Origin: Clostridia bacterium
GTDB taxonomy: Bacteria > Bacillota > Clostridia > Oscillospirales > CAG-272
NCBI GenBank assembly: GCA_017398585.1
Contig: JAFQFS010000049.1
Coordinates: 1 to 58,374, forward strand
Direction of reading: 5' to 3'
Length of the DNA: 58,374 bases
Shown: positions 1 to 58,374 of the stretch, piece by piece
Layout of the letters: each line of letters opens with the position of its first letter
Numbering within the stretch: the stretch's first letter is position 1
The notes under the pieces: model-generated
Told to the model about the DNA's origin: nothing
What the model saw: the letters and a program-made list of their open reading frames with translations, nothing else
Database searches by the model: none
Made by a program: the position numbers and the translations under genes

Positions 1-1
1 A

Positions 2-370
2 AACTATGTCAGCGGATGTACCGACCTGCCGTGGGCAATCCCCAAGACAATTACCGAAGAACAGACGGATATTATCGGTACAGTTGTAGAAGCGATTTCC
101 TGCTACAACTACAAGAATGTACTTCCGGTATACTTTGAATCTGCAATGAAGAGCCGTATTGCTGACTCTCCCGATGACGCCGATATGCTCCAGATTATCG
201 CCGACGGCCGCACCCTTTCCTTTGCATTCCAGTACGGTCTTACATACAACGATACTCTGCGGAAACTCATCAATACCGACGAAGGTGTTGCTTCCTACTA
301 TCAGTCCAACGAAAAGGTTGCTCATACGACGCTTGAAAGACTGGTTCAATCCTTCTCGGAATGGCAGTAA
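2..370 (+). CDS. Extracellular solute-binding lipoprotein, C-terminal part (cut by window edge)
   Basis: The open frame runs in from the left edge and ends at 370, giving about 122 residues of a C-terminal domain. The pattern of a conserved P-x-Y-[FY]-E stretch, followed by a D-M-L-x-I-I segment and a final helical tail, matches the C-termini of the two complete solute-binding lipoproteins in this window (22529-24001 and 34240-35718). The family captures sugars outside the membrane for an ABC importer. No start, signal peptide or lipobox can be seen here. A terminator follows 37 bases downstream, so this is the last gene of its unit. Confidence 0.7.
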   Translation, partial: NYVSGCTDLPWAIPKTITEEQTDIIGTVVEAISCYNYKNVLPVYFESAMKSRIADSPDDADMLQIIADGRTLSFAFQYGLTYNDTLRKLINTDEGVASYYQSNEKVAHTTLERLVQSFSEWQ

Positions 371-406
371 TTTTCTGAATTATTTGATCTGAAAAACGCC
401 GACAAC

Positions 407-457
407 AAAACAGGCATACCGTCCATCAATTCTGATGACAACGGTATGCCTGTTTTT
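407..457 (+). terminator. Intrinsic terminator after the solute-binding gene
   Basis: The arms AAAACAGGCATACCGT and ACGGTATGCCTGTTTT are perfectly complementary around a loop of about 19 bases and are followed by T residues. Confidence 0.85.
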
Positions 458-687
458 CATTTTCTCACCGGTATATCACACCATACCGGCGGAGTGTATC
501 AACATGGTGTGAAGATGCAGGAAGTTTCCAAAGAATGCTCCGCTGTTTCCGGAACAGGATGTTCTTCTCCATCCGGAAACGAAGAAAACTGTTATTCTCA
601 TGGTTAAAACAGCAGACAGATGCCGATTTTGAAAGCAGCAAAATGAAGAATACTGTTATTTTCATATATAAAACTGTAGAATATTTA

Positions 688-717
688 TAGACATTCCCAA
701 TCAACTAATACTATAAT
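688..717 (+). promoter_or_regulatory. Candidate promoter of the AraC gene
   Basis: TAGACA (688-693) and TATAAT (712-717) are separated by 18 bases. The -10 is consensus and the -35 is weak, as is common for activator or autoregulated promoters. Confidence 0.5.
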
Positions 718-739
718 TATATTGAAAAGGTGATAAATC

Positions 740-1624
740 ATGTTCTATAAACCATATTTTGAAAAGTCCGATATCCGATACCGGAAAAGTGCTCTTCCGA
801 TTGCCTGCTATCGTCTGCAGAATACTGTGATTTCCGATGAATATTATACGATTACGCCAAACTGGCACAACGAAATGGAATTGCTTTACTCGGAAGCTGC
901 ACTTACCCTGTATATCAACAATCAGTGCTACACTGTAATGCCGGGTGACATTTTTTTCATCAACCCGCGGCAGATTCACCGTGCTTTCCGGAAAAGCCAC
1001 GGCGAAATTTACGCTGTTGTTTTTGATCTGAATCTGCTGAAGCTGCCGACGGAAAATGATCCCGCCAACACACTGATTGACGAGATCATTCGTCAAAAGA
1101 AACAGTTCTGTGTAAAACCGGAACAAAACACGGAACTTCATTCCGAACTGCTTCCGGTCATCCGGAATATCACAGAATGCAGTGGCCGTTCCCTGGAAGC
1201 CGGAGCGGAGAGCTATCGTATTCTGTCCTGTCTGTACAGCATTATGGCGGCAAGCTGCCGTGTCGGTTTTTTTGAAAACATACCGGCAAACACCCTGAAC
1301 AGCATACAGCATATTACGACACTTATTGACTATATCAATGCGCACTATGCGGATGAACTGACTGCGGAATGTCTGGCAAAACGAATCAATCTCTCTCCGA
1401 CGGCTCTGTACTCCCTTTTCCGGGATTACATCGGAGTCACTCCGGTGAACTATATCAATTCCGTCCGCATCCGTGAATCCTATCGTTTTCTGGAACAGGG
1501 GATGCGTGTTACGGAAACCGCAGTCGCAGTGGGACTGCCCAATGTCAGTTACTTTATCAAAATCTTCAAGGATTCGACCGGATTGACCCCGCTGCAGTGG
1601 ATCAACCGAAAAAAACATAAATAA
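740..1624 (+). CDS. AraC family transcriptional regulator
   Basis: A 294-residue protein of normal AraC-family length. The N-terminal half is a cupin-like ligand-binding domain (H-N-E-M-E-L-L-Y near residue 45; P-G-D-I-F-F-I-N-P near residue 73). The C-terminal 100 residues hold the double helix-turn-helix, with the conserved core L-S-P-T-A-L-Y-S-L-F-R-D-Y-I-G-V-T-P and the second helix region V-G-L-P-N-V-S-Y-F-I-K-I-F-K. Such proteins bind a sugar and activate nearby catabolic genes. The GH63-like glycosidase starts 20 bases downstream on the same strand, so it is the likely co-transcribed target. It is the only recognisable transcription factor in the window. The ligand cannot be told from sequence. 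Confidence 0.9.
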   Translation: MFYKPYFEKSDIRYRKSALPIACYRLQNTVISDEYYTITPNWHNEMELLYSEAALTLYINNQCYTVMPGDIFFINPRQIHRAFRKSHGEIYAVVFDLNLLKLPTENDPANTLIDEIIRQKKQFCVKPEQNTELHSELLPVIRNITECSGRSLEAGAESYRILSCLYSIMAASCRVGFFENIPANTLNSIQHITTLIDYINAHYADELTAECLAKRINLSPTALYSLFRDYIGVTPVNYINSVRIRESYRFLEQGMRVTETAVAVGLPNVSYFIKIFKDSTGLTPLQWINRKKHK

Positions 1625-1644
1625 ATCAAATCAGGAGGAAAAAG

Positions 1645-3372
1645 ATGCAGACCAACATCGACATCACTCACATCCCGTTCAGCCGGTACGGTGCTTATGT
1701 TTCCGTCACGCGGAACGAAGGAAAAGACGGCGAAGGGGACGCGAAGGAACTCGTCATCCACAGTGTCCGCCGCCGCTTTGAGGAAAGTCCGACCTTTTCG
1801 CTGACCTTCGGAAAGGACATCGATAATCCGGATGATTTCACCTGCACCGCCGACCCCGCCGTTCTCCGTGTGGCAAACGCAGACGGCTACGCCGACATCT
1901 ACATCCGTGACGACGATACGGTCGTGATCGACAGTTACGGGCTTGCTGTCCGTCTGAAACTGCTTCACTGGGGCTACGGTGCAGAAAACGGTAACCGGAC
2001 GTTCAAGCTGATTTCGGGCGTACGCAGTCTGTTCCACACGATCGTTGTTCCCTGCGGACACGCGGTACTGAACGGTCCGTACGACAATATGCAGCGAAAC
2101 CGGAAAACCCGTCTGGCGGTGGACTGCGAAAACGGCTGCATCCGCATGGCCCTCGCCATCAAGTCCATGCAGCCGAAGAGCATTGCTCTGCCGATCTGTC
2201 CCGAAGAGGAAATTCCCGCGATCCGCGGCGAATGGGAAGCATTCCTTGCGGAAATGCCGGACAATCCTGCACCTGACCGGGAAACCGAAGATTTCGTCCG
2301 CGTTACATGGTACAATCTCTGGTCCTGCTTTGTCCGTGCGGAAGGATGCTACGTCAACGACACCATGCTGATGGCGAAAAAAATGATGACTTCCACATGG
2401 AGCTGGGATCACTGCTTCAACGCGCTTGCAATGGCAAATTACGCGGACGAAGCCGCTGCAAAGAAGTTTGCAATGAGCCAGTTCTCCGCGCCTTTCCATC
2501 TTCAGACAGAAATGGGCGTTCTGCCGGATATGTGGAATCCCGATGTGGAAACCCGCTGGGGAACCACCAAGCCGCCGATCCACGGATGGTGCTTCGCCCG
2601 CATGATGGATCGCTTCACCTTTACCGAAGAAGAACTCCAGACGGTTTACGGATATCTTGAAAAATGGACGGGTTGGTGGATGAACCACAGCGACACCGAC
2701 CACGACGGTATTCCGGATTATCCGCAGGGATGCGACAGCGGCTGGGACAACTCCACCCTGTTCGATCTGGGATTTTATATGGAAACTCCCGATCTTCCGG
2801 CATTCCTGATCCTCCAGATGCAGACACTGGCGAGAATCTCCGCGGAACTCGGCGATGCCGAAAAGGAAATTTACTGGAAGAACGAATCCGAAGCACTGAT
2901 GCAGCGGTTCCTTGAACACAGCTGGAACGGCAAACGGTTCGTGGCCAAAAAGAGCAATACGCACGAATACGACGAACATCCGACCAGCCTGCTGTCACTG
3001 ATGCCGCTTGTACTCGGTGATCTGCTGCCGGACGAAATCAGCGGAAAGCTGGCGGACGTTCTGGAACGCGACTTCCTCACCGAAAACGGTCCCGCAACGG
3101 AAATGCCCGCAAGTGAAAAGTATGACCCCGACGGATACTGGCGCGGCCCTATCTGGGCACCGACGACCTATCTGCTGGTGGACGGTCTCCGCAGATGCGG
3201 TCATGACCGTCTGGCAAAAACCATCGCAGAACGGTACTGCAATATGTCCTGTCGGAAAGCGAAGGGCAACTACGAAAACTTTGACGCACTGACGGGTCTC
3301 GGCAGACGCGCACCGGGGTATACCTGGGCAACAAGCGTTTATATGATGCTCCATCTGGAATACGGCTGCTGA
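1645..3372 (+). CDS. GH63/MGH1-like (alpha/alpha)6-barrel glycoside hydrolase
   Basis: 575 residues, preceded by AGGAGG at the right spacing. The W-S-W-D-H-C-F motif near residues 252-258, P-D-M-W-N-P, a calcium-loop-like D-T-D-H-D-G-I-P-D, the G-C-D-S-G-W-D-N-S block near 362-374 and Y-W-R-G-P-I-W-A-P near the C-terminus are typical of the mannosylglycerate-hydrolase-like/GH63/GH37 superfamily of inverting enzymes. There is no signal peptide, so it probably acts in the cytoplasm. It follows the AraC gene by 20 bases and is likely controlled by it. The substrate is not predictable; alpha-glucosides or mannosyl compounds are the usual family substrates. Confidence 0.8.
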   Translation: MQTNIDITHIPFSRYGAYVSVTRNEGKDGEGDAKELVIHSVRRRFEESPTFSLTFGKDIDNPDDFTCTADPAVLRVANADGYADIYIRDDDTVVIDSYGLAVRLKLLHWGYGAENGNRTFKLISGVRSLFHTIVVPCGHAVLNGPYDNMQRNRKTRLAVDCENGCIRMALAIKSMQPKSIALPICPEEEIPAIRGEWEAFLAEMPDNPAPDRETEDFVRVTWYNLWSCFVRAEGCYVNDTMLMAKKMMTSTWSWDHCFNALAMANYADEAAAKKFAMSQFSAPFHLQTEMGVLPDMWNPDVETRWGTTKPPIHGWCFARMMDRFTFTEEELQTVYGYLEKWTGWWMNHSDTDHDGIPDYPQGCDSGWDNSTLFDLGFYMETPDLPAFLILQMQTLARISAELGDAEKEIYWKNESEALMQRFLEHSWNGKRFVAKKSNTHEYDEHPTSLLSLMPLVLGDLLPDEISGKLADVLERDFLTENGPATEMPASEKYDPDGYWRGPIWAPTTYLLVDGLRRCGHDRLAKTIAERYCNMSCRKAKGNYENFDALTGLGRRAPGYTWATSVYMMLHLEYGC

Positions 3373-3419
3373 GCCGGAACAGCATAAGGAACGGCTTATA
3401 AAAATTCAGCGAAAAAATG

Positions 3420-3605
3420 CCTGGATTATGAACTGATCCTTAGATGGCAGACATCCCTTACCGGCGAAATCCATATTGATTATGCGAAGGAACTCATCAT
3501 GCGATCCTGCGTATTGCTCCCGACGTGGTAAAAATGCTCGTTCAGACCCCTGACGGAAAACAGATTCCGCATCCTGTTTTTGTAACCGGGAATCACAGTT
3601 CATAA
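3420..3605 (+). pseudogene. Decayed coding remnant, origin unknown
   Basis: Two overlapping frames both read like real protein. One covers about 3421-3533, contains H-I-D-Y-A-K-E-L-I-M-R-S and stops at TAA. The other covers 3495-3605, reads H-H-A-I-L-R-I-A-P-D-V-V-K-M-L-V-Q-T-P-D-G-K and ends in a natural-looking stop. Neither has a start or ribosome binding site. The simplest reading is a frameshifted gene tail. I cannot name the family. Confidence 0.35.
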
Positions 3606-3660
3606 CACATAATCAGGAAACCCTGTCCACAGCCAAACAATCTCCCGTGCCTGAATACAC

Positions 3661-3693
3661 AAAACCGTCAGCCGAACAGACTGACGGTTTTTG
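3661..3693. terminator. Bidirectional hairpin terminator
   Basis: The arms AAAACCGTCAG (3661-3671) and CTGACGGTTTT (3681-3691) are perfect complements with a 9-base loop and T/A tracts on both sides. Confidence 0.75.
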
Positions 3694-3870
3694 TATATTC
3701 TTTTCCACTTCCGGATCCTCATAGATTTCATCACGGGTACGTTCGATACGTTTGCTTGCTTTTACACCGATATATTCCGGATTTTTCGGATTCGCATCCG
3801 CAGTCTGTTCCGCTTCATCGAACAGCAGCCATGCTTTATTTGACACTTACGAAGTTCGTGCGAAAATCAA

Positions 3871-3899
3871 GTGACAGAATCATTTTTTTGTGTTATAAT
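3871..3899 (+). promoter_or_regulatory. Promoter of the GH106-like operon
   Basis: GTGACA (3871-3876), a 17-base spacer and TATAAT (3894-3899), about 55 bases before the ATG at 3956. Confidence 0.6.
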
Positions 3900-3955
3900 A
3901 AAAAAAGATATTATACAGTAATTTCTTTATCAACAAATAGCCCGGGAGTATTTCT

Positions 3956-6568
3956 ATGAATAACACAATCCGACGACTTCTTGACGGTCATGACGATAAC
4001 CATATGCTGCCGTTTTTCTGGCAGCACGGCGAGGACGAAGCGACGCTCCGCGAATATATGAAAGCCATTTATGAGGCGAACTGCCGAGCGGTCTGCGTGG
4101 AAAGCCGTCCCCACCCCGATTTTGCCGGTCCGAAATGGTGGCAGGATATGGACGTCATTCTTGACGAGGCACGCAAACGCGATATGAACGTCTGGATCCT
4201 GGACGACAGCCATTTCCCGACCGGTTATGCGAACGGGGCGCTCCGGAATTATCCCGATTCCATGTGCAAACAGAATATTTTCCTGACCCGGTATACCGCC
4301 CGCTCCGACGGTCCCGTAACCCTCGACCTCTATGCCGCAGGTCTTATGCAGATCAATAACTGCAGCGGAACTCCGGCGCGTGTTTTCGAGAATGACGAGA
4401 GTGTTCTTTTCGTTATCGCAGAAAATGCCGACGGAAAGACGATCGATATCACCGGCTGCGTTGAAAACAGAACCCTTCACTGGGACAAGCCCGACGGCGA
4501 GTGGACGCTCGAGATCTGCGTTCGTTCACGCAATACGGGCGGCCGCCGCGATCATATCGGCCTGCTGGAAGAGGACAGCGTTCAAATCCTCATCAATGCC
4601 GTTCATGAGCCGCACTGGCAGCATTATGCCGCAGATTTCGGTAAAACAATCGCCGGTTTCTTCTCCGATGAGCCGGAGCTCGGCAACGGTCCGACATACG
4701 CTCAGGGCAACGTCTTCGGCACCGATCAGGACCTTCCCTGGAGCCCCACGATGGAAAAACTCATGCGCGAAGATCTCGGCGAAAACTGGCACGAACTTCT
4801 CACTTATCTCTGGAAGGACGGTGCTGACGCGCCCCGTGTCCGCATGATTTACATGGACCGCCTCACAAAGCTCGTCCGCGAGAGATTTTCCAACAAACTC
4901 GGGAATTGGTGCAGAGACCACGGCGTTGAGTACATCGGTCATCTGATCGAAGACGGCGGTCAGCACTGCCGCACCGGCTCGACTCTCGGCCACTATTTCC
5001 GCGGTCTTCAGGGACAGCATATGTCCGGGATCGATAACATCGGAGGTCAGGTTCTTCCGCAGGGCGAAGATGACAATACCGGCTATTTTAACCCCAACGA
5101 TTACCGTCCCGGCGAATTCTACCAGTACGCACTCGCAAAGCTCGCCCAGAGCGCCGCAGCGATCGAACCGAAAAAGAATCACAATGCAATGTGCGAGATT
5201 TTCGGCAACTACTTCTGGAAAGAAGGCGTCCGTCTCGAAAAATATCAGGCGGATCACTTCCTCGTCCGCGGCGTGAATTATTTCGTCCCTCATGCGTTCA
5301 GTGCAAGAAAATTCCCCGACGGGGACTGTCCGCCGCACTTCTATGCAGACGGTCACGATCCTCTCTACCGCCATTTCGGAGAAATCTGCGGTTACATGAA
5401 CCGCGTAGCGACCGTAACATCGAGCGGCAGACACACCGTTCCAGTAGCCGTTCTTTACCATGGCGAACTTGAATGGGCGGATTCCGGATGTATGCCGTTC
5501 GAAAAACCGCTTCGCGAGCTTTATGACCGGCAGATTGACTGCCACACAATCCCCGCCGATGTCTTCACCGAAAAGGAGTATTACAGGACCGAACCCGGTA
5601 ATCCCCTCGTAATCAACGGTCAGAAATACCACGCCTTTGTCGTCCCCGAAGCAAAATATCTGCCCGAAGCTGCCGCAAACGGTCTTTCCGAACTCGTCGC
5701 CTGCGGTCTTCCCGTTTATTTTGTCAACCGCCTTCCCGTCCGGATTGCGGAAACGGGCGCTCCGCTCCCCGAAGTTCTCAAAAACTGCCCCGTTGTCAAA
5801 CTTTCCGAACTTTATAACGAAGTCGCAAAACTCGGTCTCGATGTCCCCGTCCTCGCTCCCGCGCATAAACTCATCCGGATTCTCCGCATCGAGGGCGATA
5901 CCCCCATCTACTATATCGTCAACGAAGCCGACGAAACCTACAGCGGCACAGTCACCGTCAACGAAAAAGGCGGCTGTTATCTCTACGATCCCTGGTTTAA
6001 TGTCTGCCGTGCCGCCGACGCAGCATCCGCGGAAGACAGCGTTACCGTTGCCTTCGAGCTTGAACCGCTCAAGAGCGTCATGATCGTCTTTGACGACTGC
6101 GCGGTTCCTACCGTCAAGCCCGTCCTCTGCGAAGGCGAAATGACCGAGCTTACCACTTGGACGAGAAGCCTCTGCGAATCGGTCAAGTATCCTGCCTTCG
6201 GCGGCGCAAAGACCGTCACTCTTCCCGACATTGTCTCCGATGAACATCCTGAATTTTCAGGTTTTATCCGCTACGAAACCGAGTTTACCGCCGACAGGAA
6301 CCATACGTATACTCTCGAAATTACAGATGCGATGGAAGGTGTTGAAGTCTTCGTCAACGGCAGGAGCCTCGGGATTCAGATCGCACCGGGTTACCGGTAC
6401 GATCTTACCGGAAGCCTTACCGCCGGCGCAAATAAACTCACGGTCGAGGTCGCAACAACGGCGGAACGTGAAGTTTACACCATTTATCAGGCGAAAGGCT
6501 ACCGCAGCCACTTTATCCCCGAAGATCCCACCGGTATTACCGGCACGGTCAGGGTTTACAGGAAATAA
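3956..6568 (+). CDS. GH106-like glycoside hydrolase (alpha-L-rhamnosidase superfamily)
   Basis: 870 residues. The N-terminal TIM-barrel start (L-P-F-F-W-Q-H-G, then E-S-R-P-H-P-D-F-A-G-P-K-W-W and W-I-L-D-D-S-H-F-P-T-G-Y-A-N-G) is the pattern of large glycosidases annotated as GH106 or GH2-like rhamnosidases. The last 120 residues form a jelly-roll sugar-binding domain (G-V-E-V-F-V-N-G-R-S-L-G). There is no signal peptide. It is the first gene of a run to 11017. Leucine and proline codons favour CTC/CTT and CCC more than in the flanking genes, which lean on CTG and CCG; this may mean a different origin. The exact family assignment is uncertain. Confidence 0.7.
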   Translation: MNNTIRRLLDGHDDNHMLPFFWQHGEDEATLREYMKAIYEANCRAVCVESRPHPDFAGPKWWQDMDVILDEARKRDMNVWILDDSHFPTGYANGALRNYPDSMCKQNIFLTRYTARSDGPVTLDLYAAGLMQINNCSGTPARVFENDESVLFVIAENADGKTIDITGCVENRTLHWDKPDGEWTLEICVRSRNTGGRRDHIGLLEEDSVQILINAVHEPHWQHYAADFGKTIAGFFSDEPELGNGPTYAQGNVFGTDQDLPWSPTMEKLMREDLGENWHELLTYLWKDGADAPRVRMIYMDRLTKLVRERFSNKLGNWCRDHGVEYIGHLIEDGGQHCRTGSTLGHYFRGLQGQHMSGIDNIGGQVLPQGEDDNTGYFNPNDYRPGEFYQYALAKLAQSAAAIEPKKNHNAMCEIFGNYFWKEGVRLEKYQADHFLVRGVNYFVPHAFSARKFPDGDCPPHFYADGHDPLYRHFGEICGYMNRVATVTSSGRHTVPVAVLYHGELEWADSGCMPFEKPLRELYDRQIDCHTIPADVFTEKEYYRTEPGNPLVINGQKYHAFVVPEAKYLPEAAANGLSELVACGLPVYFVNRLPVRIAETGAPLPEVLKNCPVVKLSELYNEVAKLGLDVPVLAPAHKLIRILRIEGDTPIYYIVNEADETYSGTVTVNEKGGCYLYDPWFNVCRAADAASAEDSVTVAFELEPLKSVMIVFDDCAVPTVKPVLCEGEMTELTTWTRSLCESVKYPAFGGAKTVTLPDIVSDEHPEFSGFIRYETEFTADRNHTYTLEITDAMEGVEVFVNGRSLGIQIAPGYRYDLTGSLTAGANKLTVEVATTAEREVYTIYQAKGYRSHFIPEDPTGITGTVRVYRK

Positions 6569-6629
6569 GTTTATCGACAAGGTTTAAAATCCAGTATAGA
6601 TGTCATAGCACCTGAAAGGAGCCGGCAAC

Positions 6630-8201
6630 ATGAACACAAAATACGCAAACTGTGATTTTCTGGCCACAAACAGCAACCGCGCCATGACGTGGGTGCATCC
6701 TCTCCCCGACGGTCGCCTCTTCACAATCGCGTCCATGGAAAAATGCCACATCTACAACAACACCCTCCCCCACGAACAGTTCCTGTTCGGCAGAATCTCC
6801 GACGACGGCGGACGGAGCTGGGGCAATCCCTGCTACCTCTTCACATGGCCGGAGAAAAACGCCGCCATGCTGTACGCCGGTTCCATGATCGACAGCCGCG
6901 GGCATCTTCACGTCTTTGCGCTCCGTATCCGTCATCTGGATATCGGCAAGAGTATCCTCGACGGCGGCATCGGCTATGTCCGCTTTGATTCCTGCATGGG
7001 CGAAAATCCCATGTACAGCGAAATGCCCTGTCTCGACCGCTACACCGGTTCGCTCAACAACTGTCTGGAGACCTCGAACGGACGTCTCGTGATTCCCTTC
7101 TCCACACCGACCGGACAGCTGGACAGCAAATTTGTGTCCACCGTGATCTACTCCGACGACTACGGTCTGACATGGGCAGCATCGAACGACATTGATGTGG
7201 TCAGCGATGAAGAGAACGTCGAGTCCGGTGCTGTGGAACCGATCGTTATTGAGATGGAAGAAAATATTCTTCTCATGCTGATCCGGACGGTGCTCGGCAC
7301 ATTCTGGTACTCCGTTTCCTACGACAACGGTCAGACATGGAACCGCGCAAAACCGACGAAGATCACTTCATCCAACGCGCCGGGTTCGTTCACGCGGATG
7401 CCGGACGGCAGGATTTTCCTCACATGGAACAACGTCATGGGACATCCCATGCAGGGAGTTCGCTACAGCTTTGCGAGACAGTGCCTGCACGGTGCGGTGT
7501 CCGACGACAACATGAAGACCCTGCAGGGGGCACGGATTCTGCTGAAGAAAACGCCGGGCGACACCGATATTCTTCATAACGCGTACCCTTACACCACGCT
7601 GGCAAACAACCGTGAAGTCTATCTGCGGACATTTGAAGTGGAGGGCAAGGGCCGTTCCAAGTGGCACATCGAACAGTCCTATCTGACAAAGCTTGATCCC
7701 GATTTTCTGACGGAAACGGAAGTCTGCGATAACTGGAAGGAATGGGTATGCGACATTCCGTTCGGCGAAGACGGGGTTGTGCTCCGTCCCACCACGGACA
7801 GCGTCGCATATGCCGTCACCAGTTTCCCGTACGGAGTATCCGGAAGCATCCGGATGACCGCAGAAGGCGAACTGCCGGAAAACTGCAGGATTCTGCTGTC
7901 CGACTGCTACCTCGACCGGCTGAACTTCATGATGAATTCCCGTCCGAATCAGTACGACGACAGCATTCACACGCTGTATCATACGCTGACTCCTTCGGCG
8001 GCAGGTGAATGGGAAATTGCATGGAAGAACGGCGTGATCACGCTGAACGTCAACGGAAAAGCGGAACAGAGCATTCCCATGACCGCCTCCGCGGGGCTGA
8101 ACCACCTTGGTGTGCTCTTCACCGATGCGGGGGAGCTGAAAATCACGCATTTTGAAGCGAAGGCGGAGGAAAGCCGCTGGGAAACCGGAATTGAATACTG
8201 A
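6630..8201 (+). CDS. Sialidase-like (BNR/Asp-box) six-bladed propeller protein
   Basis: 523 residues with AAAGGAGCC upstream of the ATG. Three Asp-boxes are visible: S-D-D-G-G-R-S-W-G (about 57-65), S-D-D-Y-G-L-T-W-A (about 175-183) and S-Y-D-N-G-Q-T-W-N (about 229-237), which is the GH33/BNR sialidase fold. The C-terminal 130 residues look like a beta-sandwich. No signal peptide or anchor is present, which is unusual for an exo-sialidase that attacks host glycans. It may be an intracellular glycosidase or a non-sialidase BNR protein. It lies 61 bases after the GH106-like gene and 22 bases before the UroD-like gene, so it is probably in one operon with them. Confidence 0.75.
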   Translation: MNTKYANCDFLATNSNRAMTWVHPLPDGRLFTIASMEKCHIYNNTLPHEQFLFGRISDDGGRSWGNPCYLFTWPEKNAAMLYAGSMIDSRGHLHVFALRIRHLDIGKSILDGGIGYVRFDSCMGENPMYSEMPCLDRYTGSLNNCLETSNGRLVIPFSTPTGQLDSKFVSTVIYSDDYGLTWAASNDIDVVSDEENVESGAVEPIVIEMEENILLMLIRTVLGTFWYSVSYDNGQTWNRAKPTKITSSNAPGSFTRMPDGRIFLTWNNVMGHPMQGVRYSFARQCLHGAVSDDNMKTLQGARILLKKTPGDTDILHNAYPYTTLANNREVYLRTFEVEGKGRSKWHIEQSYLTKLDPDFLTETEVCDNWKEWVCDIPFGEDGVVLRPTTDSVAYAVTSFPYGVSGSIRMTAEGELPENCRILLSDCYLDRLNFMMNSRPNQYDDSIHTLYHTLTPSAAGEWEIAWKNGVITLNVNGKAEQSIPMTASAGLNHLGVLFTDAGELKITHFEAKAEESRWETGIEY

Positions 8202-8223
8202 TCCTCCAAAAGGAGAGAAGGCT

Positions 8224-9303
8224 ATGATTTACAAAAACGATGCAGAAAAAGCGAAAAAACGCTGGACCGCGTGGTGGAACGGAGAGCTTACCGATCGCTG
8301 CTGCGTCAACATCACCTCGTGGAACGGGAAGCCGTACACGGAGGAAGACCGCAGAATCCTGCGGAGACCGGACGATCCGGAAGGGCTGAAGACGTACTGG
8401 ACGGACGCAGAATGGATCGTTGAAAGAGCGCGGATCGGTCTGGAGCATACATGGTATGGCGGAGACTGCCTTCCCATCGTGACGGTCGATCTCGGTGCGG
8501 CAGGTCATGCAGGCTTTTTCCGGAATTCGAAGCCCCACTACTCCCAGTCCATCTGGTATTTACCAAGTCATCCGGATCCGAACGATCTTGCATTTGACGA
8601 AAACAGTTTTCTCTACCGGAAAACCGTGGATGTGGTGCGCGCTCTGGCGGAGGACAGCAAGGGAGATTATCTGGTAGCCATGCCGGACTGCTCCGGCAAT
8701 ATCGACGTTCTGTCGCATCTCATGGGTCCCGAGACACTGATGTTCCACATGGTGGAGGAGCCGGAGGAAGTGCAGACAGCTCTGCAAAAAATCCAGATGG
8801 CATATCGGAAAATTCTTGAAACCTCCTATCGTCTTGTCAAAGATGTCAACATGGGAGGTTCCTGCGTCGGCTGGCTGCGGACATGGGCGCCCGGATTCCA
8901 TGCGCAGATGCAGTCGGATATGTCCGTCATGTTCTCAAACGATATGTTCCGGCAGTTCGTAGAACCGGAACTGAGAGCGCAGACGGATTTACTGGATTAC
9001 TCCCTGTATCACCTGGACGGTATGGAACAGATCCGTCATCTGGATACGCTGTTGTCCATTCCGAAGCTTCACACCATTCAATGGACGCAGGTCGTCGGTC
9101 AGCCGCCCTGTACCGAATTCTTTCCCGAACTAAAGAAAATACAGAAAGCCGGTAAAAATCTGCTGATCAACGTGGAGCCGGGTCAGGTGGAACCTCTGCT
9201 TCAGAATCTTTCCTCGAAGGGACTCTGCCTGAATCTCTATGTCGGTTCTCCGGAAGAAGGAGAAGCCATACTGAAGCAGGTGGAAAAACTGACACATGAA
9301 TAA
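8224..9303 (+). CDS. Uroporphyrinogen decarboxylase-like (URO-D superfamily) protein
   Basis: 359 residues. The start at 8224 is chosen because AAAAGGAGAGAAGG lies just upstream; an in-frame ATG at 8152 would overlap the sialidase gene. The sequence has the URO-D/methyltransferase barrel signature: a late segment with H-L-D-G-M-E-Q-I-R-H-L, then L-H-T-I-Q-W-T-Q-V-V-G-Q, then L-L-I-N-V-E-P-G-Q-V. Relatives in glycan-degradation clusters are usually left without function; true HemE or corrinoid methyltransferase activity is possible but no corrinoid protein is nearby. It sits between sialidase-like and HAD genes in one transcription unit. Confidence 0.7.
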   Translation: MIYKNDAEKAKKRWTAWWNGELTDRCCVNITSWNGKPYTEEDRRILRRPDDPEGLKTYWTDAEWIVERARIGLEHTWYGGDCLPIVTVDLGAAGHAGFFRNSKPHYSQSIWYLPSHPDPNDLAFDENSFLYRKTVDVVRALAEDSKGDYLVAMPDCSGNIDVLSHLMGPETLMFHMVEEPEEVQTALQKIQMAYRKILETSYRLVKDVNMGGSCVGWLRTWAPGFHAQMQSDMSVMFSNDMFRQFVEPELRAQTDLLDYSLYHLDGMEQIRHLDTLLSIPKLHTIQWTQVVGQPPCTEFFPELKKIQKAGKNLLINVEPGQVEPLLQNLSSKGLCLNLYVGSPEEGEAILKQVEKLTHE

Positions 9304-9331
9304 TCGAACTGTTCAACAGGAGGTAACAATA

Positions 9332-10048
9332 ATGAAAAAAGATGCTGTAATTTTTGACAAAGACGGTACTCTGATCGATTTTGACTCGATCTGGGTTCCC
9401 GTATCGTTAAAAGCACTCGAAAATATTCTTGCGGAACTTCACCGCGAAGACATTCCCGTCAGTGAATTTCTGACGGCGTTCGGCGTTCACGACGGCGTTA
9501 CGGACATCAACGGCGTATTATGCAAGGGAACCTATGCCCAGATGGGACAGATTGTCCATGAAATTCTGGGAAAACACGGCTGTTCCGTTCCCTGTGAAGA
9601 CGTTGTGAAGCTCGTCGTGGACTGCTACAACAAAAACGCGGACGCCGGCGAGGTAAAGCCGACGTCACCGGATCTCGTGGATGCGCTGAAAGAACTCAAA
9701 AAGCAGAACGTAAAAATTGCCATTGTGACCACCGACAACGAGACGATCACGCGCAAATGTCTCCGTGATCTCGGAATCGAAGAACTGTTCGACCGGATCT
9801 ACACGGACGACGGCGTGATGCCCGCAAAGCCGGATCCGGCCTGTGCGTACGATTTCTGCCGTCTTGCCGGCGTCGAAAAAGACCGGCTCGTTATGGTCGG
9901 CGACACACTCACCGATATGCGTTTTGCAAAAAATGCCGGAATCATGGCGGTCGGCGTTGCAAAAAACGCCCGCAACAAGGAAGTACTCTCTCCGTATGCA
10001 GATGTTGTGATCGACCGGGCGGCGGCAATTCTGGACGTACTGAAATAA
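9332..10048 (+). CDS. HAD superfamily phosphatase (phosphoglycolate phosphatase-like)
   Basis: 238 residues from the ATG at 9332, which has AGGAGG seven bases upstream; an in-frame ATG at 9296 overlaps the preceding gene and lacks such a site. HAD motif I is D-K-D-G-T-L-I-D-F-D (nucleophile Asp9, general acid Asp11). Motif II is V-T-T-D-N, motif III the K in A-K-P-D-P, and motif IV G-D-T-L-T-D. A helical cap lies between motifs I and II (C1 type). It probably dephosphorylates a sugar phosphate made by the pathway of this operon. Confidence 0.85.
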   Translation: MKKDAVIFDKDGTLIDFDSIWVPVSLKALENILAELHREDIPVSEFLTAFGVHDGVTDINGVLCKGTYAQMGQIVHEILGKHGCSVPCEDVVKLVVDCYNKNADAGEVKPTSPDLVDALKELKKQNVKIAIVTTDNETITRKCLRDLGIEELFDRIYTDDGVMPAKPDPACAYDFCRLAGVEKDRLVMVGDTLTDMRFAKNAGIMAVGVAKNARNKEVLSPYADVVIDRAAAILDVLK

Positions 10049-10054
10049 CAGCCG

Positions 10055-11017
10055 ATGTTTACGGGAATTTTTGCGGGGATCACCTGGGCACTGGAAACCG
10101 TCATTCTGGGAATTGCCCTCGGAATGTCCCCCTTCGTCTCAACACAGGAAGCGATAGTTCTCGCACCGTTTGTCAGCACGTTTCTGCACGATCTTTTTTC
10201 CGCTCTGTTCATGTTCGTATATAACATAGTGAGAGGAAACCTCCGTTCCCTTTCCGGCGTGTTCCGGAATGCGAATCTCAAGTGGCTGATTCTTGCTTCC
10301 GCCATCGGAGGTCCCGTGGGAATGTCGGGCTACGTCCTTGCGGTCAATCATATGGGATCCGCCGTCGGAGCCGTCGCAAGCGCAGTATATCCCGCCGTCG
10401 GTACCGTTCTGGCATGTATTTTTCTCAAGGAGAAGGTACGGTGGTACCAATGGATTTTTCTGACCTTCACACTGTTCGGCGTTTACGGTCTGAGTTACTC
10501 CCCGAATCTTGTCGTAGGAAATTTCTGGCTCGGACTGCTCGGTGCGTTCCTGTGTGCGTTCGGATGGGGGATCGAAGCCGTCATCCTTGCGAAATGCTTC
10601 CGGAATGCCGAAATCAAAGACGAATCCGCCCTGCTGATCCGCCAGTCGGTTTCCGCGCTGATCCATGGCCTGCTTCTGATGCCGCTGCTCGGAGGCTGGA
10701 ACTTCACCGCCGGACTGCTCGCAGGCGGAAACGGGAGACTGTTCGCGGTAATCGCACTTGCCTCCTTCTTTGCGTCGGTTTCCTACCTTTTTTATTACAA
10801 AACAATTGCGAAACTGGGTGCCGCGAAAGCGATGGCTCTCAACATTACCTACACCGCCTGGGCGATCGCCTTTACGGTGCTGATTTCGCGGGATGTCAGC
10901 ATTCTTGATCCGCTGACCCTGCTCTGCGCCGCCGTAGTGGTCGTATGCGGAATTTTTGCCGCTGCGGATCTGCGGGAATTCTTTGCCGCACGCAGTACCC
11001 GTTCTTCCATAAAATGA
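10055..11017 (+). CDS. EamA/DMT family membrane transporter
   Basis: 320 residues with about ten hydrophobic segments and an internal duplication of two five-helix halves. A conserved L-K-E-K-V-R-W-Y-Q-W stretch closes the first half, as in EamA permeases. The start lies six bases after the HAD stop and has no strong ribosome binding site of its own, so translation is likely coupled. It is the last gene of the operon that began at 3956 and is followed by a terminator. EamA members export or import small metabolites; the substrate is unknown. Confidence 0.85.
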   Translation: MFTGIFAGITWALETVILGIALGMSPFVSTQEAIVLAPFVSTFLHDLFSALFMFVYNIVRGNLRSLSGVFRNANLKWLILASAIGGPVGMSGYVLAVNHMGSAVGAVASAVYPAVGTVLACIFLKEKVRWYQWIFLTFTLFGVYGLSYSPNLVVGNFWLGLLGAFLCAFGWGIEAVILAKCFRNAEIKDESALLIRQSVSALIHGLLLMPLLGGWNFTAGLLAGGNGRLFAVIALASFFASVSYLFYYKTIAKLGAAKAMALNITYTAWAIAFTVLISRDVSILDPLTLLCAAVVVVCGIFAAADLREFFAARSTRSSIK

Positions 11018-11022
11018 AAATT

Positions 11023-11063
11023 GCACGGGCATACGTGAACTTCACGAAAGCCTGTGCTTTTTT
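11023..11063 (+). terminator. Intrinsic terminator of the GH106-like operon
   Basis: Nested hairpin: outer arms GCACGGGC/GCCTGTGC and inner arms CGTGAA/TTCACG, followed by six T. Confidence 0.85.
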
Positions 11064-11196
11064 ATGGTCCTATGGTCCGTATCATCCGAGGCATCGGAAC
11101 GGTTCTGACGTAAGCGTCACACCTTACGCCATGAAAGCCGTTATTTCCCGCAGCGGCAGATTTATGGTATTCTGCGAAATGCACAAGAGAAAACGC

Positions 11197-11226
11197 TTGT
11201 AATTGCAGGTATATTCATGATATAAT
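11197..11226 (+). promoter_or_regulatory. Promoter in front of the truncated cupin
   Basis: TTGTAA (11197-11202), an 18-base spacer and TATAAT (11221-11226), 33 bases before the ATG at 11260. Confidence 0.55.
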
Positions 11227-11259
11227 AAATCAACAACAGAATTCGCGGAGGAATAACCG

Positions 11260-11403
11260 ATGTTTGTGTTTGTCGACGGCGAAGAAATCCCCGTGGAACC
11301 CGGTGACGTGGTGCGTATCCCGTCCAATGCCCTTCACACCGTCATCAACCGGCAGGACGAAGAACTGCTCTGGGCGGCTCTCTGGTGGCCGGAAGCAATA
11401 TAA
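11260..11403 (+). pseudogene. Truncated cupin, paralogue of the full-length cupin at 19437
   Basis: 47 codons with a good ribosome binding site (CGGAGGAAT). Apart from its first residue and three internal or terminal changes (S-N for A-D, D for N, I for K) the product equals the last 46 residues of the 111-residue cupin at 19437-19772, including V-E-P-G-D-V-V-R-I-P and the terminal L-W-W-P-E-A. The first cupin motif with the metal-binding H-x-H is missing, so it cannot bind metal in the usual way. It keeps its own promoter. It may be a deletion remnant or a small expressed half-cupin. Confidence 0.75.
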
Positions 11404-11408
11404 AAACG

Positions 11409-11468
11409 TAAGTTCGACGGTGAGAAATTTTTTTATCAAAAAAGTTTTCTCCGAGAACCCCATCGAAT
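11409..11468. repeat. Dispersed hairpin repeat, copy 1
   Basis: GTAAGTTCGACGGTGAGAAA, a T7 run, a few bases, an A6 run, then GTTTTCTCC and GAACCCCATCGAA. The outer TTCGA/TCGAA and inner GAGAAA-T/A-TTTCTC arms form a long imperfect hairpin. It is related to the repeats at 56709 and 58284. Confidence 0.6.
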
Positions 11469-11544
11469 TCATGTTACTGTAATAAAACAGCAGGTACGAA
11501 ACAAATAATCCCCTCAACCATATCAAATCCGTTCGGAGGCAGTC

Positions 11545-13404
11545 ATGAAACATTTCACAACAGATGAACTTTGCGCCAGTTTCCTTCTCGACGGGAAAAA
11601 GATCTATATCACCCCGGGCACGCACACCTATGCCGGAGGTCTTGAAGTGACCCTGGAACACAGCAAGGCCGCAGACAATGCCGATTATCTGAAGATCCAT
11701 CTGAAAAACACGGGAGATGCGAACACCGCGCGGATCCGGAACGTCAGAACCCTGGATCTGGAGGTGACAACCGCGGAAGTGCCGCTCTATCATTCCCTAG
11801 ACGGCGACGACTGCGGCGCGGTCAGCTTCATGCCGCGTGATTTCGAAGTCACGGGTGACTATCACGAAGAACCGTGCGGCGGACGTTCTTCCGATCTGAC
11901 GGGATTTCCGTACTTTGACCTGACATGGGGGACGGATTCCGCCGTGTTTGCCATCGGCTGGACCGGTCAGTGGTCCAAGGACATCCTGAAAACCGACGAC
12001 GGATTCCGGGTACAGATCGGTCTGGTCCACTCCGACTTTTATCTGAAACCCGGCGAGAGTGTTTCCGGCGCATCGGTTCTGATCGTGACCGGTACGGGGA
12101 CGACCGCGGCACGTCAGAATTTCCGCCGCATCATGCGCGAACATTATTCCCCGCGTACCCGTCTGGGCGACGCCATGTACCTTCCTACCGCCATCCAGTG
12201 CTTTGACCGTTATTACGCCGGTGCCGGAAATGTCCGCACCGACGAAGGATGGGCAACCGAAGCGGGACAGTATGAAATGGTCGACTGTGCAAAGAAAACC
12301 GGCTATATCGATACATTGTGGATCGACGCTGCCTGGTTCAAAGGCGGATTTCTGCGCGGCGGTGTCGGGAATCTCGGATACGATGCCGGTTTTCCGCGGG
12401 GACTGCGTCCCGTCGCCGACTACGCTCACGCGAACGATATGAAATTTGTCGTGTGGTTCGAGCCCGAAAGAGCTACTCCGGGAACCGATCTTTCTCATCA
12501 TGAAGACAAACTGCTTCTGCAGCAGGACAGCGGAAAAACCGGGATCATGATGGTAAATCTTGCCGATGACAATGTCCGTGCGTTCGTCAGGGATTACCTG
12601 ATCGGAATGATCCGCGACAACGCCATCGATGTATACCGTCAGGATTTCAACTTCCGTCCGCTTGCCTTCTGGACGGAAAACGACGAAGACGGGCGCGACG
12701 GCATCACCGAAATGAAGTACATCGCGGGACTTTACGATCTGTGGGATTCCCTTCTCGCCGAATTCCCGCATCTGCTGATCGACAACTGCGCCAGCGGCGG
12801 ACGTCGGCTGGATCTCGAAACGTCCCGCCGTTCCGTCACGCTGTGGAAGAGCGACACGGGGTGCTTCCCCGAAAATGCGGAACGTCAGCAGCTCACTTCC
12901 ACATGGAGCCAGAATCAGGGGCTCGGTCTGTACGAATATCTCCCGTATCTGTCCTGTGCGGTCTGGGAATACGATGCGTACACGGTCCGTTCCACCGCGA
13001 CACAGGGACTTGCGTGCAACTTTGATGTATTGAATCCCGCATTTGACTTTGCCGGAGCTGAGAAAATGCTTGCCGAAGTGAACGAAATGAAGGAATACTG
13101 GGACGGGGACTTCTTCCCGCTGACAAAAGCGGCGGCAGACGAATCGGTCTGGTGTGCGTTCCAGCTCTCCCTCGGAGAGCGCGGTGCAGCCTATGTCTTC
13201 CGCAGATCACAGGCGGAAGAAAAGACGTTCACGCTCAGGCTCCGTGCGGTCGACGAAAACCTTATCTATCGCGTCCGGTTCTCTGACGAAGAATTGCATG
13301 TAACCGAAGCCGAACACACGGGAGCCGAGCTTGCAGCCGGAATTGATGTAACAATTCCGCAGAAACGCGGCAGTCTGCTTGTGCGGTACGAAGTCAAAGC
13401 ATAA
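11545..13404 (+). CDS. GH36 alpha-galactosidase
   Basis: 619 residues, CGGAGG upstream. The family features are W-I-D-A-A-W-F in strand 1-2, F-V-V-W-F-E-P-E-R, the nucleophile motif Y-R-Q-D-F-N (Asp367) and the acid/base segment D-N-C-A-S-G-G-R-R-L-D (Asp423). The N-terminal 200 residues form the beta-sandwich domain, shorter than in the 720-residue Lactobacillus type. There is no signal peptide, so it hydrolyses imported raffinose- or melibiose-type galactosides in the cytoplasm. It stands alone between a hairpin repeat and a terminator. I see no obvious promoter apart from a T-rich region. Confidence 0.9.
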   Translation: MKHFTTDELCASFLLDGKKIYITPGTHTYAGGLEVTLEHSKAADNADYLKIHLKNTGDANTARIRNVRTLDLEVTTAEVPLYHSLDGDDCGAVSFMPRDFEVTGDYHEEPCGGRSSDLTGFPYFDLTWGTDSAVFAIGWTGQWSKDILKTDDGFRVQIGLVHSDFYLKPGESVSGASVLIVTGTGTTAARQNFRRIMREHYSPRTRLGDAMYLPTAIQCFDRYYAGAGNVRTDEGWATEAGQYEMVDCAKKTGYIDTLWIDAAWFKGGFLRGGVGNLGYDAGFPRGLRPVADYAHANDMKFVVWFEPERATPGTDLSHHEDKLLLQQDSGKTGIMMVNLADDNVRAFVRDYLIGMIRDNAIDVYRQDFNFRPLAFWTENDEDGRDGITEMKYIAGLYDLWDSLLAEFPHLLIDNCASGGRRLDLETSRRSVTLWKSDTGCFPENAERQQLTSTWSQNQGLGLYEYLPYLSCAVWEYDAYTVRSTATQGLACNFDVLNPAFDFAGAEKMLAEVNEMKEYWDGDFFPLTKAAADESVWCAFQLSLGERGAAYVFRRSQAEEKTFTLRLRAVDENLIYRVRFSDEELHVTEAEHTGAELAAGIDVTIPQKRGSLLVRYEVKA

Positions 13405-13432
13405 CGAACACCATTTAATTAACAAAACTATA

Positions 13433-13469
13433 AAATCCCTTCTGAATGTGCAGCATTCAGAAGGGATTT
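13433..13469. terminator. Bidirectional terminator between the GH36 gene and cutC
   Basis: The 16-base arms AAATCCCTTCTGAATG and CATTCAGAAGGGATTT are perfect complements with a short loop, between two convergent genes. Confidence 0.9.
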
Positions 13470-13479
13470 CTTTCTATAA

Positions 13480-14232
13480 TTATTTTTCGTTCAATGCTGC
13501 CCGTGCGGCACGAACTGCCTGAAGATCTGTCTGCGGAATATGCCATTCATCCAGACCGGGCAGCCCCATCGGGACCCCCTCTCGCCGGAAGATCATTCCG
13601 CTTTCAACATCTGTCTTTCCGCTCATATGGAACGCACATGCCTGTGGGTACCGGGCAAGGAAAGCGGCAATGACGGAGGCGTTGACACCACAGCCGATGA
13701 GCACTTCCGGACCTCCCCTGCTGTCCCGGAGTTCCAGCAGTCTGCCGATGGTTTCAATCCCGGAAAGACAGCTGCCGGCGGCACCGCTGGTCAGTACCGT
13801 GTCAAATCCTGCTTCCCCTGCACTCCGATAGGTTTCCAGCGGATCGCCGGAAACGTCGATGCAGCGGTGAAGAGTCAGTCCGGTCCCTTCTGCGGCATTC
13901 AGAAGAGGTTCCATTGCACGGACGTCCAGATTCCCGTCGGCATCCAGACAGCCGATCACAAAACCGTCCGCACCATGTTCCCGAAGATTTTCAATCTGTG
14001 CAGCCATCAGCTGAATCTCCTCTCCGGTATACAGAAAATCCCCTGCCCGCGGACGGATCAGACAGCGGATATTGACAGTACTTTCCTGCCGGATCTGCCG
14101 CAGAAGCTCCGCATAAGGTGTCAGTCCGCCGACGGCCAGCGCACTGCACAATTCCAGACGATCCGCACCGCCGGCAATAGCAGCCCGTGCGGAAGGCAGA
14201 GAATCCACGGTGATCTCCAGAATCCTTGTCAT
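13480..14232 (-). CDS. cutC: CutC family protein (copper homeostasis family TIM barrel)
   Basis: 250 residues starting at the ATG at 14232-14230, with GGAGCG upstream on the minus strand. It has the CutC pattern: A-G-G-A-D-R-L-E-L-C-S-A-L-x-x-G-G-L-T-P near the start, I-R-P-R-x-G-D-F-x-Y, V-I-G-C-L-D-x-D-G, and L-T-S-G in the C-terminal half. The name comes from E. coli copper tolerance, but the true activity is disputed. It is convergent with the GH36 gene and divergent from the aldo/keto reductase. Confidence 0.9.
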   Translation of the reverse strand: MTRILEITVDSLPSARAAIAGGADRLELCSALAVGGLTPYAELLRQIRQESTVNIRCLIRPRAGDFLYTGEEIQLMAAQIENLREHGADGFVIGCLDADGNLDVRAMEPLLNAAEGTGLTLHRCIDVSGDPLETYRSAGEAGFDTVLTSGAAGSCLSGIETIGRLLELRDSRGGPEVLIGCGVNASVIAAFLARYPQACAFHMSGKTDVESGMIFRREGVPMGLPGLDEWHIPQTDLQAVRAARAALNEK

Positions 14233-14443
14233 GTTTCTATCGCTCCTTCTCGTTTTGATTTGATCTTCGATTCTGTTATCATTATACCGCCGAAAGCTCC
14301 GGTTTGCAACAGAAAAAAATAGTTCTTTATCCCCAAACAAATGTCCGGGACAGAAAAAGTGTATCATATTTTCCGCCGTCTCTTGAAATTATGCCGGAAT
14401 ACAGGTATAATTTTACTGTATTATTCTGATGGAGGCTGACAAA

Positions 14444-15424
14444 ATGAAAACTGTTCAAATCCCCCGCGTTCCCTTTGCCGTATCAAAAATCTGTCTGGGC
14501 TGCGCTCCGCACGGAACCAGTGTCCCGAAACCGCTCGCCCATGAGATCCTCGATTATTACTACGACAAAGGAGGATTTTTCTTCAACACCGCCCACGAAT
14601 ACGGTGACGGACTTTCCGAACAATGCCTCGGTGAATGGGTCCGTTCCCGCAGTTTGCGTGACAAAGTGATCATTACCACCAAGGGCGGCGAAGACGGCAA
14701 GGTACCCGGTACCCTTACCCTGCATCGGGAAGATCTGATTCAGGACATGGACGAATCCCTTTCGCGGCTCGGTCTGGATTATGTGGATTTCTTTATGCTC
14801 CATGTGGATGACCCGACCGTTGACATCTCTGAAATTCTGGATACGCTCGAAGATCTCCGAAAAGCCGGAAAAATGCGGTATTACGGCTGTTCCAACTGGT
14901 CGGTCGAACGTCAGCGCGCCGCTTCGGATTATGCGAAGGCTCACGGTTCTCCGGGATTTGTGATCGACGAAATCGAATTCAATCTTGCGCGCAACAACCG
15001 CACCAACCGCGGCATATGCAAATGGCTCGACGAAGATTTCATTGCCCTTCACGAAGAAGACGGTGTCTGTGTGGGCGGATATTCCGCAATGGCGTCCGGC
15101 ATTTTTTCGCAGTATGCGCTCACAGAGAATTTCGATCATCTGGTAACCTGGAGAGCTTCTCTGTTTGACAATCCGTACAACCGTGAAATGTCAGTGCGGA
15201 TCAAAAAGCTGAGCAATGAAACCGGCTGGACGGCGGCACAGATTCAGCTTGCCTGGCTGATGAATCACCCGTATCGTTTCCCGTCGTTCTCCATCATCGG
15301 TGCAATGGAGATCGCTCATCTTGAGGATTCGCTGGGTGCCTGTGATCTTCGTCTCACTCCGGATATGATGGACTATCTCCTTCCGGATTACAGAGAATTC
15401 CCCGAAGGACAGCGGATCGAGTGA
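14444..15424 (+). CDS. Aldo/keto reductase
   Basis: 326 residues. The start at 14444 has GGAGG eight bases upstream; an ATG at 14429 precedes that site. NADPH-dependent oxidoreductase barrel: F-F-N-T-A-H-E-Y-G-D-G-L-S-E with the catalytic Asp and Tyr, then K-V-I-I-T-T-K-G-G with the catalytic Lys, L-G-L-D-Y-V-D-F-F-M-L-H, Y-Y-G-C-S-N-W-S and a C-terminal S-I-I-G-A cofactor segment. Such enzymes reduce sugar aldehydes or ketones. It is monocistronic and ends in a strong terminator. Confidence 0.9.
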   Translation: MKTVQIPRVPFAVSKICLGCAPHGTSVPKPLAHEILDYYYDKGGFFFNTAHEYGDGLSEQCLGEWVRSRSLRDKVIITTKGGEDGKVPGTLTLHREDLIQDMDESLSRLGLDYVDFFMLHVDDPTVDISEILDTLEDLRKAGKMRYYGCSNWSVERQRAASDYAKAHGSPGFVIDEIEFNLARNNRTNRGICKWLDEDFIALHEEDGVCVGGYSAMASGIFSQYALTENFDHLVTWRASLFDNPYNREMSVRIKKLSNETGWTAAQIQLAWLMNHPYRFPSFSIIGAMEIAHLEDSLGACDLRLTPDMMDYLLPDYREFPEGQRIE

Positions 15425-15495
15425 TCCTGCCCATCGGAAGAGGGAATGATCAGAAATTTCAGCTTGCCGAATTCCCTGATCATCGCTTTCCTTTC

Positions 15496-15540
15496 AAAAG
15501 AAGCATGGGAGACCTTCTGCGTGTCTCCCATGCTTCTTTT
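15496..15540. terminator. Bidirectional terminator between aldo/keto reductase and phage cassette
   Basis: 18-base perfect arms (15496-15513 and 15523-15540; core GAAGCATGGGAGAC) with A tract before and T tract after, between convergent transcription units. Confidence 0.9.
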
Positions 15541-15547
15541 CCTTGAT

Positions 15548-15763
15548 TCAAGGATTGCTGCCGTTCTTTTCCCGTGCCGCGTCCACGGACGCTTCGCCGA
15601 AGATGTAGCTCACGACCGACACCACCGAGCCGACGACACCCACAATCTGTGCGTACTCGTTCTCCTCGATCCCGAACGCCGCCGCGAGTCCTACGACCAC
15701 GCCGACTACCGCCGCCCACAGCTTACGGCTCGTCAGTTTCTGCTTCCAGTTCACCTGATTCAT
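15548..15763 (-). CDS. Phage holin-like membrane protein
   Basis: 71 residues. The start at 15763 lies nine bases after AGGAGG; a second in-frame ATG at 15769 is only three bases from it. The sequence Q-V-N-W-K-Q-K-L-T-S-R-K-L-W at the N-terminus, followed by two hydrophobic segments and a charged tail, is that of small phage holins (LC3-like). It is last in a minus-strand cassette and overlaps the gene upstream by 41 bases. Holins form pores that let the endolysin reach the wall. Confidence 0.75.
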   Translation of the reverse strand: MNQVNWKQKLTSRKLWAAVVGVVVGLAAAFGIEENEYAQIVGVVGSVVSVVSYIFGEASVDAAREKNGSNP

Positions 15764-15980
15764 GTTCATGTTCCTCCTTCGCCCTTCTCTTTTGTTCCTC
15801 TTTCGCTTCTGCGACCTTGATCGCGCCGCCGACGAGCAGCTCGACCGCTCCGACGCCCGTAACCGCGGCATACGCTCCCGTGTAGTCGTATCCGGTCAAC
15901 GCCTGCATCATGACCACGAACGGCAGATACACCGCAATGTACACAAGCACCATCGTCAGCAGCTTCTTCAGCCACCTCAT
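15723..15980 (-). CDS. Small phage membrane protein, second holin-like
   Basis: 85 residues with two predicted membrane segments (about 5-27 and 36-56) and a very charged Lys/Glu-rich tail. The ATG overlaps the stop of the endolysin gene as ATGA, so translation is coupled. Small two-span proteins next to a holin often act as a holin partner or antiholin; that role is inferred from position only. Confidence 0.6.
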   Translation of the reverse strand: MRWLKKLLTMVLVYIAVYLPFVVMMQALTGYDYTGAYAAVTGVGAVELLVGGAIKVAEAKEEQKRRAKEEHEHESGELEAETDEP

Positions 15981-16507
15981 GCTTTGCCAAGCTTCATGTA
16001 CAGATCGGCGGCATACTTGTATTTATCGAGATAGGTCATCGTATCCTTCGACAGCCCGAACTTCTTCTGCACCTCCGCACGCCAGTCCGTCCCGTATGTA
16101 CCTGCCTTGTTCGGGATACCGAGGAACGGCGCGGGATTGATGCTCACGCCGTTTTCGCGCACCTCGAAGTGACAGTGGCTCCCGAAACTGTATCCGGTGT
16201 TCCCCTCAATCCCGAGGTGATCCCCGACCTTCACCTGCTGCCCGGCCTTCACCAGCCGCTTGCTCAGGTGGCAGTAGTAATACCGCCGTCCGTCCACGCC
16301 GTCCACGCGGACGTAGTTGCCCCACTCCCACGTGCGGTCGGATTTGTCGAGGATCATTGTCGACGCCGCCACCGTGCCGGAGACCACCGCACACACATGC
16401 TTGTCTCCGAGACCGACCACGTCAATCCCCTTGTGATCGCCCGGCTGCCCGTTCAGCACGCGCCGCCCGAACGGCGACGTCACCTTGAATTTTCCGTTGT
16501 AGATCAT
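15977..16507 (-). CDS. M23 family endolysin (metallopeptidase)
   Basis: 176 residues. The LytM/M23 zinc site is complete: H25-x3-D29 in H-K-G-I-D, and H111-x-H113 in H-C-H-F-E-V, with H80 in Y-Y-C-H-L-S as the further catalytic histidine. The last 45 residues are a short extra region of unknown use, perhaps wall binding. It has no signal peptide, as expected for a holin-dependent endolysin. It cuts peptide bridges in peptidoglycan. It overlaps the neighbours on both sides by a few bases. Confidence 0.85.
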   Translation of the reverse strand: MIYNGKFKVTSPFGRRVLNGQPGDHKGIDVVGLGDKHVCAVVSGTVAASTMILDKSDRTWEWGNYVRVDGVDGRRYYYCHLSKRLVKAGQQVKVGDHLGIEGNTGYSFGSHCHFEVRENGVSINPAPFLGIPNKAGTYGTDWRAEVQKKFGLSKDTMTYLDKYKYAADLYMKLGKA

Positions 16508-16767
16508 ACGTGCCCCTCCTTGTGATAGATCCGTACCGTTTCCTCCAGAGCCGTCACCCGCTCCGCGAGGTCAATGTACCGCTTGTCCGACTGCTCCATC
16601 TTTTTCTTCATGTCGTCAACGCCGGATTTGATGTACCCGATCTCCGTCAGCATCACGCCGTACTCCTGTCCCGACGTCTTCGCCGCCGTCATGCGTCCGA
16701 CGAAAAACGTCGCGATGGACAGCAGTACGCCGATAATCGAGATCAGCACCGCAATGTCAACCGTCAT
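16504..16767 (-). CDS. Phage membrane-anchored coiled-coil protein (haemolysin XhlA-like position)
   Basis: 87 residues: one hydrophobic N-terminal segment (about 5-25) and a heptad-rich stretch (about 40-80, with M-K-K-K-M-E-Q-S-D and L-A-E-R-V-T-A-L-E-E). Proteins of this size stand just before endolysin genes in many Gram-positive phages. XhlA itself has its membrane segment at the C-terminus, so the match is by size and place, not by order of parts. The ATG overlaps the 40-codon gene upstream. Confidence 0.6.
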   Translation of the reverse strand: MTVDIAVLISIIGVLLSIATFFVGRMTAAKTSGQEYGVMLTEIGYIKSGVDDMKKKMEQSDKRYIDLAERVTALEETVRIYHKEGHV

Positions 16768-16879
16768 TTCCGCTCAGCTCCTTCCGCCACCGTACCGCCG
16801 CCGCACGCAGCGGCTCCGGCACGTCCTCCGGCGAAATCTGCGAAAACAGCAGCCGCCATGCCCAGATTAATTCGATCAT
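16757..16879 (-). CDS. 40-residue phage protein
   Basis: A short frame starting with M-I-E-L-I-W-A-W-R-L-L-F and ending S-G-N-D-G. Its ATG overlaps the stop of the tail gene as ATGA, and its end overlaps the next ATG by 11 bases. This tight packing, with no gap on either side, is the main evidence that it is real. Short proteins in this place are common in Gram-positive siphophages. Function unknown. Confidence 0.55.
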   Translation of the reverse strand: MIELIWAWRLLFSQISPEDVPEPLRAAAVRWRKELSGNDG

Positions 16880-19197
16880 GTTGTCACACCTCCCGCCGTG
16901 ACTTCCACAGCCCCGCTCACGCGGTACACCGTCACCTTGCCGGTCGCTTTGTCGTACGCGTACCCCGTACCCGCCGCAAGCGCCGTGCCGCCCATCGTCA
17001 CCGCAATCGTATCCGGCAGACTGTACCCGTCCGCCGCCGTCAGCGTGAATCCGAAATCATCCTCCGTCAGTGCCTTCGCAAATCCGTCCGTCGTGATGTT
17101 CGTCAGCGTGTACGTCACATCCACAAACGCCGTGCTTTCAATCACGATGTTGTTCTGAACCACCGCATTTGTGCCGGTCACAACAGCAAACGTCCCGTTC
17201 GACATGTTCTGCGCGACAACATAATTTTTGTAGCCGCCCCACACGCGGATCGCGATCTGACTGCTGTCCGCAACAACGATGAAATTCCCCATAATACGAG
17301 AGTTATTCTGTCCTGTAATCCCGTTACCGGAATACAGGAACATCTTGTTGTTGTCGACCGCCGCTTCGGGGCAGGAATTCAGCTTGATACACTCTGAGTT
17401 TACGTTATGCGGGTTCTGACGGATAATATTGCCGAAAATCATAATTCCGGTACTATTTTCAGCATATACACCGAAATTCTTACAGCGCACATTGTTTCCG
17501 GACACATTTGCACAGGACGATTCTGACAGATAGATTCCGGAACCGCCGGGATTGTCAATTACATTGTCACCGATTACACAGTGCGGAGATCTGTACAGCC
17601 ATACCTGACCGCCGCGCATCGTATTACCGGACACATTCGCGTTTCGGAATCCCTGCAGCTTGATCCCCGTATCGGTAAATACGTTTCCCGAAATCACAAG
17701 CCCGTCCCCCGGTGCAACTTTCTGAGATGCGTCAGTCAGATCCAGATTACCGCAGCCAATAAACTGATTGCCGGAAATCACAACGTCAATCGGACCGCCC
17801 TCTGCGACATACTCACCTTCAACGGCACGTGTACAGTTTCTTACCGTGCATCCGGATATCTTTATGTGATTGTCGTCCGGACCGTCGATGCCTCCAATTC
17901 CGGCTTTACCATCCTCGCAGTAGCAGTTCACGATATCAACATTTTCCACTGCGCGACATACATAAATACATCCGCGCGAATTCCCCATCACCGACGCATT
18001 CTTGTTCGCGCCGATGACAACGCAGTCTTCCGCGATACATCGGTATGCTGTGCCGAAATGGATTCCGTTGCCGCCGCAGTTGTACAGCCTGCATCCACTC
18101 ACGCGAACATCATGTCCGCTGACGATAATCCCTTCGTTTGCATCGTTAAGCGTAATGTTCTCGATCACACACCCAACCGCGAATGTACGAACGTTGATCT
18201 CCATCGTATGATTCCACGTCGGGCTGACCATCGCCGAACGGTTCCCCTCAATGGTAAAATCGGAAATCTTACATCCCGACACAAGATTAAACAAGGTTTC
18301 TTCAAACCCTGTCGCACGGCGGATGGTCGCACCGTTGCCGTGAATGACCGTGCCTGCGGGAAGGTTGAGCGTTTCGGATACCGTGATGTCCGCGTCCGGC
18401 GCGAGGGTGATCTCCCCGCCTGCGGACAGCGCGGCGATCAGCCCTTCGGCATCTGAAATCCCGTTCGTCCATTCCGCCGCACCGTTCACGATCCGCAGGA
18501 GTTTCCCTTCGTCCGCTGACGTGTATTCCGGCAGACCGTCCGACAAATCCGGTTCGATCTGTTCGGCAATGTCTTTCAGCAATACCGAAAAACCTTGTCC
18601 GTCCTCGCGGGAAATGTTAAGCGCGGGAAACTCTCCAAAACCATCTGGACCTCTGGCGAATCCCAAGCCAAAACTACGCACGCCCCGTCCGGTTCCTGCC
18701 GTCCACAGCCTGCCGTTTTCATCCCGCCCGACCTCCGCCGTCATGGCATCGGTCTTGTCTACGGGCGCCAGCCCGCCGGTACCGCCTCCTCCACCGTTCT
18801 TTTCGACCTTATCAAGCCGCGCCAGAATCTGCTCCGTCACCGACGCGGGTATCTCAGGGAGCGGTTCGCCGTCAAGTATGCCGGCCGGCAGTACATGCAG
18901 AACCTCAATGTCCGTTGTAATGCGTTCGACGACCATACCGTCCGCGAATTCGTTCCCATGAAGGTATACCCTCCATTCACCGGCGGTCAGATTGAGGTGA
19001 TCCTCTTTCCGGATGCCGTCGTCCGTCAAGCGTATGTCGTAAACAGTGCCGCCGTTCGCAAAGTGCGCCCATTTTTCAAGTCCATCCCAGTCATCGGTGA
19101 GGAAATTGCACTTCATTTCAAGATAGTCGATCGTATCTGCAACAATGTGTTCATTTACCAGCGTCAAACGCTGTCGGTGTATGTCTGCGTAAATCAA
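16876..19197 (-). CDS. Phage tail spike or baseplate protein with parallel beta-helix
   Basis: 773 residues. The start is a TTG at 19197 with AGAAAGGAAT upstream. Residues 1-130 form a baseplate-attachment-like domain. A glycine linker (about 135-142) follows, then a linker region to about 250. Residues about 255-680 are a right-handed beta-helix rich in N-x-x-I/V and G-N-x-I/V turns (for example I-S-G-N-Q-F and V-S-G-N-T-M), as in pectate-lyase-like tailspikes. The last 80 residues are an Ig-like domain (L-T-A-A-D-G-Y-S-L-P). The protein probably binds or cuts a cell-surface polysaccharide. It heads the six-gene minus-strand cassette. Confidence 0.75.
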   Translation of the reverse strand: MIYADIHRQRLTLVNEHIVADTIDYLEMKCNFLTDDWDGLEKWAHFANGGTVYDIRLTDDGIRKEDHLNLTAGEWRVYLHGNEFADGMVVERITTDIEVLHVLPAGILDGEPLPEIPASVTEQILARLDKVEKNGGGGGTGGLAPVDKTDAMTAEVGRDENGRLWTAGTGRGVRSFGLGFARGPDGFGEFPALNISREDGQGFSVLLKDIAEQIEPDLSDGLPEYTSADEGKLLRIVNGAAEWTNGISDAEGLIAALSAGGEITLAPDADITVSETLNLPAGTVIHGNGATIRRATGFEETLFNLVSGCKISDFTIEGNRSAMVSPTWNHTMEINVRTFAVGCVIENITLNDANEGIIVSGHDVRVSGCRLYNCGGNGIHFGTAYRCIAEDCVVIGANKNASVMGNSRGCIYVCRAVENVDIVNCYCEDGKAGIGGIDGPDDNHIKISGCTVRNCTRAVEGEYVAEGGPIDVVISGNQFIGCGNLDLTDASQKVAPGDGLVISGNVFTDTGIKLQGFRNANVSGNTMRGGQVWLYRSPHCVIGDNVIDNPGGSGIYLSESSCANVSGNNVRCKNFGVYAENSTGIMIFGNIIRQNPHNVNSECIKLNSCPEAAVDNNKMFLYSGNGITGQNNSRIMGNFIVVADSSQIAIRVWGGYKNYVVAQNMSNGTFAVVTGTNAVVQNNIVIESTAFVDVTYTLTNITTDGFAKALTEDDFGFTLTAADGYSLPDTIAVTMGGTALAAGTGYAYDKATGKVTVYRVSGAVEVTAGGVTT

Positions 19198-19436
19198 TCT
19201 GTTTTATTCCTTTCTGTTATATTGGAGAAGCACTCACATAATAATCCGGTTTTCCGGGACATTTGGGACAGGTTTATTCCGCCAGTTCCGCGCTCCCATA
19301 CGGACAAACCGGCGGCAATGCCGGTATTTCGGGAGAAAATATTTTATTAATACTATCACTGTTGATTTATAGGGGAATCTAATATATAATTCAGATAATC
19401 AATATCTATCTCATTCCTACACGAAAGGACAACACC

Positions 19437-19772
19437 ATGGAACTCAAAAGCAACTTCAATCCGCTGACAGCAACTGCTGCCCATGAAAACACCATCCTCG
19501 CCGCCCCTGTTCTCCCGAAAGGAATGCCTGCACCCTTCGATCATGCGTGGGGATATCTGGACAAACCCGGCGAAATGGAACGCCACCGTCATCCCAAGGA
19601 GGAAGTCTACTTCTTCTTCCGTGGAAAAGGATTTGTTTTTGTTGACGGCGAAGAAATTCCCGTGGAACCCGGCGACGTGGTACGGATTCCCGCCGATGCC
19701 CTTCACACCGTCATCAACCGGCAGAACGAAGAACTGCTCTGGGCCGCACTCTGGTGGCCGGAAGCGAAATGA
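19437..19772 (+). CDS. Cupin domain protein
   Basis: 111 residues, a single cupin barrel. Motif 1 contains E-R-H-R-H-P-K-E-E with the metal-binding H-x-H and Glu. Motif 2 is P-G-D-V-V-R-I-P followed by H-T-V. The start has GAAAGGAC upstream. Small cupins of this kind are sugar isomerase/epimerase-like or unknown metal enzymes. A truncated near-identical copy lies at 11260. It stands alone between the phage cassette and a terminator. Confidence 0.85.
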   Translation: MELKSNFNPLTATAAHENTILAAPVLPKGMPAPFDHAWGYLDKPGEMERHRHPKEEVYFFFRGKGFVFVDGEEIPVEPGDVVRIPADALHTVINRQNEELLWAALWWPEAK

Positions 19773-19806
19773 ACGAACGTCTGCAGACCCTTATAAACAA
19801 AAACGG

Positions 19807-19850
19807 CCCCTGTCCCCGGCGATCATCGCTTCGTCCGGGGACAGGGGTTT
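19807..19850. terminator. Strong terminator after the cupin gene
   Basis: Arms CCCCTGTCCCCGG (19807-19819) and CCGGGGACAGGGG (19835-19847) with a T-rich end, between convergent genes. Confidence 0.85.
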
Positions 19851-19880
19851 CTTATGCTTTTTTCACTTACTCTGTGCCGG

Positions 19881-22334
19881 TCATTTCATCCAGCCATCAA
19901 GCAGCCATACTTCATCCTCCGGAACACACGGTTCAGACGTGGTATGGATCCCGACATACGCCAGTGCAAACATGATATTCGCGGCGGTATCGGGATAGTT
20001 ATCGCTAATAATTTTGTGGATTCGTTCATATGTATCGGTACGCAGAACGATTTTGCTGCCGTCAAACGTATGGAAATCTCCGGGAAGTCCCAGTGCGGCA
20101 AGGATCCCGCCGACGGAATCCGCGTTCCGCATGGCATCAAAGTCAATTTTGCGGATCTCGCCTGCAGTCAACTGTACTTCTTCCGTCATCCCGCAGCCGA
20201 ACGGCTTTCCTTCCGGCACCGGAATCGGATCTTCGGGCGCATCGTCTGCGGCGTATCCGACGTAATAGGTGTAGCTCATCGGGGGAAGCGTTACTGTCAG
20301 GAGCAGGTTGCCGTTCACGTCAATTACGGCTTCTGTCCGTTTTTCGGGAAGGTCATGTTCGAACAGCGCCATGTGAACTCCGCTGTCTTCCGCAGGATAC
20401 GCTTCTTCCAGCAGATTTTCGAGGTGTTCGGGGTAGGTCGGCGGCCACGAACCGAACTTCGGAATCGTAACTTCATCAAAATTCCCGGAAAGCGGGGCGG
20501 TGTGCGGACGTTCCAGTCCGGTCAGACCGGTGTAGAACGCGGGAAGAACAAGCGTTTTTGTACGGGTCTCCTTCGTCTGGTTGCAGACCATCAGGAACAG
20601 TTTGTCACGGGTGGTGTTGTTTTCCTGCAGGATAATGTCGATGTCTTCGGCATAATTCAGGTTTTCCGCTGCCTTCGGCGGGTACACATGAACAGTATTG
20701 GAATTGAGCAGTTTCTTATGGCGGCGGATCGTGTCCGTCCAGTATTTTACGACGCTGCGGCACAATTCGGTGTCATACAACCGTTTTCCGCGGACGCACG
20801 GCCATACCCCGCAGGCGGCTGCTTCTGCCATTGCCCAGTCGTATTCCGCAAGATTTTCCGTCAGCGGTTCGAATTTTGCCGCCGCACCGCCTCCATGGTA
20901 TTCTTCGACCGGCAGGAAGCCCCAGCCCATCGACGGAATTTTATGATAGGTACCCAGATAATTGTAGATGCGGTTGAGTAGAAGCTGCGTTCTGCGCGGC
21001 TGGCTGAATCCGATCTCCTCATAACCGACAGCGCATTTGTTGGTGCCGGAAAGATACAGCCAGTCGGGAGCGTTGATGTAGATCCCCAGTTCCTTCATCC
21101 GTGTATAGATCTCGACCGTAGATTTCATCCACTGCATGTAGCGGCAGTCGGACAGACCCTTGTGCAGATGCTCCGTCTGACCGGGCTGATTGCCGGTGCA
21201 GGTGTAGAAATGGTACGGCCCGTCGATCTCAATGAAGTCGGAGCCGGTCTGTTCGAGGAAAGACACGACGCGGTTCCAATATCCCTCCGACCATTTTGTG
21301 CAGAGACAGCGGGAGATTCTGGTGTGATCTCCGTTCGTCGCGCAGTCGTGGTTCATCGGCTGATAGTCGCGGATAATGGCAAGGGTGTATCCGCCGATGG
21401 TCAGTCCTTTGCTGTGAACGTAATCGTAGTCGCTCTTCACACGCGCGATATAGTCCGGATCTTCGCTTTCCAGCTGAATACCGGAACCGAACGACTGGAT
21501 GATCATGTCATAACCGATGTCCGCCAGCATATCCGCGCTGTCACGAAGTACCTTGCTGTCGTCGGAAATAAGATGCAGGAACAGCGGTGCCTCACACACC
21601 CACGGAGCCACGCGGCGGTACATATTCTGCACTTCGTTCATGCGGTGATCGAAGCAGATGCTCTGGCAGAACAGCTCGTACACCTGCATCCCCCGGAAGA
21701 CCTGTCCCGGTGCGAGATCGTAGTCGGGACCCATATCAAAATGCATGGAAACCGTATTTCCGTCGCGGAAAAGCGAGGTGCCGTTGTGGAAACCGGTTCC
21801 GTTGTCTCCCGCATAGTCCGACTCCAGATAATACCGCAGAACACCGGCATCGGTCAGCGACAGCGCTTCGGTTTCCGCCGTATCGATCGTGACAGTGCGG
21901 TCGCCGTTGTTTCTGACATAGAGCGATTTCCGCATCGCCGGCATATCGTCGAAAATTTCGTAGACCAGTTTGATTTCGAGCGTTCCGCGCAGATAGATCA
22001 GTTCCGCGACCTTCCCGGGCGCGGGATAGGTGAATGGATGCGTATTGTAGCTTTTCGGAGTATAATCGAATTTCTTTTCGGTGAGATTCCCTTCGCGGAT
22101 CCGGATTTCGCACGGACCTTCGATGGGATAAACGGTTCCGTCCACGGAAATTTCCCCTTCCCGGATCGTTCCGGCAAGGATTTCGGTGCCGTCCCCGTCG
22201 GTCAGGGATATGGTCGTTCCGCAGCTCCGTTCGATCACTCGTCGGATATAGCGGTTTTCCAGTATCAGTTCGTCTCCGTTCAGACAAACCGATGCGGGGG
22301 CGTTAGTGGTCTGCAAGACCCAGAATGGTGTCAT
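19881..22334 (-). CDS. Large glycoside hydrolase-like protein, family uncertain (clan GH-D-like)
   Basis: 817 residues with AAAGGAGA before the ATG. The N-terminal 250 residues are beta-rich. A TIM-barrel-like region follows (I-G-Y-D-M-I-I-Q-S-F-G-S-G; G-L-T-I-G-G-Y-T-L-A; D-F-I-E-I-D-G-P-Y-H-F-Y), resembling GH36/GH27-type barrels, with Asp residues after strands where catalytic groups lie in that clan. A C-terminal beta-sandwich ends it. I do not see the exact GH36 motifs, so the family and substrate stay open. There is no signal peptide. It lies downstream of the solute-binding gene but past a terminator, so it may be read through only in part. Confidence 0.6.
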   Translation of the reverse strand: MTPFWVLQTTNAPASVCLNGDELILENRYIRRVIERSCGTTISLTDGDGTEILAGTIREGEISVDGTVYPIEGPCEIRIREGNLTEKKFDYTPKSYNTHPFTYPAPGKVAELIYLRGTLEIKLVYEIFDDMPAMRKSLYVRNNGDRTVTIDTAETEALSLTDAGVLRYYLESDYAGDNGTGFHNGTSLFRDGNTVSMHFDMGPDYDLAPGQVFRGMQVYELFCQSICFDHRMNEVQNMYRRVAPWVCEAPLFLHLISDDSKVLRDSADMLADIGYDMIIQSFGSGIQLESEDPDYIARVKSDYDYVHSKGLTIGGYTLAIIRDYQPMNHDCATNGDHTRISRCLCTKWSEGYWNRVVSFLEQTGSDFIEIDGPYHFYTCTGNQPGQTEHLHKGLSDCRYMQWMKSTVEIYTRMKELGIYINAPDWLYLSGTNKCAVGYEEIGFSQPRRTQLLLNRIYNYLGTYHKIPSMGWGFLPVEEYHGGGAAAKFEPLTENLAEYDWAMAEAAACGVWPCVRGKRLYDTELCRSVVKYWTDTIRRHKKLLNSNTVHVYPPKAAENLNYAEDIDIILQENNTTRDKLFLMVCNQTKETRTKTLVLPAFYTGLTGLERPHTAPLSGNFDEVTIPKFGSWPPTYPEHLENLLEEAYPAEDSGVHMALFEHDLPEKRTEAVIDVNGNLLLTVTLPPMSYTYYVGYAADDAPEDPIPVPEGKPFGCGMTEEVQLTAGEIRKIDFDAMRNADSVGGILAALGLPGDFHTFDGSKIVLRTDTYERIHKIISDNYPDTAANIMFALAYVGIHTTSEPCVPEDEVWLLDGWMK

Positions 22335-22482
22335 GGTGTTCTCCTTTCCTGATGGAACAACAGTTTTTCAGATGCGATCAGTTTACAACAAATAACTCCG
22401 ATTTGCAATACCGAAATCTTTTCTCCCGATAAATTCACACGATTGTGATCAACTTTCCATGCGCACAAGCAGTGCATCACAG

Positions 22483-22518
22483 AACAAGCCGCCGACATCA
22501 ATGTCAGCGGCTTGTTTG
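22483..22518 (-). terminator. Terminator after the solute-binding lipoprotein gene
   Basis: Arms AACAAGCCGCCGACAT and ATGTCAGCGGCTTGTT pair with one C-A mismatch around a two-base centre; A/T tracts flank the hairpin. Confidence 0.75.
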
Positions 22519-22528
22519 CCGATCGGAA

Positions 22529-24001
22529 TCACTCACTCAGGATTTCCATGGTCGCTTTGATTTTTGCATCTACCATCTTCTGGATCCGCTTCAGAGAGGA
22601 CGCGAGCGGCTGCTGATCGCGGAACGCACTGCCGAGAACTTCACGCACACTGTCACACCATACCGTGTCGCCGAGATCGAAGGAACGGCTCTCGCGGATC
22701 ACATCGAACATCTGAGAAGAAATTTCGTCTCTCGAATACTTGGATTTCAGATTGATTTCATAATAGGTCGGGATAACGTTTTTCAGGGACTCCGTACCCA
22801 TGGCTTCCAGCATTGCTCCGACCGCTTCCTTGTTCTGCGTGATCACAGAAATACCGATCGCTTTCGCACCGCCTTCCACCCATGTGTAATAACGATCCTG
22901 CTCCGCTGTGTATTTGGGGTAAACAATGATGCCGAAGTCGCTGACCATATCGCGGACCGCACCGACGTAGAAGAACGTCATGTCGGTGATCAGCATTTTA
23001 TTTTCCTGGAACATGGGAGATTTGGTAAGAAAATCGTTGCCGTTGGTCTGCTTGTACCAGGCTTTTCCGTCATAGAATACGGTGTTGCACCAGTCGTATA
23101 CATCACTGAATGTCTGATTGGACGCTGCGGTGAATTCGGGGATCCCTTCCCCGTTCAGTTCCACCGTTTTCAGTCCGGCAGCGGTATACATCAGAGGAAA
23201 CTGGAAGCCCTGTCTCGTGTGGAAGCCGTAGCGGTCGTTTTCGTCCATCACGCCGTTGCCGTCCAGATCATCATGTACAGCGGTGATCAGCGCGCCGAAG
23301 GTTTCAAACGTCCAGTTGTCCTCCGCATAATAATCGTAGGGGCTGGTGAGAGCATATTCCTTGATCAGATCCTGATTGAATGCCAGCAGATGCGTATAGT
23401 CGTAGGTACCGAGGGACATTTCACCGAAAACGGCAAGCTGCTTGCCGCCAACTTTCAGGACATCGTTGCCGTCGGCATACCAGTAATCCTTTTCCAGATC
23501 AATGTACGGCATATCTTTGGAGATATCCAGCAGATAGCCTTCCAGACCGGTGTTGAATGCCACACGGTCCGCCAGATGCGCTACACTGTAGGTATCATCC
23601 CCCGCGGTCACAGTGTTCTTGAAGGTCTTGGTCACATTGTCGGAGCCGTCGGTGATCTCGGTGATCTTGATGTTCAGACGTTCCTCAACCATACGGTTCC
23701 GGTTATAAATGGACTCGTCCAGAACGGAGGTACTTTCGTCCGTGGATGCAATGTCCATGTACCCGTGGAAATGAACATTAACGGAAGATGCGATCCCGAT
23801 GGTGGCACCGCCGAAATCGAGGTCTCCGGGAAGTTCATCCGTCTGCCCGGAAAGATCTTCCGCGGGTTCCTCCGGCTCGGTTTCCGCGAAAACTTCCGTA
23901 TTCACGGCGGCTGCGGGAGACTCATCGGAAGTCTCGCTGCAGCCCGTAAGAACAGACAGTCCGAGCACAAGAGCCATGAGCAAAGAAATGTTGCGTTTCA
24001 T
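22529..24001 (-). CDS. Extracellular solute-binding lipoprotein
   Basis: 490 residues from the ATG at 24001 (GGGAGGATTT upstream). The signal peptide ends in the lipobox L-T-G-C with Cys21, followed by a Glu/Ser/Pro-rich spacer. Residues about 245-257 carry an EF-hand-like calcium loop (D-L-D-G-N-G-V-M-D-E-N-D). This is the cluster B type of ABC sugar-binding protein. No permease or ATPase is close. It is read from the leftward promoter of the leader element at 24171-24200, so its transcription start is shared with the PHP gene on the other strand. Confidence 0.85.
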   Translation of the reverse strand: MKRNISLLMALVLGLSVLTGCSETSDESPAAAVNTEVFAETEPEEPAEDLSGQTDELPGDLDFGGATIGIASSVNVHFHGYMDIASTDESTSVLDESIYNRNRMVEERLNIKITEITDGSDNVTKTFKNTVTAGDDTYSVAHLADRVAFNTGLEGYLLDISKDMPYIDLEKDYWYADGNDVLKVGGKQLAVFGEMSLGTYDYTHLLAFNQDLIKEYALTSPYDYYAEDNWTFETFGALITAVHDDLDGNGVMDENDRYGFHTRQGFQFPLMYTAAGLKTVELNGEGIPEFTAASNQTFSDVYDWCNTVFYDGKAWYKQTNGNDFLTKSPMFQENKMLITDMTFFYVGAVRDMVSDFGIIVYPKYTAEQDRYYTWVEGGAKAIGISVITQNKEAVGAMLEAMGTESLKNVIPTYYEINLKSKYSRDEISSQMFDVIRESRSFDLGDTVWCDSVREVLGSAFRDQQPLASSLKRIQKMVDAKIKATMEILSE

Positions 24002-24170
24002 AAATCCTCCCTGCTGCAAAGCAGCTGTATATCGTGTACATACACGATTTGTCCGATTCATTGAAGTATTCGACGGGCTGTCAGCGGCAGCTCGCTCACC
24101 GGACGCTGCCGGAATACAATACAGATAACGCGGAACCATCCGCAATAACCGACAGATCCGTAACAGTTAT

Positions 24171-24302
24171 ATTATATCACAGAATCCCACGGTTTGTAAA
24201 CGAAAATGTTGATAAATTATAATTTTCTGCCATATGCATAAAAAAATTCTGTGAATTTCCGACAGTTTACCAATTGCAAAAACAGAAAATCCGTGTTATA
24301 CT
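24171..24302. promoter_or_regulatory. Divergent promoter pair of leader element copy 1
   Basis: Leftward: TTTACA (24200-24195) and TATAAT (24176-24171), spacer 18. Rightward: TTGCAA (24274-24279) and TATACT (24297-24302), spacer 17. The leftward one serves the solute-binding gene, the rightward one the leader and PHP gene. Confidence 0.7.
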
Positions 24303-24333
24303 ATAGTTACCAAAAGGAAGAGAGGTTTAAAAG

Positions 24334-24360
24334 ATGTTAGATATCAAGAATTTCAAGTGA
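24334..24360 (+). CDS. Leader peptide MLDIKNFK, copy 1
   Basis: Eight codons and TGA. GGAAGAGAGG lies eight bases upstream. The stop codon falls within the first bases of the hairpin arm. Amino acids are the same as in copy 2. Not known to me from any described attenuator. Confidence 0.6.
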   Translation: MLDIKNFK

Positions 24361-24447
24361 CCCTTGACTGCAGTTTGTGAAGAAAGATTGCGGTCAAGGG
24401 TCACTCTGATTTTATCGGTATCTTTCTCCGGATATCCGGAGTTTTTT
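24357..24447 (+). terminator. Leader hairpin and attenuator-like terminator, copy 1
   Basis: Arms GTGACCCTTGACTGCA (24357-24372) and TGCGGTCAAGGGTCAC (24389-24404) form 16 pairs, one a wobble, with a 16-base loop GTTTGTGAAGAAAGAT. Then comes CTCCGGAT/ATCCGGAG followed by six T (24426-24447). Confidence 0.75.
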
Positions 24448-24510
24448 GTTGTTCGGGCGGCATAGGAACGGTACCGCTCAGGGAATCATCCGATACAGGA
24501 GGAAAAAAGA

Positions 24511-25182
24511 ATGTACAAATATGACCTGCACGTGCATACAAAGGAAGGAAGCGCCTGCGGCAGAAGCACGGGTGCTGAGATGGCGGAAATGTATGCAAGA
24601 GAAGGATACAGCGGATTTGTTGTAACGGACCATTTTTACACAGGGAACACGGCGGTACCGCGGGATCTTCCGTGGGAAGAATGGGTGGAACGGTTCTGTG
24701 AAGGTTATCGGAGTGCGAAAAGACGGGGAGACGAACTTGGTCTGGACGTATTTTTAGGATGGGAATTCGGGCTTGGCGGCGGCACAGAGTTTCTGACGCT
24801 CGGGCTCGATCAGAACTGGCTGCTCGCCAACCCCGACGTACGCCGCATGGACCCTGTGACATACTGTACAAAGGTGCATGAGGCCGGCGGGTACCTCATC
24901 CATGCCCACCCCTTCCTTGAAGCATCGTATGTCCCCTGCATCCGTCTCTTTCCCCGCCTTGTGGATGCCGTGGAAGTGCTCAACGCTCCCAAAGGAGACT
25001 TCATCAATGCGCGGGCGACCGAATACGCCCTCGCATATGACCTTACCCGGACCGCCGGCAGTGACAGCCACAACGATCGCTGGCATGCACTCGCCGCCGT
25101 TTCCGTCCCGTGCCGAGCGTCTTCCATCACCGATCTCATTTCTGCCCTACGTAACCGCGAACATTCACTGATTCAGTTGTGA
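24511..25182 (+). CDS. PHP domain phosphoesterase
   Basis: 223 residues with AGGAGG upstream. The four PHP metal motifs are present: D-L-H-V-H-T at the N-terminus, T-D-H-F after a short strand, I-H-A-H-P in the middle and A-G-S-D-S-H near the end. This is the trinuclear metal centre of PHP phosphoesterases such as histidinol phosphatase and nucleoside phosphatases. It lacks any polymerase or DNA-binding part. It is expressed behind leader element copy 1. The substrate is unknown. Confidence 0.85.
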   Translation: MYKYDLHVHTKEGSACGRSTGAEMAEMYAREGYSGFVVTDHFYTGNTAVPRDLPWEEWVERFCEGYRSAKRRGDELGLDVFLGWEFGLGGGTEFLTLGLDQNWLLANPDVRRMDPVTYCTKVHEAGGYLIHAHPFLEASYVPCIRLFPRLVDAVEVLNAPKGDFINARATEYALAYDLTRTAGSDSHNDRWHALAAVSVPCRASSITDLISALRNREHSLIQL

Positions 25183-25288
25183 GAAGCAGTGGAACACAAC
25201 TTTTATGAACGATGAAGGATCTCCATCCTTGGAATTCACCGGGAACCTGTAATCGTTGTTCTTTCCCCGAACATTTGAAATCATAAAT

Positions 25289-25325
25289 CAAGCCGCTGAC
25301 ACAGATGGTCAGCGGCTTGTCTGAT
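25289..25325. terminator. Bidirectional terminator between the PHP and SGNH genes
   Basis: Arms CAAGCCGCTGAC (25289-25300) and GTCAGCGGCTTG (25308-25319), perfectly complementary, between convergent genes. Confidence 0.85.
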
Positions 25326-25331
25326 TGATCT

Positions 25332-26006
25332 TTACTTATTGACGATTCCGAGGATATAGTCGGTCTTTTCCCTATCCAGTTCCGTAAAGACAAGGTCTTT
25401 GTTTACTGTATTGCGCCCGTTTTCGTCATTGACATGGAAGTTGATCCCCATACCGCTGACATCCTCGGAAACTCTGCCGGTCAGCAGCCGGCAGAATACT
25501 GCGGCGATCAGGAAGTCGCCGTACGGACCGGCGTGCTCGCCGTCGGTATGATACAGTTCGATATCCGGACGGGTCTGCCAGACTTCCTGCCATACACGTC
25601 CGATGGGAGCGAGCAGTGCATCGTTATCCCCTGCCAGTTTCTCGCAGGTATCGATCATTTTCTGCTGATTTTCAGGGAAACGTTTTTCCGCCCATGTCAT
25701 ATACACCACCGGCTTCACACCGCAGCGATGACAGATGTCAATAATCTCTGCGCCGGTTTTCAGCGTGGTCTCGACGGGCGGATACGGATGGGCCGCCTGC
25801 TGCAGAACACAGTAATCATAACCGCCGTACATCAGGTTAAAACGCAGGGACGTATATTCTCTGAGATGCCAGTCGTAATCACGCCCGGGATAAGCAAGCA
25901 TTACAACCTCGGGTTTCACGCCGGTCGTTTTCTCCGCAAAACGCGCAAAAAGTTCCGGCATATCGTTGACATATGTATGGCTGTTGCCGACAAACAATAC
26001 CTTCAT
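25332..26006 (-). CDS. SGNH/GDSL-like hydrolase (DUF4886-like)
   Basis: 224 residues. Block I is V-G-N-S-H-T (Ser9 nucleophile). The late block H-T-D-G-E-H-A-G-P-Y-G supplies the Asp-x-x-His pair. This is the DUF4886 layout of SGNH esterases, which often deacetylate glycans. No signal peptide is seen; the N-terminal strand begins the fold directly. It is convergent with the PHP gene and divergent from the DUF6259-like gene. Confidence 0.8.
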   Translation of the reverse strand: MKVLFVGNSHTYVNDMPELFARFAEKTTGVKPEVVMLAYPGRDYDWHLREYTSLRFNLMYGGYDYCVLQQAAHPYPPVETTLKTGAEIIDICHRCGVKPVVYMTWAEKRFPENQQKMIDTCEKLAGDNDALLAPIGRVWQEVWQTRPDIELYHTDGEHAGPYGDFLIAAVFCRLLTGRVSEDVSGMGINFHVNDENGRNTVNKDLVFTELDREKTDYILGIVNK

Positions 26007-26190
26007 GGATTCACACTCCTGCTCACAAAAAATTATCGCATATCAAACCGAACCTATGCAATGGGATGAAATTATTGTAACAGAGGATTCCGCAAAGGTC
26101 AACGCTCATTCTGCACATAAATCCCGGAATCCCGGCGGATATTTCTGTACACTTCAGAGACATCCGGACTGTTTTTTCTTACAACCTTTG

Positions 26191-26219
26191 TTGAATTTGC
26201 GAAAGTTTTGTGCTATACT
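26191..26219 (+). promoter_or_regulatory. Promoter of the DUF6259-like gene
   Basis: TTGAAT (26191-26196), 17-base spacer, TATACT (26214-26219), 71 bases before the ATG. The spacer end TTGTGC is like that in the leader element promoters. Confidence 0.65.
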
Positions 26220-26290
26220 GTAACAAAGTAAACCGTCAGAATTTTTCCCGGACCGCTGAGATTTTATAAATATTTGATGAGGAATACCAT

Positions 26291-28306
26291 ATGATCCTTA
26301 CTTTTGAAAAAAATTCATGGACACTTGCCATGTCCGTCACAGATTCCGGTATCTCTTTTGAAACCGGCCGTTTCGGTGGACTCACCGTCCTTCCCTCTCC
26401 CGTTTTCCATCTGAAACTGGAGAACACCTCCGGCAGAAGGTTTACGCTGGATTCTTCTTCCGGATGGAACAGCGTAACCTGTATCCGGGAGGAAACCTCC
26501 ATAACATTCCGGCTGACCGCACCGGCACAATGCGGAGATCTCACCGTTGTTGTCACAGGACACACGGATGACTGTGGAATCTCATGGTACACCGATGTAA
26601 TCAACCGATCCGATACCTGTTCCGTCGCCGAAATCACCTATCCGGTTCCGGCAGTGAAGAGCGACGTGCTTCACCTCTTCCTCCCGGACTGCTGCGGACG
26701 GGCGATCATGAACATCGGCAAAGACGGTTTCCGCCGATCGTACATGTATCCCGGTCACAATATGTCCATGCAGTATTTCGCGTGGTGGGGGAACAACGGC
26801 GGGATCTATCTCGGCGTTCACGATCCCGATGCCTGCATGAAAACCTTTACCGTACATGCGGGAGAAAACGAAGGGCATCTGCAGATCGGATTTCCAGCCA
26901 TCGGTGTCGGCTGTCCCGCCAACTCCTTCACTGCTGCCGGATCCCTCCGCTGGGAAGCGATTTCCGGCGACTGGTACGATGCTGCCATGCGGTATGCCGC
27001 ATTCGTCCATACCTCTGCAAAATGGCTGCCGGTAAAAGGACGTCCCGACACGCCGCAGAAGTTCCGGGAGATCCCGTACTGGATCTGCGACTATATCCCG
27101 AATTCCGAACAGCAGATGGAAGCGCGTCCCATGACCCTTGCCAGCGTATCGGAACAGTACGGAAAAGATTACTGGACCGATGCCGCCATCGCACTGAAAA
27201 AACGTCTCGGCACTCCGGTGGCATATCATATCTACAACTGGCATGAGATTCCCTTCAACATCAATTACCCGCATTTTCTGCCCGCACGGGACACTGCGAA
27301 AAAAGGCTTTGACAAACTGAAGGAAGCCGGACTGTACCTTTTCCCGTACATCAATGCGGTAAGCTGGGAAATGGACGATGCTGACGAAGGATTCGAAGAA
27401 AACTTCACAAACACCGGTATCCACGGCGCCGTTCTCAAGGAAGACGGTACTCCCATGTATATTCCATATCCGCAGGTCAAGGCAAGCGGAAAAGCCACAC
27501 GTCTCGCGCCTATCTGCCCTTCTTTCCTGCACTGGCACAGGATCATTGAGGATGTCACCCGCGGGCTCGAAGCTTCCCTGCCGGTGGACGGGATCTATTT
27601 CGATCAGGTATCCGCGGTACCGCCGCATCCCTGCCGGAATCCGGAACACAGCCATCGTCCCGGCGGCGGCAGTTACTGGTCGGACGGGTACAACCGGATG
27701 ATGGAAAAAATTAACGCATCCAAACCGGCGGATAAATTCTATTTCAGCGAATCCAATGCGGAAGCCTACATGAAATCCTTCGACGGATTCCTGACATGGG
27801 TCTGGACCATGGGCGACGATGTGCCCGCCTTTCCAGCTGTCTATGCCGGATACATCCAGATGCTCGGCCGGTACACCGACGGTGCCAAGCGGGACGATGA
27901 TGTCTATTTCCGCTATCATCTGGCGGAATCGCTTCTGTTCGGCCAACAGCTCGGTTGGCTCAACGCCTATGTGGTTTACAAAGAAGAGCGAATGCGTTTC
28001 CTGGAAACGATCGTACATACCCGGTACCGGTATACAGCGCTCTTCAACGAAGGCAGACTGCTCCGTCCTCCGCAGGCGGAAACGGAAGTTCCGCCTGTCA
28101 CGTCCTCCGGCATCACCATGCGGCAGGTTCTTTCCGGCGTATGGCAGACGGATGACCGTTCGGAAACCGTACTGTTCGTAATCAATATTTCCAACCGGCC
28201 GGCGGATGCGGTTCTGCATCTGTATCCCGAAGAATACGGTGTTTCCTGTCCCTCCGAATATCGCGTATCGCTGGAACCGATGTCGGTTCAGGTGATTGAA
28301 CTATAA
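26291..28306 (+). CDS. DUF6259-like glycoside hydrolase-like protein
   Basis: 671 residues. An N-terminal beta-sandwich (to about 230) leads to a TIM-barrel region (about 270-560) with Y-H-I-Y-N-W-H, Y-L-F-P-Y-I-N-A, G-I-Y-F-D-Q-V-S-A and F-Y-F-S-E-S-N-A-E, which are acidic groups at strand ends as in retaining glycosidases. A short C-terminal beta-domain closes it. The layout fits large proteins called DUF6259, distantly related to endo-alpha-N-acetylgalactosaminidase folds. It has no signal peptide. Family call moderate, substrate unknown. Confidence 0.6.
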   Translation: MILTFEKNSWTLAMSVTDSGISFETGRFGGLTVLPSPVFHLKLENTSGRRFTLDSSSGWNSVTCIREETSITFRLTAPAQCGDLTVVVTGHTDDCGISWYTDVINRSDTCSVAEITYPVPAVKSDVLHLFLPDCCGRAIMNIGKDGFRRSYMYPGHNMSMQYFAWWGNNGGIYLGVHDPDACMKTFTVHAGENEGHLQIGFPAIGVGCPANSFTAAGSLRWEAISGDWYDAAMRYAAFVHTSAKWLPVKGRPDTPQKFREIPYWICDYIPNSEQQMEARPMTLASVSEQYGKDYWTDAAIALKKRLGTPVAYHIYNWHEIPFNINYPHFLPARDTAKKGFDKLKEAGLYLFPYINAVSWEMDDADEGFEENFTNTGIHGAVLKEDGTPMYIPYPQVKASGKATRLAPICPSFLHWHRIIEDVTRGLEASLPVDGIYFDQVSAVPPHPCRNPEHSHRPGGGSYWSDGYNRMMEKINASKPADKFYFSESNAEAYMKSFDGFLTWVWTMGDDVPAFPAVYAGYIQMLGRYTDGAKRDDDVYFRYHLAESLLFGQQLGWLNAYVVYKEERMRFLETIVHTRYRYTALFNEGRLLRPPQAETEVPPVTSSGITMRQVLSGVWQTDDRSETVLFVINISNRPADAVLHLYPEEYGVSCPSEYRVSLEPMSVQVIEL

Positions 28307-28384
28307 ATCCTGCACGCAAAGCCGTACAAACCGAAAAGGAAACCATATGCATGTTCTGCGGCAATATAAACGCAGGCAAATAAA

Positions 28385-29446
28385 CTATGTCGTTCCGTTC
28401 AATATCATTTCCCGGATCCATGCAGCGGACGGTGCCATCTCCGGATCATCCTCAATGTCGGTAAGCATCCGTCCGGCGGTTTCGAGCATATATGCATCAT
28501 TTACCGGCTTCGGCGTTTCTCCGACAAACCGGACATAATTGCTGCGGCAGATCTTTCTGACCGTATCGTCGGACAGTGCCAGACCTCTGATCCTGTGCTT
28601 CCATACCGGCATCGGGAATTCGCTCCTGTCGTGCGTGATTGCCGTGCGGACAAGATCGACCAGATCTCCGTTGATTGTTTTGCCGTCGTTGGAATCCGTT
28701 CCGAACATGATCCGGTCCGAATATTTTTCAAAGAAATCATGCCATGCGTCAATGTCCTTTGAGAATCCGAGGTACATTTCCCAGCCGGGCGTAAGGTCAA
28801 AATTCACGTTTTCATAAGTCTCCATGACCCGTCTGGCTTCCTCGATCTTGTTGGACAGGAAGAAGAAATGAGCAAAGGTCACTCTCAGCTTCGGATGCTT
28901 TTTCAGCATCTCAAAGCATTCCTCGTAGATTTCATCACAGGAAAGGTGCGTACCGTCCCCGTAGAACCAGCCGTACCGGATCTCATCTTCCGTCATAAGA
29001 TCCCGGTTCCAGAACGTCTCTGGGTCACCCGAATGAATCAGGGCGGGGGTTCCGCGTTCCTCCATGACCGAAAGCACCCGGTCGTAGGACGCATCGTTCA
29101 GACCTTTGCCGAGTGCTTTTCTCCGGTCGGGCTTCATCTGAATGAATTTTATGCCGTCGCAGCCGAGATTCATCAGATTTTCGTACTGCTTTTCGTAGGG
29201 GATATCCCGGTAGATATCGGCTTCGTGAAAGCATCCGAAGGCACGGACGCTCATTCTCCGGTAATTCTTCTTCCAGTACAGGACACGCAGATTGGTTACG
29301 ATATCCGAAAACGGCATATAGGCAAGCAGAGATACATCCGTCACGCCTTTGTCTGCAAGGCTGTCCAGCATGATCCGGGGACTGTCAAATTCCCCGATCA
29401 CAACATCTTCCAGATGTACATGCCCATCGGCAATGCGGTAATCCAT
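28385..29446 (-). CDS. Amidohydrolase family (amidohydrolase 2) metal-dependent hydrolase
   Basis: 353 residues. The metal barrel shows D-G-H-V-H-L at the N-terminus, I-H-S-G-D in the middle, F-A-H-F-F-F, and M-F-G-T-D-S-N-D late; the second His of strand 1 and the late Asp are the usual metal ligands. Relatives include ACMS decarboxylase-like and lactonase-like enzymes. It follows the DUF362 gene by 39 bases on the minus strand and is likely co-transcribed with it. A tail after the motif of about 90 residues is predicted helical. Confidence 0.8.
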   Translation of the reverse strand: MDYRIADGHVHLEDVVIGEFDSPRIMLDSLADKGVTDVSLLAYMPFSDIVTNLRVLYWKKNYRRMSVRAFGCFHEADIYRDIPYEKQYENLMNLGCDGIKFIQMKPDRRKALGKGLNDASYDRVLSVMEERGTPALIHSGDPETFWNRDLMTEDEIRYGWFYGDGTHLSCDEIYEECFEMLKKHPKLRVTFAHFFFLSNKIEEARRVMETYENVNFDLTPGWEMYLGFSKDIDAWHDFFEKYSDRIMFGTDSNDGKTINGDLVDLVRTAITHDRSEFPMPVWKHRIRGLALSDDTVRKICRSNYVRFVGETPKPVNDAYMLETAGRMLTDIEDDPEMAPSAAWIREMILNGTT

Positions 29447-29485
29447 AAAAATCCTCCTCGATCGTTTTACAGTTCCGGCTTTGCG

Positions 29486-30349
29486 TTACACTTCCACGAG
29501 GTTGTATTCCCGGCTGCCGTACCCCAGTGCGGCGGCAGCTTCAATGGTATGCACCCCGTTGCGGCTTTCGATCCGTTCGATCAGATGGGGTCTGCCCGGA
29601 TCGGAGCAGGTATAAACCAGATCGATGCAGGCCTGATCGATGGCAACCGGGTCCGTGGAAACGAGAATGCCGATATCCGCGATGCAGGGATCTTCCGCTA
29701 CCGCGCAGCAGTCGCAGTCCACGCTCATGTTCTTCATTACGTTTACGTAAACGATGTTTCTCTTGAAGAATTTCACCACGCTGCCTGCCGCATCCGCCAT
29801 GGCTTCCAGGAAGGAATCGTGGTCGGCCGTCCAGATCTTTGCCGGTTCGCCCGCACCGTGGATATATGCCTTACCGAAAGAAGACGCACAGCCGATGGAC
29901 AGCTGCTTCAGCGCACCGCCGTAGCCGCCCATGGGATGCCCCTTGAAATGGGACAGTACCAGCATGGAATCGTAATTTGCGATATTTTTGCCCAGATAAT
30001 TCTTCTGAATGACCCTGCCGTCCGGAACAGCGATTTCCAGATCCGGACCTTCGGCGTCCAGCAGGTCTACCTTAAAGCAGCTGCTCCAGCCGTGATAAGC
30101 AAAAAGTCTGCGGTGCTTGGCAGTGGTGTTGCGTTCCCCCTCATAGGCGGTGTTGCATTCCACAACAGTGCCGCCCACATGGTCAATGACCGGCTTCCAG
30201 AATGCGGGCTTCAGGAAATTCTGATTGCCCTTTTCACCGGAATGGACCTTTACTGCCACATTGCCGGTCAGTTCCTTTCCTGTCAGCTGATAAAGCTCCA
30301 GAACCTTTTCGGGTGTGATCTCTCTGGAAAAATAAACGGTTGCGCTCAT
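29486..30349 (-). CDS. DUF362 domain protein (putative iron-sulfur protein)
   Basis: 287 residues from the ATG at 30349, chosen because AGGAGG lies seven bases upstream. It has the DUF362 pattern: V-A-V-K-V-H-S-G-E-K-G-N near residue 30, L-S-H-F-K-G-H-P-M-G-G-Y-G-G-A-L-K in the middle and a D-C-D-C-C cluster followed by D-P-C-I-A-D-I-G. These proteins are linked to Fe-S or redox maturation, but their activity is not known. The extra ferredoxin domain found in many DUF362 proteins is missing here; only the Cys cluster is left. It shares a promoter and unit with the amidohydrolase. Confidence 0.8.
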   Translation of the reverse strand: MSATVYFSREITPEKVLELYQLTGKELTGNVAVKVHSGEKGNQNFLKPAFWKPVIDHVGGTVVECNTAYEGERNTTAKHRRLFAYHGWSSCFKVDLLDAEGPDLEIAVPDGRVIQKNYLGKNIANYDSMLVLSHFKGHPMGGYGGALKQLSIGCASSFGKAYIHGAGEPAKIWTADHDSFLEAMADAAGSVVKFFKRNIVYVNVMKNMSVDCDCCAVAEDPCIADIGILVSTDPVAIDQACIDLVYTCSDPGRPHLIERIESRNGVHTIEAAAALGYGSREYNLVEV

Positions 30350-30402
30350 GGTTGATCCTCCTTGATAAAATAGTGCAGTAATGTACGTATTGGTTTGTAT
30401 TA

Positions 30403-30431
30403 ATCGTACCGCATACAACAGATTTTGTCAA
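30403..30431 (-). promoter_or_regulatory. Promoter of the DUF362/amidohydrolase unit
   Basis: TTGACA (30431-30426), 17-base spacer, TACGAT (30408-30403) on the minus strand. GTACG and CGTAC half-sites about 15 bases apart overlap the -10 region and could be an operator. Confidence 0.6.
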
Positions 30432-30505
30432 TACGTCCGCCGGGATTTTGCAGGATGAAAAATTCACATTTCTTTTGTGAAAACTCCCCAATATTTCTTT
30501 TTATT

Positions 30506-30534
30506 ATTGACACAGTCAATGTTTTCATATATAA
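30506..30534 (+). promoter_or_regulatory. Strong promoter of the LamG operon
   Basis: Consensus TTGACA (30506-30511), 17-base spacer, TATAAT (30529-30534), with a leader of about 80 bases and AGGAGG before the ATG at 30621. Confidence 0.85.
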
Positions 30535-30620
30535 TAGAGTTGAGTTAATATACAATATACGATGAATATCTGTTTTTGTACATTAAATCGATCTTTTCCT
30601 AATCTCAGGAGGTTAATTTT

Positions 30621-32429
30621 ATGAAAAACTCCGCGAAATTCTGGATGATCCCCGCGGCAGCAGCTCTTGCGGCAGCCTGCGGTATCTCCACTTATGCGGC
30701 AACCGGTGAGGAACTGCTGAAATCCGCAGAAATGTACCTCACATTCGAAGACACCATCGAAGACGTTATGGGCAACCATACCGTGGAATCCGACGGCGAC
30801 ACTCCCTTCGTTGAAGGTAAGTTCGGTCAGGGCGTCAACATTGAAAACGCAGTGAACTCCCTCTACATTGAAGACCTGAAGTTCGAAGATTCTTCCTTCA
30901 CCATCACCACCTGGATCAACTGCCACGAACACAGCGGCGACCCTGTTCTCTTCGGCAACAAGGACTGGAATGCCGGCGGTAATGAAGGTTTCCTTGTCAG
31001 CTTCCGCGGCAGCGACCTGAAGTTCAACGCGAACGTTGCCGGCGGCACCCGTACCGACATGGAATACCCCTTCCTTCTTGCTCCGATTGACGGCGAAACC
31101 GACAACTGGATGCACGTTGCTCTTGTTGTTGACCGTGAAGGCGGTACCTACGATCTGTACGTCAACGGCGTGAAGCAGGGCAAGACCGGCGATATCAGCG
31201 GTCATGCAGGCGGCGCATATGACGATACGATCATGGAATATCCCTTCGCAATCGGCGAAGACGGTTCTCTTCTCTACAACATGATGCAGACCTTCATCTG
31301 TGACTACGACGAATTCGCCGTATTCATGAAGGCTCTCTCCGCAGAAGAAGTGGAAGCAGTTTATACCTATGCTCCCGCAGGCGAAGAAGCAGCGGCGGTT
31401 GTTGAAGTTGTTGACGACTCCAACACCCCTCTCACCTTCACCGCAAACGCAGCGGAAGTTCTCGCAACCGCAGATGTATACGTTACCTTTGAAGACGGTG
31501 CAAAGGATACCACCGGCAACTACAACATCGTTTCCAACGGTGACACCTCCATCGTAGAAGGTAAGATCGGCAGTGCCGGCAACATGACCGCAGGCAAAAA
31601 CTATCTCACCGTAGAAGGTTTCGAATTCGGTACCGATTCCTTCACCATCACCTCCTGGCTCAAGGCAAACGAACACACCAGTGACCCTGTTCTCTTCGGT
31701 AACAAGGACTGGGGTTCCGGTGCAAATGCCGGCTGGCTCCTCTGCGTCAACGATTCCAGCTGGAAGTATAATGTCAACGCAATGGGCGGCAACCGACTCG
31801 ACGCAAGCTATGGGTTCAACCTCGCAGCATTCCAGAATGAAGCAGGCAGCGAAATCGGCGAATGGTACCATATTGCTCTCGTTGTTGACCGCGCAAACGA
31901 AACCGTAGAATTCTTCTTCAACGGCAGAAGCATCCTGAAGAAGGCGCAGTCTTTCGCTGAAAACCTCCATACCGGCGTTACCTACGACGCAGACCTCGCG
32001 TTCAACATCGGTGAAGACGGTACCGGCGCATACAACGCAAACAACACTTTCAACTACGACTACGACGAAATCGCAGTCTTCAAGAAGGCTCTCACCGCAG
32101 ACGAAATCGCAGCGATCTCCTGCTACGACCCGAACGCTCCGGTAGCTGAAGAAGCTCCGGCAGTTGAAGAAACTCCGGCAGTTGAAGAAACTCCCGCAGT
32201 CGAAGAAACTCCGGCCGTTGAAGAAGCTCCCGCAGAAGAAGTTGTTGAAGCTCCCGCTGCGGAAGAAGTTGTTGAAGAAGTCGTTGAAACTCCCGCAGAA
32301 GAAGTCGTTGAAGCTCCCGCTGCAGAAGAAGTTGCTGAAGCTCCGCAGACCTTCGACTTCGGCGTAATCGGCGCTCTCACCGCAGTTCTCGCACTGGCAG
32401 GTGCTGCTGTTTCCCGCAAGAGAAAGTAA
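30621..32429 (+). CDS. Surface protein with two LamG domains and C-terminal anchor
   Basis: 602 residues. A signal peptide (cleavage near residues 26-27, T-Y-A-A) is followed by two concanavalin-like LamG domains of about 200 residues each, both with the motif L-F-G-N-K-D-W. A Pro/Glu/Val-rich stretch (about 505-575) leads to P-Q-T-F-D, a membrane segment and the tail R-K-R-K, the three-part order of a sortase substrate though not LPxTG. Codon use is strongly biased (GAA, AAC, ACC, AAG), a sign of high expression. It probably binds glycans at the cell surface. No sortase gene is in the window. Confidence 0.8.
   Translation: MKNSAKFWMIPAAAALAAACGISTYAATGEELLKSAEMYLTFEDTIEDVMGNHTVESDGDTPFVEGKFGQGVNIENAVNSLYIEDLKFEDSSFTITTWINCHEHSGDPVLFGNKDWNAGGNEGFLVSFRGSDLKFNANVAGGTRTDMEYPFLLAPIDGETDNWMHVALVVDREGGTYDLYVNGVKQGKTGDISGHAGGAYDDTIMEYPFAIGEDGSLLYNMMQTFICDYDEFAVFMKALSAEEVEAVYTYAPAGEEAAAVVEVVDDSNTPLTFTANAAEVLATADVYVTFEDGAKDTTGNYNIVSNGDTSIVEGKIGSAGNMTAGKNYLTVEGFEFGTDSFTITSWLKANEHTSDPVLFGNKDWGSGANAGWLLCVNDSSWKYNVNAMGGNRLDASYGFNLAAFQNEAGSEIGEWYHIALVVDRANETVEFFFNGRSILKKAQSFAENLHTGVTYDADLAFNIGEDGTGAYNANNTFNYDYDEIAVFKKALTADEIAAISCYDPNAPVAEEAPAVEETPAVEETPAVEETPAVEEAPAEEVVEAPAAEEVVEEVVETPAEEVVEAPAAEEVAEAPQTFDFGVIGALTAVLALAGAAVSRKRK
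32137..32343 (+). repeat. In-frame tandem repeats in the LamG protein stalk
   Basis: Units of 18 bases (P-A-V-E-E-T) are repeated about four times and then vary to E-V-V-E-A-P-A-A. They form a stiff, acidic spacer that lifts the LamG domains from the membrane. Confidence 0.85.
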
Positions 32430-32466
32430 GAATTCACGGAAAGAAATTTCAATACAATAACGGATT

Positions 32467-34203
32467 ATGAAAAATATCAAATGTTTTCTGACCGCGCTTG
32501 TACTGATTTTCGCTTCGTTTTCCGGCTGTTCTTCCGATAAAACTGAAGAAACTCTTTCTGAAACCGATGTCTCCGAGCTTACTCAGACATCGGTTTCTGA
32601 GGTTTCGGAGGAACCGGCAGTGCCCGCGGAGGAATCTCCCGCAGAAAGCGAAACGGAAACTTTTGTATACGAGCGCGTTGTACTCCTCGGCGTGGACGGT
32701 GCGGGAAACTTCTTCCGCGACACCGATACACCCAATCTTGACCGCATTTTCGAAAACGGTGCTGTCAGCTACGACGTTCTGACCTCCAATCCCACGATCA
32801 GCGCCGAATGCTGGGGATCCATGCTCCACGGTGTCACGCCGGAATGTCACCGCCTTTCCAACTCCCTCGTCAGTTCGACACCGTATGATCCCGAATCCGA
32901 GTTCCCGTCGGTGTTCCGGATCATCCGTGAGAACAACCCGGATGCGGTGCTTGCCTCCTTCTGCAACTGGAATCCGATCAACGTCGGGATTATTGAAGAC
33001 AATCTCGGCGTTCACAAAGATTCCGGCGGCGACGCTGCCATCACAAGAAAAATCTGCGATTACGTTGCCGAAAACGATCCGACTTTCCTGTTCGTCCAGT
33101 TTGACGAAGTGGACGGTGCGGGACACGGCAGCGGCTACGGCAGCCCGCAGCATCTGAAGCAGATCACGACCACGGACGCTTACATCGGTAAGATCTACGA
33201 AGCCTACGAAGAACGCGGTTTCCTCGATACCACGCTGTTCATTGTGACGGCGGACCACGGCGGAACGCCGAACGGCAGCCACGGCGGTCTCACCGACGCG
33301 GAAAAATACGTCATGTACGCCGCAGCCGGAAAGACGGTGGAAAAGGGAACCATCGGCGAGATGGAAATCCGCGACAACGCTTCGATCGTTCTGCACGCAC
33401 TTGGCTACGAACAGCCCGACACCTGGACGTCGATCGTTCCTTCCGGACTGTTTGAAGGTGTGGAAGCCGCCGAACGTCCGGTGTACACCATTGAATATAC
33501 CTACGAACACCGTACGCATGAACCCGAACCCACGCCCGCCGTCGGCAGCGGCAACTCCGTAGTCGATCTCCTCGGTGCGGACCGTGTGCTGACCTATCTG
33601 ACGTTTGACGATACCACCGCAGACGCGGCAGGGAAGGCGGAAACCGAAGAAAAGGGCAAGCTGTACTACGTGGACGGCTACTTCGGAAACGGCGCAAAGT
33701 TCGATGACGGTTCCGTTGCTGTCAAAAATTACACGCCCGGAACGGACAGCTTCTCCGCAATCCTCTGGATGAAGACCGGCGCGGTCGGTTCCGACCCGTC
33801 CCTCTTCAGCAACAAGGACTGGAACAGCGGCTCCAATCCCGGCTATATCCTCTCGCTCCGTTCCAGTGATGTGAAGTTCAATGCCGGAAACGGAAGTACC
33901 CGTATGGACAAGGAATATCCCTTCCCGATCGACTACATGGACGGATGGGTGCATCTGACTCTTGTTGTCGACCGTGAAGCGGGCGAAATCCGTTTTGCCT
34001 ATGACTTCGGAGACTTCATCACGACAGAAATTCCCGCCGCCATGAAGGACTCCTCGTTCACCGCATACAAGAACCTCTGCATCGGACAGGACGGCACCAA
34101 AAAGTATTCGTCACCGCTCCCGGCGGTTCTCGACGAATTCGTTCTGATCGACGGCGTACTGAGCGCGGACGATCTTGCTGCTCTTTCCGAATTTTACAAG
34201 TAA
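32467..34203 (+). CDS. Alkaline phosphatase superfamily lipoprotein with C-terminal LamG domain
   Basis: 578 residues. A lipobox with Cys21 (S-F-S-G-C) follows a short signal peptide, then an acidic spacer. Residues about 70-340 form a phosphodiesterase/nucleotide pyrophosphatase-type domain: L-G-V-D-G-A-G, a Thr or Ser in N-P-T-I-S-A-E-C-W-G-S as possible nucleophile, D-E-V-D-G-A-G-H-G and T-A-D-H-G-G for the metals. Residues about 380-575 are a LamG domain whose L-F-S-N-K-D-W-N-S-G block is closely like that of the gene upstream. It lies 37 bases after that gene. Confidence 0.8.
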   Translation: MKNIKCFLTALVLIFASFSGCSSDKTEETLSETDVSELTQTSVSEVSEEPAVPAEESPAESETETFVYERVVLLGVDGAGNFFRDTDTPNLDRIFENGAVSYDVLTSNPTISAECWGSMLHGVTPECHRLSNSLVSSTPYDPESEFPSVFRIIRENNPDAVLASFCNWNPINVGIIEDNLGVHKDSGGDAAITRKICDYVAENDPTFLFVQFDEVDGAGHGSGYGSPQHLKQITTTDAYIGKIYEAYEERGFLDTTLFIVTADHGGTPNGSHGGLTDAEKYVMYAAAGKTVEKGTIGEMEIRDNASIVLHALGYEQPDTWTSIVPSGLFEGVEAAERPVYTIEYTYEHRTHEPEPTPAVGSGNSVVDLLGADRVLTYLTFDDTTADAAGKAETEEKGKLYYVDGYFGNGAKFDDGSVAVKNYTPGTDSFSAILWMKTGAVGSDPSLFSNKDWNSGSNPGYILSLRSSDVKFNAGNGSTRMDKEYPFPIDYMDGWVHLTLVVDREAGEIRFAYDFGDFITTEIPAAMKDSSFTAYKNLCIGQDGTKKYSSPLPAVLDEFVLIDGVLSADDLAALSEFYK

Positions 34204-34239
34204 TACGAACCGAAACGACGAATGTCAGAAAGTTATTCT

Positions 34240-35718
34240 ATGAAACGAGTTTTCTCATTCACCCTGGCCCTCCTGCTTCTTCTGCTTTCGGCAGCCGGAT
34301 GCAGCGATGCAACGCAGGAACCGGAAGAAACCACGCCGGTGATCACGGAATCCGACCTGACCGCGATCGAGCCCGAAACGGAATCACCGACTCCGTTCTG
34401 GGATGCGGCGGATAAGGTTGACCTTCAGGGGATCACCATCAACGCAAGCTGTGAAAATTACGACTCCAACTTTTATAACGTCCTCGACTGGGAAGAACTG
34501 ACCGGCGAACGTCTGAACGACGCGGTATACGACCGCAACCGTTTTGTCGAAGAAGCGCTGAACTGCCTGTTCACGTCCGACTACGGCTCCGCTGTCAGCA
34601 AACTGGAACAGTCCTGTATCTCCGGCTCCGGTGATATCGACATCACCTATGCGCTCATGAGCAACGGCGGCGGCCTCCTGCAGAAGGGATATCTCAAGGC
34701 GTTCAACTCCGTGGAAACCATTGACATGACCCAGCCCTTCTGGGATCAGGGGGCCATCCGGAGCCTGTCGGTTCTCGGTCAGACCTTCTGCGGCATGCTC
34801 GACTTCGGCTTTGACCATTACGACTCCATGGCCGTTCTGTTCTATAACGGTGAGCTTGTGGAAGAATACCATCTGGAAGACCCGTATGAACTGTTCAAGA
34901 ACAGTGAATGGACCATTGACAAGATGAAGGAACAGATCGTCACGGTATCCACCGACAAGAACGGCGACGGCAAATTCTCGCTCGACCGCGATGTTTACGG
35001 TCTTTCCGGCCGTGAATACAACTTCCAGCCGATCCTCTTCACATCCGGTGTACGTCTCGTCGGCTGGGACGAAGAAAACGAAACCTTCACCTTCAACTTC
35101 ATGAACGAACGTCTTCTGCAGGTTGCGGAAGGAATCGCAACGATTTACGAGGAAGCCGCCAACGCGGATTACGTCCATTATGCCGACTATGACCTCGGCA
35201 GAACGGCATTCTCCGACGGACGTTCCCTCTTCTACTCCCGCCTTCTGGGTGACTTCAAGCAGCTCCGTGAAGTTGAAGACGCCTACGGTGTCGTCTGCTT
35301 CCCGCGCTATGACTTTGCCAACGAAGATACTTCCTATTTCGTACAGAATCCGACCACGCTGTTCCTGCCCATTGTTGTCGGTGATGACAACCGGGACGGC
35401 GACAGTGACTACAACGAAATCGGTATTTTCCTGCAGGCGGTCGGCGCTTACACCTATGATGTGACGCTGGACGAATACATTGAAAATGCAGTCATCGGCA
35501 AGGGGATGCGTGACCAGAATTCCGCAGACATGGTTCGCATTATGATGCAGAACCGCAACTTTGACCTGACGCAGGCATTCTCCTTCCCGAATATGGCAAG
35601 CGGTCTGTACACCTGCATCAAGAACAACTCCGGTTATGCTTCCGTCGGCAAGAAGCTCGAACGTTCTTTCGGCAAGCTCTCCGACAAGATCGTAGACGAA
35701 GTCAAGGAACATCAGTAA
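34240..35718 (+). CDS. Extracellular solute-binding lipoprotein
   Basis: 492 residues from the ATG at 34240; an in-frame ATG at 34222 would put polar residues ahead of the signal peptide. The lipobox is S-A-A-G-C with Cys21. A calcium loop D-K-N-G-D-G-K-F-S lies near residues 238-251. It belongs to the same family as 22529-24001 but is clearly diverged. It lies 36 bases after the phosphatase-LamG gene and ends at a strong terminator, so it is third in the LamG operon. No permeases are near. Confidence 0.85.
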   Translation: MKRVFSFTLALLLLLLSAAGCSDATQEPEETTPVITESDLTAIEPETESPTPFWDAADKVDLQGITINASCENYDSNFYNVLDWEELTGERLNDAVYDRNRFVEEALNCLFTSDYGSAVSKLEQSCISGSGDIDITYALMSNGGGLLQKGYLKAFNSVETIDMTQPFWDQGAIRSLSVLGQTFCGMLDFGFDHYDSMAVLFYNGELVEEYHLEDPYELFKNSEWTIDKMKEQIVTVSTDKNGDGKFSLDRDVYGLSGREYNFQPILFTSGVRLVGWDEENETFTFNFMNERLLQVAEGIATIYEEAANADYVHYADYDLGRTAFSDGRSLFYSRLLGDFKQLREVEDAYGVVCFPRYDFANEDTSYFVQNPTTLFLPIVVGDDNRDGDSDYNEIGIFLQAVGAYTYDVTLDEYIENAVIGKGMRDQNSADMVRIMMQNRNFDLTQAFSFPNMASGLYTCIKNNSGYASVGKKLERSFGKLSDKIVDEVKEHQ

Positions 35719-35730
35719 ACCGAATTTTTC

Positions 35731-35769
35731 AAAGTGCTGACACATCGGTGCATGTGTCAGCACTTTTTT
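35731..35769 (+). terminator. Terminator of the LamG operon
   Basis: Arms AAAGTGCTGACACAT (35731-35745) and ATGTGTCAGCACTTT (35752-35766) with a T run; 15 perfect pairs. Confidence 0.9.
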
Positions 35770-35803
35770 ATCCGGCGATCCGGACAAAATCCGTACGGAC
35801 CGC

Positions 35804-35832
35804 TTGTTCTTTTCGGGAATCCGGTGTATAAT
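35804..35832 (+). promoter_or_regulatory. Promoter of the esterase/DUF5131 pair
   Basis: TTGTTC (35804-35809), 17-base spacer, TATAAT (35827-35832), 31 bases before the ATG at 35863. Confidence 0.6.
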
Positions 35833-35862
35833 ATTCTCAAATCACAACAGAGAGGTATCTCC

Positions 35863-37221
35863 ATGCCAGACTTTGATCCTGCTGCCTGCACGTCGGAACA
35901 TCTCCGCGGAAATTTGACCGACCTACGTTTCCGTGCATGGTACGGCGTCCCTTATACAGAACATCCCGCCGCGCCGGAACTGCAGGTTCTGCACATCTTT
36001 ATTCCGGAAGAATATTTCACCGGCGGAAACAAAAACGGCTATACTGCCCGCACGGCACCGATCTTTTTCCCGAATGCAGTCGGCGGTTATATGGAAGCTC
36101 CTCCGTGCCGTCCCTACGTTTATGAGGATGGTACGTTCAATACCGAAGCCGCCGCACTTGCTCACGGGTATGTGGTCGTCTCCGCCGGAGCGCGCGGCAA
36201 AAATACACAGATGAATAGCCGAAACATCGGAAAAGCTCCCTCCGTGATCGTCGATCTGAAGGCCGCCGTACGCTTCATCCGTTCGGTCGCGGACAGAATC
36301 TGCGGCGATCCGGACAAAATCATTTCCAACGGAACCAGTGCGGGCGGTGCGATGTCCGCTCTGCTGGCAGCTTCGGGGGACTCGCCGCTGTACGAACCCT
36401 ATCTGAACGAAATCGGTGCGGTACCGGAAAGCGACCGCATTTTTGCGGCATCCTGCTACTGCCCGATCACCAATCTCGAAAACTCCGACACCGCATATGA
36501 GTGGCAGTACGGACATCTCGACAGACAGCATGGGCACCGATGGGAACAGGACGGAGATCACTGGAAGGTCACGCCCGTTGTAAACCGGATTCCGGAGGAA
36601 CGGATGGCCTTGTCCGCTCTGCTGCGCAGGGCGTTTCCGGACTATATAAACCGCACCGCTCCGCACGGTCTGACCATGAAGGAAGACGGAACCGGCAGTT
36701 TTGCGGACCATATCAAGCAGCTGATCCTTGATTCCGCGAAGACTGCCGTGCAGTCCGGAACTGAGATTCCGTCCGGCTCCGGTGTCGATCTGTCAGCCGG
36801 AACCGTGGATTTTCCGAAATACTGCACGTACATCACCCGGATGAAAATGCCCTGTGCGTTTGACGATCCGGAACTGCACACCTATGAAAACGATCTTTTC
36901 GGTTCCGATACCGTGGATAAACGTCACTTTACGCAGTTCGGTCTGGAACACAGCCGATGCGGCGGGGAATGCGCGCCCGATGAGCCTGTTTTCCTCATGA
37001 ACGCGATGAATTTCATCCGGCACAAAGGCTGTGCGCAGCACTGGCGGATCCGTCACGGTGCTGCCGACCGCGATACATCCTTTGCGATCCCGGTACTTCT
37101 TGCGGAAGGACTGCGTGATGCCGGAAAAACGGTCGATTTCTGTCTGCCATGGGGTGTGCCTCACAGCGGAGACTACGATCTTCCGGAACTGTTCGCCTGG
37201 ATCGACCGCATCTGCCGCTGA
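35863..37221 (+). CDS. Alpha/beta hydrolase, tannase- or feruloyl-esterase-like
   Basis: 452 residues, start at 35863 after AGAGAGG. The elbow is N-G-T-S-A-G-G-A-M (Ser159 nucleophile), preceded by G-Y-V-V-V-S-A-G-A-R-G-K-N, a pattern of subtype B tannases and related secreted esterases. An acidic residue and a late His (G-V-P-H-S-G-D-Y-D) complete a triad. No signal peptide is seen. It may remove phenolic or acyl groups from imported plant sugars. It is 12 bases from the DUF5131 gene. Confidence 0.7.
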   Translation: MPDFDPAACTSEHLRGNLTDLRFRAWYGVPYTEHPAAPELQVLHIFIPEEYFTGGNKNGYTARTAPIFFPNAVGGYMEAPPCRPYVYEDGTFNTEAAALAHGYVVVSAGARGKNTQMNSRNIGKAPSVIVDLKAAVRFIRSVADRICGDPDKIISNGTSAGGAMSALLAASGDSPLYEPYLNEIGAVPESDRIFAASCYCPITNLENSDTAYEWQYGHLDRQHGHRWEQDGDHWKVTPVVNRIPEERMALSALLRRAFPDYINRTAPHGLTMKEDGTGSFADHIKQLILDSAKTAVQSGTEIPSGSGVDLSAGTVDFPKYCTYITRMKMPCAFDDPELHTYENDLFGSDTVDKRHFTQFGLEHSRCGGECAPDEPVFLMNAMNFIRHKGCAQHWRIRHGAADRDTSFAIPVLLAEGLRDAGKTVDFCLPWGVPHSGDYDLPELFAWIDRICR

Positions 37222-37233
37222 AAGGAGCCGTTC

Positions 37234-37965
37234 ATGTCAAGCTGGAACCTGTGGCACGGCTGCACCAAAATCAGCCCGGGATGCCTGAACTGCTACGTCT
37301 ACCGACGCGATGCCGCGTTCGGAAAGGACTCCTCCGTGGTAGAGAAAACGAACAATTTCAACCTGCCTGTCCGACGGAAACGGGACGGCAGTTACACCCT
37401 GCAGCCGGACGACGATTTCGTCTATACCTGCTTTACCTCCGACTTTTTTCATCCCGACACGGACGAATGGCGGCCCGATGCATGGCACATGATGCGCGAA
37501 CGGCAGGATCTGAAGTTTTTCTTCATTACAAAACGTCCGGAACGGTTTTACGTCGGCCTTCCGGAGGACTGGGGCAGCGGGTACGAAAACGTTCACATCT
37601 GCTGTACCTGCGAGAATCAGAACATGGCGGATGAACGGCTGCCGGTTTTTCTGGAACTTCCAATCCGCCACAGAAACATCATCCACGAACCGATGCTTGA
37701 GGGGATTAATATCGAAGCGTACCTGTCCCATTACGGAAACATGATCGAATCGGTCACCTGCGGCGGCGAGTCCGGGGAAGGCGCACGGGTCTGCGATTAC
37801 GACTGGATCCTCTGGACAAGAGAACAGTGTATGCGGTACAACGTAAACTTCACTTTCAGGCAGACGGGTGCGAACTTCCGGAAAAACGGCAGGATCTACA
37901 CAATCCCGCGGCAGCATCAGATGAAGCAGGCGGCAAAAGCGGGAATCAATTTCCGGAAACGGTAA
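37234..37965 (+). CDS. DUF5131 family protein (phage Gp37/Gp68-like, radical-SAM-like)
   Basis: 243 residues with AAAGGAGCC upstream. The N-terminus W-N-L-W-H-G-C-T-K-I-S-P-G-C-x-N-C-Y carries three cysteines that could hold an iron-sulfur cluster (Cys-x5-Cys-x2-Cys), as known for DUF5131, a family common in bacteria and phages. The later T-C-G-G-E-S-G-E-G-A-R and the C-terminal F-R-Q-T-G pattern also match. Activity unproven. It follows the esterase directly and may be co-transcribed. Confidence 0.85.
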   Translation: MSSWNLWHGCTKISPGCLNCYVYRRDAAFGKDSSVVEKTNNFNLPVRRKRDGSYTLQPDDDFVYTCFTSDFFHPDTDEWRPDAWHMMRERQDLKFFFITKRPERFYVGLPEDWGSGYENVHICCTCENQNMADERLPVFLELPIRHRNIIHEPMLEGINIEAYLSHYGNMIESVTCGGESGEGARVCDYDWILWTREQCMRYNVNFTFRQTGANFRKNGRIYTIPRQHQMKQAAKAGINFRKR

Positions 37966-38005
37966 AAACGAAAATATGAACTTGCTCCTTGTTCGAAAAA
38001 AGTGA

Positions 38006-38029
38006 GGGTCTGTCAGAAACGACAGGCCC
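38006..38029. terminator. Hairpin at the left end of leader element copy 2
   Basis: GGGTCTGTC and GACAGGCCC pair with one wobble. On the minus strand the sequence TCAC and six T follow (38005-37996), so it can end the leftward transcript about 40 bases after its start. On the plus strand it may end the DUF5131 transcript. Confidence 0.6.
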
Positions 38030-38040
38030 GCAACAGTTTA

Positions 38041-38172
38041 ATTATACCACAGAATCCGCGTTTCTGTAAAGTCTTATTGATCGAAAGTTGAAATTTCTGC
38101 GTACTGCACAGAAATTTCCTGTGGATTTCTTACAACTTACCGATTGTATTTATGAAATTCCTGTGCTATAAT
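38041..38172. promoter_or_regulatory. Divergent promoter pair of leader element copy 2
   Basis: Leftward: TTTACA (38070-38065) and TATAAT (38046-38041), spacer 18. Rightward: TTGTAT (38144-38149) and TATAAT (38167-38172), spacer 17. Between them lies a perfect inverted repeat, GAAATTTCTG (38090-38099) and CAGAAATTTC (38109-38118). Confidence 0.75.
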
Positions 38173-38318
38173 GTAGACACAAAAGAAAGAGAGGAACACT
38201 CCAATGTACGAATAAAGTACAGGACTTATTAATATAAAAAAACAAGTCCGGTGAACCGAAAAGCGTCCCCTGAAATAACATCGTCAGCGGACAGTCAGCA
38301 GAAAGAGAGGATAAAAAG

Positions 38319-38345
38319 ATGTTAGATATCAAGAATTTCAAGTGA
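38319..38345 (+). CDS. Leader peptide MLDIKNFK, copy 2
   Basis: Eight codons and TGA, with AGAGAGG seven bases before the ATG. The last codon and stop lie at the foot of the hairpin arm. Confidence 0.6.
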   Translation: MLDIKNFK

Positions 38346-38436
38346 CCCTTGATCGTGTTTGTGAAGAAAGATACGATCAAGGGTCACTCTGATTTTGACC
38401 GGTATCTCCCCCTCTTTCCGGATCGCCGGATTTTTT
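38342..38436 (+). terminator. Leader hairpin and attenuator-like terminator, copy 2
   Basis: Arms GTGACCCTTGATCGT (38342-38356) and ACGATCAAGGGTCAC (38373-38387), 15 perfect pairs, loop of 16 bases as in copy 1. Then TCCGG-ATCG-CCGGA and six T (38417-38436). Confidence 0.75.
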
Positions 38437-38491
38437 ATTTTGAACTTCCGACACCGTTCTCACGGTATTCCATACAGAAAGGACCCGCATT

Positions 38492-39829
38492 ATGGCTAAA
38501 AAAATCGTATTCATCGGTTCCGGCAGTCTGGTCTTCACGCGGAATCTGGTTCGTGATCTCCTGACGTTCGAAGCCTTCCGCGACGCGGAAATCGCACTTG
38601 TCGACATCAATGAAACCAACCTTGCTCTTTCGAAAAAAGCCGTAGACGGCATCGTTGCCGCCGGCAATTATCCCGCAAAGGTCACCGCAACAACCAACCG
38701 CCGCGATGTGCTCGCGGGAGCGGACGGGGTAGTCACCACCATTGCCGTCGGTACCAACCGCGATTTCTACAACGACATCGCTATTCCGTCAAAATTCGGG
38801 CTGTCCATCAACGTCGGGGATACCCGGGGACCGTCGGCGATTTTCCGCTTCCTCCGTACCCTTCCCCCGATGCTCGCAATCCTCCGCGACATGGAAGAAC
38901 TCTGCCCGAATGCGCTCTGGCTCAACTACACCAATCCCATGGCAATGCTCTGCCGTGCCCTGCAGGGCAGTACCGACACCGTTGCCATCAGCGGACTCTG
39001 CCATTCCGTACAGGGAACCGCCGCTATGCTCTGTCGTTTCATCGGCGCACCGCAGGAAGAAGTCACCTATGTCTGCGCCGGCATCAACCATCAGGCACAT
39101 TACATCAAATTCGACTGGAACGGAAAGGATGCCATCCCGCTCATCCGCAAGGCAATCACGGAGCGTCCCGAGATTTACAACGAGGAGCAGGTACGCAACG
39201 AAATGTTTCTGCATCTCGGCTACTATGTCACCGAATCCAGCGGACACAACAGCGAATATACCTGGTGGTTCCGCAAGCGTCCCGACCTGCTCGAAAAATA
39301 CTGCACACACGGCACCGGATGGAATCCCGGTCTCGACTGTCTGCCGCGCAAGGAACTGTCCAAGGATGAGACCACCGAGGAGCGCCACATCCGCGAATTC
39401 GGCAATTTCAAGGCGGATGAATTCCCGCTCACGAGAGGTCAGGAATATGCCGCGTATATCTTCAACGCCTGCTTCGGCGATCACACCATGTTCCACTTCA
39501 ACGGCAATGTCCGCAACTTCGGACTGATCGACAATCTCCCCTACGGATGCTGTGTCGAAGTTCCCGTACTGGCATCACAGCGCGGGCTTGAACCGATCCG
39601 TGTCGGCGCACTGCCTCCGCAACTTGCCGTACTGAACAATCTGTCCGCCGGATGCGAAGAACTGGCGGTGGAAGGTGCGCTGGAAGGAGATCCCAGAAAG
39701 ATTTACCACGCGTGTCTCTACGACCCGATGACCGCCACGGCCTGTTCCATGGCGGAAGTCGAAGACATGGTCGCACAGCTCTTCGAGGCAAACCGCGACT
39801 GGCTTCCGAATTTCAGACATTTCAACTGA
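38492..39829 (+). CDS. GH4 family alpha-galactosidase/6-phospho-glycosidase
   Basis: 445 residues with GAAAGGAC upstream. The N-terminal Rossmann fold (G-S-G-S-L-V-F) binds NAD. V-G-D-T-R-G-P-S-A-I-F-R, N-Y-T-N-P-M-A-M, G-L-C-H-S-V-Q-G-T and A-G-I-N-H-Q-A-H are the GH4 motifs; Cys and His in the latter two bind the Mn2+ needed by the redox-assisted mechanism. The absence of phosphate-binding Arg/Ser patterns cannot be judged by eye, so alpha-galactosidase (MelA-like) is preferred only by overall likeness. Its promoter is in leader element copy 2. Confidence 0.9.
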   Translation: MAKKIVFIGSGSLVFTRNLVRDLLTFEAFRDAEIALVDINETNLALSKKAVDGIVAAGNYPAKVTATTNRRDVLAGADGVVTTIAVGTNRDFYNDIAIPSKFGLSINVGDTRGPSAIFRFLRTLPPMLAILRDMEELCPNALWLNYTNPMAMLCRALQGSTDTVAISGLCHSVQGTAAMLCRFIGAPQEEVTYVCAGINHQAHYIKFDWNGKDAIPLIRKAITERPEIYNEEQVRNEMFLHLGYYVTESSGHNSEYTWWFRKRPDLLEKYCTHGTGWNPGLDCLPRKELSKDETTEERHIREFGNFKADEFPLTRGQEYAAYIFNACFGDHTMFHFNGNVRNFGLIDNLPYGCCVEVPVLASQRGLEPIRVGALPPQLAVLNNLSAGCEELAVEGALEGDPRKIYHACLYDPMTATACSMAEVEDMVAQLFEANRDWLPNFRHFN

Positions 39830-39834
39830 AAATC

Positions 39835-39871
39835 AAAACCGGGTTATCCGTTGAACGGATAACCCGGTTTT
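39835..39871. terminator. Bidirectional terminator after the GH4 gene
   Basis: AAAACCGGGTTATCCGTT and AACGGATAACCCGGTTTT are perfect complements around one base; A and T tracts flank it, and the two genes converge. Confidence 0.9.
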
Positions 39872-39879
39872 GTGCGTTC

Positions 39880-40899
39880 TTATACCGGATACACGATCTC
39901 CACCGGCTTGCCGGTCTCGGCGGATTCCACCACCGCACGGCAGACCGCAACCGTACGTGCGCCTTCCGTACCGGTCGTGACAAGCGGAGTGCCGTACAGA
40001 ACCGCTTCCCGCAGGAGACGGTGTTCCTCCATCACGTTGTGGTTGTTGATCTCCAGCGGGATCTTCGTCAGAACGGAACTTCCGTCCGGATGCAGCTGAT
40101 ACAGATCCAGCACCGGATCGGTGTTGTTCACGATGATCGTCCCTCTGGTTCCGTACAGGACAGTGCGCATGGTATAGTTGCGCTTGCATCCGATCGACGT
40201 AAAGACCTTTCCGATGACCTGATCCGGGAACCGGAAGATCGCCACCGTCGTGTCATCTACCGGCCAGTCCGTCAGCACCTTATGGTTGCTGTATGCCGTG
40301 GTGTCCGTGGGATCGCCCGCGATCCAGCGGAGCAGGTCGATCGCATGGCATGCACCGCCGATGATCGGTTCCCGGTCGGGATCGACGCGCCAGTTGTCCA
40401 CGCCTTTGATGTTCGTGTAGTCGTGGGCATATTCGCTCTCCGCGAAATACAGCTCACCGATCGAACCGTTTCCCACGAGTTCCTTCGCCTTCACGAATCC
40501 CGGTGCACAGCGGCAGACCTGTCCCACCATCAGAAGGAGGCCTTTTTCCTCTGCCTTCTTCACCATTGCCGTGCATTCCTCCGTGAAGAGGGACATCGGC
40601 TTCTCGCACATGACATGGAATCCGGCTTCAAGCGCGGCAAGTGTAACCGGACAGTGTGCTTTATCGGACGTGACGACATCCACAATGTCAATGTTGTCCT
40701 TTTCTGCCGCCAGCATTTCACGGTAATCCGTGTAACACGGCACATCCAGTCCGAACCGTTCTTTCAGCCGTTCGCAGCTTTCCGGATGAATGTCGCACAG
40801 AGCCACGATCTTCGTTCCTTCCAGTTTTGTCAGCACATCCAGATGCACGCCGCCGAAGCTGCCGCATCCCACCAGTGCGTAACGCAGTGTCTTTTCCAT
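39880..40899 (-). CDS. Gfo/Idh/MocA family oxidoreductase
   Basis: 339 residues with GAAGGAGA upstream. Rossmann motif V-G-C-G-S-F-G-G near the start, the E-K-P-M-S signature after V-M-C, and the C-terminal domain with G-G-A-C-H-A-I-D-L-L-R-W holding the catalytic His. NAD(P)-dependent sugar or inositol dehydrogenase type. It is divergent from the hydrolase at 41195; both promoters face away from the same 300-base gap. Confidence 0.9.
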   Translation of the reverse strand: MEKTLRYALVGCGSFGGVHLDVLTKLEGTKIVALCDIHPESCERLKERFGLDVPCYTDYREMLAAEKDNIDIVDVVTSDKAHCPVTLAALEAGFHVMCEKPMSLFTEECTAMVKKAEEKGLLLMVGQVCRCAPGFVKAKELVGNGSIGELYFAESEYAHDYTNIKGVDNWRVDPDREPIIGGACHAIDLLRWIAGDPTDTTAYSNHKVLTDWPVDDTTVAIFRFPDQVIGKVFTSIGCKRNYTMRTVLYGTRGTIIVNNTDPVLDLYQLHPDGSSVLTKIPLEINNHNVMEEHRLLREAVLYGTPLVTTGTEGARTVAVCRAVVESAETGKPVEIVYPV

Positions 40900-40989
40900 A
40901 ATTTTCTCCTTCCGGTGTTTTATAAGACGCTTGCTGTTTGTCTGTTTTGTGAATCTGCTCTTTTATAGTTAAAAGATTTCTTATCTTAT

Positions 40990-41018
40990 ATTATAGCAGG
41001 AAACGCACCCGGTTTCAA
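40990..41018 (-). promoter_or_regulatory. Promoter of the Gfo/Idh/MocA gene
   Basis: TTGAAA (41018-41013), 17-base spacer, TATAAT (40995-40990), about 90 bases before the start codon. Confidence 0.8.
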
Positions 41019-41063
41019 GATTATCTGCACAAAACGATGCACCTTCCTCTCCCTGCACTGTGC

Positions 41064-41092
41064 TTGACACCTGTTTTCCGGTATGATATAAT
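41064..41092 (+). promoter_or_regulatory. Promoter of the 41195-43149 unit
   Basis: Consensus TTGACA (41064-41069), 17-base spacer, TATAAT (41087-41092). The start point should be close to 41099. Confidence 0.85.
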
Positions 41093-41163
41093 AGCTCCAT
41101 CCCGTACATCTGTCCGATAAGAGCACATGCCATACCGCCGGAACGCTCTCCAGGAGGTGTACA

Positions 41164-41301
41164 ATGATAGAACAAAAAAACACGGAGACAAACCATGCTG
41201 TACCACGCAAAAGAACATCGGTTGATGCTTTCCGACCTGCAGATGGACTATATTACATTCGGTCTCGGAAAAAAAACGCTGATCATGATCCAGGGACTTA
41301 A
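41164..41301 (+). CDS. Possible upstream overlapping small ORF (45 codons)
   Basis: Frame with AGGAGG (41152-41157) six bases before its ATG, the best ribosome binding site in this leader. It overlaps the hydrolase gene out of frame for 107 bases. The product is very basic and looks like nothing known, so a real protein is doubtful. It may still draw ribosomes and modulate the main gene. Confidence 0.3.
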   Translation: MIEQKNTETNHAVPRKRTSVDAFRPADGLYYIRSRKKNADHDPGT

Positions 41302-41992
41302 TACCCGCGGGATCAAAGGTGCTGCCCCGTCCCTTGCCTGGATGTATCGTATCTTTGCAAAGGATTACCGGGTATATCTGTTTGACCGCCGGCCGGTCGT
41401 ACGGGAAGGGATTACAGTGAGAGATCTGGCTTCGGATGTTGCCGCCGCCATGGATGCCCTCGGTATCACAAATGCGGACGTATTCGGTGTTTCACAGGGC
41501 GGTATGATTGCCCAGTACCTCGCTATTGACCGTCCCGATCTGGTAAAGAAACTGGTTCTTGCCGTAACGCTTTCCCGAAACAACGATACCGTGAAGCAGG
41601 TCATCGGACGATGGATCGAACTGACCGAACGGAACGCCATGAAGGAACTCATCGCAGATATGGCGGAAAAAATGTACTCCGATGCCTATGTGAAACGATA
41701 TCGTCCGTTTCTGCCGCTGCTGACACTTCTGCAGAAGCCAAGGGAAACGGAGCGGTTCATCCTGCTTTCCCAAGCCTGTCTGACATGCGATGCTTATGAA
41801 TCCCTGCACAGGATCAGGTGCCCCGTTTTCGTCATCGGCGGACGGCAGGATCGTGTGGTAAGCGGTAAGGCTTCGGAAGAAATCGCAGAAAAACTGAGAT
41901 GTGACCTCTTCCTGTACGATCATCTGGGACATGCCGCCTACGAAGAAGCGGGCGATTTCAATCAAAGAGTATACGATTTTCTGATCGGATAA
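41195..41992 (+). CDS. Alpha/beta hydrolase
   Basis: 265 residues with GGAG eight bases upstream. The nucleophile elbow is G-V-S-Q-G-G-M (Ser100), in a normal place after D-V-A-A-A-M-D-A-L-G. A late acid (V-I-G-G-R-Q-D) and His (D-H-L-G-H-A-A-Y) complete the triad of the 3-oxoadipate enol-lactonase/haloperoxidase type. The oxyanion region after strand 3 is I-Q-G-L-N rather than H-G. It heads a unit with a methyltransferase and a monooxygenase. Confidence 0.85.
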   Translation: MLYHAKEHRLMLSDLQMDYITFGLGKKTLIMIQGLNTRGIKGAAPSLAWMYRIFAKDYRVYLFDRRPVVREGITVRDLASDVAAAMDALGITNADVFGVSQGGMIAQYLAIDRPDLVKKLVLAVTLSRNNDTVKQVIGRWIELTERNAMKELIADMAEKMYSDAYVKRYRPFLPLLTLLQKPRETERFILLSQACLTCDAYESLHRIRCPVFVIGGRQDRVVSGKASEEIAEKLRCDLFLYDHLGHAAYEEAGDFNQRVYDFLIG

Positions 41993-42017
41993 ACAAAACA
42001 AAATAAGGAGGAAAAAA

Positions 42018-42782
42018 ATGGAATTCCGAAGAGTGTTTGACACCATCCCCGAACAATTTGACCGGTACAGACCCCGTTATTCCGCGGAATTGTTTGAAGC
42101 ACTGATTGAATTTGCAGAAATCGGTCCCGGGAAATCCGTGCTGGAACTTGGCCCGGGTACCGGACAGGCAACGGATCCGGTTCTCCGTACGGGCTGTGAT
42201 TACCATGCCATTGAACTTGGCGGGAATCTGTTTGAAATGATGAACCGCAAGTACGGTGCGTATCCGAACTTCCATATTGTGAACGATGATTTCATCACTC
42301 ACGATTTCGGAAACCGGAAATTCGATATGATCTATTCTGCCGCAACGATCCAGTGGATTCCGGAGGAAATCGCCTTTTCCAAGACCTTTGCTCTCCTGAA
42401 ACCCGGCGGAACACTGGCAATGATGCTGACCAAAGGCGATTACCGGACACCGAACGAAGAGCTGTACCAAAAAATACAGAAAGTATACTCCGCTTATTTC
42501 AAACCGGAAACCGAATACAAACACGTGGCATTCCGGTACACCAATGCAGTGGATTACGGATATACAGACTTCGAAAAACGGGAATTTCATGGAAAGCGGG
42601 AATTCACGGCGGAGGAATATGCGGCGTTCTGCGGAACACACTGCGATCACATCGTGATCCCGGAACCGTACAAAAGCAAACTGCTCGACGGGCTGAGAGA
42701 AACCGTACGGGAAGCGGGGAACAAAATCGTGTTCCACGATACCTTTGTCCTGTATCTGGCAAAAAAGCCCTGTGACCGGTAA
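42018..42782 (+). CDS. Class I SAM-dependent methyltransferase
   Basis: 254 residues with AAGGAGG upstream. Motif I is V-L-E-L-G-P-G-T-G-Q-A, motif II/III region includes I-V-N-D-D-F and F-D-M-I-Y-S-A-A-T-I-Q-W-I, and a P-G-G-T-L-A-M strand follows, the pattern of small-molecule methyltransferases. It is 25 bases after the hydrolase and before the monooxygenase. The substrate is unknown. Confidence 0.9.
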   Translation: MEFRRVFDTIPEQFDRYRPRYSAELFEALIEFAEIGPGKSVLELGPGTGQATDPVLRTGCDYHAIELGGNLFEMMNRKYGAYPNFHIVNDDFITHDFGNRKFDMIYSAATIQWIPEEIAFSKTFALLKPGGTLAMMLTKGDYRTPNEELYQKIQKVYSAYFKPETEYKHVAFRYTNAVDYGYTDFEKREFHGKREFTAEEYAAFCGTHCDHIVIPEPYKSKLLDGLRETVREAGNKIVFHDTFVLYLAKKPCDR

Positions 42783-42822
42783 CACAGAAGACAGAAAATC
42801 CGAATCGGAAGGAGAAACAGAA

Positions 42823-43149
42823 ATGGCAATCACCATAAACATCTATTACACCGGAGCGGAAGGAAATGCACGGAAATTTGCCGGCGAAATGATTTCCCGC
42901 GGGATCGTTGACGAGATCCGCCGTGAGGAAGGAAACCTCCGGTACGAATATTCTATTCCGATGGATGACGCAGCAAGCATCCTGCTGATCGACAGCTGGA
43001 AAGATCAGGCGGCGCTTGACCGGCACCACAGAACCCCGATGATGGCACAGATCGTCGAACTGCGCGAAAAATACGGTCTGCGCATGAAGGTGGAACGTTA
43101 TGTTTCGGAAGAACTCCCCCATACGGACCGGCAGTTCATCCGGGAGTAA
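42823..43149 (+). CDS. Antibiotic biosynthesis monooxygenase (ABM) domain protein
   Basis: 108 residues from the ATG at 42823 (GGAAGGAGA upstream). Small ferredoxin-like alpha/beta fold with I-D-S-W-K-D-Q-A-A-L-D-R-H-H and the final beta-strand, as in YgiN-type quinol monooxygenases. Often takes part in cofactor-free oxidation or stress response to quinones. Last gene of the unit from 41064. Confidence 0.85.
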   Translation: MAITINIYYTGAEGNARKFAGEMISRGIVDEIRREEGNLRYEYSIPMDDAASILLIDSWKDQAALDRHHRTPMMAQIVELREKYGLRMKVERYVSEELPHTDRQFIRE

Positions 43150-43187
43150 CGGTATTCACGGAACCGGATATACCGGACAAACATGCA

Positions 43188-43209
43188 GGCCTGTCGCAAA
43201 CGACAGGCC
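43188..43209. terminator. Hairpin between monooxygenase and glycyl radical enzyme
   Basis: GGCCTGTCG and CGACAGGCC, 9 pairs, loop CAAA. It resembles the hairpin at 38006-38029 together with the bases that follow (CCGCAGCATTTA versus CCGCAACAGTTTA), so it may be a fragment of the leader element's left end. Confidence 0.65.
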
Positions 43210-43238
43210 CGCAGCATTTATTCTGGTTACAGTGCTTC

Positions 43239-45539
43239 TTAAATCGTCCGGTGCTTCGTCCGCGCGATGATGTGATCCTGCAGAGGTTTACCGATCAGAG
43301 AGAACCGCTGGCTGAATCCGGAAACGCGCACCGCAAGATTCGGATGCTTTTCCGGATGCTTCTGTGCGTCGATCAGAGTCTCGGCATCCGCGATGTTGAA
43401 CTGTACGTTCGACAGCCCCATCATCGCCGCCGCACGCATCGCATCGGTCAGATACGGCAGATTCCGTTCACTGAACAGCTGCGGCTCGATCTCTACGATC
43501 GCGGAGGTGGTACCGGGGGTACGTCCGGTGGGAAGACAGCAGAGCGAGTGCATGAGAGCGGTCAGTCCGCTGAAGTCCCGTCCCTGCATGGGCGACATGC
43601 TGTACGCCATGATCTCCCCTTTTCTCCGTCCGTCCGGAGTTGCGGCGGTATTGGCTCCGAATTCGATCATCCAGAGATAGGTGAACGGCTGTGCGTGAAG
43701 CGCAATACCGTATTTTTTCTCCATTGCTTCAATGCAGTCACAGGCATAGGAAACGATGTCCGACGCCAGTTCGTCCACTTCAGCGATGCCGTTGCCGTAT
43801 TTCGGCACCTTGCTGACCCATTCCACTCGCTGTGCTTCGTCCGGGAAATTTTCTTCAAGAACAGTTTTCATCTCCGTCAGACTCAGCGACTTCTTGCCGT
43901 ACACATAGTCTTTCACAACCATCAGGGAGTCCGCAAGATTCGGCACACCCATAAGCATCATCTGATACGTATCGTACCGGCATCCCGCATCGTTGAAATC
44001 CCGTCCGGATTCCAGACAGCCTTCGGACAGCAGAGATTTCACCGGTTTCGGCCGGTATTTTCCGAGAGGGCAGGAACGTTTCAGCATTACTGTCGTCCGC
44101 TCGATCATGTGGGCAATCTGCGCTTTCACCGCATCGTAAAACGAGTCAAACGTCGGGAACTGCCCCAAATCACCGGTATCGACGCCGGGAAGCAGCTCCG
44201 GTTTCATCAGGCTGTGTCCCCTGCCGAACGTATATTCCAGACATTTCAGCAGGTTGCAGCGGGAAGTCACCGCATGGGGATTATGTTTCCCGGGAATCAC
44301 TGTTTCCACACAGCCGATCTGGGTATAATCACAGGCATCCTCATGGGAGATCCCGACTCTTTCGAGCGCGGGAATCATCACGTCGTCGTTGAAGAAGAAC
44401 GGAACGCCCTTCTGTACATGTCCCGCAACGTCCAGTGCTCTCTGCAGGAACGCTTTGTCTGTGGAAGCACCGTAACGGACGGAAAGACAGCGGATGAAAT
44501 CGAGCTGCTCCGTCGCATCCAGCATCAGCCAGGACAGTTCGTTGACAGCACTGTTCCCGTCCGGATCGGTTCCGCCCACGGCGGACTGCTGCACATCGTA
44601 ATTCCGGTACAGTTTGATCCAGAGGCATTGGATCAGTTCCGCAGCGTCTTCCTTTGTCAATACGCCGGCGTCGATGTCGTTCCGGTAGAAAGGATACAGA
44701 ATCTGATCGAGTCTGCCGACGGAATTGGCGTTGATACCGTCTTCAAACGTATTGAGAATATGGGAAAACCATACAGTCTGCACCGCCTGACGGAAGTTTT
44801 TCGGCGGATGGACGGCGATCCATGCACAGTCAGCGGCGATCTGCTCCAGCTCGGCTTTCCGTAAGGGATCCGATTCTTCCGCCGCCAGACGCGCGGCTTC
44901 CGCACCGTACCGGCGCATGAATGTTCCGAAGGAACAGCATACCCGTTCGCAGGCATCGTACAGCGGGAGATCACCGTTGATGTTGCGGAAGGACGCGATC
45001 TTATCGAGAAGTCCCTCCACGCCGAGCGTCAGCACCATATTGTAGCCGATTACGGAATGGTTGTCGGCAATGATGTGTCCGCAGGCGGAAAAATCCTCGA
45101 GGATCGCCTTGTCCTCCGGGGTTTCCCAGCAAGCCCACAAACCCCAGATGGGGATCGCCTGTTCCTGCGGCGGCACCGAGACCTTTGATGACGCACGTCC
45201 GCGGTTGGTGATGAACCATTCCATCTCCGCTTCCGTCAGCATGGAAAACGGCTGCAGGCGGCGGAGGGTATCTTCGTCCTGCCAGGTTTCCTCCATATTT
45301 CCGTCGGCGAAATTGTAACCGACAATCCGTTCGCCTTCAAAGATGAGGGGACGGATATTTTCAAGGACAGAACAGAGTCCCGCAGAAATGCATTCCATCC
45401 GTCCGGCAGATTCCTCACAGGAGAGGACGCCGCGGTAAAACCAGTAATCGCGCTGGGCAAATATTTCCGGACTGTATTGATTGGCAACGGCTGCTTCCCT
45501 GAGCTTCGCCGTACGCTCCGTGATCGGATAAATCACCAT
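43239..45539 (-). CDS. Glycyl radical enzyme (pyruvate formate-lyase/dehydratase type)
   Basis: 766 residues from the ATG at 45539 with GGTTGGAG upstream; frame continues to 45620 without a site. The catalytic thiyl cysteine is Cys410 in Q-I-G-C-V-E, the motif of dehydratase-type enzymes such as glycerol dehydratase. The glycyl radical loop near the C-terminus is R-V-S-G-F-S with Gly741; the family more often has R-V-x-G-Y. No radical SAM activating enzyme stands beside it. It is oxygen-sensitive by family rule, which fits an anaerobe. Its promoter is the leftward one of leader element copy 3. The substrate is not predictable. Confidence 0.85.
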   Translation of the reverse strand: MVIYPITERTAKLREAAVANQYSPEIFAQRDYWFYRGVLSCEESAGRMECISAGLCSVLENIRPLIFEGERIVGYNFADGNMEETWQDEDTLRRLQPFSMLTEAEMEWFITNRGRASSKVSVPPQEQAIPIWGLWACWETPEDKAILEDFSACGHIIADNHSVIGYNMVLTLGVEGLLDKIASFRNINGDLPLYDACERVCCSFGTFMRRYGAEAARLAAEESDPLRKAELEQIAADCAWIAVHPPKNFRQAVQTVWFSHILNTFEDGINANSVGRLDQILYPFYRNDIDAGVLTKEDAAELIQCLWIKLYRNYDVQQSAVGGTDPDGNSAVNELSWLMLDATEQLDFIRCLSVRYGASTDKAFLQRALDVAGHVQKGVPFFFNDDVMIPALERVGISHEDACDYTQIGCVETVIPGKHNPHAVTSRCNLLKCLEYTFGRGHSLMKPELLPGVDTGDLGQFPTFDSFYDAVKAQIAHMIERTTVMLKRSCPLGKYRPKPVKSLLSEGCLESGRDFNDAGCRYDTYQMMLMGVPNLADSLMVVKDYVYGKKSLSLTEMKTVLEENFPDEAQRVEWVSKVPKYGNGIAEVDELASDIVSYACDCIEAMEKKYGIALHAQPFTYLWMIEFGANTAATPDGRRKGEIMAYSMSPMQGRDFSGLTALMHSLCCLPTGRTPGTTSAIVEIEPQLFSERNLPYLTDAMRAAAMMGLSNVQFNIADAETLIDAQKHPEKHPNLAVRVSGFSQRFSLIGKPLQDHIIARTKHRTI

Positions 45540-45659
45540 AAACTCCAACCTTTCTTCCCGCCGGGGATATGTTATATATAAAATCTGTACCGGGCGGTAC
45601 AGCAGATGTTTTACGGACAAAGCGGATCCGATGAATATCAGCAGACCCGCAACAGTAAT

Positions 45660-45791
45660 ATTATACCACAGATTTTCCGGTTCTGTAAAGACTTATTGAC
45701 CGAAAGTTGAAATTTCTGCGTACTGCACAGTTTTTTTATGTGAACTTCTGACAACTTACCGATTGCTTTTATGAAGTTCCCATGATATAAT
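45660..45791. promoter_or_regulatory. Divergent promoter pair of leader element copy 3
   Basis: Leftward: TTTACA (45689-45684) and TATAAT (45665-45660), spacer 18. Rightward: TTGCTT (45763-45768) and TATAAT (45786-45791), spacer 17. Confidence 0.75.
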
Positions 45792-45939
45792 AGAGTCACA
45801 AAAGAAAGAGAGGAACACTCCAATGTACGAATAAAGTACAGGACTTATTATAAATAAAAAACAAGTCCGGTGAACCGAACAGCATCCCCTGTAATAACAT
45901 CGACAGCGGATAGTCAGCAGAAAGAGAGGATTACAAAAG

Positions 45940-45966
45940 ATGTTAGATACCAAGAATTTTAAGTGA
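45940..45966 (+). CDS. Leader peptide MLDTKNFK, copy 3
   Basis: Eight codons and TGA. Compared with copy 2 one codon changes the residue (ATC to ACC) and one is silent (TTC to TTT). AGAGAGG lies upstream. Confidence 0.6.
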   Translation: MLDTKNFK

Positions 45967-46060
45967 CCCTTGATCGTGTTTGTGAAGAAAGATACGATCA
46001 AGGGTCACTCTGATTTTATCGGTATCTCTCCCCCTCTTTCCGGATCGCCGGAATTTTTTT
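45963..46060 (+). terminator. Leader hairpin and attenuator-like terminator, copy 3
   Basis: 15 perfect pairs (45963-45977 with 45994-46008), same loop as copies 1 and 2, then TTCCGG-ATCG-CCGGAA and seven T (46038-46060). Confidence 0.75.
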
Positions 46061-46116
46061 GTATCCGCAGAAGCTCCATGGAAATCTCATCAAAATCCTA
46101 TCACGGAGGAACCGAA

Positions 46117-48153
46117 ATGGCAGACAAACAATGGTTTACGGGAACATACCGTCGGAATCTCGTGGACATGCACATCGAGGACTGGAATCCGGAATTCCTG
46201 TCCCGCTTTGATCCGAAGGAATACGTAGCCAATCTGAAAAAAGCGCACATTCAGGCGCCCATGCTTTATCTGCAGTCACACGTCGGGCACTGCTACTGGC
46301 CGACGAAAACCGGTCACATGCACGCCGCACTGAACGGCCGCGAAGACCTGATGCGGCAGCTTGTCGATCTCTGCCACGCCGAAGGAATGTACGTCGTGGG
46401 CTACTACAGCCTGATCTACAATACCGTCGAGGAGGACCGGCATCCCGAATGGCGGATCTACGACAACGATGGATTGTCAAGTCACCAGCGCGGCGGGCGC
46501 TACGGCATGTGCTGTCCGAACAATCCCGGGTACGTCTCATTTGTGAAAGCGCAGATCGCCGAAATGGCGGAATACTTCACTGTTGACGGGATGTTCTACG
46601 ACATGACATTCTGGCCGGGCATCTGTCAGTGCGAACACTGCCGTGCGCGGTACCTGCGCGAGACCGGACGGAGTGAGCTTCCGGACGGACATCTTCCCTC
46701 TCTGAACTGGACCGATCCGCTGTGGCTGGAATTCCAGAAACTGCGTGAACAATGGATGGGAGATTTCGCACGGCTCGTGACCGAAGAGACAAAGCGGCTC
46801 ATTCCCGGCGTGACGGTCGAACACAATTACGCCAACGCAGTGGCGTCCGGTGATTCCCTGTGCTGTTCGACGGAACTGGTCAACGACCAGTGCGACTACA
46901 CCGGCGGAGATCTGTACGGTGACCTGTACAACCACTCCTTTACGGCGAAATATTACTACGGTGTGACAAAAAATCCGCCTTTTGAATACATGACTTGCCG
47001 CTGTGACCGCTCGCTGTCCGTTCACACAATCTCCAAATCCGAGGAACATCTGGCAGTGGAAGTCCTGCTGACGGCAGCACATCACGGTGCGTCCTTCATC
47101 ATCGATGCGATCGATCCGGCAGGAACTCTTGACAGCCGCGTGTACGACAGAGTCGGAAAAGTATTCGAACGGCAGATACCGTACGAGCCGTATTTCCGCG
47201 GTGACATGGTGCAGGAAGCCGGCGTATACTACTCCACTTCCGGACGGTTCAACAGCCGGTGGCTTCCGTTCAACAACAAAACCTGCTCGATTGCCCTGAC
47301 ACGTACGCTGATCGAGGAAAACATCCCCGTCGGGATCGTCGCCAATCCGCTGACCGGCGACATGGGACGGTATAAAATGGTCTTCGCCCCGCAGATCGCA
47401 GGAATCTCCGGCAAAAACCGTGCGGATCTCGCGGATTACGTCAAAAACGGCGGAGTGCTGTATCTGTCCGGTGCGGAGGATCCCGTTCTGCTGAAAATGC
47501 TGTTCGGTGCGGAATTCCGGGGATATACCGAAGAATCCGCCGTCTATCTGGCGCCGACGCCGGAAGGACAGCCGTATTTCGGAGAATTTGATCCGTCGTA
47601 TCCCTTTCCGTCCGAACTTTCCCTGCCGATCCTTGATGTGAAGGACGTAACGGTTCTCGCGACCATGACGCTTCCTTACACTAAACCGACGGAACGCCGG
47701 TTTGCTTCGATCCATTCCAATCCGCCCGGGAACCCAACGGATATCCCCGCCCTGATCGTGAAAAATATCGGCAGAGGAACCGTGATCTGGTCCGCCGCAC
47801 CCATTGAAAACGACAGCCGGCGCTCGCATAAGAAACTGATCCTCTCTCTGCTGAACACTTACGTTGACCGTGCCGCGTTGACCGTGCGTTCCGATGCACC
47901 GCGTCAGGTGGAACTGGTGACCTTCCGCGACGGGGACACGACCCTTATCAGCGCGGTCGATCTGCTCTGCACCGATGAACTGCTGACCGTAAATCCGTTT
48001 GCGGTGGAAATCCGGTGCAATGAACCGTCCCGCGTGACCCGTCTCGGCGGACGTGACCGTGAAAATACGGACATTTCCTTCCGTTATGAGGACGGGTACG
48101 TGAAATTCACCGTGAGCGATCTCGTAATGTTTGAAATGTATGAAATCCGCTGA
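46117..48153 (+). CDS. GHL6-like (hypothetical glycosyl hydrolase 6) protein with amidotransferase-like domain
   Basis: 678 residues from the ATG at 46117 (CGGAGG upstream); the frame is open to 45970 but that stretch is the leader hairpin and terminator. N-terminal barrel: V-D-M-H-I-E-D-W-N-P-E-F-L and F-D-P-K-E-Y-V, then D-G-M-F-Y-D-M-T-F-W with an Asp likely catalytic, like GHL6 and GH29/GH42 relatives. Residues about 390-530 look like a flavodoxin-fold trimerisation domain as in beta-galactosidases. No signal peptide. 12 bases before the GH26 gene, so probably co-expressed behind the leader. Confidence 0.65.
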   Translation: MADKQWFTGTYRRNLVDMHIEDWNPEFLSRFDPKEYVANLKKAHIQAPMLYLQSHVGHCYWPTKTGHMHAALNGREDLMRQLVDLCHAEGMYVVGYYSLIYNTVEEDRHPEWRIYDNDGLSSHQRGGRYGMCCPNNPGYVSFVKAQIAEMAEYFTVDGMFYDMTFWPGICQCEHCRARYLRETGRSELPDGHLPSLNWTDPLWLEFQKLREQWMGDFARLVTEETKRLIPGVTVEHNYANAVASGDSLCCSTELVNDQCDYTGGDLYGDLYNHSFTAKYYYGVTKNPPFEYMTCRCDRSLSVHTISKSEEHLAVEVLLTAAHHGASFIIDAIDPAGTLDSRVYDRVGKVFERQIPYEPYFRGDMVQEAGVYYSTSGRFNSRWLPFNNKTCSIALTRTLIEENIPVGIVANPLTGDMGRYKMVFAPQIAGISGKNRADLADYVKNGGVLYLSGAEDPVLLKMLFGAEFRGYTEESAVYLAPTPEGQPYFGEFDPSYPFPSELSLPILDVKDVTVLATMTLPYTKPTERRFASIHSNPPGNPTDIPALIVKNIGRGTVIWSAAPIENDSRRSHKKLILSLLNTYVDRAALTVRSDAPRQVELVTFRDGDTTLISAVDLLCTDELLTVNPFAVEIRCNEPSRVTRLGGRDRENTDISFRYEDGYVKFTVSDLVMFEMYEIR

Positions 48154-48165
48154 GGAGGAACAACT

Positions 48166-49071
48166 ATGAAACTGACTAACCCGAACGCCTCGGAACAGGC
48201 GGTAAAACTGTTTGACACCATCGCTTCGCTGTACGGAAAAGGAATCCTCAGCGGTCAGCAGGAATCCACGTGGAAAGGCAGCGACGAATACGAATTCGAT
48301 TATATTTTCGAAAAAACCGGAAAATATCCCGCCGTCCGAGGGCTTGACTACATGAACAACGACTTCGCCGGGGTGAACCGCCGTGCGGTAAAATGGCACA
48401 GCCGCGGCGGCATCGTCAGCATCTGCTGGCACTGCGGCTGTGATTTTTCCGGAAGCTGGAGCGAGTGCATGAACACAGTCATCCCCGACTGGGACAAAGC
48501 CCTGACCGAGGGGACGCCGGAATACGAAACCCTGATCCGCGGGATGGACAAGGCGGCTGCAGCTCTTGCCGAACTGAAGGAACAGCAGATCCCCATTCTG
48601 TGGAGACCGTTCCACGAGTTCGACGGCGGCTGGTTCTGGTGGGGCAAAGGCGGTCCCGAACCGTTCAGAAAGCTGTGGCGGATCATGTACAACCGCTATG
48701 TCGGACACTGGCATCTTGATAACCTGATCTGGGTCCTCGGATGGTGTCAGAACGGCAAAAATTACGGAGACTGGTACCCCGGTAACGACTGCGTTGACAT
48801 CGCCGGTGCGGATTCCTATTACGACGGCGCAAATCCCGGACTATGGAACGCCGTTCTTGAGGTCGTCGGAGACCGGATGCCGGTCTGCTTCCACGAATGC
48901 GGACGCATTCCGACGGTTCCGCAGCTGAAGGAATCCGGAACCGGATGGGTATGGTTTCTGACATGGCACACGGATCACATCACGTCGCACAACGATCCGG
49001 CGGTACTGAAGGAAATCTACAACGATGCGTATGTCTGGACGCTGGACCGGCTTCCGGAACTGCTGAAATGA
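48166..49071 (+). CDS. GH26 beta-mannanase-like enzyme (cytoplasmic)
   Basis: 301 residues, AGGAGG upstream. GH26 catalytic acid/base Glu151 in W-R-P-F-H-E-F-D-G-G-W-F-W-W and nucleophile Glu244 in C-F-H-E-C-G. G-Q-Q-E near the N-terminus is also typical. It lacks a signal peptide and carbohydrate-binding modules, so it probably trims short imported beta-manno-oligosaccharides rather than polymer. It follows the GHL6-like gene by 12 bases and ends at a terminator. Confidence 0.9.
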   Translation: MKLTNPNASEQAVKLFDTIASLYGKGILSGQQESTWKGSDEYEFDYIFEKTGKYPAVRGLDYMNNDFAGVNRRAVKWHSRGGIVSICWHCGCDFSGSWSECMNTVIPDWDKALTEGTPEYETLIRGMDKAAAALAELKEQQIPILWRPFHEFDGGWFWWGKGGPEPFRKLWRIMYNRYVGHWHLDNLIWVLGWCQNGKNYGDWYPGNDCVDIAGADSYYDGANPGLWNAVLEVVGDRMPVCFHECGRIPTVPQLKESGTGWVWFLTWHTDHITSHNDPAVLKEIYNDAYVWTLDRLPELLK

Positions 49072-49075
49072 CGAA

Positions 49076-49112
49076 AAAACTCCGGTGCAGAAAAACTGCC
49101 CCGGAGTTTTGT
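49076..49112 (+). terminator. Terminator of the GHL6-like/GH26 unit
   Basis: Arms ACTCCGG and CCGGAGT with inner GCAG/CTGC and a following T run. Confidence 0.8.
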
Positions 49113-49238
49113 TAACCCATAGTTGCAGCAGAAATACTGTAAAAACTCATTAATGCAAAGAGAACATAAAATGTCAGATAACCGGAATATCGGATACTGG
49201 GGATCGGAGCTTTTTTATTCCGGATCGGTTCCGACCGC

Positions 49239-49267
49239 TTGACAGTTTTCACAAACTCCTATATAAT
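49239..49267 (+). promoter_or_regulatory. Promoter of the DUF2200 unit
   Basis: Consensus TTGACA (49239-49244), 17-base spacer, TATAAT (49262-49267). Confidence 0.85.
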
Positions 49268-49323
49268 GAAGAAAAACGCTTCGTTCCTGCGGCAGCAACC
49301 GCATGAAATCAAAGGAGACCGCC

Positions 49324-49674
49324 ATGACCAACGATAAAATCTACAACATGCTGTTTGCGAAAGTCTACCCTCTCCTCCTTGCGAAAGCCGAAAAAAAGAA
49401 CCGTACCCGTGCCGAAGTACTGGAAGTCACCGCATGGCTGACCGGCTACTCCACAGCACAGATTGAAGAATTCCTGACAACGGAACTGACCTACGGCGAT
49501 TTTTTCCGGAACATGCCGTCGCCGAATCCGAACCGTACCCTCATCAAAGGCGTGGTCTGCGGCGTACGGGTGGAAAACATAGAGGAACCGCTGATGCGGG
49601 AACTGCGGTATCTCGACAAGCTGGTGGATGAACTCGCCAAAGGCAAGCCGATGGAAAAAATTCTGCGAAAGTGA
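49324..49674 (+). CDS. DUF2200 family protein
   Basis: 116 residues from the ATG at 49324, with AAAGGAG seven bases upstream. The pattern L-L-L-A-K-A-E-K-K in the first third, [12 protein letters not shown] in the middle and [16 protein letters not shown] at the end is that of DUF2200, a family of small helical proteins without assigned role. It heads a run of genes to 53525 with short gaps. Confidence 0.85.
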
Positions 49675-49682
49675 GAAGCTCT

Positions 49683-50525
49683 ATGACGAACTGTATTCCG
49701 ATCACTGCTCTTCCGTCCGAAGATCTTTTTGAGCGGAAAGCCGGCATTGAATATCCTGATTTTCAAAAATACACCTACTATTCTTCCGCGGCGGAACGGG
49801 AAACGCCCGTGAATGTCCTTCTGCCTCCGGATTATTCCGAAGACCGCACTTATCCCGTTCTCTATCTCCTGCACGGCTATTTTGACAACGAGGACTGGAT
49901 GACCCGTCCGGTCGTCTGCGTCAGCTCCCTGCTTTCCAATCTCTATGCGCACGGGGAAGCCGAGCCGATGATCGTGGTCTGTCCCTATATCTACTGCAGC
50001 AGGGAGATGCCGGCCTGCACGGGCATGAATCTGACCAATTCCCTTAATTATGACAATTTCATCAACGACCTGACCGGCAGTCTGATGCCGTTCATCGAAA
50101 GTCATTTTTCCGTCGCCCTCGGAAAGGAAAACACGGCAATTACCGGATTTTCCATGGGAGGGCGCGAATCCCTGTTCATCGGATTCACGCATCCCGACCG
50201 GTTCGGTTATGTCGGTGCCGCCTGTCCCGCGCCCGGTCTGACGCCTCTTGCAGATTCTCCCGCGCATCCCGGACAGATGGCGGAGGGCGCCATGCGGTTC
50301 GACGAGCCGCATCTGCTTCTGATCACGGCATCCAAAGCGGACGGCGTAGTCGGGCGGTTCCCCGCGTCCTATCACGAAATGCTTGAACAGACGGAGACCC
50401 CGCATTTCTGGCACGTTCTTGAAAACACCGGACACGATCCGTCCAGCGTGAAGCCGCATCTGTATCACTTCTTCCGCCGGATTTTCGGAAAATCTCCCGA
50501 AACACCGGACCGTTCCGAACACTAA
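49683..50525 (+). CDS. Esterase D/feruloyl-esterase-like alpha/beta hydrolase
   Basis: 280 residues. The ATG at 49683 lies eight bases after the DUF2200 stop. The nucleophile elbow is G-F-S-M-G-G (Ser157); V-L-Y-L-L-H-G-Y begins the core, and a late N-T-G-H-D gives the His. This is the CE1/esterase D type. No signal peptide. It may remove acetyl or feruloyl groups from imported sugars. Confidence 0.8.
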   Translation: MTNCIPITALPSEDLFERKAGIEYPDFQKYTYYSSAAERETPVNVLLPPDYSEDRTYPVLYLLHGYFDNEDWMTRPVVCVSSLLSNLYAHGEAEPMIVVCPYIYCSREMPACTGMNLTNSLNYDNFINDLTGSLMPFIESHFSVALGKENTAITGFSMGGRESLFIGFTHPDRFGYVGAACPAPGLTPLADSPAHPGQMAEGAMRFDEPHLLLITASKADGVVGRFPASYHEMLEQTETPHFWHVLENTGHDPSSVKPHLYHFFRRIFGKSPETPDRSEH

Positions 50526-50569
50526 ACGCTAAAAATAAATATAATCATCATTCTACAGGAGGTTTTTCC

Positions 50570-51424
50570 ATGATACGGACTCTCGACACATCCATGCTGA
50601 ACTTCCCCTACAGTTACCGCGAACTCGCACCGATCGCCGCCCGTTACGGAATTCAGGCACTGAGCGTTCCCGGTTCGCTTTTTGAATCCGCAGAAACTGC
50701 CGCGGAAGCAACCGCATATCTTGCGGAATACGGGCTCTGCTGGGGACTTCTCCCTCTCCCCGCCGATTTTTATCACTGGGATCTGACCGATGAAGCGTTC
50801 GAAAAGGCGCTTGAAACCCTCCGTTACCGTGCGGAAATCGGCGGAAAAATCGGGATCTCCCATGCCTACAACCATGTCTGGCCGACCGGTCCGCGTGCGT
50901 TTGACGAAAACTTTGACTGGCATGTCCGCCGGGTACGCGCGGTCAGCAGCGTTCTCAGGGATGCCGGAATTCGTTACGGGCTCGAATTCCTCGGTCCGCA
51001 CGAACTGCGCACCTGGCAGAAATACGAATTCGTCCACTCCCTCTCCGGTGTTCTGGCAATCGCCGATGCCGCCGGCGGAATTGCCGGCATCGCGTTTGAC
51101 ACCTTCCACTGGTACTGTTCCACCGCCGGCTGTCCGGACGATCTTCTGTACATGACCCAGCATACCGAACGTCTTGTTGCGGTCCATCTGAACGATGCCG
51201 TCGCAGGGGTTCCGTACAACGAACAGAAGGACATGCAGCGCCGTCTCCCGATGGAGACCGGTGTGATCGATTCCCGTGACATTCTCCAACGGTTCATGGC
51301 TCATCCGAACGATGCACTCTATATGATCGAACCGTTCGAACCCGGACGTTCCAGGTTCCATGCGATGTCTGCGGAAGAAGGCGTGCGCGCCGCTGCAGAC
51401 ATCTTCGCCGCGCTGGAAAACTGA
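50570..51424 (+). CDS. Sugar phosphate isomerase/epimerase (xylose isomerase-like TIM barrel)
   Basis: 284 residues with AGGAGG upstream. Barrel strands end in G-L-E-F-L-G-P-H-E-L, F-D-T-F-H-W-Y and V-A-V-H-L-N-D, with the metal-ligand Glu, Asp and His of the xylose isomerase-like/AP endonuclease 2 superfamily, and a final Glu in M-I-E-P-F. Likely interconverts a keto- and aldo-sugar or acts on inositol compounds. 11 bases before the rhomboid gene. Confidence 0.85.
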   Translation: MIRTLDTSMLNFPYSYRELAPIAARYGIQALSVPGSLFESAETAAEATAYLAEYGLCWGLLPLPADFYHWDLTDEAFEKALETLRYRAEIGGKIGISHAYNHVWPTGPRAFDENFDWHVRRVRAVSSVLRDAGIRYGLEFLGPHELRTWQKYEFVHSLSGVLAIADAAGGIAGIAFDTFHWYCSTAGCPDDLLYMTQHTERLVAVHLNDAVAGVPYNEQKDMQRRLPMETGVIDSRDILQRFMAHPNDALYMIEPFEPGRSRFHAMSAEEGVRAAADIFAALEN

Positions 51425-51435
51425 CGGCTGTTCCC

Positions 51436-52008
51436 ATGGAAAAGAAACTGAAAATCAAATTCAATTCGCCGGTCGTCCTGATCTTCGTGTTCGTCTGTCT
51501 CGCCGCGACACTTCTCGGCGAACTGACCGGCGGCAAAATCACACACCTGCTGTTCATGACCTCCCACACTTCCCTGACGAATCCCCTGACTTATCTGCGG
51601 TTCTTCACGCATGTTTTCGGACACAGCGGATGGGAACATTTCGTCGGAAATACGGCGTACATCCTTCTGCTCGGTCCGATGCTGGAGGAAAAATACGGTT
51701 CGCGCACGCTGCTCGAAGTCATCACGCTGACCGCGCTCATCACAGGTGTGGTGAATTATCTGCTCTTCTGGAACACCGGACTCTGCGGAGCCAGCGGCGT
51801 TGTTTTCGCTTTTATCCTGCTCTCCTCCTTCACCGGATTCAAGAGCGGTGAAATCCCGCTCACTTTCCTTCTGGCAGCACTGATCTACATCGGTCAGCAG
51901 CTCCTGAGCGGCGTTTTCGTAGCGGACAACATCTCGAACCTGTCCCACATTCTCGGCGGACTGACCGGTGCGTTTGCAGGATATGTGCTGAACCGAAAAA
52001 AACTGTAG
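51436..52008 (+). CDS. Rhomboid family intramembrane serine protease
   Basis: 190 residues, six membrane segments. Catalytic Ser120 lies in C-G-A-S-G-V-V-F and His171 in L-S-H-I-L-G-G; H-F-V-G-N-T-A-Y with the oxyanion-side Asn lies in segment 2. This is a minimal six-helix rhomboid without extra domains. It cuts membrane proteins in or near the membrane. Its substrate may be a lipoprotein or surface protein; this is a guess only. Confidence 0.85.
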   Translation: MEKKLKIKFNSPVVLIFVFVCLAATLLGELTGGKITHLLFMTSHTSLTNPLTYLRFFTHVFGHSGWEHFVGNTAYILLLGPMLEEKYGSRTLLEVITLTALITGVVNYLLFWNTGLCGASGVVFAFILLSSFTGFKSGEIPLTFLLAALIYIGQQLLSGVFVADNISNLSHILGGLTGAFAGYVLNRKKL

Positions 52009-52028
52009 GCTTCACAGGAGAATCCCCC

Positions 52029-52991
52029 ATGAAATATTTACATACAACAGGGAAAATCGTTCTGATCGTCCTGATCGCACTTCTCGCCCTGCTTGTTCTG
52101 GTGATCGGCGGGCTGAATATCGCAAAATATTTCCTGTACCGCGACTACTACGCCGCCGAATCCGCACTGTGCAGAAATCCCGGTCTGAATGACGGCTTTG
52201 TCTGTCAGGGGATCGCGGCGGCAGACGACGCGGACGTCATCCTCGTGTCCGGCTACATGAAGGACGACCGTCCGTCGCGCATTTACGTCACCACAACGGG
52301 CAGCGAATCCTATTATGTCACGCTGCACTGCGACGGGGAACCGTACACCGGTCATGCGGGCGGAATCGCCGTTTCCGAAGACTTTGCTTACATTGCGAAC
52401 GGAAGCAAAATTTTTACGTTCCCTCTCGCCGACGTACTGAATGCAGATAACGGAGATAGCGTAAACATCGGAACGGGCACAAAGGTCAACAACAAAGCTT
52501 CGTTCCTCTACACGGACGACGAGTATCTGTACGTCGGTTCGTTTATGGATCCGGGTACCAGGAAAGTGGAGGAACACATCTTTGAAACAGCGGAAGGAAT
52601 GCACTCCGCAATCTGCTCCGTGTATCCGGTCTGTGATCTTTCCGCGCCGGTACAGATCTACTCCATCCGCGATAAGGTACAGGGCATCTGCTTCACGCCC
52701 GACGGCAAAATCGTGATGTCCACGTCCTACGGGCTGAACGATTCGGTGTATTACATTTATGACCGCGATGCCGCTGTCGATTCCGGAAAAACTCTGGACG
52801 GCGCACCCGTGTATTATCTGGAACAGGCGTTAACTGCCGTCAAGGGTCCCGCCATGGCGGAAGGAATGGACTGGTATCGTGAACAGCTGATCACGCTCAC
52901 GGAGAGCGCGTCCGACAAGTACATTTTCGGAAAGCTGTTTTTCGCGACGGATATCGTAAGTCTGGATCCGGATGCGCTGCTGCCGCACTGA
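52029..52991 (+). CDS. Membrane-anchored propeller-like protein of unknown function
   Basis: 320 residues. One N-terminal membrane anchor (about 8-34) is followed by an outside domain with strand patterns such as G-F-V-C-Q-G-I-A-A-A, A-G-G-I-A-V-S-E-D-F-A-Y-I-A-N and G-I-C-F-T-P-D-G-K-I-V-M-S-T-S-Y-G, spaced as in six-bladed beta-propellers of the SMP-30 or NHL kind. No catalytic residues can be named. 20 bases after the rhomboid gene. Could be a rhomboid partner or unlinked. Confidence 0.55.
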   Translation: MKYLHTTGKIVLIVLIALLALLVLVIGGLNIAKYFLYRDYYAAESALCRNPGLNDGFVCQGIAAADDADVILVSGYMKDDRPSRIYVTTTGSESYYVTLHCDGEPYTGHAGGIAVSEDFAYIANGSKIFTFPLADVLNADNGDSVNIGTGTKVNNKASFLYTDDEYLYVGSFMDPGTRKVEEHIFETAEGMHSAICSVYPVCDLSAPVQIYSIRDKVQGICFTPDGKIVMSTSYGLNDSVYYIYDRDAAVDSGKTLDGAPVYYLEQALTAVKGPAMAEGMDWYREQLITLTESASDKYIFGKLFFATDIVSLDPDALLPH

Positions 52992-53042
52992 TCCTTATTC
53001 AAACCATATTTTTCACTCAAATAAACTTCGGAGGACAACACC

Positions 53043-53525
53043 ATGTCAAAGAAACTCGTAGCCTATTTTTCCGCAAGCGGAGTAACTGCAACCGCCGCAA
53101 AAACGCTTGCGGAAGCCGCAAATGCTGACCTGTACGAAATCAAGCCTGCGGTTCCCTACACCAAAGCCGACCTCAACTGGATGGACAAGCAGTCCCGCAG
53201 TTCCCTGGAAATGCAGAACAAAACCTTCCGTCCCGCCATCGCAGACACCGACGCGAAGATCGCGGATTACGACGTGATTTTCGTCGGTTTTCCGATCTGG
53301 TGGTATGTCGCTCCGACGATTATCAATACCTTCCTTGAATCCTATGATTTTTCCGGAAAGACCGTGGTTCTGTTCGCAACGTCCGGCGGAAGCGGATTCG
53401 GTAAAACGCTCGATGAACTGAAAGGCAGCGTATCCGATACGGCAAAACTCGTCGAAGGCAAACTGCTGAACGGCAAACCTTCCAGGGATGAACTTGCCGC
53501 ATGGGTGAACGGCCTCGCGCTCTGA
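53043..53525 (+). CDS. Flavodoxin
   Basis: 160 residues with CGGAGG upstream. FMN-phosphate loop Y-F-S-A-S-G-V-T-A-T-A, the W-W-Y-V-A-P pattern after V-G-F-P-I-W and F-A-T-S-G-G-S-G-F-G as the isoalloxazine loop. This is the short NAD(P)H:quinone/flavodoxin-4 type common in anaerobes. It passes electrons to unknown partners. Confidence 0.9.
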   Translation: MSKKLVAYFSASGVTATAAKTLAEAANADLYEIKPAVPYTKADLNWMDKQSRSSLEMQNKTFRPAIADTDAKIADYDVIFVGFPIWWYVAPTIINTFLESYDFSGKTVVLFATSGGSGFGKTLDELKGSVSDTAKLVEGKLLNGKPSRDELAAWVNGLAL

Positions 53526-53579
53526 ACAATCATATGACTTCCGAAAAACGGTCGACTCACACAGTAAGGACTTCAAACC

Positions 53580-54773
53580 ATGAACAAACTGAAATCTCTT
53601 TTTAACGAGAATACCCCCTTCAAAGTATTTCTCATGTCGGTTCTGATCACCGGCGTATCGTACGGTCTCTACAAAGGCATGCTCGACAACTTCATGGCGG
53701 AGGTCGTCGGCATGGGCGAAGCCGACCGCGGCGTGACCGAATTTTTCCGCGAGCTTCCGGGGGTAATGCTTGTCTTTATCCTCGCAGCATTCTATATGTT
53801 CTCTGCGGAAACGATGTATAAAGCGGGGGCGGTCATCATGCTGATCGGCATGGCGATGCACGCAGCTCTCCCCGCAACCAAGGTTCTCACCACCCTTGCG
53901 ATCTGCATGTACGCTCTCGGTGAACATATCCAGATCGGCATGAAAAGCACGCTGACCCTGAAATACACCAAAGGCGACAACGGCGGCGCGGCGCTCGGCG
54001 TACAGAGCGCGGTGTCGCAGATCGGTACACTGGCCGGGTACATCGTCATCATCGCTGCATTCTCGCTGGCATCCTCCGGTCAGCCGTATACCTTCTTCTT
54101 TCTCTGCGCAGCCCTGCTTGCCGGACTGAGTGTACTGTGTTCTCTGAAAATCAGCGGACGGAGCGAAACCGATTCGACCAAACGCCGCTTCTATTTCAGC
54201 AAAAAGTACACCAAATACTACATGCTTGAAATGTTCTACGGTTCGCGCAAACAGGTCTTCATCACATTCGGACCGTATGTTCTGATCATGATGTACGGCG
54301 CGAGCACCGCGGTGATCAGTCTGCTCTTTGCGGTTTCGGCAATCGCATGCTTCTTTGCCTCGCCGATCGTCGGACGCATCATTGACCGCGTCGGCTACAA
54401 GACCGTCATGGTCGCCGATACGCTCATTCTGGTGATTGTCTGCTTCTTCTACGGCTTTGCCCACCATATTTTTCCGAGAGACGTTGCGTTTGTTGTCTGC
54501 TGCATCAACTATCTGCTCGATGCGGTAATATCGCTAAGCGCCATGGCATCGAATGTCTACGTCAAGGATCTTGCAGACAACGACGAAGAAGTCAAGGCAA
54601 CCTTATCCACCGGCGTCTCGATCAACCATGTCATTACGATCTTCATCGCCCTGTTCGGCGGTTGGGTATGGCAGGTACTCGGCATCGAACTTCTGTTCAT
54701 CGTTTCGGCGGTACTTGGTCTGCTGAACAGCGCCTACGCGGCGACGATCAAGGTCCCGAAGCGGAGTGTCTGA
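53580..54773 (+). CDS. Major facilitator superfamily transporter
   Basis: 397 residues with about twelve hydrophobic segments and a central hydrophilic loop near residues 190-215 (K-I-S-G-R-S-E-T-D-S-T-K-R-R). A weak motif A, V-G-R-I-I-D-R-V-G-Y, lies after segment 7-8. The gap to the flavodoxin gene is 54 bases. The ribosome binding site (AAGGACTTC) is modest. Substrate unknown. Confidence 0.85.
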   Translation: MNKLKSLFNENTPFKVFLMSVLITGVSYGLYKGMLDNFMAEVVGMGEADRGVTEFFRELPGVMLVFILAAFYMFSAETMYKAGAVIMLIGMAMHAALPATKVLTTLAICMYALGEHIQIGMKSTLTLKYTKGDNGGAALGVQSAVSQIGTLAGYIVIIAAFSLASSGQPYTFFFLCAALLAGLSVLCSLKISGRSETDSTKRRFYFSKKYTKYYMLEMFYGSRKQVFITFGPYVLIMMYGASTAVISLLFAVSAIACFFASPIVGRIIDRVGYKTVMVADTLILVIVCFFYGFAHHIFPRDVAFVVCCINYLLDAVISLSAMASNVYVKDLADNDEEVKATLSTGVSINHVITIFIALFGGWVWQVLGIELLFIVSAVLGLLNSAYAATIKVPKRSV

Positions 54774-54825
54774 CCGGATGAATCGGAAAATTACAGAAAA
54801 AAACAATTACCATAGGAGCAAAATC

Positions 54826-56688
54826 ATGTCCATACATCGCATAACATCCAAACATATTTCCTTTTTCATGGCTCTGCTGATGACAGCCGGAACCGCCGTA
54901 TCCTGTACCGGAAGTACGGAAAATACTGTTCTGCCGGAATCTGCTGCAGCAGAACATACCGCTGTATCGGACCATACGGCTGCTGAAGAATCTGCCGCCG
55001 GCACAGAAACCTCCGGCTCTCCCTGGGCGGAAAGCCGGCACCGTCTCAGCTTCGGTGAAGACGGGGACTTCCGGATCCTGGTACTTTCCGATATTCACGG
55101 AAACGGCGATACCATCTCCAAACTCGCCAAAACCAACATGGAACTTCTCGTGGAACGTGAAAATCCCGATCTCGTCATGTTCGGCGGCGACAATACCTGG
55201 GGAATCTCCAGTGAAAAACAGCTGGAAAGCTGCGTCGCGGATCTGGTGGAAATTCTGGAAGAAAAGCAGATCCCGTGGGGACATGTTTACGGCAACCACG
55301 ATGCCGAAGGGAACAATGTCAAAAAGGACAAACAGCAGAAAATTTACGAATCCTTCGAATACTGCGTATCGCAGACGGGTGACGCCGATCTGCCTGGTGT
55401 CGGGAACTATGTCCTCCCCGTCTATTCGTCCGAAGAAGGGAGCGACCGGGTTCTGTTCAACGTCTGGGCGCTCGATTCGAGCGACTATCTGACCGCGGAG
55501 GAATCCGCCGCATACCTGCCCATCACCAGTACTTTCCAGGGATACTCGGGCAGCGGCTATGACTACATCTCTCCCGAACTGATCCGGTGGTACACGGACA
55601 CATCTGAACGGATGGAAGAATTCAACGGCGCCGTCGTGCCCGGAATGATGGTCTTCCATATTCCTCTGCAGGAATCCTACAACGCCTGGGTCAACCGGGA
55701 AGCACTGACCTATACCGGCGAAAAGCGCGAAGCGATCTGCTCTTCCGAGATCAATTCCGGGATGTTTGCCGCTATGGCGGAACGCGGTGACATCAAGGCA
55801 GTCGTAAACGGTCATGACCATGTGAACACTTTCATGGTGGAATACGGCGGCATAAAGCTCTGTTACTGCTCCACCGTCAGTGAAACAGGTTACTGCGACA
55901 TGGATATTCTCGGCGGCCGTGTATTCGTCATAAACGAAGAGGATCCGTCGGACGTGCAGACCTATATGTCCTATGTGAACGAAGCGTACGAGGAACCGTC
56001 CTCCGGTCTTTCCATCACCGACGCGGATCCGTTCCCCTCCGGCACCGTTCTTCTGGATTTTGATTCCTACACACCTGAACTGAGTTTCAGCGGCTGGAAC
56101 AACGATGTCTCCGACGCAGCCGCCCCCGATCAGATCATCGCAGAACTGACCGGAACCCGCGGTCTGAACGGTACCTGCGCCCTCGGCGTCTCGCGGAACA
56201 AGTTTGCAGACAACCACAACGGCAACAATACCGAAGTTCGGATCTCTCTGGAAACACCCGGTACGCCCGGAGAAAACAAATACCTGCGCGTATGGATGGA
56301 TCTGACCGGCGACAAAACAGCGGTGGATTTCCGCAAGGCATGCTTCGGCTTCCTTGAAAACAACCGGATCGCCTCGCCCTACCGTACCGACGATCTGGAT
56401 TCTCCCAGTCCGTTCTACTACCTTGCCGACGGTGAAACTTCCTGGAAGACCATGCAGCACGGCGGCGACGGCTGTTTCGGTCAGGCGGAAGGTTCTTCCG
56501 TCAAGGGGCTGTGCGGCTGGTTTGCCTTCCCGCTTGACAACATGCTGCAGGGTTCGACCGCCCCTTCCGACGATACGATCATCACGGATATCTATTTCTA
56601 CTACTGTCTGTCACAGGCTTCCATGACAGGAAACCGGGTGTACATCGATGATATCACTCTGGTGAAGGATTATACCGTGTTTGACTGA
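54826..56688 (+). CDS. Metallophosphoesterase lipoprotein with C-terminal beta-domain
   Basis: 620 residues from the ATG at 54826 (ATAGGAGC upstream). A signal peptide with lipobox T-A-V-S-C (Cys27) is followed by an acidic spacer. Residues about 85-380 are a calcineurin-like domain: L-S-D-I-H-G-N, G-G-D-N-T-W, Y-G-N-H-D-A and V-N-G-H-D-H supply the bimetal site. The last 230 residues form a beta-sandwich (perhaps sugar-binding). Works on the outside of the cell as a phosphodiesterase or monoesterase. It begins 52 bases after the MFS gene. Confidence 0.85.
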   Translation: MSIHRITSKHISFFMALLMTAGTAVSCTGSTENTVLPESAAAEHTAVSDHTAAEESAAGTETSGSPWAESRHRLSFGEDGDFRILVLSDIHGNGDTISKLAKTNMELLVERENPDLVMFGGDNTWGISSEKQLESCVADLVEILEEKQIPWGHVYGNHDAEGNNVKKDKQQKIYESFEYCVSQTGDADLPGVGNYVLPVYSSEEGSDRVLFNVWALDSSDYLTAEESAAYLPITSTFQGYSGSGYDYISPELIRWYTDTSERMEEFNGAVVPGMMVFHIPLQESYNAWVNREALTYTGEKREAICSSEINSGMFAAMAERGDIKAVVNGHDHVNTFMVEYGGIKLCYCSTVSETGYCDMDILGGRVFVINEEDPSDVQTYMSYVNEAYEEPSSGLSITDADPFPSGTVLLDFDSYTPELSFSGWNNDVSDAAAPDQIIAELTGTRGLNGTCALGVSRNKFADNHNGNNTEVRISLETPGTPGENKYLRVWMDLTGDKTAVDFRKACFGFLENNRIASPYRTDDLDSPSPFYYLADGETSWKTMQHGGDGCFGQAEGSSVKGLCGWFAFPLDNMLQGSTAPSDDTIITDIYFYYCLSQASMTGNRVYIDDITLVKDYTVFD

Positions 56689-56708
56689 AAAAACGGACAC
56701 AGGAGATA

Positions 56709-56760
56709 TTGGGGGAACTTTTTGAAAAAAGTTCTCCCAAGCCCCTTCAAAAACTTTCAA
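56709..56760. repeat. Dispersed hairpin repeat, copy 2
   Basis: TTGGGGGAACTTTTTG then AAAAAAGTTCTCCCAAGCCCC: the arms GGGGAACTTTTT and AAAAAAGTTCTCCC pair. It lies in the gap after the metallophosphoesterase gene and could also act as its terminator. Confidence 0.65.
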
Positions 56761-56827
56761 ATAGGAACAATAACTAAAACTGCGCAGACATACGGCAATC
56801 GGTCTGCCGCCATCGGAGGATTCATCT

Positions 56828-58228
56828 ATGAATGCCGCTCAGAACAAATTTATCCGTATGACCACAGAACCCGTCAACCGGCTCGTCTGCCGTCTGGCGG
56901 TCCCCACCATCATTTCCATGCTTGTCACATCGCTGTACAACATGGCGGACACCTTTTTCGTCGGTCAGGTGGGAACCGAAGCGACCGCAGGGGTGGGGCT
57001 GATCTTCCCGGTCATGACCATCATCCAGGCGTTCGGATTTTATTTCGGACAGGGTTCCGGTAACTTCATTTCCCGTGCTCTCGGTGCACAGAAAACCGAC
57101 GAAGCCGAAACCATGACCGCTACCGGATTTTTCTCTTCCCTGATCTTCGGCAGTGTGATCATGCTCGTCGGGCTGCTGCTCAAACCGCAGATTCTCCCGC
57201 TTCTGGGTGCGACCGAAGCCAACGTTTCCGCCGCGACGGTAGCATATGCTGACGATTATCTCACCCTGATCCTGATCGGTGCGCCGTTCATGTCAACCTC
57301 CTTTGTCCTCAACAACCAGCTCCGGTTTCAGGGCAATGCGGTGTTCTCCATGATCGGTCTGGTCACCGGTGCTGTCATCAACTGTGTTCTCGACCCGCTG
57401 TTCATCTTTGCACTGGATATGGAAGTCACCGGTGCGGCCCTCGCCACCGTTATCAGCCAGTTCATCAGCTTCTGCCTGCTGTACATTGCCACCCTGCGGA
57501 GTGACAGCATGAAGATCCGTCTGCGCTGTTTCCGCGTCGGTATGTACTGGCAGAAAGGGATGTTCACCGCCGGTGCTCCTGCCCTGTTCCGCCAGGGTCT
57601 CGCCAGCTTTGCCACGCTTGCTCTCAACAGCGCTGCCGCCATCGGTACGGATCCGGTCATGGCAGATGCGGCGATCGCCGCATTCTCCGTCGTCGGCAAG
57701 GTCATGATGTTTGCCTTCTCCGCTCTGCTCGGATTCGGACAGGGCTTCCAGCCGGTATGCGGCTACAACTACGGAGCAAAAAAATACGATCGCGTACGAG
57801 ATGCCTACACATTCTGTCTCAAGGTCGGCGGAGCATGCCTGCTGACACTTTCGGCTCTCGGATTCTTCTTCGCCGAACCTGTCATCAGTCTGTTCCGCGA
57901 TGACCCCAACGTCATCGCCATCGGCACCGTTGCCATGCGCTGGCAATGCTGCACCTTCCCGCTGATGACGGTCGTTGCCTGCACCAACATGCTGTATCAG
58001 AACATCGGACGTGTGGTCGGGGCGACCCTGCTTGCGGTTGCCCGCCAGGGACTGATGTTCATCCCGGTCGTGCTGATCCTTCCCCATTTGTTTGCCGAAC
58101 CGATCTGGGGCGTGTACCTCGCTCAGCCTGCGGCGGATCTGTTTGCCTTTGCTCTGGCAGTCCCGCTGGCCGTCCGGATGTACCGCGAACTCAAACGTCT
58201 GGAACAGGAACAGAAAAACGCAGAATAA
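56828..58228 (+). CDS. MATE family efflux transporter
   Basis: 466 residues, twelve membrane segments in two related halves; the start follows GGAGG by nine bases. F-F-V-G-Q-V-G-T-E-A-T-A-G-V-G and the matching segment in the second half with P-V-C-G-Y-N-Y-G-A-K match MATE exporters of the Gram-positive MepA/NorM-like type. Uses a Na+ or H+ gradient to remove drugs or metabolites. It ends at a strong terminator. Confidence 0.9.
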   Translation: MNAAQNKFIRMTTEPVNRLVCRLAVPTIISMLVTSLYNMADTFFVGQVGTEATAGVGLIFPVMTIIQAFGFYFGQGSGNFISRALGAQKTDEAETMTATGFFSSLIFGSVIMLVGLLLKPQILPLLGATEANVSAATVAYADDYLTLILIGAPFMSTSFVLNNQLRFQGNAVFSMIGLVTGAVINCVLDPLFIFALDMEVTGAALATVISQFISFCLLYIATLRSDSMKIRLRCFRVGMYWQKGMFTAGAPALFRQGLASFATLALNSAAAIGTDPVMADAAIAAFSVVGKVMMFAFSALLGFGQGFQPVCGYNYGAKKYDRVRDAYTFCLKVGGACLLTLSALGFFFAEPVISLFRDDPNVIAIGTVAMRWQCCTFPLMTVVACTNMLYQNIGRVVGATLLAVARQGLMFIPVVLILPHLFAEPIWGVYLAQPAADLFAFALAVPLAVRMYRELKRLEQEQKNAE

Positions 58229-58240
58229 TTTCCAAGACAA

Positions 58241-58279
58241 AAACGGAACGGAGATGGTTCTCCGTTCCGTTTGATTTTT
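58241..58279 (+). terminator. Terminator after the MATE gene
   Basis: AAACGGAACGGAGA (58241-58254) and TCTCCGTTCCGTTT (58259-58272), 14 perfect pairs, followed by GATTTTTG. Confidence 0.9.
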
Positions 58280-58283
58280 GATG

Positions 58284-58374
58284 TGAGTTCGATAGAGTTC
58301 CCGGGGAAAACTTTTTTTCAAAAAACTTTAAATCGACGTGAGTTCGACGGGGAAAAACTTTTTGAAAAAAGTTT
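58284..58374. repeat. Dispersed hairpin repeat, copies 3a and 3b (tandem, cut by window edge)
   Basis: Two units begin GTGAGTTCGA: at 58283-58332 (GGGGAAAACTTTTTTTC, AAAAAACTTT) and at 58337-58374 (CGGGGAAAAACTTTTTG, AAAAAAGTTT). The second runs off the edge. Confidence 0.65.

What the first reader, a model, noticed from the sequence alone, without database searches (positions are those of the whole stretch)
24151..46060. Three-copy intergenic leader element in front of unrelated metabolic genes
Copies at 24151-24447, 38006-38436 and 45642-46060 keep the same order: divergent promoters, small frame(s), long hairpin, short terminator, then a rightward gene (PHP phosphoesterase, GH4, GHL6-like). 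Copies 2 and 3 match over about 400 bases; copy 1 is shorter but keeps every functional part. The order is that of a transcription attenuator, but I know no riboswitch, T-box or amino acid leader with this peptide or hairpin.
Basis: partly seen in the sequence, partly recalled or inferred. Interest (0 to 1): 0.88.

Follow-up and report, generated by a model that had tools for sequence, protein, structure and literature searches.

The report
Multi-copy micropeptide RNA gene cassette
The repeated leader looks like a self-contained tiny gene, often present in several copies in gut Clostridia, predicted to make an RNA carrying an 8-9 amino-acid peptide whose stop codon sits inside the RNA's own terminator hairpin; what it does is unknown.

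Summary
The three copies are real, but the family they belong to is not a leader of downstream genes. It is a stand-alone cassette: at least 7 in this genome, and 117 stretches in a capped scan of named genomes (80 listed, all MAGs).

Anatomy:
- Two back-to-back promoters at two discrete spacings, about one helical turn apart. The leftward one runs into a terminator in 88 of 136 copies.
- Rightward: a mini-ORF of M-x-x-stop in most copies, a variable structured domain, and a second mini-ORF (MLDIKSEQK-like, 8-9 aa) whose stop codon lies in a covarying, median 22-bp terminator stem. A second terminator often follows.

A model of the promoter block alone recovered the second ORF and hairpin in 66 of 66 assessable cassettes (69 hits, 3 cut by contig ends). 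Codon changes fit selection on the peptide. Neighbours share no family; the right-hand ORF is convergent in 59 of 95 loci. No Rfam family reached its gathering score at a tested cassette, and seven literature searches found no description. Distribution is patchy within the class; in a phylum sample only the own genome matched.

Best reading: a multi-copy, trans-acting micropeptide/sRNA gene of unknown target. Main rival: a mobile, insulated repeat.

The parts
24171..24200 (-). copy 1: leftward promoter (TTTACA-18-TATAAT, TG before -10)
   Evidence: conserved block
24274..24302 (+). copy 1: rightward promoter (TTGCAA-17-TATACT)
24315..24325 (+). copy 1: Shine-Dalgarno AGGAAGAGAGG (SD2; SD1, mini-ORF1 and middle domain are missing in this copy)
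24334..24360 (+). copy 1: mini-ORF2 MLDIKNFK*
24356..24405 (+). copy 1: long hairpin / terminator T1 containing the ORF2 stop codon
   Evidence: covariation
24426..24447 (+). copy 1: second intrinsic terminator T2
37996..38029 (-). copy 2: leftward terminator hairpin and U-run just after the leftward promoter
   Evidence: 88 of 136 copies vs 8 of 136 shuffled
38041..38070 (-). copy 2: leftward promoter (TTTACA-18-TATAAT)
38144..38172 (+). copy 2: rightward promoter (TTGTAT-17-TATAAT, extended -10); read by eye, below the scan's cut-off
   Evidence: conserved
38184..38194 (+). copy 2: SD1 AGAAAGAGAGG
38204..38215 (+). copy 2: mini-ORF1 MYE* (3 codons)
38223..38297 (+). copy 2: short form of the variable middle domain (GGACTT...AAGTCC helix, CGTCC...GGACAG helix; read by eye)
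38300..38310 (+). copy 2: SD2 AGAAAGAGAGG
38319..38345 (+). copy 2: mini-ORF2 MLDIKNFK*
38341..38388 (+). copy 2: T1 hairpin with embedded stop codon
38417..38436 (+). copy 2: terminator T2
   Evidence: 18 of 200 shuffles fold as well; the U-run is the stronger sign
45660..45689 (-). copy 3: leftward promoter
45763..45791 (+). copy 3: rightward promoter (TTGCTT-17-TATAAT); read by eye, below the scan's cut-off
   Evidence: conserved
45803..45813 (+). copy 3: SD1
45823..45834 (+). copy 3: mini-ORF1 MYE*
45919..45929 (+). copy 3: SD2
45940..45966 (+). copy 3: mini-ORF2 MLDTKNFK*
45962..46009 (+). copy 3: T1 hairpin with embedded stop codon
46038..46060 (+). copy 3: terminator T2
   Evidence: 8 of 200 shuffles fold as well

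Best explanation
It is a stand-alone, multi-copy gene cassette whose product acts in trans, not a leader. Shown by sequence: two divergent housekeeping-type promoters at two discrete spacings; a rightward transcription unit with its own terminator(s); a second mini-ORF of 8-9 codons (MLDIKxxxK; in other lineages MLEPxxxxK or MIEPKxxxK) that changes as a coding sequence does; its stop codon inside the 5' arm of a covarying terminator stem. Inferred: the rightward RNA is a very small mRNA with a structured leader. Ribosomes load at SD1, where the 2-3-codon minigene holds a ribosome near the 5' end and may stabilise the RNA. They then translate ORF2 from SD2, and transcription ends at T1, with T2 as backup where T1 has a poor U-run. 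Selection on ORF2 says that the peptide, free or still in the ribosome, is part of the output; the structured domain says that the RNA is too. So I expect a dual-function regulatory RNA/micropeptide present in several interchangeable copies, like multicopy sRNAs. The leftward promoter seems to yield only a short terminated RNA without conserved sequence; its role is unknown.
For: Promoter block found upstream of 143 of 149 copies tested (iterated profile); 119-123 nt (41 of 57) or 131-133 nt (16 of 57) between the two -10s. A model of that block alone, blind to the ORF, gave 69 hits of 41 bits or more in 42 of 295 genomes of the order: 64 have the ORF2-hairpin module downstream on the same strand (63 within 625 nt, one at 1104), 2 more were read by eye, 3 run off a contig (cut-off chosen after seeing the gap in scores). 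T1: 19 of 21 pairs change on both sides, 92.1% of cells paired, 0 of 500 shuffles as high on all five measures. ORF2 has 8 or 9 codons in 146 of 147 copies; stop TGA 96, TAA 41, TAG 10. Coding: among 38 distinct ORFs from promoter-based or weak hits, 27% of codon differences in codons 2-5 are synonymous, against 6% and 7% in the other two registers; third positions differ most (628 vs 430 and 385; pairs not independent). Mini-ORF1 is M-x-x-stop in 98 and M-x-stop in 10 of 147 hits. Right-hand ORFs convergent in 59 of 95; no recurrent family. T2 in 57 of 77 copies with a weak T1 U-run and 26 of 62 with a strong one, p = 0.0002.
Against: No expression, translation or phenotype data were available. 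No target or partner is known. The patchy distribution and lineage-specific positions also fit a mobile repeat. Some copies lack mini-ORF1. One copy (L151) has its ATG frame out of register with the stop in the stem, and five other loci gave no ORF-plus-stem in the script. In this window no consensus promoter separates T2 from the next gene, so a cis role here is possible. Neighbour ORF calls were crude. The near-invariant ORF2 start in the 151-copy set is partly imposed by the search pattern, and the Leu/Ile/Met-Asp/Glu core was located by that very motif.
Confidence: 0.55

Rival explanations
1. A non-autonomous mobile or selfish insulated repeat, comparable to the pneumococcal BOX/RUP/SPRITE repeats: it spreads as a unit bounded by outward terminators and is tolerated because it does not disturb neighbours.
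For: Several copies per genome. In the best-conserved pairs of one genome, similarity covers the cassette and stops at its ends, e.g. 95% over 419 nt for two copies 2 kb apart in G015. Next to glutamine synthetase (Pfam) the cassette is found in 2 (G002, G013) of the 11 genus genomes in which that gene was matched. Presence is patchy: 13 of 25 in the genus, 45 of 295 in the order (one of them, G297, doubtful), 20 of 391 in the class sample.
Against: ORF2 changes as coding sequence and the stem shows strong compensatory change. The promoter block keeps one of two spacings across the alignment. Some positions are shared between species: purE on the left in six MAG loci, with TraX on the right in five of them; GS in G002/G013. 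Gene conversion between old copies would also give cassette-limited similarity. No match in viral contigs, phages or plasmids. Terminal repeats and target duplications were not tested.
Confidence: 0.27
2. One reading: a cis-acting leader/attenuator controlling the gene to its right.
For: In the window all three copies precede rightward genes that start 61-69 nt after the first T of T2, with no consensus promoter between.
Against: 59 of 95 right-hand ORFs are convergent. 16 of 36 same-strand ones have a consensus promoter of their own (shuffled mean 7.0); two other copies of this genome, L001 and L003, seem to as well (read by eye). No shared function of neighbours. No antiterminator complementary to T1 upstream.
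Confidence: 0.1
3. A free-standing translation-gated switch: a ribosome at the ORF2 stop opens T1, so translation decides between a short (T1) and a long (T2) RNA that differ in function.
For: In 143 of 151 copies a stem of at least 10 of 12 pairs starts at the stop codon (search anchored there); the base after the stop is C in 132 of these 143, a context I recall as slow for termination. Where T2 was found its T-run starts 36-58 nt past the stem in 68 of 83.
Against: T2 is commoner where T1 is weak (p = 0.0002), which fits backup rather than switching. 36 of 139 copies have a strong T1 tail and no detected T2. No upstream complement to either T1 arm beyond shuffled level.
Confidence: 0.15
4. 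A type I toxin-antitoxin-like pair: the divergent short RNA silences the rightward mRNA.
For: Divergent layout with an own terminator on the leftward RNA.
Against: No cognate complementarity: mean duplex energy -30.4 versus -29.9 kcal/mol for mismatched pairs, 60 of 138 copies sampled. The peptide is 8-9 aa and charged, not a hydrophobic toxin.
Confidence: 0.04

Closest known systems
Multicopy regulatory sRNAs such as Listeria LhrC1-5 (PMC4132741, abstract and passages seen)
   Same: Several near-identical copies per genome, with own promoters.
   Different: LhrC copies are 111-114 nt and bind targets through CU-rich sites. Here two mini-ORFs with SDs are conserved, ORF2 changes as coding sequence, and no target motif is known.
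rnTrpL/peTrpL of Sinorhizobium (PMC7298713, abstract and outline seen)
   Same: A leader peptide of an attenuator acts in trans.
   Different: peTrpL comes from a transcription attenuator (of the trp genes, recalled). This cassette has no operon and is multi-copy.
Two-codon minigenes, e.g. mg2 of axe-txe (PMC8708949, abstract and passages seen); lambda bar (recalled)
   Same: Mini-ORF1 (M-x-x-stop) has a similar design; mg2 translation acts in cis, possibly protecting the mRNA.
   Different: mg2 sits before a toxin gene. Here the minigene sits in an RNA whose only other conserved frame has 8-9 codons.
Pneumococcal BOX/RUP/SPRITE repeats (PMC3049150, passages seen)
   Same: Dispersed intergenic repeats with stable RNA folds; SPRITE has an 18-bp terminator-like stem.
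   Different: This one has conserved divergent promoters, a peptide that changes as coding sequence, and members in many families of a class.

Membership tests
Any Rfam 15 family (riboswitch, T-box, known leader, known sRNA) | score at or above the family's gathering score over the element | tested here: not met
   window: 0 hits; 18 loci: only tRNA and Gut-1, not at the cassette; 5 genus loci at E<=10, best 0.54, all below gathering; 6 further loci: tRNA, TPP and ZTP elsewhere, and one T1 hairpin matching a microRNA model far below gathering
Transcription attenuator / leader | lies in the 5' UTR of the gene it controls, same strand | tested here: not met
   right-hand ORF convergent in 59 of 95 loci; the position does fit for the three window copies
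Transcription attenuator / leader | alternative antiterminator pairing with a terminator arm | tested here: not met
   5' arm -12.2 vs -12.4, 3' arm -13.3 vs -13.3 kcal/mol shuffled, n = 134
Dual-function sRNA | encodes a translated peptide | tested here: inconclusive
   coding-like changes seen in sequence; no ribosome or mass-spectrometry data
Dual-function sRNA | base-pairs with target mRNAs | not tested
   no target search was made
Multicopy sRNA | several stand-alone transcribed copies | tested here: inconclusive
   at least 7 cassettes in G000 with promoter and/or terminator signals; no expression data
MITE / small mobile repeat | terminal inverted repeats and target duplications | not tested
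   boundaries of copies were compared but repeats at the ends were not scored
MITE / small mobile repeat | dispersed copies whose similarity ends at the element | tested here: met
   clear in the best-conserved pairs; gene conversion would also give this
Type I toxin-antitoxin | antitoxin RNA complementary to toxin mRNA | tested here: not met
   (60 of 138 copies)
Type I toxin-antitoxin | small hydrophobic toxin | tested here: not met
   8-9 aa charged peptides (read by eye)

The most novel reading that the evidence does not exclude
A new class of bacterial gene: a multi-copy RNA, spread over many Clostridia families, that carries a 2-3-codon minigene and a coding-selected 8-9-aa peptide ending inside its own terminator, and works on or through the ribosome (a regulatory nascent peptide or free micropeptide with no operon attached), with a dedicated divergent promoter that makes only a hairpin RNA.
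Probability: 0.35. Interest if true: 0.88.

Novelty: new variant of a known kind. Interest (0 to 1): 0.7.

Why it matters
If expressed, these would be unusually short peptides held by selection across many families of a bacterial class, from genes that at 8-9 codons fall far below the size of ordinary gene calls. The design (minigene, structured RNA, peptide whose stop codon lies in the terminator) makes clear predictions that one RNA-seq or ribosome-profiling set from a cultured carrier would test. Contigs also end inside these cassettes, so copy numbers in MAGs are underestimated.

Tried and rejected
Leader/attenuator of the downstream gene: rejected for the family, open for the three window copies.

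Known RNA family: Rfam searches with gathering and relaxed thresholds. Literature: searches returned no described equivalent. The catalogue of Fremin and Bhatt (PMC8040213, passages seen) holds thousands of human-microbiome structures whose tables I could not open, so an entry there is possible. PMC6429828 was seen in passages only.

Linked protein: clustering of ORFs near 151 cassettes gave at most 9 loci for one cluster, ABC-ATPase-like by eye. Pfam on 95 right and 95 left neighbours: best 4 and 5 members. One search gave 97 left neighbours; I left L104 and L135 out of the alignment.

Antisense role of the leftward RNA: not supported. Leftward promoter as driver of the left gene: no association between lack of a terminator and a divergent left gene, p = 0.67. 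Antiterminator: none. UGA recoding (selenocysteine): rejected, since stops are also TAA and TAG. Phage or plasmid carriage: none found.

Clean empty site: the GH43 locus was rearranged. At glutamine synthetase the cassette is confined to two species, but the other flank is not syntenic.

R2 hits below about 41 bits are taken as AT-rich background: 282 of 295 genomes pass E<=0.01, and the five that I read (39-41 bits) led to ordinary ORFs. One real copy, G113:C27:53313, scores only 37 bits, so the cut-off loses some. In one search I left out 5 of the 77 R1 rows: three opposite-strand echoes of hairpins, that G113 copy, and the doubtful G297.

ORFs in the coding test: of 50 loci read, 38 gave an ORF by script and 6 more were added by hand; L151 and five others were not used.
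Full report
The observation. Copies 2 and 3 align over 418 nt at 88.8%. Copy 1 is a short form: the promoter is joined directly to the second Shine-Dalgarno and ORF, and mini-ORF1 and the middle domain are missing. The three long hairpins fold with z-scores of -8 to -10.

How widespread. A 147-base query found six copies in this genome and matches in 13 of 25 genomes of the genus. From these, the genus loci and the window I read 151 distinct cassettes. A covariance model of the 3' module (R1, 73 sequences) matched 45 of 295 genomes of the order (28 of 149 genera; one, G297, doubtful on reading) and 20 of 391 in a class sample, own genome included. In a phylum sample of 398 it matched only the own genome. 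These counts are lower bounds: strict filters were used, and several cassettes are cut by contig ends. Viral contigs, phages and plasmids gave none.

Independent test of unity. I built a second model from the upstream promoter block alone (R2, no ORF). It gave 69 hits of 41 bits or more in 42 genomes of the order (the cut-off was chosen after seeing the gap in scores). 64 have the R1 module downstream on the same strand, 63 of them within 625 nt and one at 1104 nt. Two more (G178, G080) have a divergent ORF and hairpin that R1 missed, read by eye. Three run off their contigs. So 66 of 66 assessable promoter blocks lead to ORF2 and the hairpin. Conversely, 8 of 72 R1 matches examined had no R2 hit of 41 bits (5 of 77 rows left out, see Tried and rejected).

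Anatomy. (i) A block of about 160 nt with two divergent -35/-10 pairs, found by an iterated profile upstream of 143 of 149 copies tested. Between the two -10s lie 119-123 nt in 41 and 131-133 nt in 16 of 57 aligned copies: two classes about one helical turn apart. (ii) The leftward promoter is followed within about 125 nt by an intrinsic terminator in 88 of 136 copies against 8 of 136 shuffled. I saw no shared sequence in those hairpins. (iii) Rightward: mini-ORF1, M-x-x-stop in 98 and M-x-stop in 10 of 147 hits; 26 hits had no ATG in place, and 13 had other lengths. (iv) A middle domain; ORF1 stop to ORF2 start spans 35 to 671 nt. A long form in 20 of 143 carries an ACGGYGGTG motif and further conserved stretches. 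(v) SD2 and ORF2: 146 of 147 complete copies stop after 8 or 9 codons. (vi) T1: median stem 22 bp including the stop codon, U-rich tail (6 or more T in 8) in 110 of 143, C after the stop in 132 of 143. (vii) T2 in 83 of 139; with stricter rules 74 of 143 against 12 of 143 shuffled.

Structure and coding. The T1 stem shows change on both sides at 19 of 21 pairs, no shuffle of 500 reached the observed values, and sliding the partner by 1-3 columns drops pairing from 92% to 32-47%. Even the stop codon varies with its partner (GC 42, AU 28 at its second base). ORF2 must be judged outside the pattern-selected set. I took 44 ORFs from promoter-based or weak model hits (38 distinct). Among same-length pairs, 27% of codon differences in codons 2-5 are synonymous, against 6% and 7% in the other two registers, and third positions differ most (628 against 430 and 385; pairs are not independent). 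43 of the 44 contain [L/I/M]-[D/E] near the start, written with eight different first codons and all four GAN codons (the core was located by that motif, so only the codon variety is evidence). One copy, L151, has its ATG out of frame with the stop in the stem. I conclude that the peptide is probably translated and selected.

Not a leader. In named genomes the nearest right-hand ORF is convergent in 59 of 95 loci and same-strand in 36. A consensus promoter lies between T1 and the ORF in 16 of these 36 (shuffled mean 7.0). Neighbours show no recurrent family. No antiterminator complement exists upstream. In the window itself the PHP, GH4 and GHL6 genes begin 61-69 nt after the first T of T2 with no consensus promoter between, so there some read-through may matter.

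Mechanism. The simplest account is a self-contained micropeptide/sRNA gene in several copies. T2 is commoner where T1 has a weak U-run (57 of 77 against 26 of 62, p = 0.0002), so the selected property looks like termination, not a choice between two ends. Mini-ORF1 resembles two-codon minigenes that act in cis, possibly by protecting the RNA (PMC8708949, abstract and passages). In a tree of 27 genus copies the genome labels need 17 changes against a shuffled mean of 20.8 (0 of 200 as low), with clusters in some genomes (G000, G001, G003) and none in others (G009, G017, G004). This and the shared positions in sister species fit duplication plus gene conversion, but also slow transposition. I hold the mobile-element rival at 0.27, because empty sites could not be shown cleanly and terminal repeats were not scored.

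Novelty. No Rfam 15 family reached its gathering score at a cassette in the loci tested. The listed literature searches found no description. The nearest kinds are multicopy sRNAs and attenuator peptides acting in trans. I file it as a new variant of that kind because function is not shown. A wholly new kind is the novel case.

Noticed in passing
window 15548-19197 (- strand): An M23 peptidase and a long right-handed beta-helix protein (Pfam) beside a small holin-like ORF (by eye; no Pfam match): a possible prophage or lysis remnant.
   Followed up: partly
window 11263-11404 and 19632-19773: A 142-nt direct repeat, 89% identical, overlapping a cupin ORF at 19437-19772.
   Followed up: partly
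window 43176-43219: A hairpin 77% identical to the leftward terminator of copy 2 over 44 nt, without the rest of the cassette.
   Followed up: partly
L147 3908-3988 (-): A ZMP-ZTP riboswitch lies between purE (AIRC) and the cassette's promoter block at 4143-4310. A purE-like gene lies left of the cassette in six MAG loci, with a TraX-like gene on the right in five of them.
   Followed up: partly
L046, L069: In two genomes the cassette is followed by a tRNA gene with a promoter-like site of its own (the L069 tRNA at 7161-7234; the L046 one by eye).
   Followed up: no
L141 6213-6282 (-): A Gut-1 RNA beside a tRNA, about 1.7 kb from a cassette.
   Followed up: no
G000:C2, C3 and C111, G002 and G013 contig ends: Several contigs end inside or right at cassettes, so assemblies seem to break at this repeat and copy numbers are undercounted.
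   Followed up: partly
G002 contigs C31, C38, C66 ends: A different repeat of about 126 nt, 100% identical, sits at several contig ends of G002 and once in G001.
   Followed up: no
promoter block, e.g. window 38047-38166: Conserved motifs between the two promoters (AATTTCTGnnnTTTnnACAAAA, TTTGTACAA) that could be operators for an unknown regulator.
   Followed up: no
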